In this document: piece by piece, positions 1 through 64,000 of the stretch
Layout of the letters: the number at the start of each line of letters is the position of its first letter
Position numbering within the stretch: the stretch's first letter is position 1
DNA from: Nymphaea colorata
Taxonomy: Eukaryota > Streptophyta > Magnoliopsida > Nymphaeales > Nymphaeaceae
NCBI RefSeq assembly: GCF_008831285.2
Contig: NC_045149.1
Coordinates: 19,917,035-19,981,034 of the forward strand
Reading direction: 5' to 3'
DNA: 64,000 bases
Notes under the pieces: model-generated
Seen by the model: only the letters and a program-made list of their open reading frames with translations
What the model was told of the DNA's origin: nothing
Databases searched by the model: none
Made by a program: the position numbers and the translations under genes

Positions 1-3000
1 TTCCCCAGTGACAAAAAACTCCCACTTACTGAACTTGTAGTCAAACTAATATCAGAGGCTACTCCTGTTGTCCGTGTTAAACTTCTAGGAGCCAGTTCAT
101 CATTCTCAGCATTTGGAGGCAGGGATACATCATCTGTGCAGATACTCAGTCTACCATTCTCATGGTTGCCAGTTTTATGGGGCAAAACATTCTCTACAGT
201 ATGATTCCACTTGCTTTTGCCTGCCAGTTCTCTAGAATCTCTTATATTAGGTGTGTGAGTACCAACACCAGCATCAATACCCTTGTTTGGGCAGAATTGT
301 GCAATATGGCCAAGTTCGCTACACTTGAAGCATCGGATTTTTCGAGTCTGAGTTGAAAAATTCCTGGAACGACCAAAAGAGGAAGGTTCCTTGAATCGTG
401 CTTCTAGGTTGCTGGAGTCTCTAGGGTGCAGTGGATGAAGAGGAATTGAGCATGATTTGTCAGGCATAATTGAACTAACAGGACCATCATCCACTAGACA
501 TGCTTGATGAAGATTCTGTTCTATTACTTTCTGTTCAACAGGACTGGACATACTTGAGGTACCATCCAAAGATGAAGGTGTCTGGATCTGTCGTTGGATG
601 CACCCAATAGCAGTTTCATAACCAGCTGACAGCTTCCTCCCATCACTATTTCCAGCTGCAGAAGAGCAACAAAATGAGAGCTGAGAGAAAGCAAACAATG
701 GCCACACAAACAGTACAAAGCATGTGACAAGGATTTGTTCACACAGTACCGGAATTAATTGTATTTTTCAGTCCCCGCAATGATGTATCAAAAGCCCCAT
801 CATTCAACTTCGGTTTCTCCTCAACTAGGACAACCTTTTTATCAGATTGATTGCTTGAAGGTGCCACATTTTCGCCATGATGTGATGATGCCAGCTTCCT
901 GCTACTAGTTTCTGAAGTGCTCAAACAAACAGACATTGTCCAATAGACTTGTAAAATGTGACAAGGAATACACTAACAAAAGAGAACAGTAAGCACCCTT
1001 GCTCTCACCTTTAGAAAAAGAAGAAAAAAAGAAGGGGAAAAAACTTACCAGAGGGTGGGTTCTTCTCTATGTCCTTCCTGGGTGCTAGTGACACATCGGT
1101 GGACAATCTTGTTTTGGCATCAGCTTCAGGAACCATTATGCCAGACCTCAGAACAGAACTGCCAATACTGACTGCTGGTATGGAACCATTCATGGAAGGA
1201 TCTAATTTAAGAGAATTCTGCCTTCCAATTAGATTGGAGCCTTCCTTGAATTGCTTCAAGCTTTTCAAGTCTCTAGGAGATAATAGATTCTGAGATTCTG
1301 ATTTCAGATTATCGACATTCAAGTTGCTTATGCCGGTTGTAGATTTAAATGATGCGGATTTACTCACTGTTCTGATTAATCCTTCTTTCCTACCATCACC
1401 AGAAGCAGACTGCTTCTTTGGAGCTTCTTCAAGAATTTGTTTAATTTTTGGCTTTGGCTTTGGCTTCATGCCCTGTGAACTAAATACTTTTGATAAACCT
1501 TCTGTACCCTTGGATGACAGAGCAGCCTTGGAAACCGAATCAGAAGATCCATATGGCAACACCTTTCCACTGTTACTGAACTGAAAGCCTTTGTCATGTG
1601 ATACAAACTTACCACGAGGTGAATGCAACCTAGATTGCATCCTTGAATTAGAGCTGGATGTAGTGGACAAGCAAACCTCTTCAGAATTGTTTGAAGACTT
1701 TCCACCAGCTAAGGGTACTTGATGGGCAGGCTTGACCTTTTTCGTGTCTAAGTTCTTAAAGGAACCCTCTCTCAAAAACAATGTTTTCCTATTGAGGCCG
1801 GATGAATGTGATGATCCACTTGTTACTGCCTCAATAGCTTGTTTTTTGGTGGGAATGCTGACTTCTGAACTATCCATGTGCCTCTTGGCAGAAATTAGAG
1901 GTGGTGTGAGAAGCTCAGTTGCTTTCCTTGCCTCTACATCCGATAATCTGGGTTCCAATTTAGATGGAGACTCTGGAATGGAGATGCTCTTGGGAAATTT
2001 ATTCTTCTCACTGGTACCTGACACCTTTGAAGCTGGTAAGGAGCTTTCAGAATTATCAGATTTTTGGCTTTCATTCTCCTTAGACTTACATTCTTCACAA
2101 AGCCATTCCCCTTCTGGAACCTTTTCCAGCATTATTGTCATGCAGTAACTGTGGATGAACCAGCAGGTTGTGTCAAACAATCAGAAGGAGAAAATAACAC
2201 AAATAGCCAACAGGACCAAAAAATAAAAGCTTAAAAGGTTGAAAAAAAAACTTACATATGCTCCGCACCATCATTGCATCTGCTACAAACAGCAAGCTGT
2301 TCTTCACGACCAGCATCACCACAAATATCACAAACTTTTACCTGTTCCAAATTCAATTGGAAAAGATCAAAAACTTGTCCTGCCAAACTTGAAAAGAATA
2401 AGAAAGGCACGATTTAGAAATTCATAAGTCCATTTAGTTTAGTCCAACATTCTTGCAAGGAAAGTAAATGAATGCTCACATGTCATCATGAACCATGCTA
2501 ATAAGATTACAGCACAGATACAGAAAAAGGAATATTATTGCAGCCCTTTTTGATCTCTGGCTACACCTACTTATTCTGGTGGAAGCAACTTGGCAAACCT
2601 CTGATTAAAATTTACTCTTCCTTCCCTACTCCTTAGAAAAATGTTATCTTGTATTTTAAATTAAGAAAAGTAGTCCGTCTGCCTTCCTGTAGAAGACAAT
2701 AAAGAGAGACTCACAGAACCTGTGGAAGCTCCATTATGTTGAAACAGGAACACCAGACACATAACAAAAAATGGATTAAAAAACAGTATCAAGCAATTAA
2801 GGGTTTTGGTGATCACCAAATAAAATTACTAGGTGAATATTTCATTCTTTTCTCTAATAAATAATTGGAAGCCACTTATTTAGTGAATATAATCAAGTTG
2901 GATATATGAGTATTGGTTTTTTTTTTTTCCTCTTAAAGAGTGGCTAGTTAACACATGAGCTAGGCCCTTTCTTGCAGAAATATGAAATGAGCTCAAGGCT

Positions 3001-6000
3001 TCAAGCACATGTAAGAATAGAGTACATCAGCAAACATTAACTAAGATGGCCTGTACATAAGTTTCTAATACTGAAAATAACAGAAGCTGGCTTCTACAAG
3101 CATACTGCTACCTTAAATGTGCTTATCCACAAAACAAGCTACGGTTTCAAAGTTGCAAAGGTAGAAAACTCTGACAATATTAACTAAGCTGAACGTCTTT
3201 TTCATGTTTGGTTTGCCAATCCTTTTAGTCAGTTTGAATGGGCTTTTTATGACCTCCAACTCAACAACAAGCGCCCTCCTTCCTTTCCCAGCTCTAAAAA
3301 AAAGTGTAAGCCGAGACCAAGGAAAAACTGGGCGCAGATTTCCTGGTTGACAGCTGATTAGTGCATTTCACAATTTGGATATTGAACAGATGCAACAAAA
3401 GACCTTTATATAAATTTGATTTCATTTGCTGCTTAACAAAAACATGTGATAAGTACATGAGAAATAGCATCAAGCAGCTAAAAGCCAGTTTAAACTAGTG
3501 ATCATCAAACAAAGACATCCTCGTACTAAAAGTGATTGCCAAAAAAGGAAAAGATGCACTGACCCTGACTGGAAGTCATGAAAATTGCTACTTACATCAG
3601 TCTCATCCAGGTCAGGTTCAGTATGTTCACTCTTAGACTGTGGTTCTTGCCTCCCAGATGCATCAGCTGAGTTAGTGTGCCTTAAACATTGACCACTGGC
3701 AGCCAATGGTTTCTCTGCAGGCTGCGACAATGGCAAAGGATTATCACTTTGTTCAGAATCAGCAACAGTGATACTTGCATGAAGAGGAGCCTTGCCATGT
3801 TCAGTTTCCACGTATGGGTAGATCTTTGCCTCTCTAACAAGGGGTGAGCTTCTCTGTACAGCAGTAACTGGAGTACCATCTGATCCCAATAGCATGTCCA
3901 ATGAATCTTTGGTGACCAATTCGGTCTCATTTGTGTCAATGGCCATCCCTTGCAATTCTAAAATAGATACAGTAGGTTCTTCTTTTTTATCCAACTTCAA
4001 AATATCCTCCAATTCCTTGCAGGCAGAAGGGATTGCTGCATCTGAGCTCCTCAACTGAGATATTGATTTTTTTCTGAAGAGTTTTCCATATCCGGCTCTT
4101 CTATGGAAAGGGATTTTGAGCCTGTTTCCACATGACCCATAGCCAAACTCTTATTCAGAAAACTATCAGACAAACTTCCATCAGTTTCTTGCTTCCTGGA
4201 AATATTGACTTCAAGCAATTCAACATGAGAACTGTTAGTTGATGAGCATAATAAATCCATTCCATCAGAACCATCAGAAGATTTTGATATGACACTTGTG
4301 GAAACCATTGATGAGCCAGTCCTTTTCTCCATGGGTACACCATCCTTAGAATTACTTGTCCCAGATATCTTTGATTCAACATGATGATCACAAGGAAGAG
4401 TCTTCAGTGCCCCACCCTCAGATAGATGTGATAGGTTATCATCACTGTTTAGTACTTCTTCAGGACACTTAGAAGATGCTGTTCCAGTCAATGTATGAGA
4501 TGTAACATTAGATTGTGCAGAGGTGGTGTCAGAAAGGGATTGATCCTTCCCACTGGTTCCCCCGCATTGGACCTTTGTCAAGGTTTGAGTGTCTTTACTA
4601 GCCTTGTCAGTATCCACACATGATAGCTGCCTCGAAGACTTGTTAGTGGCTTGTTTATGTGAATCTCCAAGAGATTCATACGTGCTATTTCTTTTATGAC
4701 CAGGATCTGGGGTGGAAGTAGAGTGAATTTCCATTTTCCCTGCATAACATGAGGAGTCATCATGTCGACCGCCATTAACTAACTCACACACAGTATGAAG
4801 CCCATCATGCAACCCACTTTTTGAACAACCACCAGTATGATTATCGTCAACTTGTTCCTCAGATGTCAGTAGCTTACTCCCATCACACAGGAAGGCACTT
4901 GAAGTATCACACATTCTTCGAATCCCTTGGCTATTCACATTTTCCGAAAAGGAGTCATGGCTTGAACAAGCACTAATGAAGTTACTCGTATCGCTTGTTT
5001 GTGGTTGATCATCACACATGCTGCTCCTCAGAAGATGTGGTTCAGCATCATCAGGAGAAGCCTGCTTGACCACCTTTCTCTCACCACTTTCATCTGTCAT
5101 CTCGTCCTCAGTTCTTAACTCGACATCGGATGCAGTTGGATAAGGGCTACCTGTACAGGATGAACATGGTGCTACACATGCTCCAGGAATTCCAAGTTCA
5201 GTTCTCAAATGAACATCCTCATATGGAATTATTTTACCAACTGAAGGTGCTTCCTGCAAATGCAAATCATTGAGTAATTTCAAGTCCTCAACATTTATAA
5301 GTTTAAAATAATCTCTCATTAGAACAACTTTAGATGATAAAGCTGAAAGGCATTGGCAGATAATGAATCTCTAAGACACATCGTAGGACAATATATACAA
5401 CAGAAGTAAGCAGAATTATGGTTCCAAAGGATAAATAGATGTGACACCAACCACTTATTAGGGACACCACCCCTAGCAGTCCATAAGAAAGCATGCAATC
5501 CTCACAATCACAAGAGTTAAACATACATTTCTCTGTTTTAATTATGTAATCTAATTTTATATTGCAATGTGCTGCTTAAATGGAAGACCAAACAAGAAAA
5601 TCGGAATAGAGAATGCAACCTCTTAAAAGCATCAAACATTTGTTTTCAGAAAACTAGCTTCCAGGTAAACACAATAATCAGGACATATTTAGTTTTGAAA
5701 CACTAAGTCATGAAGAACTAAGGTGATAAAACAAGTAACATATATATTCAACAAAGCTGATCTAATCAAAACACTAACACAAATTAATACTAAAAAGGTT
5801 AATCATACGAAAATGAAAAGCAGGTGGAGATTCCACCTTAACGAGATTCTTTTGGTTTAGCTATTTGAGTTGGTTTCAAGGACAAACTGAAAATAAAAAA
5901 ATTCCAGCAGTTCTAAGACAGATTTTACAGTTGTATGCTTTCCATAACCCAAAAGACAGCATAAAAAGAAGGCAGAATTTAGATATAAAGAACAATTCAG

Positions 6001-7710
6001 AAAACTAGCAGCCAGGAATGCCATAGCACATCTGCAAGAGCATATATATCAGATAGGTTATAGCCAAGATTACTACCCCAGCATGATGCAGGTATTACAA
6101 CAGCAAAGCCTTTAAACCACAAGTACAACTAATAAACTCAAAACAATGTCAGTTCCTCAGAAACCAGATTATATACCTAGGATGTGATGCGAAGGTTAGA
6201 GATGAATGCGACAACATCTAATGAGCAAGACACCTCACCTTACTTCCGGTAGTAAGCTCTAACTCATCTTCTGGTCCTTGGATGCGATAAATACCCTGCA
6301 ACACTGGAGTATCCTGAAAGGAAGAAAAGATACGTAGTGAATATTTTTTTCATTAATGAAATTAAAGATCAACATGAAATTAAAGATCAACATAATAATT
6401 AGCTGATAATTACAAGTTAAATCTGTTATGTTAAAAAAATGAAATATAGAGACATTAAAAAACCAAGACTAAATTATTCAAAATACATCAATCCAAAATT
6501 CAATAAGAAAGATAGATGAAAGAACATAAAATCTCGTGAATAATAATGAGATATCTGGCCTAATCCATGGTCTTTCCATGTCGGCTAGAGATAGGAAGTG
6601 CAAATGAACACTCGCATGTTGCAGGCCAAACTTAAGCCTTCGTACACATCCGAAACCAACTTCCAGAATTACAAAGAACACCACAAAACATTGAAAATTC
6701 TCCATCTTCTAAAATTCATAGCAAGATCCTGAATTAGTAGAATATTCCGGGAGAACTAGCTTGTCTCATCACTCGATGATATAAGGATGTCTTCCCCCTT
6801 CGTCAGCTCCAAGAAGGAAAACCAAATTTCAATGCTGTAGTTCAGAATAAAATATAACCTTGTTTTGACACAGAGGCGACAATATTTTGCCATACAGAAT
6901 AGAATGTTCTGGACAACTAGAAACCTTCTCTTTTTTGCAGACAGGGGATGATTTCACCCAATTTTTGGACATAGAATCCTGAATACTATAGACATAATCA
7001 CTGCTTTGCCATAAAATCGTTAAAGAATAAGAAGTAGGAATATCCCAGACCGAGAAGTTAAGAATGTCAAGAGACGAAGTCGGCATAAGTTTTAACGCCA
7101 CGGAAGTTTTGAAGTCATGAGCTAGTAGCCGACATGTAATCTTCAGTTCCCAAAGGACGCAAAGCTAAGTATGTTTTCATATGAAAGAAAATTACACAAC
7201 GGAAAGGTCAATACCTCTTCCGTTACATCTATGAATGGCTTCATCACGAAAGCGTGTTATGTTCCACTTGCGATCAATAGATTATTCTAAATTAACTTTA
7301 CAACTGCCGAAGTATGAATGCGAGAAACAACCCAAATCACCGATGCAAAAGGAAGGAAAACAAAAAATAAAAGACCCAGTTTTGTGTGATAATCGAACCA
7401 AAAAAAAAAAAATAAAACACAGCAACTGAATATGATCACAAGAAAGATCGGAGACGCCAACAACAATCATGTCCTCGACCAATTAAGCGACAGAAAATTA
7501 AGCAACGGCAATCATCGTAAACACAATCCCAGAAAAATGAACCAACGACTCAAACATCACCCAACAAGAAAACTAAAATTTTTCTTATATAAATTCAATT
7601 AAAACAATATAAATACACCTAACACTTCATAAAAAATTCACCTTCGGTTTTGCGATCTTCGTGGTAGCTCTGTACAACTCTTCCAAGGTCCGATGCTTCT
7701 GCCCTGCCAT
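1..7710 (-). CDS. AIPP2-like PHD-finger and CCHC zinc-knuckle protein (5' part, runs off left edge)
   Basis: Predicted nuclear chromatin reader of the plant AIPP2/PAIPP2 type; family members read histone H3 through a PHD finger and act in repressive complexes with BAH proteins (family knowledge). Exons I assembled, in transcript order: 7710-7642, 6313-6239, 5253-3596, 2341-2256, 2148-1049, 911-750, 655-<1, all with GT-AG introns and compatible phases except for one frame break. The protein starts MAGQKHRTLEELYRATTKIA, the usual short N-terminal motif of these proteins. The PHD finger spans exons 4 and 5 at about residues 602-650: CDIC, CSRC, GAEHIYC, then WLCEEC, the Cys4-His-Cys3 order. Exon 7 holds a CCHC zinc knuckle (CFKCSELGHIAQFC) near residue 1157. 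The rest is Ser-rich and low in complexity. The diagnostic C-terminal AIPP2 domain would lie beyond the window, so the subfamily call is an inference. Exon 3 needs one extra base at the 7-A run (4067-4073) to stay open. Confidence 0.82.
4067..4073 (-). other. Homopolymer frame break in exon 3 of the PHD gene
   Basis: On the coding strand this is a run of seven A. Upstream the frame reads ...NSSEKN and stops at TGA 4051-4053. In the next frame, from the same place to 3596, coding continues smoothly into the PHD exon. Exon 3 as sequenced is 1,658 nt, one short of a multiple of three, which fits a single missing A. It could be a true frameshift, a small unrecognised intron ending at the CTCAG just downstream, or a consensus error. 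Confidence 0.7.
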
Positions 7711-8220
7711 TCGAGACCATCGAGAACCGAGAAACGCGATTAGGTCAGCGTCTCCTCCCAATCCTCTTGGGCAAGCACCCGCATCGAATTGCAGGCAAAA
7801 CGGCGAGAGATCGAACGACGGCCGAGGACAGGAGATTCAGGGGAGCAATCGAGCGGCCGAAAGCAACGGATTCTGGCACGCGAGAGCGGAGAATTCTAGG
7901 GTTTTCAAGTTCGCGAACGACGTCAAGCAACAGTAGCCAAGAAGGGGGGCCCTCAACGGGCGCAATTAGGGGAGATTGGAAGGGAAATTTCGGGGTCTGC
8001 GAATTCCACCGAGAAGGAGAAGAGAAAAGGAGATTCGGGGATTCTGAAGAAAGCAAAGAGGGAAAGGGGAGAAGAGATGAAGGTCCTAGAATGGGGGAGG
8101 GGGGAGGGGTGATTCCTCTGCAATGGGGACTTTCTGCTTCTCTGTTTCTGGTTGAGAGAGAGAGAGAGAGTTGAAGCCGGTGGTAATGAAGACGGATTAA
8201 TTTTAGCTATTTCATTTTAG
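7711..8220 (-). promoter_or_regulatory. 5' flank and probable leader/promoter of the PHD gene
   Basis: This stretch upstream of the start codon is clearly more GC-rich than the DNA on either side and is purine-rich on the plus strand. It ends in a GA tract near 8153-8171, a common feature of plant leaders and core promoters. Open frames here (for example 7767-8174) have no recognisable domain and look compositional. I did not identify a TATA box or transcription start. Confidence 0.4.
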
Positions 8221-8588
8221 GACGGCTTAGGAGACGACCGCTTCGAATCCGTATGTATACGCTCATTTGGACATGTATACCCTTCCCCCCGCCTTTTTGG
8301 GCTTTTTAACCAACGAGATAAACACCGTATAATCAGAGTTTCTACCTTTAATTTTATCTTTTATTCTTTAGACAGTGTTATATCTCTCTATTTTTCACAT
8401 CCACCACCGCATCCCAAATCAATGCTAAAAAGTGATAAATTATTTATTTTTATCTACTGACATCTATTATGTGCCCCAGAGGAGAGGAAGGTCACTTAAT
8501 TGGTTATTTCAATCGTCAATTTAATTATTGTGGTCATTATTTCTCTTAGCCCTTAACGCTGATGGGTATCTTATTTTTCACCCAAAAG

Positions 8589-8680
8589 AGTTGTGGTATA
8601 GTTGGCCGGGACTGGTGAATCAGTGAAATCATAATCATTGGTTCGATTCCTATGAGCATCTTATATGCACAATGCTTAGC
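8589..8680 (+). repeat. tRNA-derived SINE head or tRNA-like fragment
   Basis: A pol III A-box-like TGGTATAGTTGG (8594-8605) is followed 46 bases later, start to start, by a perfect B-box GGTTCGATTCC (8640-8650), close to tRNA spacing. No convincing cloverleaf with a paired acceptor stem is seen, so a tRNA-derived SINE or relic is likelier than a working tRNA gene. The 3' end is not clear. Confidence 0.5.
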
Positions 8681-9635
8681 CGACAAGTATCCTATTCTAT
8701 TCTTCACCCAAGTCCTGAAATAGTCCTAATGAAAAGACATTGAATAGGGAGAAACCAATATTGGTTTCTAGTTTGTGGTATCCTCATTATAAGTATATAT
8801 AGGCGTCTTGGCGTGTGTAGTTTCTCTTTAATAAAATTAAATAATATACAAATGAAGTTGAATAGGCAAAAAAAAAAAATTAAATGATATAGAGATGATT
8901 GACAGGAATAGTAAAGAAGAGATGTAAAGCCCAAAGCTATTTTGAACAAAAATTAAATGAAATTGAATAGGAATAGGAAAAAAAAGATGTACCGCTTAGA
9001 ATTCCGAATATTTGATGAGTCGGGTCCAGATTTGTCGATCAACAAAAAGATTTACTATTTTGTATTTTTGCAAAAGGAAGGCGACAAAATAAGGAAAATA
9101 TCTAAAATATTAAAAAGTATGAAACGTGGCAACCTGATATTGAGAGCAGATCCAGAATTATGGGGAACGGATCTTGATTCAAATCTATCGAATTTAAGCC
9201 GAGTCTATCAAGAGATCGTAATTTTCAGAATTTCATGGAAAACCGCTTACTATTCGCTAATTCTATTCCGGTACCCAGTTTCCCCAAACATTACTGAGTA
9301 AGGTACATTGTTTATAAAACTCCACCTTCAAAAATCAATATTTCATATTAAACCAAAGTGAAGTTGGTAATATTTTTCTTTTCTCTATTTTTCGTATAAA
9401 AAAAATTGAAGATGAAAACATATTCCACGTGGCAGCAAGCTGTTGGAGGGAAGAAATGACCATATAAAACGTGGAAAATGTAGAGAGAGAGAGAAAACTT
9501 TGCGTGTGAGAGACGGTGAGAGGCCGAGGGGGCGGGGACGTCATTCCAGCAAATGGGAAAAAGGCAATCCACCCTTTCTTCTCCTTGAAGTTAACGCGTT
9601 AAATATCTTGAGGATATAACAGTCTTGCACCAGTA

Positions 9636-9672
<37 letters not shown>

Positions 9673-10542
9673 AGAGATTTGATTGATGCTAATGTTGTTG
9701 GATTGTTGAATCTTAAATATGCCAAAAAAAGTTATTAAATTGGCATTAAACACAGTTTATGGTGCCCGACACTTTATCGGCTTTAGCGCTAATTCATGCT
9801 ATATATAACAACGAATTTTTAAATTTTAACCATCCAGACAATTATTCGGCACACGGTAGCATTGAGTTTTGCTATATATACATATATTAAATATGCTGCC
9901 TTTTTCTATTATGCATATATTAAGTATGTTGTATCAATTTAACTTGTGGATGCATGTCGACTCTCATTTGAACAAACTTTTATCTGTTCAATTTGATAGA
10001 AGAAAAGGCATACTACATTTATTCAATTCATTTGTTTGAGCCAATTGTGATATTGTCTTGTGAATTTACCTTAAAGATTAGAGTAAATTCATAAGATAAT
10101 AATTCTAGTGTACAATGAACATGTTTTGATCTTTACGAATCTACCTTTAAATTGAGCTATATTGACAAGACACTGGAACTACATGTTTATAAATATTTCT
10201 CAATCTTTCAAAGCAAATTTATGAAACATTCACAAAGTGTTTCATTTGTCAAATGGTCTCTCAGTCTATAATGATAAAAAAAAAATAAAAAACCACCCTC
10301 ATAATTGGACGAACAAAAAAGAAAATAAATGGCATTTTGACCATTTAATATTTGGTACTTTTTTTTATTTTGTAACACTACAAGCCAGCGCTGCGGCGCT
10401 TATATATATATTTTTAAATTTTTTTAAGAGTACAAGCCAATGCTACAAGTACTATAACACTGTTGGTATACCTTAAGGTGATATTTTAGGCAATAGATTT
10501 TTAATGCTTAACAATCCAGCCACACCACTCATCCAACAGGTG

Positions 10543-10576
<34 letters not shown>

Positions 10577-11083
10577 TAATGGATTCAAATAAGCCTGATT
10601 GTTAAAATTTTAAAATTTCTTCTAAACTACAGCTAAAAGTCATTTTTTGACGTTAAACCAGTACTAATGCTCATCTGTTTTTTAGCGACAAATTTTTTAT
10701 TTTTGACCATCTGACATTCAATACATGACAAGTTTGACAACCCAAACAACTTTTATGTTTTTTTTCTTTAAATGATTCTCCTACTTTTGATAAGCTGGAA
10801 GCTGAAAGACAAAAATTTTCAGATAATCTCTCACTTTGTCGCCCAATCTAATACGTAAGTTACTTTGTCCATATTTAATCCCCTATTTCGGCACTGTCCA
10901 CTGCTTCGACTTTTTCTACCAAAAATTTTAGTTCTTTGTATTAAAGTCATACAGAATGGATGCATGAATCACATTTTATAATAAATTAAAACGAATGCCT
11001 TTACATTCATAAAACATAGGAAACCATAAAACCAATCTGAGTTTATATATATAAAGTGAGTAAATGATGGATATGGTTCTCCA

Positions 11084-11460
11084 GAGTCACTCAGCTATCT
11101 AACTAAGGTCGTCCATATGAACCAGATACATGTTTGAGACAAAAATGTATAAACGAAACTGGTTAACACTTTTTTCTCATTGTTCTTCTCTTAAGCGCCT
11201 ATTATATTAGATTCGACGGTTCTAATTAGATGACTGTGTGTATATATATCTATGAGTGAACTATAATTCTGGTATTAAGAGTCACTCAACCATCTAACCA
11301 AGGCCGTCCATCTAAAGCGGTTGATTAGTTGGTTGAGATAAAAACAAATATAAAATGTGAAAACTAATATTAAATGATGAAAACCTTTTTCTCTTTATTT
11401 TTCTTTTAACTCTTCATTATGTTGGATTGAATGGTACATATTAACAGGCTGAGTGATTTT
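11084..11460. repeat. Two diverged tandem copies of a dispersed ~190-bp repeat
   Basis: Two stretches (about 11,084-11,270 and 11,279-11,460) both begin GAGTCACTCA, then a 'CCATCTAACCAAGGCCGTCCAT'-type sequence, then a CTTTTTTCTC pyrimidine stretch and a TATTAGATT/TGTTGGATT block. A related piece lies at about 61,430-61,475 inside unit 2. This is a non-coding repeat family of unknown class. Confidence 0.5.
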
Positions 11461-12619
11461 AAAAAATTATATATATATATATATATATAAAGTGAGAGAG
11501 AGAGCCAATGAAAATGGAAAATGCAATAACAAAAATTGAGAGAGAAAAAGAGAGATTATCGAGATTGGAAGTTTATGAGAGGTAAGGTCACCCCTAGTTC
11601 TTCCCGCCCATGGAGTCTAGGGCTATTTTGGAGCTTGGGCGGTCTACAGGATACCTTTCAAATTAGATGTTGTGCAGATTCTCTTCTCAAGCTTGAATAT
11701 TAATGTTTGCATGTATAGAGTATGACAGGGCTGCACATCAGAAAAAGCGCGAGGGGAAGGTAAGAACCGGTAGAGAGTAATCCTGTATAAGCTAGACAAA
11801 TCTTGAAGCCCTAATCCTGTATGGAGTAATATAGCGAATAATATCAAAGCAATTAGCTTCTACAATTTAAATCTATATGAATTTTCTGCACTGGAAGAAA
11901 GGCATATATGTTTTTATTTTTTTAATTCACAAGTTAGCCAATTTTTTGTTACTAGATCCAAGTTCAATTACTTAAGATTTTCCACATCACTATGATATGG
12001 TTTTGAGATTTTTGTTTTCGTTTGTTCTAAATCTTTTCAAAATATTTTTTCATATTTAGATTATGTGAGTCCAAATTATCCGTGTTTTATGTGTAATACA
12101 TCATTGTAGACAGGAAAGTAAAATACCAAATCCTTTTTTTTTTTTTTTTTTTTTGAAGAACTTGATATTTTTTTATAATAGTTCCTATAATAATGCTTTT
12201 AGAACAGCAAAAATATCTATGAGTGGGATGATAAAGCTCAAAGCTCACATTCGCATTTTGCAAGGCTCACTCATTCATCTGCATGTGCTTCCGCAAGCTA
12301 ATAAGCACACACACATGTACCTTTTACTAATTCAATATAGAAGTCTTTAATTCTATATAAAAGACTTAATATAAAGCAACATTTTGCGCAAAGTATGCTA
12401 ATTAATTAAAAATTCATTCTAAGCGAGTTTTTTTTTTTTTTTTTAAGCGTGAGTTGTTAAACTCAATGTTCAAACTTTAATACTTTTAGTCTTTATAAGC
12501 TTGGAATTGCATTTACTATACTTAAGATATACTTAAGATGTCATGAAGCTCACCTCATGCACTAGTTTTGCCAGTTTTATGCAGTGATTAATAAAAATGT
12601 TGTAAATATTTTAATCGCG

Positions 12620-12775
12620 ACGTCCTAGTAAGGCTGGGCATCTGGTCAGCTCGGCCCAACCCGGTGTCGAGCCAAGTCAAAGCTAGCTTGAGACCTTTCT
12701 TTACAGCAACAGCCCAGGCTCGACTTGACCCGAGCCAGGTACTCGAAAGTTCGTCGGGTACCTGATCCAATGCTT
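12620..12775. repeat. GC-rich dispersed repeat island (family of 14.64, 18.72 and 42.0 kb)
   Basis: A GC-rich patch in AT-rich DNA, starting GGCTGGGCATCTGGTCAG, with repeated CTCGAC/CCCGAGCC words. It resembles the patches at 14,640-14,935, 18,720-18,820 and 42,000-42,165, which share GGGCATCGGGC/GGCCCG words. The copies look like mobile-element remnants; no ends are clear. Confidence 0.4.
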
Positions 12776-13248
12776 ACTCTTAAGATAAATTATAAGTGAT
12801 TTTGAATTCTAATTTATGTTAAAAATAATGTTTTAGAAAACACAATTTTATTATTATTTTTGGCTGGATACTAGCGATATTTCAAAAAAGACGTCCGACA
12901 AGACAAGTTCTACAGGCCGCGTTGACCGGGTCCATGTTCCATGGACTTGAATTGACCAAGCCACTTTTTTATTGACGTTCTTTTCCCCTCTTGCGTTAGT
13001 AATTTTTTTTTTTTTGGTAGTATAAGGATAAGTATCTAATTCACTCATAGGTTTGATATATGAATAAAAATTAAAAATCTGTCCCTACAAAAAAAAGATT
13101 ATGTGAGTATTGAAGGTGGCTTACGATAGTACAACATTTACTAGTATTTTTAGTAATGGTATATATATATACAAAAAGTTCGTCACTTAGGTGAGAAATA
13201 AAAACCAGACCCTTTGATTTTGAATATTAAAGCATTTTAAATCTAACC

Positions 13249-13356
13249 TTATTAATATAATCTTAATGATAGGATGATGCAAAACATATAGTTGATCATT
13301 CTTATTGATATAATCTTAATGATAAGATGATGCAAAACATATAGTTGATCATTTGT
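13249..13356. repeat. 53-bp direct tandem repeat, two copies
   Basis: The sequence TATAATCTTAATGATA(A/G)G followed by ATGATGCAAAACATATAG occurs twice with a 53-bp period (13,257 and 13,310) and almost no divergence. It lies in non-coding DNA. Confidence 0.75.
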
Positions 13357-13537
13357 TAGACTTTAATGTGCTTTTGTAATAAAAAAAAATGAAGGCCCCC
13401 ATGACATGGTAATAAAAAAATTAACATTTTCATTAAAACAACTTGAATCAAAATAGTGTTTATAAATACATTAAGGTGTTTATATTGTATGTAAAATAGC
13501 TTTTAAATGAAAATTCAATAGGTCTGATCTTTACCAA

Positions 13538-13593
<56 letters not shown>

Positions 13594-13905
13594 ATAAAAT
13601 ATATAAAATTGAAGGAGGAGGGCCAGTTCATAAATGAAGACGACGTCCAGACGCTGAGGAGCATGCTGCGTCTGGGAGTCGTCGGGAACGTGGAAAGAGA
13701 ATGGCATCTTCTTCGTCTTTTCCTATCACTTTTCCTCATCCCGTCGCTTTCAAGGACTGTCCCCGCGTCACCTTCCTTCATTCTTTCATGCAACTTGAAA
13801 ACCTCCAACCTCCCCATCTACATCTACATTGAAATAAATAACACTCAATTGAAAAAAAAAAATTATTACAAGCATTTCGTTTTATTTTTATATTAAAGAC
13901 GTACG

Positions 13906-13906
<1 letters not shown>

Positions 13907-13957
<51 letters not shown>
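13907..13957. repeat. (TTA)n microsatellite
   Basis: About 17 uninterrupted TTA units. Compound AT/AG microsatellites lie nearby at 13,542-13,592 and 14,541-14,584. Confidence 0.9.
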
Positions 13958-13958
<1 letters not shown>

Positions 13959-14639
13959 ATTCGGTTGTCTACCTGACGAAACTAGAAACTTTCGGTTGAG
14001 GGTCACTAGTATATAGTACCCTAATTTTGGACATTTTACATGTGCCAGTGATGATATTTTTACTTATATATATACTTGTGAAAATGACATCTTTACTAGC
14101 ACTTATCACTCTATTTTTTGTAGTGAAAATGATTAAATAGCAACATACCATCTTCATTTTAATACCTAATACGAGGAGAGCATCGATATCCAAGGTTGAA
14201 GTATAACGGGTGCATCACCCAGAGGCATCAGAAACAACAACCTTGAATTCTGGGAGGATTTGGAAATGGAGAGAGACTTCGGCCTTCACTGAACAGTGAG
14301 ATTAACTCCTCGCTCACCTAAACTTCATGCCGTGCTTTTTACAACCCCTTCTTCCCATTAATCTTTTCGTTTCTGATATTATTATTTCTAGTGCCATCAA
14401 GCTCGAATTATGATCTCTGCTGAAAACAGCTCCCTGAGTGATGATCCATGTGAAAGGGAAACTCACAAGGGAGAAGAAAATTAAAGTTAGGACCCCCAAA
14501 ATATTGTCATCTACAACATATCACCTCTTCTTGAAAATGAATATATATATATATATATATATATATAAAGAGAGAGAGAGAGAGGTAAACTGATTAAGGC
14601 CAGAAATGGACCGGATCTGGTACAACAGTGTCGCTTTAC

Positions 14640-14935
14640 TGTAAGCCTGGGCATCGGGCCTGGGCTGACTCGAAAAAGTCGAGCTCGCGTCTGGCTCGGT
14701 CCTGGCCCGATTGCATTAAAATTTTTTAAATATAAAATAATACATAAAAAATAATTAGTTATAATAAAATATTACAAATATGTATACAAATTAATAAAAA
14801 AATAACAAAAATCGTTATTGGACCCGATCCAGGCTTATCAGGCCCACCCGGGCCAGCCCGGGTCACGTTTTTCCGGGCCCGAGTCGGGATGGGTATACCA
14901 GGTATCCGGCGGCAGCCCGACCCAGTGCCAAGGCT
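14640..14935. repeat. Repeat with GC-rich ends and AT-rich core, related copy at 18.6-18.8 kb
   Basis: It starts at a TGGGCATCGGGCCTGGGC segment, has an AT-rich core (ATTTTTTAAATATAAAATAA), then a second GC-rich block with GGCCCACCCGGGCCAGCCCG. The copy at about 18,630-18,820 has the same AT core followed by GGGCCCACCCAGGCCGGCCCG. The shared layout indicates one non-autonomous element family. Neither terminal repeats nor a target-site duplication could be fixed. Confidence 0.55.
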
Positions 14936-16035
14936 TACTTTACCGGATTCGATTCCGATCCGATAGTCATATGGGTGTTGGATCTTATTAGACCTGCATT
15001 TGATTATTTGCAAACAGAACTCTCTTCTTTAATGAGCTTGTACTTCGTTTGGAGGTTTACATTAATGGGGCGGAGATGACCATTGGTATGACACATTAAA
15101 GTACCACGACTAGTTACTTCACTCATAATTTCTTCATTGCAGTGAGGGAAGAATAAGGGCTCATCATGTGCTTACATAATTCCCTCATCATATTTTCCTA
15201 GTTGCTTCTTTACGGAAGTTTTGCATTTTTATATTATTTTTCTTGTTGATTCTAACGTTGCTTTTTGCTCTTCTTCATGTTGTTTTTTTTTTGTAGGTTT
15301 GTGTTTTATTTCCATGCGTTTACACGTTTGTCCATTTTATATGCATTACAGTTTACACTTGGCTTATGCGAATTCACACGCTTCATATCATGTTAATTAT
15401 GGTTTAAATATTCTTATATATGACCTTAGTGCAAATTTTTGTCAAATTTTTTACAATGATAAAGGGGAATTCATAGTTTTTCGATGGTAGGTGGATTGTA
15501 ACGCCCTATTTTCATAGTCTACTCTTAGTCCGTATTAGATATTGTGAAAAACTTTCGAGGGCTTGCAAAACACACACCCTTAAAATATATTATGAAAAAT
15601 CAATACTTTGAACGTTGTTTATAAATTCAATAATCAAATGTTATTTCAGGCCGTCAATCTTCATTTGGAGTGTTAGGTAAAAAAGAAGTCACCGATGTGC
15701 AAGTTGAAACATAGACACTGCCTTACTCTCTATAATAAGTAGACCTCTCATACTGACGCATAAATGTTTTTCTTAACAAATGCTCTCACGAGCGAACATG
15801 GTTTCAATTTTTTGTACAATGTGCGACATATAAGCAGAGAGCGAATTTTTACAACACTGACAAATACTCCAAAGGCCTAACTCTAGACCTCCTTCATTTT
15901 TTTTTTTTTGGTGTGGTAGAGGAAAATCACGATATTCGATCACAATCTGGTTCCACGTTTCCTTTTGATTTGGGATTCATTCATGATTGTAGATGCGCAT
16001 ACGGTGAATCAAGATATATGGATCCGTTGTGTCCT

Positions 16036-16250
16036 TATGGCGTGTTTGGATGGAGGGAAAGGGAAGGAAAGGAAGGCAAAGGGTAATCAATCGTGTGTTT
16101 GGTTGGTTAATCAAGAAGGCGAGAAAGGAAACAAATGAAAAATCATGTTTGGTTGCATTAGAAAGGAAATGAACAACACTTCTCTTGGTTTCTATAAAAC
16201 CAAGTTTTCATAAAATTGAGTTAGACGAGTGCCATCCAAACGCCGCCTAA
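16036..16250. mobile_element. MITE-like element with ~16-bp terminal inverted repeats
   Basis: The left end TGGCGTGTTTGGATGG and the right end CCATCCAAACGCCGCC are imperfect inverted repeats about 210 bp apart. The flanking triplets are TTA on the left and TAA on the right. There is no coding capacity. Size and ends fit a Tourist- or hAT-type MITE, but class assignment is uncertain because the flanks are not an identical direct repeat. Confidence 0.55.
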
Positions 16251-17340
16251 AAGACCTTTCTACCAAATTTTATATTTTCTATCTTATCACATTAGAGACC
16301 AACTCATTTGTATCCCTAGCGTTATTGTAGACCATTCACATCTAAAAATTTGAGCACTACAGACTGATGTTCTAATAATGCCCAAATATGGTCATGGCTG
16401 ACCACATATGGGATTTCTGAAGTTCTTGATCTTAGTTGCATTTGAAGTGTTTCTCATGCATACCCTTAATCATAGATTAAGACTTTCATGCACCCCATAA
16501 AACCACATTTTAAATAATTAAGACCATCATATTTAACTAATTTATAACAAAAGCACACTATTTAATTAATTTATGGTGAGTCATGTTAGCGGGACAAACA
16601 GAGCCGTGGATCGTAGTAGACCCAAAAGAGGGCGTTTGGTAACAAGAATGCTATGTTCTTCGGAACACAAGTTCCACCAACGTGTAATGCGAAAGTTAGT
16701 TTGGAACACATTTCAAATTTTTTATATATAATTTTTTTTAAAATTTACTTAGCCTAGTAAAAAAAAATGAAAAAAAATTATTTGAGCTCTGTTAAAATTT
16801 TAAAACTATAGTTCGGCCCCGTGTAGGCCACAGAGCACACCAGCCATCAAAAGTTTTATTAGAAAAATCTAAAATTATATTATAGTGACTTAAAAATTAT
16901 ATTAAACGTTCACATCAGATTTGGGCTGGTGGTTAACCAAAAAATTCTGGCTCCACCAACACCTACATCCAATTGCAACCCCATTTAGTCACATCCTGAT
17001 CTGGATCTGAACAGAAGCTTTTGAAGAACCAGGAATGGATCTAATCTGTTAACAGGTAGTATATCCAACCCATCAGAACTCGTGGGATCGCCGCGAGGCA
17101 ACAAGTGGTCCGATTTGGACTCTGCCAAATCCAGAAAACGAGATCGCAAATCCGACCCATTCACATCTATACCGTGTCAAAGTTGACGTTTTATCTCAAA
17201 ATACAGGCCGAGGCAGGGGCGGAGCCAGAGATTTTTCATGAGGCATGCCAAATTAACGTTTCTAAATTTTGACAAGGACCAAACTACAACAATTGTGGCG
17301 GAGCCACATGGTGACTGGTGTGGGCAGCTTTATGTACATA

Positions 17341-17519
17341 CAGGGGCGGAGGGAGGGGGGGCCGCCCGAGTGAGCCCAGAATTTTTTTTTATATGTAAAA
17401 AATCAAATTTTTTTAGTTTAGTCTGACCCGTCGCTCCTCTTGGCCTTACCGTCACTCTTCTTGGCCCGACCCACGAATGGTTTGGCTCGTCCCTAAAAAA
17501 AATTCTGGCTTCGCCCCTG
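17341..17519. mobile_element. hAT-type MITE, 179 bp, with 8-bp target-site duplication
   Basis: The termini are CAGGGGCGGAG on the left and CTTCGCCCCTG on the right, an 11-bp inverted repeat with one mismatch. Both flanks carry the same 8-bp direct repeat TGTACATA (17,333-17,340 and 17,520-17,527). An 8-bp target duplication with short GC-rich ends is the hAT superfamily signature. The element is too short to encode a transposase. Fragments with the same end (GGGGCGGAGCCAG) occur near 17,214 and 25,337, and related ends near 19,715. Confidence 0.85.
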
Positions 17520-18599
17520 TGTACATATATATAAAAGTACTGAGTGCTTCTCACATTGAATAGGAATCTGTAAGTCGTGGCGTCCTAGAGTATCACGAGA
17601 GATGACATGGAGCCGTCTAGATGCGCCAGCCTCTCACATTGCATCGGGATACCTGTGAGAGAGACTCGTATTCTGGAGAACATGAGAATTGTCTCGGCTA
17701 TTGATTTTAAGGAGATCAAATGGTAGAAATTAAGTTGAAAAAAAGGGAAAGTAATTATACTTTTAAGAGACTAAAATACCCCTTAATGAAGAAAACAAAT
17801 GAGTTTCTTCAATTGAGATTTTTTGTCCCTTTGAGGGTATTTCAGTCTCTTTGAAAATACAGCTATGTTTCTATTTTGTTTAACCTAATTTCTACTAGAG
17901 ACTGCACAATTCCCATTCAAATCTAGCATATTAAAGTATGGTATCTACCTGGTTTCCCATATACATCTTTATATATATAAAAGCAATATGCTTTTTAAGT
18001 GACAGGTTTGTTAACATTTATTTTAGGGCTTGACAAATCCCCATTGATGATGTAAAAACATATAAAAGATATGTATATCATCATCAATGAGCTGGGTCGT
18101 ACCAACTTTCCACATGTGGAGCCCTAGATCTATAGTGAATGAAATATAAAAAAAAAAAATTGTTGATCGAATTTGAAATCAGTTGGCCGTCAAATTTTGC
18201 CAGATGATTAAATATTTAAAATGTATCGCTAAAAGAACCATGTTAAAATAATTAACAACGGTCTATCAAATTCTAACTATGGCTTATAGTGCCTTTAGTG
18301 AGGTGTTAATTTGAATTAATTTCCTTCTTAATTCTTGCAGGTGTTGGTTTTCCATTTTGAAAATAGTGCATGTATCATTCACAAAATCTTCTAAAGTAGA
18401 TTAGAAGAATGTAAATATAAAAAGGTTTCTAAAAATTCCAATGTATAAACTAGGTTCTTTTAAGTGAAGAAAATAATGATCCTCAATCATAAAAAAAATT
18501 ATAAAATTTAACTGAATTTGCTTAAGCAACATCGAAAATGTTTAAAGGCCAGGAGGTGCACGAAGCAAGATAAAATTGAAAGGCATGATTAATTCTTAG

Positions 18600-18820
18600 A
18601 TATTATGTGACACGCTAAAAAGGTAGCACCCATTAATTCTTAAATATATTTTTAAATATAAAATAATATATAAATATAATTAAATATTATAAATGTATAT
18701 AAAAATTAATAAAAATTTTAAAAAACCAATTATCGGGCCCACCCAGGCCGGCCCGATAATTGGGTCCCTTTTTCCTGGGCCCAAGTTGGGCGGTGGTCCG
18801 GCCCGGTGCCCAACCTTACT
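18600..18820. repeat. Second copy of the GC-capped, AT-core repeat
   Basis: It carries the AT-rich core shared with 14,700-14,810 followed by GGGCCCACCCAGGCCGGCCC and a GTGCCCAACCTTACTTTA-type end that parallels 14,920-14,940. It is non-coding. Confidence 0.5.
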
Positions 18821-19311
18821 TTATATTATCCATGAGAACCTTGTTTTTGACCTCTCAAACCCAACAAACAAATCAAGTTTTGAAAACACTTTGAAGAACT
18901 TGTTTTTATAAAATTAAGTTTTAGAAAACTGTGTTATAAGAGGGTGTCAACCAAACACCCATAGTTTTCATAAAAACAATAGAAAAATTACAAAATGACA
19001 CCTAATGTTTGTACAAAAATCCAATTACTGCACAATTTTTAAGAAGTAACAAATTCAGCATTTTTTTTTTGTTGTTACAAATTTTCAAAGAGCTACCTAC
19101 CAACAAAAAAAAAACATGATCTTAATTTTAACACAAAATGACAAGAAGCTCTTCTTATAAGAAAACAAAACATATGTTGCGTCAATCAAGAGATGGGTGG
19201 TTCTCCACCAGATACATTTTTGTCATCTCCTATCAAAATTTTAATGTTTTCTATATTTAATAGTCAGCTCTTTGAGATTTTTCTTTAAAAGCTGAATACA
19301 TACTAAATTTG

Positions 19312-19525
19312 CGGTTGCGTTTGATTCCTTACAGATCTCAAATTGGAGGGAATCTTAAATCTTGAAATTCAGCTTCTACCCCGAACATGGATTTCAAATC
19401 CAGACCTTAATGTAAAAAGTGTGGATTTAAGATCAGATTTTCCGGGGCGGGTGGTTGGGGAAGGAAGGGTCGGACTTGAAAACCGTGGATCTTAAATCCT
19501 CGGTAATCAAACACAACATTAAGGT
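19312..19525. mobile_element. 'GTTTGAT' MITE-family copy
   Basis: It opens with GCGTTTGATTCC and closes with AATCAAACACAAC, short inverted ends, enclosing words such as GGATCTTAAATC, GGATTTCAAATCC and TTAAGATCAGAT found in several other copies in this window (19.99, 22.64, 22.86, 25.2, 25.37 and 43.7 kb). There is no coding capacity. Confidence 0.5.
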
Positions 19526-19984
19526 AATTAGTTTAGTTAGGTTGCGCTTACTTTGCCGTATACTTCTCTCCTTGAATATCCATGGAGAACTTTTCTCATC
19601 CTGGATCAAGTTGTGGAGCCACTTCATTCAATTACAAACTAGACCACATGTTTAGCAAATGAAGGAAACAATCTAATGCTACTCTTCACGCTAGTGCTTA
19701 GTTCTACCAAAAAAAATTCATGGCTCCGCCTCTGTTTCGATCTGCAAATTAATGCCTTCCAATAAAAAGAATAGATCAGGCCGCATTCTGGCTAATGTTC
19801 TTATGTCACAACAACTGCAAGAACTAGAAAAACTCCACAAAATAAGCGTATTGTACGTGTGCATGCACGTATACTTTCTTAGGCAACCAAAGTCTATATA
19901 ATTTTCAGAAAAGTTTAATTTGGATCTCATAAAAATTTTACAAAAAATACAGTCAGCCCCTTTAAAAATTGTTCATAAGGCTCT

Positions 19985-20255
19985 TAGAGAACGTTTCGTA
20001 GCATCGGATTTGAGATCCTCAGGATTTTAGAGCAGAAAAATTTAAGATCAGATCCTCCCCTCCAATCTTAAATCCAACATCTTCTCAATGCAAAGAAGTA
20101 AAATAAAGATATTAAATGCGGGTCTTAGATCTAAGATTCTTAGTTTGATGAACCATGGATTTCATTGTGGGTTTTTGCCGTAACTGCAAAAGCATCTCGT
20201 GTCGTATCCACATTAGATTCATGTATTTCAAATCCAGAGTAATCAAACTTAGCCG
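19985..20255. mobile_element. 'GTTTGAT' MITE-family copy
   Basis: Shares GAGATCCTCAGGATTTTAGA, TTTAAGATCAGATCCTCCCC and TTCAAATCCAGAGTAATCAAAC words with the copy at 19.3 kb. It is degenerate and its left end is less clear. Confidence 0.45.
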
Positions 20256-21100
20256 GAAAAGATTTTGAACAAAATTCTTAAATTATTGGGCCCCTTTTAG
20301 TACCATGCTCTACGCTTATTAAAGCCTAGTGCTTAAATTAGCACCAATCTAACCAGCTATACTAAACCCCTTAAAAAGTCGACCAATTTAAATACAATAA
20401 ATCCATTGGAGCCAAGCATTTCTATTTCGTGAGCTCGTTTACGTGAAATTGTTGAAGTCTGAACCTTTTCTTTTAGGCAGGTGGAAGAATCGTGTGTTTG
20501 CCTGGACAGCTGCCATTATATTCCGCACTTTGCTCGTTGCTCAAGCAATGTAAGTTGTGTCTATAAAGATTCATGGACTTGCAAGCTTGTCCAGAAACTG
20601 ATCTATCCTCATTTAAGTTTCTAAGATGCGTGCACTTGCACGAAAGTTTGGCCGGCGCCGCCCGTGAAATCAAAGGCCTGAATTAATTAGAGCAAGATTT
20701 AGCTCTGATTTGATCACAAACTCCATCAAAGAATTTGATCATCACAAAGAAGTCCTCCATCAGATCATGACAAGAGATGGCGCCGTTGGTCTTGAACTCG
20801 TGACCTCATCGACTGGAAATGTCTGCAATCGTGTAGGGCGATGCTCTGCCTTTTTCCAATGGCAGCCTTTTGACGAAATCCGGCAGCACGTCAGCTCGGC
20901 AGAACTTGCCTGCGACGGTCGTAGAGTTGCGTTGGTTAGCACGTCATCCGCTGGTTCCATACGGTGACGACAGCCCTTCCATCGGCAGGACTACCAAAAC
21001 ATCTCAGTAGTAGCTTAGGAATTTCAATAAATAAATGCATAAATAATAAACAAAAAAATATTATATATATATATATAAGTACATAAATAAATAAACAAAG

Positions 21101-21228
<128 letters not shown>

Positions 21229-22854
21229 AAGTCACATCATTGGTAATCATCTTTATTGTCGAACCATGCTTTGATGAAAATTATGTTTGTTGTCGATTTT
21301 AAGGAAATTAAATGGTGGAGATTAAAACCAAATTATTTTTTTCAAAAAACTAAATTACTTTTCAAATGAATTTCCTTAAAAAAAATCCATTGTCTCCTTT
21401 GAGGGGGCACTTTGGACCCTTAAAATAATAACTTAACTTTTATATTGACAATTTAATTTGTACATCCCATTAAAATGGACAACCTAAATGATTCCCATGA
21501 AATCTGATATTCATTGAAAATGACATTATAACTTCAAGACAACCAAAAAATCAAAACAAGGTTGTGAATATATCTCAAGTTTTTGCAATTAGCAGCCATC
21601 TCTTTGCAGATCAGTAGAAACACAAGATTTGGCATTTAATGGTATACAGGGTTTCATAACAGAGACCAAATTAAAGTTTCTAAATTTTGGCTAAGGCCGA
21701 AATATCATTTTTTTAAAATTTTTATATAGTACAAGTAATTTTTATTTTTATTTTTTAAAGATAGGGTCAGAATCCATGCAAGCCCTATCTTGGCTTTGCC
21801 TCCTCATCGTATACTTGATTCAAATAGTATGCATTATATATAACCTAGATTCCACAAGTACAAGGATCTAATATTAATTCAGCGATCATGACTCATGTTA
21901 CTCCTTTCTCACCACCTTTAAAGCACCACCTTTTATCTGGCAATATTTTCTTGTCTCATATGAGCAAGCAAAATATTCTCCATTAAAAGTAACATATTTT
22001 TATATCTTGGTATCGTGCCATCTCTTACAATCCAGTGGGATGTGTTGAGTTGTTGCCTTAAAATAATAGATGGATATTCCCTTCTTAATTGATTGGAATA
22101 AAAGCAGGTTTCCTTCTCAAGTAAACAAAAGAAGAAAAACATTACGAGCAGCAGATCGGAATAAGAATTGTACAAAGCGTGGTCCTCATTACCATCTTTC
22201 CTGTTCCTGAACCTAATGTTTTCGAAATCTCAAGTTCATGAAATTGGTTAGATCTTCTCAATCGACAATGTTGGTTGGTTTTAGCAAAGCAGTTAATTTC
22301 AAAATTTCGGCGTCAAAAATTTAGTAAGGTCTTCAAAAATTTTCAGTACATTTAAATACAATAATAAAAGTACAAAAAAACCGATATGCAAGTTGAAGAA
22401 TAGCAGAAGCATCACACAAAAGACCAAATGCAAAAATAGTGCTAATCAGAGATGGGGAAGGATGGAGATTTTGGCTCTCATGTTGGGCATTAGGATGAGT
22501 TGAAATACTCATCATACTCATCCATCTAAATAGTGTTTTATTTATTTCCATATTGGATGCTCCTAGTTGTACTTTCCTCATTCAAATATTTATGGCTCCA
22601 TCATTGCTTAAATGTTTTGTAGTTATAATAGATCTGAGTATAAAGTTATGTTTGTTTCACTGCAAATCTCATATTCATAGATATAAGATCAGACGACCCC
22701 TCTCATCAGACCTTAAATCCATTGTTTTTAACATGTAGCATGGACTTAAAATCCATGCTTACTAAGATCTTCAACTAGTTTAAACCGACGATCTCCCAAA
22801 ACACACCTTTTTATGCAGTCTTGAATTTAGAATCTTATCAAACACAACCTAAGG

Positions 22855-23150
22855 TAGCGTTTGATTGCTCCGGATCTTAGATCCGTGGCTGATTTAAGAT
22901 CTAAGGATCTCATATCCTGGAATCTTAAAAGCAGAGGCTTTTAGAAACCTCGTTTGACATTATCGTCTCTCCCTTCTTCTCTCCAACCTCAATCGGGGGG
23001 TGGGGGTAGGGTTGGATATGAGATGCGTGGATTTCATCGTTTTTGCGGATTTCAAATATGAAGTTTTGAAATCTAATGTTTGTTAAGACCATAGATCTCA
23101 CCTAAAAATGCAGCATCTGGTCTGAGATCCAAGGCTATCAAACACACTCC
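22855..23150. mobile_element. 'GTTTGAT' MITE-family copy, best-preserved ends
   Basis: The left end GCGTTTGATTGCTCCGGATC and the reverse complement of the right end (GTGTTTGATAGCCTTGGATC) match at about 15 of 20 positions, about 290 bp apart. The interior is rich in GGATCTTAGATCC and GATTTCAAATATG words. A partial copy precedes it at about 22,640-22,850. It is non-autonomous. Confidence 0.55.
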
Positions 23151-24204
23151 AAGGGTTACTAACAAACACTTGAAAAATAAATAAAGAAATTAATGTAATG
23201 TACACAATTGTTTCAAAGGGTTACAAGAGAAAAAGTAATCTAAGAGAGTAAATGTTAAATTGCAAGTGCATGCTCACGTACATCAGTTTGCAGTCTTTAT
23301 CATATTGTGAAGAGAGGATGGAATTAGATAGCGGAACGCAAGAATAAAGGAGAGAGTTAATGAATGCCGTTTGCGTATAAGTTTTATGCAAGGACATAGC
23401 ACGTAAATGTGACGTGAAAGTTACATATTTTACTACTTAAAATTTCATAAGTGGTCACTTGAAAGAGGAATTGGCTGTGGGTCTCACTCATATTTAACCC
23501 CTATGATTCCACTCGTATTACACCTTACATCTCAGTGGGGGCATACTGCCCACACAGCCCACACCCACCTCTGTCCCCGAGCCGATAAAGGCTGAATCCC
23601 CCACCTAACCTCTTGTCGTCTCGACACCTTTTCCTTTCTAGATTAACTCTGGGAAGAAAATTTGAAACATAAATGACATTTAATATTTAAATCTAACTGT
23701 GTGGACAAAGTCTCTATGTCCCTTATTTTAAATGCCCTTTTGGCCCCGTGAATGAATTGGAGCAAATTTGTTTTTGTCCCCGAATTGAGATCATAAGCTA
23801 ACATTTGGTTGGATCAGCTGCAAAGAAATTTATTTTGATCATTAAAATGTTCAATTTCTCAACCGAATACAAATCCAAGTCTGAGTTTTACCTAAGAACC
23901 AACAAAGGTCTGACATGATTGCATACGAATGGCAGATCTTATGCTTGTGATTGTGAAAAATTGAGGTCTGATCCTAAGTCTATCTCCAAATTTACTTACA
24001 TCGGACCTTGTTTGCTCCGGTTAAGTACAGCCTAGACCCGATCCAAACATAGAACTTTTACATCCCTAGAACTCCCAGATGAAAATGTAGTTTTGTTGTG
24101 TTTGCATAAGCATGATTTTTCAAATTTGTGAAGTTGCAAGCCCCAAGAGGTTTGGACTCTAGAAGCTCCTTTTAGTTTTCAAGTAGCTTATAGAACAAGA
24201 ACCA

Positions 24205-24275
24205 GCAGCATAGCATAGCTGGTCAGGCGGGGGAGAGCCCAGTTGTCAGTTCGATTTTAATGGGCACTATTCTTT
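24205..24275 (+). repeat. tRNA-like/SINE-like fragment
   Basis: A perfect-looking A-box TAGCATAGCTGG (24,211-24,222) is followed by a degenerate B-box AGTTCGATTTT (24,248-24,258). The 37-bp spacing is shorter than in a tRNA, suggesting a relic. It lies in the 1.06-kb stretch present in unit 1 but missing from unit 2. Confidence 0.4.
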
Positions 24276-25189
24276 TAAACTGTAAATGGTAATAATATGA
24301 CCATTCTAGTTGATAAGTATACCATAAGTTTTCGAACCAACCTTAAACTCTGGAGGCAGAGTGAGAAAAGCTTCAGCGCTTCTTCGAGCAGCTTAAGCCG
24401 CGTTTATGAAACGGGACACTTGATGGCCTCTCATATCCACTTAGAAAAGAACAAAATGACTGTAAAATCAGCCTTGAGTCGGCTTATTCAAGTCAAATGG
24501 TAGCAAAATGATTCGATTCATTGGCCACGGTTCACATGTTGCTCTTCTTGTATTATATTTTAGATGTTTCTAAAGTTCTTATAATCTTTTATTACTTATA
24601 TATACATAAAAATAAAAGATCTTTTTTGCCCATTCGGGATTGATTCAACTCGATGATGGATTTGGTTCGATTTGGATCCTTTTCGGATTTTTGACAACCC
24701 AAACCACAAGATGAAGAATGACATGATTTCAATATTTTAAGAGGGTTTTCGGTACTAAACGACATTGTATTATTAGGACACTTATTCTCTAAATACATTA
24801 TTTAGAAAACCCATATTTTTGTTCTAAGAAGCATGATATGGTTATTGATACTGTTTAAAGATTCAACAATTAAAGGTTGAATATAATTACACTACAGTTC
24901 CTGAAGCAAGCATATGCTGTTCTTCAAGCGTGTTATACTAACATGTGTTATAAAAATGCAATGTTTTCCCTTATCATACACCTTCCAAGATTATATGTTT
25001 GCTCCTTGCATACTTAACCATGGACTCATATTTTTCAAAATAATGTTTGGGTTAAGCAGATCTCGATCTGTTCTTGCGATATCAAAGCATGAATGATGGT
25101 TTGAAGCTCTTGCGATATGAGGTCCTCAAAATTTTACATTGAAGATACTTAAACTCATCCCTTAGCTGCATTCCATTGCCGTGAACCTT

Positions 25190-25505
25190 CGAGGATGTGT
25201 TTGTTTCACCATGGATCTGAGATTCGTGGCGATCTGAGATAACACATGATTTCAGATTCGTGAGTTTAGGTCAGACCTAATTTTAATATAGCTTAGGATA
25301 TGAGAGCTGAGGCTATCAAACACTACCTTTAGGCAGGGGCGGAGCCAGAATTTTCTTTAGTGAACCTTCGAGGATGTGTTTCTTTCACCATGTATATGAG
25401 ATCCGTGGTGATTTGAGATCACCATGATTTCAGATTAGTGGCAATACTCACCTAATTTTAATACAGCTTAGGATATGAGAGCTGAGGCTATCAAACACTA
25501 CCTTG
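25190..25505. repeat. Local ~175-bp tandem duplication inside unit 1
   Basis: GTGAACCTTCGAGGATGTGT occurs at about 25,188 and 25,361, each copy running to GAGGCTATCAAACACTACCT. A piece with GGCAGGGGCGGAGCCAGAAT sits at the join. Unit 2 has only one copy (43,698-43,850), so the local duplication, probably linked to a hAT-like fragment insertion, arose after the large duplication or was lost from unit 2. Confidence 0.7.
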
Positions 25506-27559
25506 AGGAGAACCAAGGACACAAACCAAAAGATCTGCTCCACCAGAGTAATATGAGAAGCACCCACATAGAGGATCAAAAGCATGAGTTTAATATGAGA
25601 AGCACTCATGTATTCATTTTGGCATCTGTCCAACAGCCCACAGATCATGAGTTCACCGGAATCCGAGAGCTTGAAGCGGGTTTTTCTCATAAAGGGGGTG
25701 GCCCCAACCCAACTAATTGAAAAAAAAAAAACCATTGAAAAAACTGAAAATCTTTAGTTGCATCAGGTATTGTTTGGATTTGGGTTCAGTTTGGTTCCAC
25801 TCAGATCCAGAGGTTGGACTATTTCACCTGCCCTTGAAAAAAATCCTAGTTCCCGTGTCTCCCCCAGTTTTATCCCCTCCCCATCAACTAGGCATTCAAA
25901 AATCTACGTGGTTTTATATTAAAACAGTGTAAGAGAAGTTGAATAAAACGCACTTGACAAAGATCCCCAAGGGAGTTGGTCCAACACGATTGAATAGGGG
26001 CTGATAGGCGACCAGTCTTCGCTTTGATTCACCAAAGGCTAATTAAATCTTTGTGCTGCAAACGAGAGGCCACTGACACATAAGTTGAAGCATAGTAGGG
26101 GTGGCATCCCGAGACACCGATGCAAGCCTTGTACCCTGAGGATAAGGGGTCAGGTGGGGGGCTTCGGCCTTCTTCGGGTGGTGGGTCAAACCCGCTCACC
26201 CGAAACATACTTTGAAAAAGTTAGTTAAAAAGCCGAACTGTATCCTTGAAGATTCTACAAAGTAAAGAACCTTTGAAAGCAATTTTGAAGATCACTTTCC
26301 ATCTTGATTTAGTTATTAAAAGAAGGGTGAGGTCCACTCCATTGACAATGTGGCTTCATTCGAAGAGGAAACTTCAATCGAGTATGTGAGAAGGAAATTG
26401 TTTGCAAATAAATCAAACCGAGGAGACCAAGTTAGCTGTTAATTAATTCGTGTTTGTTCCCTTGTCAACGTTCCAACACCTGATGCGAGCCACTAGCCTG
26501 CTCAACCATTGGCTACATGTTTTTTGATCGGAATCTTGTCATCATATTCTTGATTAATTTGCAGTTGGGTATGCTTTAAGGCTTGAATTTAAATCCATCT
26601 AACTAACTTTTCTTGTATTATTAATAAGGCGCAAACATCTAGGAAAATAAAGATAATAAAATGTTAATAAAATAAACATAAAAAAAATTTATATCACGAA
26701 TATGATTCTTGTCAATGGCTTGCGATTCTACTTCAGTTAAAAAAGGATATCGAATTCGGTTCGGATTTTGTGAAAAATGGTCTGACCCGATCCTTCTGGC
26801 ACCGGGAATTCTCAGGGTGCTTTTTTAATGTAAGAGACCGCTACGATTGTGACATTTTATGAATGTAGTGGTTGGCTTCACGTTTCCAATTGCCGGAAAC
26901 TGAAGATATAAATGTAGAGGGTGACTTGAGATCCACCATAGATACGGCGCATCGATGAACAGAATTGACACTTTTCTTTTCTATAAAGATATATATTTAT
27001 ATATATATTCATTTATAATAATCGTAACCATCATTTATAACTAAAATACTTTAAGTTACAAGAATAGTGATGGAACAAGTGCATGTTCAAATTAAATAAA
27101 CTAATTAAGTTTTAAGTTGAAGACTGCACGATTACTCATACATATGTTGCTTATTTATTCTTTTACATGAGGTTGGGAGCGTTTGATACGTGACAAAGGC
27201 GGAGCTTCTTTGGATTTGTTGAGTTTTTTTTTTTTAAAAATAATCTTTGATTTGTATATGAATTGAGGTCCAATTTTAAATAAATATCATATATTCAATA
27301 TCCATATATTTCAAAACACTTGATTCTTATGTTATCATAATGTGGATCGGGTTCGCTTGATTGTGTATGTAAAAGTTGGATTCGGATGTAAAAACAAAAG
27401 TAAAATCGATATAAAAATATATGGTATAAACTTTTCTTCGTTTGTATTTGAAGAATTCAAATGCAACTGGTGTTGTTCATTGAATATGACAGAAAAGGTC
27501 TTGGCGGAGTTAGAATTTTTTTTTTGGATGGACACTGATTCAGGAGGTTTTCGTGCTTA

Positions 27560-27690
27560 AAGGAGCATTTACATATATAACAAAATAAATATTAAATGAT
27601 CTTCATGTAAATGTAAAAATAAAAGAAAGGAGCATTTACATATATAACAAAATAAATATTAAATGATGTTAATGTAAAAATAAAAGAAAA
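27560..27690. repeat. ~67-bp tandem repeat, two copies
   Basis: AGGAGCATTTACATATATAA and its continuation AAATAAATATTAAATGAT recur at 27,561 and 27,628 with near identity. It is non-coding. Confidence 0.75.
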
Positions 27691-29146
27691 TTGAGAAGTT
27701 GGTATGACAGTTGCTCACACCAGCTTATACGCCATGACAGACAACCACTTAAGTTGAATTGGAACCATTTGAGTTTGATTAAATTAAAACACTATTTTTT
27801 TAAAGTAAAAAACTAATAACAAAAAAACAGGGGAAAAAAAAAAAGACTGCAAAAATGTTTCGGTGGTTGTTTGATGGGTCCAAATCTTTGACCGACCTGA
27901 AATGATCCGACCCGTTGAAAGCCGGTGCGACGGTGCACGTTGAAGGGCAGGAAAAGGCAACCATGTTCTGTATGCTTCGGAAAAAAAAGTTGTTTTTGCA
28001 GGATGAATATCTAAAATTGAATATTACAAATGTTCCCGGAAAAAAAAAATTAAAATGAATATTTTATAAAAGTACTCTAAACAGGCTTGTTTCAACATTT
28101 TATATATAACTGTTGAAATTAAGGTGTACCTCACTTAAAACAAAGCAATTAAGCAAGTAGTAAATGATTTTATTCCATAACCATTTGTGATCCAATACAT
28201 AAAGAGTGGATTGAAAATGCAACCGATTTAATAACACAATTTGTTTCATTTGCAACTCACTTGCAATTGTTGGGGCAAGAGTTGGTAGACAACTAATCTT
28301 TATTTCGAATTCTTGTAGCGTCAACCTTTTATGTTATAAATAATAAGTCACTGATATGTAAGTTGAAGTATAACAAAGAACGAAGCAGAATTCACATGGA
28401 CGATCGGAATAGCCTCCCGCTCATTCAGAATTAAGTTAGGGAACTATTTATTGGATCTCAGTTGGATCCGGATATTCTCAATCTTAATCTCCGAAGCTGC
28501 TTTCGTTTTCAGTTCAGATGTCACACTACGATCCAAAACGCCGATGACTAGGATTAAAAGGAACCCGATCCATTTGAGTGAACCGACCATTCCCGAGCCT
28601 GCGCGAGTCGAGTTCGTTGACCCGTTAACTTGTTGGGAAATTTTTGGCGCCAGCGGGAAGCGCCTGAAACTAGAAGCGGATCACATGATGGCCTACGTCA
28701 TCGCTTTATGTTCTCGTAAAAAGATAACTGTGGGCTCGGAGAAGTTGCCATGTCGTTAGGAATTGGCCAGAGAAGATAAGCGATGATTTAACAGGTGAGG
28801 TGACCTGTCTTCTCTGCCGGCGCCTTTGATTGCGAAGTCGCCTACTTTTCCTTCCGATCGCGTCGTCCTCTTTGCTTCTGGTTGCCCTCCCTTATGGGGA
28901 GTCAACCTTTCGTTTCCCCCTTTTCCTATTTATCAAGAAATTGCAAGTCCACTTCAGGTTTTCTTTAATCCTTATTTACTGGGTCTTCTACTTCTTCTTC
29001 TAGTTGACGATGATTCGACAAGTTGTATTTAAATTTTTTGATCTACCGTTGGAGTTCAAATTTGGGGCCTTGTTTTCGTTGAAGAATGATTATGGATCTG
29101 GTGAGCTAGTGAAATCCGCAATTTGCGGTTATTTAGAGAGATTGAG

Positions 29147-32100
29147 ATGCAAAATACGAGAATTCGAGCGGTTAGCCGGACAGGTCGAGTCGATCTCCGG
29201 CATCATCCTTTGCCTACTGAGGTCGAGCCTTTGGAGTCCGATGATCCTGGGGGAAAAATGAAGGACGGAACGGTGAGGAGGTGCGAGTATCTCGCCGTCT
29301 TCTTCTTCGGAATCGGGTGCTTTTTCCTGGGAACCTACTGGAAATCCCTCGAGTTTCATGTACCGTTCGCGTTAATCGGGAACTCCCAGGACGCCGGATT
29401 CTCTATCCAGAATGACACCGAGAGGGTGGTGGGTCAGTTCTTTCAGGAGTTCCGCAGTTTGTCTGTCTCGGGGGAGAGCGGCGGAGCTCGGATCGAGCTC
29501 TGCCCCCTTCATATGGAGAATTATGTTCCCTGCCGTGATGACTTCGATAGGATTCGCAGCGTTCTGCTTCCTGGAAGGGGTAGGCGGCCGGGGAGGTATT
29601 GTCCGGATGAGAGTGATATGTGGTTCTGCTTGATTCCAGCTCCAAGGAGTTACCGGCAGCCGGTGCCGTGGCCAGAGAGCTTGAACGAGGTAACCGTTCT
29701 CCACTGGATTGTCCTTTCATCTGCAAGACTCCCAACTGAGTTCTCTAAACTGCAATTCTACTTCCTTTTCATCACAATCAAGCGTTAGAAGTGCGCAAAT
29801 GGGTATTCAAGCAAGATGCCATATAGGCTCTGCTGTAATTGAACCAGAAGATTTAAATAATTGTTTGGGATTTTTTTCAAGTTTCTTTTCTCCTAGCATA
29901 TCTAATTTGAAAGCATTTTTCATTTTGAAATTGCATAATTAATGAACCCGTCGGATAGGTGTGGATAGGGAATTTTCCTCAACCAGAACTCATAAGGCAC
30001 GCAGTCAGCAAAAAGTTGTTTGCTTCAAAGGGAGAGAAGATTAAGCGTTTGCAGAATGGAAAGGAGCATTTTCTGTTGCAGTTTTTCCATAAACTGGCTG
30101 AGGTATCTTAGATTCTTAATGTCATTTCCTTTTGTTCTTGGGTTCGGGCTATTTTCTTCATCTAGCAAGCATCTTTACTTTTTGTTGTGGAGTTCTAAAA
30201 CCGTTTTTATCCACTCAGACAGTTCCTGATGCAAAGCTTGGTGTTCGTATCAAAGCAGCTCTGGAAATTGAAGCTGGTTTCAGTGGGGTTGGTGCTGCAC
30301 TCCTTTCTCACAATGTGAACAATCTGTTTATAGCATCAGGAGACGAGCATAAAAACCAAGTGCAATTTGCTCTTGAGCGTGGAATTCCTGCTATGCTTGC
30401 AGATTTTGGGTCGGATAGGCTTCCATATCCCAGCCAAGCTTTTGATTTGATATATTGCTTGGAGTGCAATATCGACTGGGAACGTGATGGTATGCCATTG
30501 ACTTGATCTTCTTTAGTTTTAATTTTATGATTATAATTACTTTAGGATTCTAATTTAGAGTGTAATTTATAAACTTCTTAAGCATGTGGTTGATTGTTTG
30601 TTACTGTAATTATCATATGGATAATCTATAAACGGAAGTTCAATACAGTGTCCTGTAATGATTCTTAAATTACAGGAAGAATAAATGCTTTAATATAACC
30701 TGAGTCAATCCCAAAACAACTTTTACAAATACAAATTTTTAGTGTATTACGTTTTTTGCAACTGCTTCATGCACAATGTACAAGTTATTTTTATCATGTG
30801 TTCATGGTGATGCTCGGACATGCATATTTAGGCACTGACAAGTACAGGTAATACTTTAGAACTTAATAATTTTGTTTTACAATACTTAGGCCGTCTTAGA
30901 GGCTATCTTTAGGTAGAACAATTTGGACTTTGTTTCTTAATTTTAATTGTTTGACTTAATGCTACTTTATGCCATGTGACATTCATTTTCCTTGCAGCTT
31001 GCATGTTTTCATGTTCGCAGGTAGCCATATCATGTGTCCATGCATCTGCAGACTTGAAAGACTGACTCTATTATGCCATGTAGGTGGGATCCTGCTTCTT
31101 GAAGCAAATAGAATGTTGCGGGCTGGTGGTTATTTTGTTCTAGGGGTGGAACTTCCACTGAGGGAGAGAAACTTTTGGACTGGTATATCTCTATATTGTA
31201 CAAATCTCATCACATATCTCATGAGAACTGAATGTTTGTTGCAAATTTTTTACTTAAATGTTTTTCTTTTTAGCTCTCAAATGCTCCCCCAGAAAGGGGT
31301 GCCATCACATCCATTTTGTAGTTCAATAATTGTTCAGTTGAATTCATCTGAATAAAACTTTAATCTTTTGTCAGATATGAATAACATAACAGAGCGGATA
31401 TGCTGGTCACTTGTTGAAAAGCAAGAAAATATCAGGTTCTGGAAAAAGCCTTTTAACAACATTTGTTACACCAGTAGAGGTGCCGGCGCACAGCCCCCAC
31501 TCTGTGACGCGTTAGATAACCAGGATGACGTATGGTAAGTCTTGATTTCAAAAGCTAAAGTTCTTTTGCAAGCTAGCACACACACACAAACAGTCTGAAT
31601 TAGTTCAAACTTACACATGCATGGCTTACACACACACATAATTGTCAAGAATGTTTGCACTTACCTCAATATGACTGAATAGGATCGTCTATGAAAACAA
31701 TAAAAATACATGCACTGAAGCGTGTAAAAACTAATTGACAACAAATTGGTTACAGACGACACTTTTAAATACAAGGAGGCGAGTATTGATCTTCATATAT
31801 GTATGTGGCTTATTCTGGTTCTTGCTATCAGATGCTTTATTGTGGTTTTTCGTGTGAAGGTTGATGTGCCATTACAAGCCACTATTGCAATTTTAGGGAA
31901 AATGGTTACTGCAGACTTTGTTTTTCCTTCTGAGAAAGGGTTCCTCTATAAGCACCCAAAATCCTTCTTCTCCTTCTTGTATGACTGTCACTCTCAGATA
32001 ATCAAAAGCACCCTGAAGTCTGAATCAAAGTGTTAAAATCACTGAATAGATATCAATAGTTTGCATAAGTGACTTTATGCGGATTAATATGGAATCTCTC

Positions 32101-33050
32101 ATGTCATATTCGTTCAAGTTGTTTTTCAGGTATGTGAAGTTGAAGAACTGCATTACTCCACTACCTCAGCATGCCGTGATAACCTCTCCACTGAAGCAAT
32201 TAACTTCTTACTTTTCTGTACCAAATCGTTTGAATGATGTGGAGATAGAAACCCATTTGTCAAAGTCCATGACATTCAAAGCCGAAGCAAGCTATTGGAG
32301 GATGGTAGTAAATGGTTATCTTAGCCATCTTGGATGGAAAGATTTTAAGTTCCAAAATGTGATGGATATGCGGGCAGGCTTTGGAGGGTATGTGCTTTTC
32401 CTATTCTATTTTGCAAATTTAGGATCATTAGCATATAATTTTAATATGAAACTTTGGAAGTACCTAAAAAGTTCAGAGTCAGTTCGTTAATGCATTTGAA
32501 AATTTAGCACTAGGTTCTGACGTTTGACGTACGCCAACTCTTCAAAATGGTCCTCTAGTGATAGAAATGCATAATATTCATTGAGAACTCCCTTCCTTTT
32601 GTCATTATTTTTAATGTAATTACCATTTTACATCTCTCTCTCCCTCTTTTGCTCTCTCACATCGACCCCTTGTTGCTGTTCCAGATTTGCAGCAGCATTA
32701 TATCAGACAGGCATGAAGTGCTGGGTGATGAATGTGGTTCCTATAAGTGGGCCCAACACACTTCCTGTAATTTATGATCAAGGATTTATTGGTGCCATCC
32801 ATGATTGGTACTGCTTCTGCTTATAATGCACATTTTCCAAGACATTTCTTTTATTTGGCACTAATGACATTTGTTCCATAAATAGGTGTGAGCCCTTTGA
32901 TACATATCCACGAACTTATGATCTTATCCATGCGGCGGGAGTTTTCTCTGCAGAGAATAAGAGGTAATTTAATTATTCATTCTCAAGAAGTGTGTATGAA
33001 GGTCACCTACAGGCACCCTCTGCCTGTCTCTATGTGTTTCTTTTGTGTGC

Positions 33051-33081
<31 letters not shown>

Positions 33082-33417
33082 GTAATCGATTCCCTTTTAA
33101 ACCCATTCTCTTTTCTCCGTTTGGCCAATTGGCTTCGTGGAGTTGTCAGTGTTAATATCACTTCCTGTTTAAAATGGTGATGCAAATGACTTTTCCTTGA
33201 CTCCTTCAGATGTGAGAAGATAGTGATTCTAATCGAAATGGATCGGATCTTACGTCCTGGTGGACGGGCTTACATAAGGGACTCACGTTCCATCCTCGCA
33301 GAAGTTGAAGTGCTAGCAAAGCTGGTTGGATGGAAAGCGGTGATGGTCAAGACACATGAAGGAATTTATGGCGACTCAATGGTTTTGATTTGCCAAAAGT
33401 TTTTTCTACATCTCTAA
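29147..33417 (+). CDS. PMT10/11/12-like putative Golgi methyltransferase (DUF248 family)
   Basis: Predicted type II Golgi membrane methyltransferase of the plant PMT family, implicated in methylation of wall polysaccharides such as pectin. Nine exons, all GT-AG: 29147-29689, 29959-30102, 30219-30489, 31084-31182, 31375-31534, 32130-32387, 32685-32807, 32886-32963, 33210-33417. Together they give an unbroken 627-aa protein. A short basic tail is followed by one membrane anchor (about residues 46-62: [15 protein letters not shown]). Family blocks follow: [60 protein letters not shown] (about 320-337), [51 protein letters not shown] and [10 protein letters not shown] (about 568-577). The closest recalled pattern is Arabidopsis PMT11/12. 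It is odd in SAM motif I, which reads LEIEAG (244-249) instead of the usual LDxGxG. It is shorter than most relatives. The start is chosen at the first in-frame ATG; a second Met at residue 38 is possible. Confidence 0.9.
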
Positions 33418-36400
33418 TAGTTGTCATAGTGTCATGGGGTGTTACAATCAGGAGAATATAAACAGATGGCGAGGCAGTTGGATGCAATTTTTTCTCCCGA
33501 TTGTTCCTGAAACAGAGCAAAGAATCACACGGGTTGTATAATTGATCGTATTTGCCAATTATTTACTAACATGATGGAATGAAAATCAATAAGAGCGAAG
33601 GCACGGTTGATTCAATTTCTTTTGCTCAATCCATGTCGCTTATGTGAATTTCACCATGCGTTCTGGCTATGCATCACTGATATTTCATTCAAATTTCTTA
33701 CTGCAGAAGACAAACATGTGATAAAAGGAAGTTTGATGACAAGGGTGAGGTTGACTACCAAGAGGACAACACTATGGGAAAGCTCAAATTGTATAATGAC
33801 AAAGTTCAAAATTAATCAAGCATCTTCTACCTGATGTCCTGCATATTCCCTTCTTACTGCCTGCTCGCCACCCTATGATTTAAAAAGACTTGTGCAAGCA
33901 AGAATCCAAGAGTTTAACGCAATTGGAAGAGGGTACTGAACCTATTGAAAGCTCCTTATGGGTTCAATCCGTATTACATCCTCTTGCTAACTAGAGAAGT
34001 TTGTAGACGGATATTTCGGTAAGGGTTACAGAGGTTCTTAAATTAGAGTGTCGGCTGCTGCGGTCACAGCCTGATGCTGGATTCGTATGTACACCTTGTC
34101 TAGAGAACGTGTGGTCCTTCATATAAAGTACATAATTCCACCGAGCCGAAGATGATCCACTTGATGTGGGTCTGTTGGAGCCGACTGAAACTAGTGTAAT
34201 GTCTCGGACCTAGCAAGCAACGGTTAGCAGGTCACATAACTCCAACTTGAATCTGGCTGAACCTGATTAAGCACTCCCCAATCTTGTCATATGATGAATG
34301 AATTGATTCCTTGCTAGAAGCTCACCCCAAGTTTGTTCCAGTTTTGGTAATTGTGAAATCATGCACTGCGCTGCTTAGTGCCCTTGCTTGCCTCTCTCCT
34401 GTTTATTATGTTGCGTCTGATGGAGGCAGATCTGCAGGGGTAAACACCAATGCGACTAGGGATGGTAGCCTCTTCACGCTTTCTTTAATGGCGATACAAA
34501 ATTAAGCTAGGATGGCCACCATTTGTTCTTCCTGTTCCTGGAACACGATGAAGAGGGCATCTTGTTCCTGGAAGAATCAATCACTTCTAATTCTTAGCAT
34601 AACCCGCCCACCACTACACCAATCCTTTTGAGAGGAGCATGTTTTACCGGATGTCATAAAGCCTATCAATGCTTGAACTTCAACATCAAAGCTTAAACAT
34701 CCTTTAATTTGGAAAGTTTCTGGAAGCAGCACCCATGCTCACGTATTTTCTTTCCACAAACCCAAGTTGGCAACTTATTAGCGAGCATACATATAGCTCA
34801 GTTATGCATTATTACCGACAGTTTTTATGATTTTCTGAAAAAGCTAAGTGCTTATTTGTGGTAGTTGAAAAGTTGAGGGCCTACTTGTTATTGGATTGAA
34901 GGTTAGGTTGTCTTTTGTAATTTTTTCTAAACAAAATGTATACTTTAAAATTTTATATATATATTTTTTGGTCTTCTTAGAAGAACTTTTTTTTTATTTA
35001 TTTATTTAGATAGAAATATTTTGGTCTTTACAGGATCCATGATTTGTTTTGCATAAGGGTGTGCACAGTTTCAGCATTTTGCTTACATAAGGTTAGGAGA
35101 TTGTGACTTCAGACACATGGATTGAAACTAAATTGTATGATCTTTATTGAATATTTAGTATTTATTAATTAAAGTTTAAACAACAAAAGCAAGTTGGTAA
35201 ATACAGCCAAAAATTAGGTTTTGAAGGAAAAACCAGGTTTTATACTTCAATCGAGAATTGAATTTGTACGAAACTCAATTTTAACAAAAATCTGGTTTTC
35301 ATAAGAAACTTGCATCTTCCCCCTCCTAGTTTTTTAAGTGAAACTTATTTTTATTTTTTTTTGGTCATTTAAACATATAAACCAAGTTTTAAAAATTGAG
35401 TGTTTGATCATGTTAACTGTTACAAAACATATAAAATCAAGCTTTTTGAAAGAGTCATCCAAATGCCATTTGAAGACGTTTGATGTAGGAGTGCGTTTGA
35501 TCAGCATAGAATAAAGTTTCGAAAAAATGTCCGCTACATGTAAAATCTTAATATAAAATCTCAAAAAGTTTCCAGGTATCAACAATGGAAAAGAAAGAAC
35601 AACAAGTGGAGAATAAATTTTCTTTCAGATTCGTCCTTTATTCTGAACTTACCCTGAACTTTATACAGCTCAAGAAGCCAGAAATGAGTGGAATATCTAT
35701 TCATTTTTCAATCGAACTTCGTATAACTGACAACACTAGATTTTTAAAGTTTAGATTATTGGTTGAACCAATTGATTCTATGATGATCAAACATTAGATT
35801 GTATCTGCCATTGAGATGCATAAAAAGTTGAGACACCATTTAGTATTATTCTCTGTGCGCAACATACTGTAAAAAAAAAAATCACATTAAAGGAAATTAT
35901 AAAAGAGAAAAACTAGTTGTTGTTCTGATGCCAGTCTAGCTATCGAAAATGTGCATAAATAAGATTTAGAAATATGTTAACCATGTGGACAAGATTTTCA
36001 TGATTCAAAGGCATGCAGATCCACTACTTAATGGGTCTATTAATTTCTTGGCACAGATAAGATTGTGTGAATTCTGGTGATTTACGGCTTTTAGAACTTC
36101 ATGGTTGGGTTGTAAAAAATCAAATTTAGATATCCAAATGAACTGAGTTTGTAATCAATTTATTGAGTTTCGGTTTATGTAGATAACATAGTTATTATCA
36201 CAAATTGATAACAAAGAGAAATTCTCATAATGGATTTTGGATCCCATCCAAGATTTTCATATAATTTTCTAGAGCCACCAATTCCATCACCAATGGTTCC
36301 TTCACTGCCTAGAGACCATGTCAAGGAACTGCAACTGAACTAAGAGTTATGAACATTAGATAAAATATAAAAAAAATCAGTACAACACTGAAAGAATTTC

Positions 36401-36670
36401 ATTCTGTTTTTGCCATATTACATCAAAAACATTCTCCATTGTTTACACAATGAAAATACAAAATCAACTCAGTCATCCTTTTTAGGACTCCATCGTTTTT
36501 TATAATGCATTTGTTGGCCACGATGCTCTAAAATTTTCCAATCATCCCTAAAAAAATGAAGGAAAAGGAGGAAGAAAGATTATATTAACAGGCACAAGGA
36601 TATTACAGAAGCAAAGAAGAGGGATGCTGAGACAGAGAAAGAAAGAAAAAAAGAAACCTTTGGCTTTCGT
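33418..36670. other. Intergenic region between PMT and CSLD in unit 1; site of the missing M20 gene
   Basis: 33,418 to about 33,640 is PMT 3' flank. 33,640-34,821 aligns with the PMT relic downstream region of unit 2 (46,550-48,388). At 34,821/34,822 the alignment jumps to unit 2 position 54,618, so the 6.2-kb segment carrying the M20 gene is absent here. 34,822-36,670 aligns with the CSLD 3' flank of unit 2. No open frame with a recognised domain was found. Confidence 0.75.
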
Positions 36671-39600
36671 TTAAACCTCTATGCTGCCACCTGAAGATTG
36701 AGTTGAATCAGTGGGAGGACTAATGGTGATCCAGAGCAAGGAGATGATGATGGCAACCAATCCAGACCAGACGTAGACGATGGTGGGCATTCTTCCCCTC
36801 CTTCCCATCAACCCCTTGGCAAAGGGATACATGTGAGCAAGCACCCAGAAGCTGAAGAACACCCCACCGAGCAGCTTGTTCCACTGCGGTATCGTGCTGT
36901 AGATCGTCCTGGAGAACCCGATGGCGACGGCGACGAGGTTGACGACGATGATGGTGAGGGGGGGAATGAAGAGGCTGGTCCACTTCACCACGTAGAGATC
37001 GGCATAGATGTCTTCCTCGTCCTCCGCCGCCGATTTAGAGGTGAGCTTGAAGGAGATCTCAATTCCGGCGACCACCTTAAGCAGTCCCTGCAGCACGGCC
37101 GCCAGGTGGGCGCTGGTGCCGCCTATGAGCCAGAACTGCTCGTTGCGCCACCACTCCTCGAGGCCGATGCCCGACCACTTGACCTCTAGGAGGGAGAGCA
37201 TGGTGAGGGTGAGGGTGATGACGAGGAGGTAGGAGAGGAAGGCGATATTGAGGTTCTGGACGATGAAGTGGCCGGAGAAGAGGGAGAGGGCCGGGAGGAA
37301 GCAGTAGACGATGAGGAAGATGGAGGTGAAGGGGTAGACACAGACGTTGAGGTAGGCGAGGCGCTGCAGGAACTTCATGCGCGAGCTGGCGAAGAGCGCG
37401 TTGTTGCGCGAGAAGAAGATCTCGATCGACCCCGTCGCCCACCGCAGCACCTGGTGCAGCCGGTCCGTCAAGTTGATCGGCGCCGTGCCGCGGAAGGCGT
37501 CGCGCTTCGTGATGCAATAGATGGACCGCCACCCGCGGTTGTGCATCCGGTAGCCGGTGACGACGTCCTCGGTGACGGAGCCGTAAATCCAGCCGACGCG
37601 GTCTCCCCACTCCGTCTTGTCCTCGTACCAGCACGAGATGACAGAGACGGCCTCCGCCACGGTGTTGGCGTCGAGGGGCTGCCGCGGCAGGAGTAGCGCG
37701 CCGGCCGGCCGGCCGTTTTTCACGACTGGGTGGTCCTGGAGAGGGCGGGCCTGGAACTCGGCCACCGGGATGGAGTCCGCGAAGAGGGCAGAGTTGCCGA
37801 AGCGCTTGGGAAGCTCGGCACGCGCCGCGTTGAGGAGCTCGACGTCGGGGCCGAGGGCCGGGTCGATGGCATTGAACATGGAGGAGCACAGGGAGGGGGC
37901 GTGGAGGGGGTGCTTGCTCTGGCCGAAGGTGCCGATGTACTCGTAAGCGCGGGGAGGGTCGAAGCCGTAAACAGCGAAGCGGCGGAAGAAGCAGCCGGTG
38001 CCGACGTAGACGGGGCCCTGCAGGCCATCGAGGGCGCGCATGTTGCCGTCGAAGAAGACGGTGTTGTGGTTGGCGTAGCGGTCGGATGGGTCGATGCCTT
38101 CGAATCGCTGCGGAAATTGGACGTAGCAGATCCGGTCGCCGCCGCGGTCCATCATGAAGCAGACGCCCTCCCGGAGCGCCTGAGAGTTGTAGATGTAGTG
38201 GTCGCAGTCGAGGTTCAGGATGAAGGGGCCATTGGAAAGAATGGCCGAGGCGCGCACCATGGCGTTCATGGCACCGGCTTTCTTGTTGTGGTCGTAGCCG
38301 GGGCGCTTTTCGCGGGAGACGTACACAAACATGGGCACCCGCACGTCCACCCCCGACAGGTCGATGATCTTCTCGTCCGACGACCCGTACACTGGATCGG
38401 GACTCGGCACTTTGGACATCACCTGTGTCATAGGCCGATCAACCAGAATGTCTAATTGATAGGAGATCCCAAATGATTTGATGGGTACCCACTACCCAGT
38501 GAATTTTTTGACTTCCAAATCAAATCATAGTTGGTATAATTGGGATGTTCGAGAAAGAATCAGTATGAAATTACTGATTCGATAATCAATCACTTGTTCT
38601 AATAAATCAGATTTACATGTGGAGACTTTCCATGTTAGTTTTCGACTTGAAAATTAAGATCTTCAAAAAATTCTGCTTCACTTATTCCAGGAATTCATAT
38701 ACTTCCTACTTTAGCTCTTGAGTTGGTTCGTGGTATTTACCTGAAGAATGCCAGCATGGTCACCTTTACTATGATCTTTCGAGGGGGCAAGCCAAGTGCC
38801 AGGCCAATGAGAACCGTCGGCCATCCACGTCGCCTTAAGAACCTTGACAGCACCTTCTTCATCACCACCACCACCAGCAGCAGCGGCTTTTCTCTCTTCT
38901 CTCTTGTTATAGGCATCAGACCTCCTCCTGATGGCATCGGGGAGGCCATTGATCCTCACCTTGAACTCATCATACTCGCGCTTGAGCCTCCTCCTGTCCT
39001 TGACGAAGTCCTGATCCTTCTTGAACTTGGTCGGGTCGCCCTTCTGGGAGAAGTAGCTGTCGGGGTTCCGGGGCTCGATGTTGTGCTTTCGGCAGAAAGG
39101 GACCCACACCTCGGCGAACACCATTGCCTCCGCCATGGCCTCAAAGGTGAGGAGGCTGCCGCCGTCGTCGGAGATGTAGCAGGCGAGCTTCTCGATGGGG
39201 TAATTGACGGCGAGGATGGAGAGGATGGTGTTGGCTGTCACAAGAGGGGGCTCCTTCTCCGGGTCGGCGGTGGAGACGAAGACGTCGATGCCAGGGAGGT
39301 CAGAGCGGCCGGTTGGGTTGGAGGGAGAGGGGGACTCGAACTTGTCTTGGAGGGCGGCCAGGTCGGTGGCGCGGTTGATGGGGTTGAGCTTAGGCATCTG
39401 GTCCAGCACCCACGAGAAGGCGAACCAGATCTCGCAGACGATGGACATTCCCCACAGCCACATGGCATCGGGATTCGGGTGGCTCACCCGCCATGCCAGA
39501 AAGAACATCAGCACTACCAACCGTATCATGATCAACAGCCTGCTTATCGTTTGCATGAGTTTACGTTAACAACAATAAAAATAATAAATTCAGTGTGGAT

Positions 39601-40338
39601 CATAATGGCTTTGGAGTTTGAAAAATATAGTTGCTATAGCGTAAATTTTTCGAGTTTAAATGCTTCTTCAATTTTGACGATTCAAGCTTTACTTTTTTCT
39701 TGACTAATTTGATTCAATCTGGCGGAAACTCTTAAATCATTTTATCTAAATCATTTTAGCCAAACGATGCAATGGAGAAGCAGGAAGAACTGCCGACAAA
39801 TAATCTTGGCTCACCTGTATGGGCTTAGAATTGAAGGTGGAATGGGGATCTTCCTAGTCAAAGGTTTCCAAGGCTTGTCCAAGAAATCAGCCATGCTCAC
39901 GTTCATAGCATCATCGTCGACAACGCCGGCGCCTGCGCGGGCGCCGTACCCACCAGCTTCGCCGGAGGGCCAGAAGGCATTCCCTATACCATAGGTTCCC
40001 TTCGTCTCAAACAGCCAGCGGTTGTGGTCGAAGTCGTTGGTCTGGCTTCTCAGCAGTATCGACTTATTATTTGACTTCATGACCGACATCCGACGGTCCA
40101 TCTTACCACTGGGCTCGCCGCCCGCGCCGTCCTCGCCTGCAGCCCCCCTGCCACCTTCTCCGCCTAGGTGGGATGAGCTCGAGCCATACGCCGGCTGGGC
40201 TTCCTCGGCCTTCACCGCTGAGTACTGGTCTTGGAACATGGGTTGGTTGTCCGGCGTCGGCGGCATCATTACTGTGTAGCTGACGAAGTCGGAGGAGGAG
40301 AAGTCGCCGGAGAGGCTGTCGTCACGGTTGAGGCTCAT
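36671..40338 (-). CDS. CSLD5-like cellulose-synthase-like D protein, RING-less, N-terminus disrupted
   Basis: Predicted Golgi multi-pass GT2 glycosyltransferase of the CSLD family (beta-glucan/mannan-type backbone synthesis; family roles in cell plate and tip growth). Three exons: 40338-39815, 39539-38741, 38422-36671, GT-AG, giving 1,024 aa from MSLNRDD. Catalytic set intact: DDGG (D299-D300), DCD (D513, D515), TED (725-727) and QVLRW (765-769). Two membrane segments lie near residues 176-220 and about six near the C-terminus. [24 protein letters not shown] and the [10 protein letters not shown] region resemble CSLD5 more than other CSLDs. The N-terminal RING-type Cys cluster found in CSLDs is absent; the chain runs from VKAEEAQ through Gly-rich sequence to [15 protein letters not shown]. 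Upstream of MSLN the frame stays open (KFARRTSSGRV) but the likely original ATG at 40,436 is one base out of frame. The exons are strongly GC-rich, which produces long antisense shadow frames. Confidence 0.92.
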
Positions 40339-41600
40339 GACCCGGCCGCTCGACGTCCGGCGGGCGAACTTTACCGTCGGGGGAGGTCTGGGCGGAGTGG
40401 ACTTCTTTGAGGGGAGTTGTTCAGTGCTGGGTCCATGGAAGGTCGAGATGTTGGTCCGGAGGCGGGAGTCGTGGTTGGTAGGACGGGGACGGGCTACCTT
40501 GCATCACAAAGGTTCGGCTCTAGCAGCTCGGGGAGTCGAGGCACCGGGGAATGGAACTTCGGCTTCACGTGGAACATATTATAGAACCACAAACTCTTAA
40601 TATGTACCAAGATGAACACCCTGCAAAACAAAGAAGATGAACTTAAAATCAAGGGTGGTTGTATATGAAAAATTGAAATTAGCCGACTACATGGTTTTTT
40701 TTTTTAAAAAAAAAACTTCTGCATTATTGCATTGCATGACTAAAATCTGAGACCAATCAATTACCATCATCGAATGAATCATTTGCAATGATTTTTAACA
40801 CTGACCAAACCATCTGGCTATGGAGATTGGTCGACATTGCATGGCTATTCGTTTTTAACAATATGCATTGTTCCGATGGTGATTTGCTGTATAGATTTTG
40901 ATACTTCTCTCCTCGAAATGGCAAGTTATGAGAATCATGCAGCAGATAAAACATTACCCCCCGTTATCAGTCTCAAGAAGAACAGTGAAAATGGTATGTA
41001 AATTGCTATAATATTGACACTGTCTAGCATTGTCAATAACTGAGATTAAGTTTGTCATCAAAGTTTCTATCTACCCAACAAAAATTAGATGAGAGAATTA
41101 GTTAGGAGAAATCTTATGTTATGCAAGATTCTAGACGGTAAACAAAGTTCAAATATAACTACGAATTACTAAACCACGACTTTTATGCAAAAATGTATTA
41201 AACTCAATTCCGACGAGGGCAGAAAAATCAGAAGATTGAGTACCAGAAGAATACAGGTGAAAACAGGAAGTTCATCTTTGAATTGATCGATGATTCTCCA
41301 GATTCTTCTTCGGCCGCTTCATCGTGCATGCAAAATAACCTGCAAAAGAAACTTGTTTTCTTCAATTCCGTAACCATTCGAAACGAAACAAGCGATCTCT
41401 GATAAGAACAAAGCATTTGAACCATCAAAAGCTCAATCCTCAGCAGATTTACCAAAACAGAGTAGCGATAAGGAATCAAGTGAATTTGAAGAAGATGAAG
41501 CAAGAAAAGGAAGAAGAAGAAGATCTTAAACCTCAGCCAGAGAGAGATAGGGAGAGAGAGAGAGAGAGAGGTTGAGGTTGTGGAAGCTGCAAGGTTGGAG
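40339..41600 (-). promoter_or_regulatory. CSLD 5' leader region with probable leader intron and GA tract
   Basis: 40,339-40,510 is coding-like sequence upstream of the usable Met (see the frame break at 40,411-40,414). On the minus strand TTTTGCAG|GG at about 40,621 is a good acceptor, suggesting an intron in the leader. A purine tract (GA)10 at 41,551-41,570 marks a probable transcription-start-proximal region. The whole block is repeated in unit 2 (61,109-62,210). No donor or TATA box was fixed. Confidence 0.45.
40411..40414 (-). other. Probable 1-base deletion in the CSLD N-terminal coding region (4 C instead of 5)
   Basis: On the coding strand, ATGGACCCAGCACTGAAC (from 40,436) leads into CCCC here. 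The unit 2 copy has CTGAACAACTCCCCCTCC with five C and stays open into the conserved SKKS..PPRPPPTVKFARRTS segment. With four C, this start is out of frame and meets TAA after 21 codons. Confidence 0.7.
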
Positions 41601-41999
41601 GGGGAATGGTGACCGTTGAGACCACCCCATTTTTATCACCCATTGACTCGGGCTCACCGGTCAGGCAAAAAGACAATATTATTGCCTTTCCTTTATGAAA
41701 TTATCCAATAGTCCTCGTCTCGTCTTGCAATTCAAGGCCTGTTTGGTTACCCATAAAATTGGTTTATTTTTCCTAGTCCTGCGGACATCTTATCCCTTTC
41801 TACTCCTTTTTATATAGAATTAGGCCTGGGCCGCCATGGTCCCTGCCCTTCTGTCTCTTGCTCCCTGCTGCTCTTCCTCCGTCTCCCGGAGGGGTGAACG
41901 GCGGCGATTCTGACACTGGACGACTGCCGGAGGATCATCCACAGCGTTGACTCGAACGGCAACGGCTTGGTTGGGTTGGACTTGACAAACGCGACCGTC

Positions 42000-42165
42000 G
42001 AAAGAAGGCTCAACCGGGCCGGGTCGGGCCCGAGCCGAGACCTGGGATATTGGGCCGGGATATCGGGCGAGCCCAGGGTCAGCCCACCTGGGATATTGGG
42101 CCAGGATATCGGGCGAGCCCAGGGTCAATGGGCTGACCCCGCCCGATGCCCACCCCACACCCACA
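42000..42165. repeat. GC-rich 48-bp tandem repeat in the CSLD upstream region
   Basis: CCTGGGATATTGGGCC(G/A)GGA followed by TATCGGGCGAGCCCAGGGTCA occurs twice with a period of about 48 bp, flanked by GGGCCGGGTCGGGCCCGAG. It belongs by composition to the GC-rich dispersed family at 12.6, 14.6 and 18.7 kb. It is not seen at the matching place in unit 2 (about 62.5 kb). Confidence 0.7.
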
Positions 42166-42753
42166 GTTGCTAGTATAGTTGGTGGGGCTGGTAGTATTTT
42201 TAGCCGTAACTTTTACTAAAAAAGTCTGACAACTTGTTGGAAAACTTTGTGGTAGCGGCTTTCACATGTTTGGAAAGATGGGGAAAGCTATCACTCCTTT
42301 CCCTTCGGTTCACGATATTTCATATTCTTTAAAAGACATGCACCAAACTTTTTACTGCCCCTTATGCTTTACCTAGGTGTGGCTCTCCATTTTTTCCGTT
42401 CCCCATTCCTGAAGGTATACTAAAATTTTTACCATCCCAAGTACAAGCCATTCACGTTTTGGCTCGTAGATAATTAATATGGAAATTCTATCCACCGTTT
42501 GTTTGTTTTGCACTTCAAATGAGTAAAATTTTCCCATGTTGGGCGCACTAAATTTTTCGTATATCTAGGATTAACAAGTAGAAATATGGAGGCAAACGCC
42601 CTTAATTAATTTAATGTCCTTCACACCTGCAATGAAAGTTAAACTAAACGACAATGAGTTGCAATTCCCTCTTCGTCTAGCAAAAGCACAAAACTAGAAA
42701 TTGTAACCATGAAAATGAAAGTTTCTATCCTTAGATGCGGTCGACATATGCAG

Positions 42754-45700
42754 TCTTTATCATATTGCGAACAGACGATGGAATTAGATACCGGAACGCA
42801 AGAATAAAGGATGGAGTTAATGAATACAATTTGCGTATAAGTTTTATGCAAGGACATAGCACGTAAATGTGACGTGAAAGTTACATATTTTAGTACTTAA
42901 GATTTCATAAGTTAAAGTGAGGGTTGGAGCCAGAAATTTTGTTGTTTATGAAGCACTAAATATGTAGGTAACAAATTTTCAATTGGCCTTGGGGCAGTGA
43001 CTCAGGTCTCGTGGAGTTGATACATATAATATAATTGAACTCCAATCTATTCAGATTTGATCATTAAAAACAAGGTTTTAGATTGGGCTCATGGGGCATA
43101 TGGCCCACACAGCTTTCATCTACCTCCGCCCTTGAGCGAAATAGACCTACCTCCCCACTGGAGGCTCAATCCCCCTCCTAACCTCTTGTCGTCTCAACAC
43201 CTATTTGCTTCTTTTCCTTTCTAGATTAACTCTGCGAAGAACATTTGAAACATAAATCACATTTAACATTTAAATCTAAATATGTGGATAAACTCTCTAT
43301 GTCCTCTAAATACATTATTTAGAAAACCCATATTTTTGTTCTAAGAAGCATGATATGGTTATTGATATTGTTTATAGATTCAACAATTAAAGATTGAATA
43401 TCTTACACTACATCTCCTGAAACAAGGACATGCTGTTCTTCAAGCGTGTTTTACTAATATGTGTTATAAAAATGCAATGTTTTCCCTTATCAAACACCTT
43501 CCAAGATTATATGTTTGCTCCTTGCATATTTAACCATGGACTCATGTTTTTCAAAATAATGTTTGGGTTAAGCAGATCTCGACCTGTTCTTGGGATATCA
43601 AAGCATGAATGTTGGTTTGAAGCTCTCGCGATATCAGGTCCTCAAAATTTTATGTTGAAGATACTTAAACTCACCCCTTAGCTGCATTCCATTGTCATGA
43701 ACCTTTGAGGATGTGTTTGTTTCACCATGGATCCGAGATTCGTGGCGAATTGAGATCACACATGATTTCAGATTCGTGAGTTTAGGTCAGACCTAATTTC
43801 AATACAGCTTAGGATATGAGAGCTGAGGCTATCAAACACTACCTTGAGGAGCACCAACGTACAGGATCAAAGGCATGAGGACTTCTCATGTATTCATTTT
43901 GGCATCTGCCTACAGATCATGAGTTCGCCGGAATCCGGGAGCTTGAACCGGGATTTTTCTCGGAATCAAGCTTCTAAATATGTGATCTATAGGATTCAAT
44001 TTCACCTTTAGAAATGAATTCGAGCTCATCATATTAAGTACGTTGACCAAAAGACTTGCATCCAAAAATTCAAGGGTGTCTTCCCCAGTTTTGATCCCCT
44101 CCCCGTCAACTAGGCATTCATAAATCTACGTGGTTTTATATTAAAACAGTGTAAGAGGAATTGAATAAAACATACTCAACAAGGATCCCTAAGGGAATTG
44201 GTCCAACTGGATTGAATAAGAGCTGGCAGACGACAAGCCTGTGTTTTGATTCATCAAGGGCCAATTAACTCTTTGTGCTGCAAACGACCGATACATAAGT
44301 TGAAGCATAACAGGAGTGGCATCTTGAGGCACTGACGCAAGTCGTATTCTAAGAATAAGGGGTCAAGTGGGGGGCTTCGGCCTTCTTCGGGTGGTGGGTC
44401 AAACCCGCTCACCCGAAACATACTTTGAAAAAGTTAAAAAAAGGCGAATTGTGTCTTTGAAGATTCTACAAAGTAAAAAACCTTTGAAAGCAATTTTGAA
44501 GATCACTTTCCATCTTGATTTACTTATTAAAAGAAGGGTGAGGTCCACTCCATTGACAATGTGGCTTCATTCAAAGAGGAAACTTCAATGAAGTACGTGA
44601 GAAGGAAATTATATGTAAATGAATCAAACTGAGGATACCAAGTTAGCTGTTAATTAATTCGTGTTTGTTCCCTTGTCAAAGTTCTAACACCTGATGCGAG
44701 CCACTAGCCTTTTCGGCCATTGGGTACATGTTTCGTGATCGGAATCTGGTCATCATATTCTTGACTAATTTGCAGTTGGGTATGCTTTAAGACTCGAGTT
44801 TAAATCAATCTAACTAACTTTTCTTGTATTAATAAGCCAGGGGGGCACAAACATCTAGGAAAATAAAGATAATAAAATGTTAATAAATTAAATATATAAA
44901 AAATTATATCACAAATATTGTTCTTGTCAATGACTTGCGATTCTATTTCAGTTAAAAAAAATATAGATATCTAATTCAGTTCGGATTTTGTCACAAATAG
45001 GATATATATTTATATATATTCATTTATAATAATCGTAACCATCATTTATAACTAAAATATTTTAAGTTACTAGAATACTAATGGAACAAGTGCATGTTCA
45101 AATTAAATAAGAATTGGTGCTTGCATTTACTTATCCTTTTCCAGGAAATATTTAAATGAAAATCTTATTATTCTCATTCCAACATTACACGAACATCTTG
45201 TCAATACCGGCGGAGCTAGAAGCTAAAGGGCACTAATGATAAATCTTAAATTTTTAATGGGCATCAACATGTAAATGAGACAAGCTCTAAGGTGTTAATA
45301 TAAAAATAATGTGGATAATTGCTCACACCTGCCTCTGCCTACGGGTGAACATGAGTTGAGCCGAGCTAGAGTTCATTCTGCTCTAGCTCTGCTTGACTAA
45401 CGAAACTTCGAACTCGAGAAAAGCTTGATGGAAGTCAGTTACGTATTGAAATCGAGCTCTACTCGATTAAGGCTCGATAAACTCGTTTGAATAGAATTGA
45501 TATTCATCATTATATGTAGAACTCAAACTCAACTTGATTAAGGCTCAACAAACTCGTTTGAATAGAATTGATATTCATTGTTAAGTGTTGAGCTCGAGCT
45601 CGACTCGATTAAAGCTCGACAAACTCAGAAACTCGTTTGAATATATTAACTTGATTAAGTCTTGACAAACTCGATCAAGGCTTGAGCTTAACTAGACAGT

Positions 45701-45899
45701 TATACGTTGAGCTTGAACTCAACTCGACACAAGCCCGAACTCGACACTTATATGTTATATGTTAAGCCCGAACTCCACTCGATTATTTGAGTGATCATTA
45801 ATAAACTCAAGCTCGACTTGTTAAAAATGGGATTCAGATTTGTGATGTTCACTGGCTAACAGTGGTGGAGGTGGAGCAGAAAAATTATTTGGAATTTGG
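42754..45899. other. Left non-coding part of unit 2
   Basis: Mostly the duplicate of 23,294-27,080, with no gene recognised. It includes a 'GTTTGAT' family piece (43,715-43,850), an old GC-rich word block GGGCTTCGGCCTTCTTCGGG (44,372; twin at about 26,158), and unit-2-specific DNA from about 45,150 to 45,850. Confidence 0.6.
45340..45830. repeat. Degenerate tandem array of CTCGA-rich repeats
   Basis: Repeats of ACTCGTTTGAATAGAATTGA TATTCAT and GAGCTCGAGCTCGACTCGAT recur with a loose period of roughly 70-90 bp (45,480, 45,550 and 45,630). The array is present in unit 2 and absent from the matching part of unit 1, so it is a later insertion or expansion. It is non-coding. Confidence 0.6.
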
Positions 45900-46240
45900 A
45901 AGGGCATTCTGACAGGTGCCTTTGATTGTGAAGGCGCCCATCTTCCCCTCCCTCGCGCTGTCCTCTGTGCTTCTGGTAAGCCACCATTACGGGGAGTCAA
46001 ACTTTCGTTTTCCCCTTTTCTTATTTATCAAGAAATTGCAAGTCAACTTCAGCTTTTCTTTAATCCTTATTTACTGGGTCTTCTATTTCTTCTTCTAGTT
46101 GACGATGATTCGACAAATTGTATTTAATTTTTTGATCCACCGTTGGAGTTCAAATTTGGGGCCTTATTTTGGTTGAAGAATGATTATGGATCTGGAGAGC
46201 TATTGAAATCCGCAATTTGTTGTTATTTAGAGAGATTGAG

Positions 46241-46711
46241 ATGCAAAATACGAGAATTCGATCGGTTAGCCGGACAGGTCGAGTCGATCTCCGGCATCGT
46301 CCTTTGACTGCTGAGGTCAAGGCTTTGGATTCCGATGATCATGGGGGAAAAATGAAGGACGGGACGGTGAGGAGGTGCGAGTATCTCGCCGTCTTCTTCT
46401 TCGGAATCGGGTGCTTTTTCTTGGGAACCTACTGGAAATCCCTCGAATTTCATGTACCGTTCGCGTTAATCGGGAACTCCCAGGACGCCGGATTCTCTAT
46501 CCAGAATGACACCGAGAGGGTGGTGGGTCAGTTCTTTCAGGAGTTCCGCTTATGTGAATTTCACCATGCGTTCTGGCTATGCATCACTTTCATTCAAATT
46601 TCTTACTACAGCAGGCAAACATGTGATCAAAGGAAGTTTGATGAGAAGGGTGAGATTGACTACCAATCTTTACGAGGACAACACTATGGGAAAGCTCAAA
46701 TTGTATACTAA
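46241..46711 (+). pseudogene. PMT10/11/12-like relic with 4.2-kb internal deletion (chimeric 156-aa ORF)
   Basis: The first about 103 codons match the start of the intact PMT gene (29,147-29,455; offset 17,094): same MQNTRIR start, basic tail, anchor [15 protein letters not shown] and stem region. At 46,547-46,549 (CGC) the sequence jumps to the equivalent of 33,640 in unit 1, in the PMT 3' flank, removing the rest of exon 1, all other exons and the stop. The frame continues into former 3'-flank sequence (LCEFHHAFWLC...) and stops at 46,711. All methyltransferase motifs are gone. If translated it would be a short type II membrane protein; I treat it as a pseudogene. Confidence 0.93.
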
Positions 46712-48388
46712 CAAAGTTGAAAATTAATCAAGCGTCCTCTACCTGATATCCTGCATATCCCCTTCTTACTGCCTGCTCGCCACCCTATGATTCAAAAAGA
46801 CCTGTGCAAGCAAGAATCCAAGAGTTTAACGCAATTGGAGGAGGGTACTGAACCTGTTGAAAGCTCCTTATGGGTTCAATCCGTATTACATCCTCTTGCT
46901 AACTAGAGAAGTTTGTAAACGGATATTTCGGCAAGGGTTACAGAGGTTCTTAAATTAGAGTGTCGGCAGCTGCGGTCACAGCCTGATGCTGGATTAACAT
47001 GGTACACCTTGTCTAGCTAGAGAACGTGTGGTCCTTCATATAAAGTACATAACTCCACGGAGCCGAAGATGATCCACTTGATGTGGGTCTGTTGGGGCCG
47101 ACTGAAACTAGTGTAATGGCTCGGACCTAGCAAGTAACGGTTAGCAAGTCACATAACTCCAACTTGAATCTGGCTGAACCTGATTAAGCACTCCCCAATC
47201 TTGTCATATGATGAATGAATCGAGTCCTTGCTAGAAGCTGACCCCAAGTTTGTTCGAGTTTTGGTAATTGTGAAATCATGCACCGCGCTGCTTAGTGCCC
47301 TTGCTTGCCTCTCTCCTGCTTATTATGTTGCATCTGATGGAGGCAGATCTGCAGGGGTAAACACCACTGCGATTCGGGATGAGGGAAGGGGCTAGCTTAG
47401 GCATGTTAGATGGACTTCCCCTCAAGGACAACAGTAGCTTTGGGGATTACGAGCAGCCAGACGGATTAAAGTCGTTTCGTCAAGTTTTTCCAGTGCCCAT
47501 GTTTAGTCAGTCTAATTTAGTTAACTGGGAAAAACTTAAAAAGCTTAGTTTAATAGACTTTTTGAGAGCCTTTGGGGCCATTTGGCAACACGAACACTAA
47601 TACAGTTTCACAAACCAGCCACAAAAAAACACTACATTCTAGTGCAATATGAATCAGACCTAATCTTTAAGACTGATTCATAAAACACTAATATACTAGG
47701 TTCCTATTGCAAAACATCCCCTTTGGGGTCTCCTATAAACCTCCCATGAAGTGGTTAAAAAAGGTGGGGGAAATGTAGTAAAGGTGCCTCGCTCTTGTTA
47801 ATTGAAGCTTCAATTATATTCGCACATAAGGCCGCACTTCACAAAGTGATGCCTGGTAGCCTCTTCACGCTTTCTTTAATGGCGATACAAAATTAAGCTA
47901 GGATGGTCACCATTTGTTCTTCCTGTTCCTGAAACACGATGAAGAGGGCATCTTGTTCCTGGACGAATCAATCACTTCTAATTCACAGTCATAACCCGCC
48001 CACCACACCAATCCTTTTGAGAAGAGCATCTTTTACCGGATGTCATAAAGCCTATCAATGCTTGAACTTCAACATCAAAGCTTAAACCACCTTTAATTTG
48101 GAAAGTTTCTGGTCAAGCTTCAAAAAAACGGGCCGAACAATGGATCCAACATTTAGATGATCTTTAGATCTGACAATCTATCAAATCGTCAAGGAATAAA
48201 AAGTAGATCCAGCTGCCAATAGGCCTGAGCTTCGAGTCTTTGAACTGGGTGAAATGGGTACGCAGAAATCATGAAACACTAAGCAAACGAAGCAGCTCCC
48301 ATGCTCACATATTTTCTTCCCACAAACCCAAGTTGGCAACTTATTAGCGAGCATACATATAGCTCATTTATGCATTATTACCAACAGT
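46712..48388. other. PMT 3'-flank duplicate with nested insertions
   Basis: It aligns with 33,800-34,821 of unit 1. Relative to unit 1 it contains about 474 extra bp (47,381-47,854) between GGGAT and GGTAGCC, holding a 73-aa frame without known domains, and about 180 extra bp (48,113-48,290). The block ends at 48,388, where collinearity with unit 1 stops and the M20 gene segment begins. Confidence 0.7.
47577..47719. mobile_element. Possible hAT-like MITE nested in the unit 2 insertion
   Basis: The left end GCCATTTGGCAACA and the reverse complement of the right end, GGATGTTTTGCAATA, are imperfect inverted repeats. Both sides carry CCTTTGGG (47,569-47,576 and 47,720-47,727), an 8-bp direct repeat. 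Low-complexity flanks weaken the call. Confidence 0.4.
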
Positions 48389-48450
48389 AGTAAGAAACAA
48401 AAGGAATGGCATGCACTGCACCTTCTGAGGACCCGCCGCATGCCTGCAGC

Positions 48451-51400
48451 TCAGTTGGCAGCTTCTTCCAATCGGGAAATAATACTGACAAAGATCCTGA
48501 AACCTTGCTCCATATCAGGAAGAAGGCAATACTCATTCTTTGCATGGTAAGTTGACATCAAACCTGCAGATACCAAACCACCAAGAGAATCATGTCCACA
48601 ACCAAGATATTACCGAGCAGAGAGAGAGGGAGTTCTAATTCAAAATGGCAGATGGTACTGTGAAAATGTAAGACCATGCCAGCAACGAGAAGAAAGCAAA
48701 AAAACGGCATCAAACAACATTAAAGATGACATATAACGACAGTAAAACTGGTGCATTGGACAAAGCATCAGAAAAAGACACCAAGCTTGACTTTCTGTGA
48801 AAACAAGAAAAACACAGCAGCCAGAAAATCCATGAATCGACCTGGTCTGAAGTGGCTAAAAAATTTAAAAAGGGAATCCTATGCTCAAAACTAACTAAAT
48901 ATGAAGGCAATCTGGGTTCACATGCATTCTTTCAGTTGTAGCTAACGTGATCAGCTTGTCAGTTGTGTCAAACAGATTACGCCAATCTCAGTCACAAGAT
49001 TTATTGACTTCGGTTGGTGATGACATGAATGGCTTCAATCTGTTGTGAATACATAAGCTTCAAATTTTGATAATAGCCAGACAGATGTATATAATTCACT
49101 TGGTGATCCAATTTCATTTTCTCCTCGTGCCACATATATCCATGAACTAATGTCCAGAGTATATCAGAAACTGCATGATTCAGGGAATATCAGGACATTT
49201 TTAGTTCATGGCAAAGCTTATTTCCTGGTCTCCAGAATAATACGTACCATATCCTGCAGTTTGAACATCAAATCCTTCATCCTGAGAATCAAATGAGAAA
49301 CGTCAAAGGCTTGGAGATCTATAAGTCGGTCAACAGAAATATGATTGGTAATTTGGTACTAACCTGTAACTCTCGAATCAAAGGCAAGCTCCCTGTGATA
49401 GAGTATGGCTTCACATACCCAACAACTTCCTCTGTAGCTTTGCATAGAACGTGATAACCAAGAGAGTCAAGACTACATGCAACTCCTGGCTTCATGTCCT
49501 CATCAAATGTGATATGAAGTCTGAAGAAAATAAATAGGGTTAAGGTCATGGTGAAGAGCACGCAAACGAAGAATAATTTCAGAGTCCGAAGATGGACCTT
49601 CCTGTTAGATTTTCTTCAAGAACAACATATTTTGAGACGGGCCCTCTGGTATCCAGCTTCTCTATATTGTTATTTATGTCATCCACATATTTCTCCAATT
49701 TCTTTGTGACATCTATTGGGCTGGAGAAAACAAAAATACATCCATAAGTTAAACAACTTCTGATCTCAAAGCATGTCAATAGGTGCCTAAAAACATATCT
49801 AGAAATGGAGACAACAGAAGAGAAGACAGGCTTTTCAATGACAATTTCTTGCAAGAAGAAAGCTTAGGAGTGCAGCACTCAAGGTGTGGAATACTTGCTT
49901 GTAGAAGGGTGTCAGCCTGCAAATCAGAAAACAAAATAAACTAAGAAATCAGAATATTAATGACCCAACCACAAAGAAAAAGGAAGAGAAACGATTGTTT
50001 TAGATACCAAAAAATGTACAAGTCCAATGTAAAGATCCAACCCAAAATGAAAGAAAGGTGCCTCGAATGATCAAGTACTGACTAACATGAGATGAAACTG
50101 ACAAATAGACTTAGACTGAATATTTTGATTATGCATTTACTAATAATTCATCAAATGCACAAAATTGTGGACAAAAAGTAAAAGTGAAGATTAGCCAAAA
50201 AAAAAAAAATCACTTACAAGAAAATACACATTTTTCCAAATACAAAGATGAACAAGTAGAAGAAGTGAAGAACAAATATAGTTTTGGCAGAAGAAAGTCT
50301 CACAGTAACAGCCTTAATAGCATCAGGGCTGTAAAAATTGATATTTTGTGTTCATTTAATGTAAAGGTTGCAGCATCTATAGTTTTTTTTTTTTTTTTTT
50401 TTTATGATAAGGAACCTCCAAGGGCTAAACACTTAAAGGGACTGCATGCTAAATGGCTTAAAGCAATTCAATTTCTTAATAAACTTCAGTTCTATATCTC
50501 TTCAGAAGGCATCATATGTCCTTAGAATTTAGCACCTAAATGCTATCTGAAACACAACTTAAAATACCACAAACCTGCAATCTCCTGAAATTGTGCATTC
50601 AGCTGGAATTTGATTCACACCGCCTCCTGGATCTACAAGAAACACAAGAACCTCAGCTCAATCGATTTCATACCTTGGACAAGGAAAGAAGAAAATAAAA
50701 TTCTACATAATAGAACACATACATCCATGGTTTAGAAAGTGAGATGAGCAAGGAGTTATAGCACAAAACTAGTTCTGCTATATAAATTATTGCATTTTTT
50801 CTACTTTTCTCTTATCATTTTTTTATTCTCCAAAAGTCCAGGTATAAGAAAAAGAAGGTTTTCTGCAGTTCACGGAACAGCTGGAGTTTGAAGTCTTTGG
50901 AACCATGAACTAAATATTGTGGCCTTCAAACTGGGCACTTTCTTTCTTATTTAATTTCTTACCAACCAAATTGAGAAAGATGAAGATTAAAATTCCTTTT
51001 TCCAGAAGGCATCCACTTTAACATGGGCTTCAAAGCAAAAATAAATGCATGGTGGTTGACACATCTCATACAAGTAAAAGTCTTTGAACTCAGAAAAGAA
51101 AGAGTATAACACTGAGACGGCAGTATTACAAGTCCATTGTGTTGGCTTCATAGTCGATGGTGTAGCAAACCCGTAAACCTTTTCCATCGGATGTGGAGGG
51201 AAATCTCTATAAAACCGTAATTGGATCTCTTTAAGAGCTTCCATGGCTAGTTCCAGAGGATTCACAGTCTGTACATGTAGAAATATCAGCAATTAATTAC
51301 AAAGGAAAAGCTGCAGATAAGTTACTCGAAGAAGGAACTATCTGACAGTGAAAAAAAAAAAAGCTAACTAGCAGGCAGTTGCTCTGATTATGCACACTCA

Positions 51401-53113
51401 CAAATACCAGCAAAAACTTGAAAATATTGTGATAATATCACAAGAAACAAGTAAAAAGAGAAAGATAAAATTTCTCTTAATATTTCAAAATATCAGCATA
51501 ATATAAAAAATTGAAACAAAAAAAAGGAATTTTTGCAATATTTCGAAATATTGCGAGGTTTTCATGCCCTTTTTAAGAAACAAAATTTTAATTTATTTGT
51601 TTTTCACTTTCTAAATATTTAAAATAGCTATACATTTGTCAATACTTTTGTAACAACATTAGCAAAACATTCTTAACTTCATTTTCTTTATTATTTTCTA
51701 TATGTTCTTCTAATATTTTGAGCTCTTGATGTTTTTCTAAGAAAGATAAATTGTCTGAAATCAGTTGAGAAAAACCTTTCAAACAAGAACCTGAGAACGG
51801 TATTTGTGCCAATGCTATGAAAAATCAGCATGAATTTGGCACTTGGCCAGGTTTCATTCTCACATTTGAACATTATCGATTCAGCCTTCAGGATGCAGGC
51901 AGACTGACACACCACTGCGTCACCCAACTTTCTCAGCATGGTATTCAAATATGAGGAGGGTTAAGATGAACTTCCAAAATGCGTGCATGCAATTGCAGTA
52001 AATAAATCTTAATATGCTTCAGCAGGTAATGCTGAATTTCAGGATCCTAAGCCAGGTGGTTGAGTTTCAAACTTGGGTAGTTGAACAAGTTTAAGAAAAT
52101 GACATCCAGAGTGCAAAGTGCCTTGTAGTCCTACTCTTTTGAATCACAATCACAGTAACGTAGAAGGGAACCGATGAGGAGAGAAGAAGAAACACGAAAC
52201 CTTGTGAGGGAGGCCACTATGAAAAAGTTTCCCAGTCGCTCGCAGTTTCCATGCAATCATTCCACCAGTACCAATGCAAGGTTGTTTGTCCGCTGTATCG
52301 ATCCAAAATCTGTAGGTATGAAGCATAGAATGCAATATCTCATTAATGGTCGACTGTTAATATGTTTCTTACAAAGAAAGCACAGCAAATTCGAGTTCAT
52401 GTCACTTTCTCACTACAATAAATTTTGCCAGATAAAATCCATTGCTTCAAGCAGGATGCTACATTTAATATCTTGAGGAAAGTTAGAAAATGCACCAAAA
52501 GCTTTCATGAACGGGGTTATAATTCACAAAAAAACCCAAATAGCATTTGATGATTCTAAGAAATCATGCGGATTATTACATTATAATGAAAAAAATGTAC
52601 AACAGACTTACAGAGGGCCATCTTTGAGTTTATTAAGCAATCCTGCCGTCACAAGAGCATCCACCCCAACACCTAATATGGATGAGTTTTCCTCATTGGC
52701 AATAAATACAGCAACCACAGTACACTTCAGTTCCGGTTTCACTTGCGCCAATCTTTTCATGAGCTCCGTCAAGAGGGCCACATGCCCCAAACAGTCGGTT
52801 GTACCACGGCCGCGCAATTTATCACCCTCGACACTCAAGCTGAAAGGATCAAAATCCTGTCCAACACCGATTGACAACCACACTGGGTGTACAAAATGAG
52901 CTCAAGAAAAATCAAAATATCAAACCAAATCATAAAATCAAGCAGAAAGATAATATCAGTATGAGTTTTTTGCTCAATTTCTCTTTCAAAAGAATGCTTC
53001 AAATTTCTTTGTTGGCCTTAAAATAACCACTTGACCTTTTATTAGTCTAGACATAAAGTCACTAAGAAATCTCAAATGGGTTTTGCTATTTTTGGGATTC
53101 TACCCCCGTACTT

Positions 53114-53150
<37 letters not shown>

Positions 53151-53477
53151 AACCCAATCATCAGGGTTGGCGGTGACAACATCCATGTGGCTGCCAACGA
53201 AAGAGAGGACCTTGCCGGGAACGGTTCCCGGGTACTCGACTATGAGGTTCCCCCTTCCCTCGACGAAGCTCGCGTGGTTCAGGAGAAGCGGCCCTCCTTG
53301 CTCCTTGCTGTATGGAGCCAGCGCGTCCAAGAGGTGCCTGACCACCCTGTCCTCCTGGGGAACAAGCTCCGGCGGGTTGTTCTGAACGTACCTCGACTCC
53401 CCAATGAGCTTAGAGAGAAGGGCAACGAACGAGTCCCCATCGAGCACGCCCAACTCCTCTTTCAGAGACCCACCCAT
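48451..53477 (-). CDS. Acetylornithine deacetylase-like M20 metallopeptidase
   Basis: Predicted enzyme hydrolysing N-acetylornithine to ornithine (or a related N-acyl amino acid) in arginine/polyamine metabolism; the sequence closely follows the Arabidopsis At4g17830 pattern as I recall it. Ten exons: 53477-53154, 52856-52612, 52309-52201, 51268-51130, 50632-50575, 49916-49899, 49720-49598, 49520-49364, 49281-49248, 48563-48451. They total 1,320 nt and an unbroken 439-aa protein, the family length. Metal and catalytic residues are all present: SHMD (H97, D99), GRGTTD (D129), ANEE (E163-E164) and TYHAKNE (H409). Also visible are WIDTADKQPC, GKLFHSG, YGFATPSTMKPTQW and YPGGGVNQIP. Exon 6 is only 18 nt, and the next intron uses a GC donor (AA|GCAAGT). 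No signal peptide is evident. The only copy in the window lies in unit 2. Confidence 0.93.
53117..53148. repeat. (GA)16 tract at the 5' end of M20 intron 1
   Basis: On the gene strand the intron begins GTTAG and runs straight into CTCTCT, so a length-variable pyrimidine tract starts about five bases after the splice donor. A second CT tract (53,585-53,611) lies just upstream of the start codon in the leader/promoter. Confidence 0.9.
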
Positions 53478-53577
53478 TTGTCCTTTGGCAGAGAGGAAAG
53501 AAAAACGATCACTCTGGTCGGGAGACGCGGAGGAGATTGCCCAATTTCAATCTGAACCGGTTGCAGGAGGGACGAGA

Positions 53578-53611
<34 letters not shown>

Positions 53612-56389
53612 AAAATGAGAATTTCTCGGCCGAGGAGGGTTGCTTCATGATCATAACCCGCATTTTTGCGTGCACACTCTTTCGGGTTGCCGGTCGATAT
53701 CGGCATGGAGTTGCGTGCACATCGCTCTGAAAAAGAAATATTAAAATGTTTTTGCCAATGAAAGTCACAAAAGTCTCATTGTAAAAACGAAATATTAAAA
53801 TGTACGCATAATTCGCAAATTTAACTTTTAATATCAAAACTAACTTTATAAAACATAAAACTAAAATAAATAATAAAATCATCACGCCCGTTGCATCAGA
53901 TGACTAGAGTTGAGACGTCATGGCAGTGGGGCAGGGCCTTGTTCTAAAATACTAAAAATCATAGTTAAATAGAGATAAACCAACCAAGAATTGACAGATT
54001 TAATGCCAGAAATTTCAAGGTTTTCCCTGGATTTTGAAAAAATATAGCATTCAGTTTTGCCTCAAAATCTAGTCAATTGTTGTTGTTGTTGTTTTTTATC
54101 AATTCAATTATTTGTTCAAAGTCAGTGCTCCAAAATGTGCACCAATTTAATCAAGTTGGAAACCCACGTTTGCATCAAAACTCATGAATTGCCCAGAGAA
54201 AAGAGGAAGAACACATAACAACGATTTTCATGAAAATCCAATCGATTTCTCAACGCTTTTTTCTCTAAATCTTGTTTCAAAATCTTCTAAACCTATGTTA
54301 AGACTCGTTGAGTACAAAATGAATTAAAATCGACAGAGAAGATTTTGAGACTCTTGCTTTGGAATCACCGTTGCACACTTTTCAGGCAGGTTTCTGATTA
54401 CAAAACAAAAATTTAACATCTTGATTTCCAACTGCCTAAGAAACGATTACAAATTATAAGTCGAGTCGATCTATCTTGCTTTTCACCCCTTGCACATAGT
54501 GGCAATGCCCCTCACCACATGGGTCCTTTTTGTTTTCCAAATAATTCACTTGAATTTAAAGAGTAGTTTTGTAAATTAATCTTATATTTTAATGTTTCTT
54601 TGTGCAAAGGTGGCTGTTTATGAGTTTTCTAAAAAAGTGAAGTGCTTATTTTGAGGGCCTACTTGTTTTGTAAATCTTTTTAAACAAAATGTATACTTTC
54701 AAAATTTTTATATTTTTTTTTGTCTTCTTAAAAAACTTTTTTTTTTATCTAGATAGAAACATTTTGTTCTTTACACGATGCATGATTTGTTTTGCATAAG
54801 GGTGTGCAGAGTTTCAGCATTTTGCTTATGATAAGGTTAGGAAACTGTGAGTTCAGATACATGGGTTGAAACTAAATTGTATGATTTTTTATTGAATATT
54901 TAGTATCTATTAATTAAAGTTTAAACAACAAAACAAGTTGATAAATACTGCCGGTACAAGTTGGGCCAAAATGGCCGGTGACATTCTGTTCACAGCCAAA
55001 AACTAAGTTTTGAAGGTAAAACCTAATTTTATAGTTCAATCGAGAATTGAATTTGTACGAAACTTAATTTTAACAAAATCTGGTTTTCATAACAAACTTG
55101 CATCCTCCTCCTCCTAGTTTTTCAAGTGAAACTGATTTTTGTATTTTTTTTGGTCGTTTAAACATATAAACCAAGTTTTAAAAACTGAGTGTTTGATCAT
55201 GTTAATTTTTACAAAACTTTATAAAATCAAGTTTTTGAAAGTCGTCCAAATGCCATTTGAAGACGTTTTATGTAAGTGTGTTTGATCTGTATAGAATAAA
55301 GTTTGGAAAAAATGTCCGCAATAGATCACCATTTTCCTGAAAATCGTGCGGGGACTAAACAATGAGAAAATTTTTACCAATATCAAGTAGTGAGAAAAAT
55401 TTTCCTCGGATTCGGATTGGATTAGGGAAAATGAATGCAGAGGCAGAGGCGCCGAGCCACTTATAGAAGCAGATGCATATGACTGGCTTTTCGAAGCCTC
55501 TCTCTCTCTCTCTCTCTACCATGATGCTTAAAGTGAATGAAATCAATGCCTTTATTCTTATGCTTGCATGCCTATTTGCCTTGGGATATTCTTTGCAGGA
55601 AAGAAAAGAGTAGGAGCTTGAATTTTTTCATTAAGAAGGCCGAACTGTAATTTCAAAATTTTAACAAGGAACAAATTAAATTTTGTTGAAATTTGTATAT
55701 ACACTAAGTGATTTTTTTAAAAATTACATGTATTTTTTTTTTTGACATTTTGAAGGGAGCCCAAGGCCCCTGCTGCACCCCTAGCTCGAGGATATCAGTT
55801 AAACAATGTGAGTTAAAGTAATGTCAAATACATCAATAGTAAAAAAAATAAGACTTTAACCAAGCTAATAAACAACTACTTTTATTTTAACTCTATACTG
55901 CAAAAGGAGAGACATTAACATGGAAGCTGAAACATAACAGAGTTTCAGCTCCCAGTCAAGCGATAGGATGAAATGCTCTTCCTGGTCTCCAAATAAATAA
56001 CGAAATATGATATGACCTTCCACATGAAACAACCGCTGCATACTTGAAATAAGTTATGAAATTTCTCTTACATGTTCTAATTGTGTCGGCTGCATCTAAA
56101 ATCTCAATATAAAATAAAAAAGTTTCTAGGTATCAACAATGGAAAAGAAAGAACAACAAGTGGAGAATAAATTTTCTTTCAGATTCGTCCTTTATTCGAC
56201 ATGTTACAAGTTGATATGGCCCTGAAGTAGAATCAAAAGATTTATTTGCATCGATGCCGTAGATACCAGTACTGTTGGCGCCATATCATTCTGTAAAATA
56301 ATATGGTGTCTTAGCTGATAGGGACCAGTGCATTTCGTTTGTAAATCCAGTTACCAAAGTCAGTAACATTTTCCAAACCTGATTTACAT

Positions 56390-56420
<31 letters not shown>

Positions 56421-57605
56421 TGACTTTGGTAAGTTTTTATGTAACACTGTATCATCAAACACCTTTTCCTTCTCCACATGAAAATCAATGCAACGGTCTA
56501 CCGTTACTTTTCTATAGATATGTCGAATTACATGCATGTTTGTCATTCACATTTAAATGTACTGATGTGGTGTAGCTCTTAAAATGGAATTTATTTCAAC
56601 AATTAAAGATAGAGATGCATTTAGTGATGAAATACACTAATATCTTTTGTAGTAAATGTACCCAGAACTGAACTTTATACAACTGAATAAGTCAGAAATG
56701 AGTGGAATATCTATTCATTTTGCAATGGACCTTCTTATAACTGATAACACAAACTTCTTCGGCTTTAGATTTTTAAAGCTTAGATTACTGGATGAACCAA
56801 TTGATTCTATGAAAGTCAAACTTTAGATGGTCTCTGTCATTGATGCATAAAAAGTTGAGACACCATTTAGTATTACTCTCTGTGGGGAACATACTGTAAA
56901 AAAAAATCGCATTAAAGGAAATTATGAAAGAGAAAAAGTAGTTGTTGTTCTGATACCTGTCTAGCTGTGGAAAAATAAGATTTAGAAATATGTTAACCAT
57001 GTGGACAAGATTTTCATGATTCAAAGGCATGCAGATCCGCTCCTTAATGGGTTTATTAATTTATTGGCGCAAATAAGATTGTGTGAATTCTGGTAATTTA
57101 CGGCTTTTAAACTTCATGGGTTGTAAAAAATCAAATTTAGATATCCAAATGAAGTGAGTTTGTAATCAATTTATTGCGTCTTGGTTTACGTAGATAACAT
57201 AGTTATTATCACAAGTTGACAAAAAAGAGAAATTCACAAATTGGATTTTGGATCCCATCCAAGATTTTCATATAATTTCCTAGAGGCCATGTCAATGAAC
57301 TGCAATTGAACTAAGAGTTATGAACATTAGATAAAATATAAAAAATTCAGTACAACAGTGAAAGAATTTCGTTCTTTTTATGCCATATTACATAAAAAAC
57401 ATTCCCCATAGTTTACACAATGAACATACAAAATCAACTCACTCATCCTTTTTAGGACTCCATCCTTTTTGATAATGCATTTGTTGGCCAAGATGCTCTA
57501 AAGTTTTCCAATCATCCTTAGAAAAATGAAAGAAAAAGAGGAAGGAAGATAATATTAATAGACGCAAGGATATTACAGAAGCAAAGAAGAGGGATGCTGG
57601 GACAG

Positions 57606-57636
<31 letters not shown>

Positions 57637-57652
57637 AACCTTTGGCTTTCGT
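53478..57652. other. M20 upstream region and CSLD-pseudogene 3' flank
   Basis: 53,478 to about 54,617 is M20 leader/promoter and AT-rich DNA without a gene. From 54,618 the sequence resumes collinearity with unit 1 (34,822 onward). Two unit-2-specific insertions interrupt it: about 55,320-56,090 (with a TC tract at 55,499-55,517) and about 56,199-56,663 (with a perfect hairpin). 56,664-57,652 is CSLD 3' flank matching 35,650-36,670. No open frame with a recognised domain was found. Confidence 0.65.
56351..56432. repeat. Perfect 16-bp inverted repeat (hairpin) around an AT tract
   Basis: TTACCAAAGTCAGTAA (56,351-56,366) and TTACTGACTTTGGTAA (56,417-56,432) are exact reverse complements separated by 50 bp that includes (AT)n. 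It lies in an insertion absent from unit 1. It could be a fold-back element core, a small-RNA hairpin or chance capture. Confidence 0.85.
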
Positions 57653-60600
57653 TTAAACCTCTATACTGCAACCTGAAGATTGAGTTGAATCAGTGGGAGG
57701 ACTAATCGTGATCCAGAGCAAGGAGATAACGATGGTGACAATCCAGACCAGACGTAGACGATGGTGGGCATTCTTCCCTTCCTTCCCATCAACCCCTTGG
57801 CGAAGGGATACATGAGAGCAAGCACCCAGAAGCTGAAGAACACCCCACCAGCAGCTTGTTCCATTGCCGTATCGGGCTGTAGATCGTCTTGGAGAACCCC
57901 ACGGCGACGGCGATGAGGTTGACGACGATGATGGTGAGGGGCGGAATGAAGAGGCTGGTCCACTTCACCACGTAAAGATCGGCATAGATGTCTTCCTCGT
58001 CCTCCGCCGCCGATTTAGAGGTAAGCTTGAAGGAGATCTTGATTCCGGCGACCACCTTAAGCAGTCCCTGCAGCACGGCCGCCAGGTGGGCGCTGATGCC
58101 TCCTATGAGCCAGAACTGCTCGTTGCGCCACCACTCCTCGAGGCCGATGCCCGACCACTTGACCTCCAGGAGGGAGAGCATGGTGAGGGTGAGGGTGATG
58201 ACTAGGAGGTAGGTGAGGAAGGCGACGTTGAGGTTCTGGATGATGAAGTGGCCGGAGAAGAGGGAGAGCGCCGGGAGGAAGTAGTAGACGATGAGGAAGA
58301 TGGAGGTGAAGGGGTAGACGTAGAAGTTGAGGTGGGCGAGGCGCTGCAGGAACTTCATGCGCGAGCTGGCGAAGTGCGCGTTGTTGCGCGAGAAGAAGAT
58401 CTCGATCGATCCCGTCGCCCACCGCAGCACCTGGTGCAGCCGGTCTGTCAAGTTGATCGGCGCCGTGCCAAGGAAGGCGTCGCGCTTCGTGATGCAGTAG
58501 ATGGACCGCCACCCGCGGTTGTGCATCCGGTAGTCGGTGACGACGTCCTTAGTGACGGAGCCGTAGATCCAGCCCACGCTGTCTCCCCACTCCGTCTTGT
58601 CCTCGTATCAGCACGAGATGACGGAGACGGTCTCCGCCACGGTGTTGGCGTCGAGAGGCTGCCGCGGCAGGAGTAGCGCGCAGGCCGGCCGGCCGTTTTT
58701 CACAACTGGGTGGTCCTGAAGAGGGCGGGCCTGGAACTCGGCCACCGGGATGGAATCGGCGAAGAGGGCAGAGTTGCCGAAGCGCTTGGGCAGCTCGGCT
58801 CGCGCCGCGTTGAGGAGCTCAACGGCGGGGCCGAGGGCCAGGTCGATGGCGTTGAACATGGAGGAGCACAGGGAGGGGGTGCTTGCTCTGGCCGAAGGTG
58901 CCGGTGTACTAAGCGTGGGGAGGGTCGAAGCGGTAAAGGGCGAAGCGGCGGAAGAAGCAACCTGTGCCGACGTATACAGGGCCCTGCAGACCGTCGAGGG
59001 CGCACATGTTGCCGTCGAAGAAGACGGTGTTGTGGTTGGCGTAGCGGTCGGAGGGGTCGATGCCTTCGAACCGCTGCGGGAATTGGACGTAGCAGATCCG
59101 GTTGCCGCCGCGGTCCATCATGAAGCAGACGCCCTCGCATGAAGCAGACGCCCTCGCGGAGCGCCTGAGAGTTGTAGATGTAATGGTCGCAGTGGAGGTT
59201 TAGGATGAAGGGGCCGTTGGAGAGAATGGCGGAGGCGCAATCCATGGCGTTCATGGAGCCGGCTTTCTTGTTGTGGTCGTAGCCGGGGCGGTTTTCGCGG
59301 GAGACGAACACGAACATGGGCAGCGGCACGTCCACCCCGGACAGGTCGATGATCTTCTCGTCCGGCGACCGGTACACCGGATCGGGACTCGGCACTTTGG
59401 ACATCACCTGTGTCATAGGTCGATCAACCGTAGTTTTAGAACATCTAATTGGTAGGAGATCCCAAATGATTTGATGGGAACCCTATGAGTTTATTGACTC
59501 ATAAATCGAATCATAGTTGGTGGATTTGAGATGTTCAAAAGAGAGCTCTTGAGTTGGCTTCTGATATTTACCTGAAGAATGCCAGCATGGTCACCTTTAT
59601 AACCATCCACGTCACCTTAGGAACCTTGACAGCACCTTCTTCATCACCACCACCACCACTAGCAGTGGCTTTTCTCTCTTCTCTTGTTATAAGCATCAGA
59701 ACGCCTCCTGATGGCATCGGGGAGGCCATTGATCCTCACCTTGAACTCATCATACTCGTGCTTGAGCCTCCTCCTGTCCTTGACGAAGTCCTGGTCCTTC
59801 TTGAACTTGGTCGGGTCACCCTTCTAGGAGAAGTAGCTGTCGAGGTTCCGGGGCTTGATGTTGTGCTTCCGGCAGAAAGGGACCCACACCTCGGCGAACA
59901 CCATTGCCTCCGCCATGGCCTCGAACGTGAGGAGGCTGCCGCCGTCTTCGGAGATGTAGCAGGCGAGCTTCTCGATGGGGTAATTGGCGGCGAGAATGGT
60001 GTTGGCTGTCACAAGGGGTCTCGAACTTGTCTCAGAGGGCGGCGAGGTCGGTGGCGCGTTTGATGGGGTTGAGCTTAGGCATCTGGTTCAGCACCCACGA
60101 GAAGGCGAACCAGATCTTGCAGACGATGGACATTCCCCACAGCCACATGGCGTCTGGATTGGGGTGGCTCACCCGCCATGCCAGGAAGAACATCAGCACT
60201 ACCAACCATATCATGATCGGCAGCCTGCTTATCGTTTTCATGAGTTTACGTCCACAACAATAAAAAGGAAAATTCAGTGTGGATCATAATGGCTTTGGAG
60301 TTTGAAAAATTTGGTTGCTATCCCGTAAAATTTTCTACTTTAAATGGTTCTTCAATTTTATCGCTCAAGCTTTACATTTTTCTTGACTGATTCGATTCAA
60401 TCTGGCGGAAACTATAAATCATTTTAGCCAAATGATGCAATGGAGAAGCAGGAAGAACTGCCGATAAATAATCTTGGCTCACCTGTATGGGCTTAGAATT
60501 GAAGGTGGAATGGGGATCTTCCTGGTCAAAGGTTTCGAAGGCTTGTCCAGGAAATCAGCCATGCTAACGTTCATAGCATCATCGTCGACCACACCGGCGC

Positions 60601-61108
60601 CAGCGCGGTACCCACCAGCTTCGCCGAAGGGCCAAACGGCATTCCCTATACCATAGGTCCCCTTCGTCTCAAACAGCCAGCGGTTGTGGTCGAAGTCGTT
60701 GGTCTGGCTTCTCAGCAATATCCGACGGTCCATCTTGCCACTGGGCTCGCCGCTCGCGCCGTCCTCGCCTGCAGCCCCCCTGCCACCTTCTCCGCCTTGG
60801 TAGGATGAGTTCGAGCCATACGCTGGCTGGGCTTCCTCGGCCTTCACCGCCGAGTACTGCTCTTGGAACATGGGTTGGTTGAACGGCGTCGGTGGCATCA
60901 TTACCGTGTAGTTGACGAAGTCGGAGGAGGAGAAGTCGCCAGAGAGGCTGTCGTCACGGTTGAGGCTCATGACCCGGCCTCTCGACGTCCGGCGGGCAAA
61001 CTTTACCGTTGGGGGAGGTCTGGGCGGAATGGACTTCTTGGAGGGGGAGTTGTTCAGCGCCGGTCGCGGGAGTCGTGCTTGGTAGGACAGGGACGGGCCA
61101 CTTTGCAT
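57653..61108 (-). pseudogene. CSLD5-like pseudogene, duplicate of the unit 1 CSLD
   Basis: The same three-exon layout as 36,671-40,338 is recognisable. Exon 1 (from ATG 61,108) is open and keeps a continuous N-terminus (SKKSIPPRPPP, KFARRTSRGRVMSLN), but lost the [10 protein letters not shown] segment. Lesions downstream: about 90 bp missing near 60,017 (removes the [20 protein letters not shown] region), a small deletion near 59,995, DDGG changed to EDGG, CAG to TAG stop at 59,824-59,826, about 70 bp missing near 59,600, DCD changed to HCD at 59,192-59,194, a 19-bp tandem duplication (59,120-59,157) shifting frame, a deletion/frameshift near 58,910, TGG to TGA stop at 58,608-58,610, TED changed to TKD near 58,549, and a 1-bp loss near 57,850. 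Three catalytic motifs are mutated, so it cannot be a working synthase. Confidence 0.95.
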
Positions 61109-62156
61109 TAGAAAGGTTCGACTCTAGCAGCTTGGGGAGTAGAGGCGCCGGGGAAAGGAACTACGGTTTCACGTGGAACATATTATAAAACCACAAACTC
61201 TTAATATGTATCAAGATGAACACCCTGCAAAACAAAGACAATAAACTTAAATTAAGGGTGGTTATATATGAAAAATTGAAATTAGCCACTACATGGTTTT
61301 TTTTTTTCAATAATTTTGCTTTGTTGCATTGTATGACTAAAATGAGAGACAATACACTGCAAAATATAAAAAAAAAAATCTGGCCATGGACATTGACCGA
61401 CATAAATATAGGTAAATTGAACGGTACCTCTGGTTTTTTAAAGTTACTTAACCATTTAACCAAGGCCATTCATATTTAACAATATGCATGGTTCTGTGAT
61501 TGGCTGTATAGATTTCGATGCTTCTCTCCTCGAAAATGGCAACTTATGAGAATCATGAAGCAGATAAAACATTGCCCTCCTTTATCAGTCTCAAGAAGAA
61601 CAGTGAAAATGGTATGTAAATTGGTATAACATTAACAACATCCAGCATTGTCCATGACTAAGATTAAATTTGTCATCACAGTTTCTATCTACCCAACAAA
61701 AATTAGATGAGAGAATTCGTTAAGAGAAATCTTATTTTATGCAAGATTCTAGACGGTAAACAAGAGTTCAAATATAACTATGAAATACCAAATCAAGTTT
61801 TGATGCGAAAATATATTAAACTCAATTCCGACGAGGGCAGAAAAATCAGAAGATTGAGTACCAGAAAAATACAGGTGAAAGCAGGAAGTTCATCTCCTAA
61901 TCGATCGATGATTTTCCTGATTCTTCTTCGGCCGCTTCATCGTGCATGCAAAATGACCTGCAAACGAAACTCATTGTCCTCAATTCCGAAACCATTAGAA
62001 ACAAGCGATTTCTGATAAGAACAAGGCATTTCAATTATCAAAAGCTTAATCCGCAGCAGATTTACCAAAACAGTGTAGCGATCAGGAATCAAGCGAATTT
62101 GAAGAAGATGAAGCAAGAAAAGGAAGAAGAAGATGATCTTCTCCTAAGATCTCAAC

Positions 62157-62205
<49 letters not shown>

Positions 62206-63159
62206 TGAGGTTGTGGAAGCTGCAAGGTTGCAAAGGGGAATGGTGACCGGTTGAGACCACCCCATTTTTATCACCCATTGACTCGGGCACACAAGTCAGG
62301 AAAAAAGACAATATTGCCCTTCCAAATTTTCTATGAAATTACCCAATAGTCCTCGTCTCGTCTTGCTGTCTCCTGTCCGAAACATGGGGTAGAATCAGTT
62401 CAAAGGAAACTATAAAAATTCCAGGTCTGTTTGGTTACCCATGAAAATTGGTTTATTTTTCCAACATCTTTGTCCCTTTTTCTACATTTCTCTTTTTTCC
62501 ATGGAATTGGCTTCTTGCTTTAGAGGCATTAGAGGTACAAAGTAGCTGGTAGGACTGATAGAATGTTGAAAGTGCATTTCAATCGATTCTTAATTCTTCT
62601 AGGCCTTAACTTTTACTAGAAAAGTCTGACAACTTTGTGGTAAGAGGCTTTCTCATGTTTGGAAAGATGGGAAAATCTTTCACTCCTTTTCCTCCGGTCA
62701 CTTTTTCCGATTCCTCATATTCCTTGGACATGCACCAAACTTTTACTGTCCCTCATGCTGTACGTATACGTAGGTGTGGCTCTCCATTTTTTCCGTTCCC
62801 CTCATTCCTGAAGGTACGCCCAAAGTTTTACCATCCCAAGTACAAGCCTTTCACGTTCGCCGACAATTAACATGGAAATTCTATCCACTGTTTGTTTGTT
62901 TTGCACTTCAAATGAGTAAAATTTTCCCATGTTGGGCTTACTAAAATTTTCACATATCTAGGATTAACAAGTAGAAATATGGAGGCAAACGCCCTTAATT
63001 AATTTAATGTCCTTCACACCTGCAATGAAAGTTAAACTCGACGACAAAGAGTTGCAATTCCCTCTTTGTCTAGCAAAAGCACAAAACTAGAAATTGTACG
63101 GGGAAATTGTAACCATGAAAATGAAAGTTTCTATCCTTGGATGTGGTCGACATGTGCAG
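61109..63159. other. Upstream region of the CSLD pseudogene (duplicate of 40,437-42,753)
   Basis: Collinear with the leader/promoter region of the unit 1 CSLD, including the TTTTGCAG acceptor-like site (about 61,225 on the minus strand) and the GA tract, here expanded to about 43 bp (62,160-62,203) against 20 bp in unit 1. A short piece of the 'AACCATTTAACCAAGGCC' repeat is inserted near 61,430. The 48-bp GC-rich tandem repeat of unit 1 is missing. No gene was seen. Confidence 0.65.
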
Positions 63160-64000
63160 ACAATCAACATATATCTCACATATAGGTGACCTTATACCTA
63201 GCTGGCTATGTGAGACCATAGGGGACATGAAATAAGAAGACAATAGCAACTTAGGGGAGCGGTTAACATGGGTGAGAAGTCATGTGAAAGTGACACTAGA
63301 ACTCATGTTTTTGCGTATAGTTCTAGTTTGAAAAATCAAAACAACCGGAATTACGGCCATCTAGCTCACTAGCCGAACCTGGTTATATGCACAAGCTTCA
63401 GTTCAGTTCAGTCCATGCCAAGTACTCTTAAAAATGGGCCAGGCTAGCCAAACCTGGTTATATGCACAAGCTTCCGTTCATGCCAAGTACTCTTAAAAAT
63501 GAGTAAGGAGCCCCTTGTCTTTTTCTTAAAGGTTGTGCACCATGTACTTAACTAGCTCCCGTTGCCAGCCTAATTCATTTAGTAGGAAAGCCCCTCCTAC
63601 CCCCATCTAATGTCAAGGGGTAGTAGCGTACTGGGCGGTAATGTGGTTCGGCTCCTCTAAAGACTCAGATTTGGAGTGGTCATTGTCATGTCTCAATATG
63701 CTCTACCTCATGTCTCAATATGCTCTACCTTTGGACTGTAAAAAGTTCCAAAGTATGCTCTATGAAAACTTAGGAGGATGGGTTCCACCGAAAATGAAAA
63801 AAAAAAAAAAAGGAGGTTAGGGTGTTCTAGAAATTTTTATAAAGACATATTAACTTTTTCGATCTCTTTTCTATCCTTGTAAAAGAAGTTTCCTTTTTTG
63901 CTTAACTGAGGGTATTTTGGTCATTACATATCCATATGCACATGGGATGTACATGTTACCAATTTTGAGATGCTATTTAGTTTTTCCACTATTCCAACAG
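63160..64000. other. Unique right flank beyond the duplication
   Basis: Sequence to the right of the duplication breakpoint has no counterpart elsewhere in the window. No gene was seen. It holds a two-copy tandem repeat (63,368-63,505) and a 22-bp duplication of CATGTCTCAATATGCTCTAC near 63,688-63,731. Confidence 0.6.
63368..63505. repeat. Tandem repeat of ~75 bp, two copies
   Basis: AACCTGGTTATATGCACAAG and CATGCCAAGTACTCTTAAAA occur twice in the same order, at about 63,377/63,414 and 63,450/63,480. The second copy lacks a TTCAGTTCAG stretch. Confidence 0.8.

Follow-up and report, generated by a model that had tools for sequence, protein, structure and literature searches.

Probable tandem duplication-random loss of a PMT-M20-CSLD block in the nuclear genome of Nymphaea colorata

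A stretch of 64,000 nucleotides of the nuclear genome of Nymphaea colorata (NC_045149.1, positions 19,917,035 to 19,981,034; hereafter the window) contains two tandem units, between which one PMT gene, one M20 gene and one CSLD gene have survived. Did an ancestral block of all three genes lose one copy of each after its duplication, or did M20 enter one unit only afterwards, and how firmly does the distribution of the survivors lock the two units together?

Self-comparison of the window yielded 13 direct matches of at least 150 bp, 12 of which paired unit 1 with unit 2 at 83 to 95% identity; the remaining one was a local repeat (25181/25360). The preliminary description had placed the duplication at 28800 to 61108. 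A duplicated block does lie there, but the true units reach wider (Table 1). The joint between the units has a 5-bp microhomology because TGCAG is common to all three unit ends. Three genes (PMT, M20 and CSLD) were recognised per ancestral unit, and the longest other open frame in the list of open reading frames for unit 1 was 134 aa. Unit 1 also holds, at 25181 to 25508, a 175-bp tandem repeat in 1.9 copies, for which the repeat finder gave no counterpart in unit 2. A stretch found only in unit 2 (47382 to 47853, 472 bp) was considered as a repeat and rejected, having merely three short partial matches elsewhere. To the left of the block, a gene at 1011 to 5370 has long open frames on the minus strand; three of these gave no Pfam match, and one presumably carries a PHD-like stretch.

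Table 1. Positions in the window of the duplicated units, their genes and the traces of gene loss
Feature	Position	Strand	Basis or remark
Unit 1 of the tandem duplication	23289..42753	+	Self-comparison of the window
Unit 2 of the tandem duplication	42749..63159	+	Self-comparison of the window
Duplication joint	42749..42753		5-bp microhomology TGCAG, common to 23289-23293 and 63155-63159
Intact PMT (Methyltransf_29) gene, 9 exons, 627 aa	29147..33417	+	Gene model and Pfam
Exon 1 remnant of PMT in unit 2 (first 103 codons)	46241..46549	+	Unit comparison
PMT deletion scar in unit 2	46547..46549		CGC microhomology; counterpart of unit 1 29456-33636 absent
Open CSLD (Cellulose_synt) gene of unit 1, 3 exons, 1,024 aa counted from Met40338	36671..40338	-	Gene model and Pfam
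Unit 2 CSLD pseudogene, stretch homologous to the coding part in unit 1	57653..60970	-	Indels and stops
Intact M20 (ArgE/DapE-like) gene, 10 exons, 439 aa	48451..53477	-	Unit 2 gene model and Pfam
Stretch in unit 2 absent from unit 1, 6,228 bp, with M20 gene and most of the repeat	48389..54616		Unit alignment
M20 3' flank, remnant in unit 1	34723..34822	-	Matches 48289-48388, 95%
Truncated end of the dispersed repeat in unit 1, ~108 bp	34824..34931		M20 deletion breakpoint at its left edge
Unit 2 repeat with inverted-repeat arms, upstream of M20	53749..54684		Both ends approximate

The PMT gene model of unit 1 has GT-AG splice sites and encodes 590 aa if counted from the second Met. Its Methyltransf_29 domain is complete, as expected of the PMT family (PF03141), with a full-length Pfam match (profile positions 1 to 506 of 506, 1e-156). 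Unit 2 retains the 3' flank of PMT as well as the exon 1 remnant, so that remnants lie on both sides of the scar, where 29455/46549 is joined to 33637/46547. The loss of PMT from unit 2 was shown to be a plain deletion of 4.2 kb. Within the common part of exon 1, 11 of the 103 codons differ between the units (8 nonsynonymous and 3 synonymous), changes that are not assignable to either unit without an outgroup. All genome matches of at least 85% to the PMT protein, among the 77 matches listed, fell within the window, and no close PMT was found elsewhere in the genome: every match outside the window was at most 65% (best 70 of 132 candidates scored).

The CSLD gene of unit 1 matches PF03552 (E=0), and its Cellulose_synt domain stands closer to plant CslF/CESA than to the cellulose synthases of bacteria. 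The gene is a putative member of the CSLD (CSLD5) clade. Over the 1,025 codons compared, the unit 2 copy shows 11 indels, of which 7 shift the frame, and is interrupted by three in-register stops (codons 239, 340 and 706); it is identical to the unit 1 copy at 2714 of 2877 positions. Ka and Ks between the two copies were 0.035 and 0.137, respectively (928 of 1,025 codons, gapped and stop codons being dropped). When the changes were polarised with the CSLD paralogue on C4, 13 nonsynonymous and 30 synonymous changes fell to unit 1 and 54 and 23 to unit 2 (Fisher p 4e-5), with 34 of the 154 differences left unpolarised. Branch Ka was 0.0048 for unit 1 and 0.0304 for unit 2 (928 codons). These measures were used in place of branch-specific Ks, which with the C4 outgroup is near saturation and for unit 2 has a bootstrap range reaching below 0. 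The unit 2 CSLD has lost constraint. A rough mixture estimate from the counts, with mutation bias ignored, puts it without constraint over about two thirds of the period since duplication.

Some further features of the CSLD genes were seen. Upstream of Met40338, the unit 1 gene differs in frame from both unit 2 and the C4 paralogue at 40338 to 40430 (alignment by eye), which is either a slight N-terminal shortening or an assembly error. Other CSLDs have a cysteine-rich RING-like stretch in the N-terminus; this seems to be missing from the proteins of 36671-40338 and of C4:26089764-26092832. In addition, the C4 gene has no second intron.

The Ks of the CSLD copies bears on whether the two units might be haplotypes that were placed in tandem by assembler error. 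The assembly does consist of 783 contigs. However, a Ks of 0.137 was judged to lie far above allelic divergence, and on this ground the artefact was dismissed. In addition, the window contains no N, the joint is a clean microhomology and the large deletions differ between the units. We give such an error almost no credence.

The M20 gene model of unit 2 has nine introns, one of which is GC-AG; the GC donor lies at 49893 to 49899, and the frame of the model depends on its use. Pfam Peptidase_M20 and M20_dimer domains in the protein place it among the ArgE/DapE-like M20 deacylases. It did not qualify as an acetylornithine deacetylase (NAOD), scoring 72 bits with TIGR01892 against a cut-off of 297.7 (NCBIfam). 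The best NCBIfam family was TIGR01910 (114 bits, cut-off 217.6), and the protein fell below the cut-off in all of the families shown (25 of 35), whose models are for bacteria and archaea. The enzyme name is therefore not established. The gene is presumably the orthologue of Arabidopsis At4g17830. Effects of At4g17830 on ornithine level, flowering and seed set have been reported (PMC4520006).

No match to M20 was found in unit 1 by tblastn of 33418 to 36670 at E up to 5. Genome-wide, no other intact M20 was found: eight of the nine matches are exons of the unit 2 gene, and the ninth, which alone lies outside the gene, is a piece of exon 1 on C11. This piece (C11:20238699-20239072) includes about 105 bp of the 5' leader, has 89.7% DNA identity and has lost the start codon; no other M20 exons were found in the 50 kb read around it. 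It is a dead partial copy of M20. As a donor of M20 it was rejected, since it covers only 53206 to 53582 of the window, leaves about 1 kb at the end of the 6.2-kb stretch uncovered and lacks the start codon.

The preliminary description had assigned PMT and CSLD without M20 to unit 1, and an intact M20, a deleted PMT and a dead CSLD to unit 2, with no gene intact in both units. If intact is read as an open gene model, this distribution was confirmed: PMT and CSLD are open only in unit 1 and M20 only in unit 2, where the other two have been lost through the large deletion and through frameshifts and stops, respectively. Beyond the window, the whole-genome searches found four other CSLD-like loci (main block identity: C4, 79%; C12 at 21.1 Mb, 78%; C1, 77%; C5, 72%).

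The direction of the M20 event can be read from a dispersed repeat. The left edge of the 6.2-kb stretch absent from unit 1 lies 63 bp behind the M20 stop codon and its right edge lies inside the repeat; 34824 to 34857 of unit 1 aligns with 54617 to 54651 of unit 2. Genome searches that started from 53583-54650 and 53650-54950 yielded 37 and 39 matches, respectively, the window's own included, and the repeat was found on C1, C2, C5, C7, C8, C11, C12 and C14. In the second search, 11 of the 39 rows end at 54650 to 54656, the site of a small gap in unit 2 when compared with unit 1 and other repeat copies. The end that is missing there is present in unit 1. This truncated end aligned to eight of the 12 repeat loci searched (best 87% over 109 columns, E 4e-33), with no match in the other four. 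The match starts at the breakpoint (34822 to 34824) in five of the eight loci and 13 to 31 bases inside it (34837 to 34855) in the other three. All eight also match unit 2 to the left of the breakpoint, from 53941-53978 on. Unit 1 carries the end of a repeat cut at the breakpoint, which argues that the repeat stood in the ancestral block and that M20 was lost from unit 1, because an empty site would hold no isolated repeat end. As shown by this remnant, M20 appears to have been deleted from unit 1 rather than inserted into unit 2, and one deletion would suffice. The joint left in unit 1 has a common GT and two extra T (by eye). The ancestral order PMT-M20-CSLD, as previously proposed, is thus supported as the likely one by evidence from within the window, where the unit 1 breakpoint cuts the repeat that adjoins M20 in unit 2.

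Could M20 instead have been inserted, with flanking DNA, into unit 2 after the duplication, unit 1 being the original empty site? Pieces of M20 have been copied before, as the C11 fragment attests, and a related block on C4 likewise has no M20. Such an insertion would need the exact completion of the truncated repeat, of which unit 1 holds the last part, cut precisely where the difference between the units starts. Moreover, no target-site duplication was seen by eye at the ends of the 6.2-kb stretch, this stretch begins immediately behind the gene, and no intact donor copy was found in the genome. We regard an insertion as very improbable.

The block on C4 (C4:26074014-26097792) is collinear with 6256 to 67018 of the window, the final 3 kb being in the downstream flank, through three anchors: short matches at 6.3 to 7.7 kb, CSLD and a C2H2 zinc-finger gene. 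It has one CSLD, an open paralogue that is the nearest of the four CSLD-like loci. The 30 kb read contained neither PMT nor M20; when the 14 kb to the left of the C4 CSLD were searched permissively at the protein level, nothing better than E 0.8 to 20 was obtained for PMT and M20, and a permissive DNA search of C4 against C12 gave four short matches that place neither gene. As an outgroup for gene order C4 is uninformative, since both genes are missing, and it neither supports nor refutes the order proposed. Ks between the C4 and C12 CSLDs was 1.3 to 1.4, near saturation, compared with 0.137 for the tandem copies, so the C4-C12 split is far older than the tandem duplication. A whole-genome-duplication peak has been published at a Ks of about 0.9 (PMC7015852). 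The C4/C12 block pair probably derives from the Nymphaealean whole-genome duplication.

Taken together, tandem duplication-random loss (TDRL) of a PMT-M20-CSLD block in the nuclear genome very probably explains this locus. The ancestral block would have held PMT on the plus strand, M20 and CSLD on the minus strand, and the dispersed repeat upstream of M20. It was duplicated in tandem with the 5-bp microhomology at the joint, after which one copy of each gene was lost independently: PMT from unit 2 by the 4.2-kb deletion, M20 from unit 1 by a 6.2-kb deletion from just behind its stop codon into the repeat end, and CSLD from unit 2 by small indels and stops. In this way the order of live genes would have become PMT-CSLD-M20 from PMT-M20-CSLD with no gene having moved. 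We infer that selection guards all three survivors.

How locked is the duplication? The earlier statement that neither unit can be removed without the loss of a gene is literally true, and the case is stronger than was claimed. In the product of a single unequal crossover, the part before the exchange comes from unit 1 and the part after it from unit 2. The four possible products retain M20 only, PMT and M20, PMT only, or PMT and CSLD, and none keeps PMT, M20 and CSLD together. The survivors lie by turns in the two units (unit 1, unit 2, unit 1), so neither the dropping of a unit nor a single crossover retains all three. The loss of the unit 1 CSLD might, however, be buffered by the C4 paralogue and the other CSLD-like loci.

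Among the eight possible loss patterns, two leave all genes in one unit and six are interdigitated; one crossover rescues four of the eight, and the observed pattern falls in the four that are crossover-proof. The lock is therefore a one-in-two outcome under random gene-by-gene loss, and the pattern itself is not surprising. These counts also bear on whether the alternating survival was adaptive, with copies kept, for example, for separate regulation. The gene models are open in all three survivors, and the repeat upstream of M20 could have changed its promoter, but patterns as frequent as these need no adaptive cause, and we consider one highly unlikely.

TDRL and DRL have been described in animal mitochondria as the tandem copying of a block followed by the loss of one copy per gene, with pseudogene remnants and possibly a new gene order (PMC5745709, PMC5122201). 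As in those genomes, a tandem block of several genes is present here in two copies; each gene is down to one functional copy, functional meaning an open gene model only; remnants persist as PMT exon 1 and the CSLD pseudogene in unit 2 and the M20 3' flank in unit 1; and the order of functional genes has apparently changed relative to an ancestor whose order is read from the two units alone. Unlike the mitochondrial cases, this is a nuclear plant locus with units of about 20 kb, introns, large intergenic DNA and a repeat, and all three losses still leave visible remnants.

Reciprocal gene loss, or divergent resolution, is usually described between species or homoeologous chromosomes. The locus resembles it in that the surviving copy differs by gene, and differs from it in that both copies lie in cis on one chromosome. 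The C4/C12 pair resembles fractionation after whole-genome duplication, with C4 retaining CSLD without PMT and M20, whereas the tandem event was later and local, as the Ks values above indicate. The locus is a clean nuclear example of TDRL, i.e. of reciprocal loss in cis, and is of a kind already known. No earlier report of this locus was found in a limited survey, mostly of titles and abstracts, on TDRL, reciprocal loss and tandem or genome duplication.

As a single locus it is an illustration and not a new process. Its value lies in being a readable intermediate of nuclear TDRL, whose joint, two large deletions and pseudogene can still be made out, and in which the repeat sets the direction of the single ambiguous event, that of M20, without an outgroup. 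It also opens to a genome-wide test the question of which patterns of loss allow a tandem block to return to a single unit and which of them lock it. Blocks whose survivors lie in unit 1 first and in unit 2 after can be collapsed by one unequal crossover and those of the unit 1, unit 2, unit 1 kind cannot. Crossover-proof patterns should therefore be over-represented among tandem blocks that have lasted long. That this block survived by virtue of its pattern is a tentative suggestion that we hold to be possible but doubtful. If true, such a crossover sieve would fix local gene-order changes in nuclear genomes.
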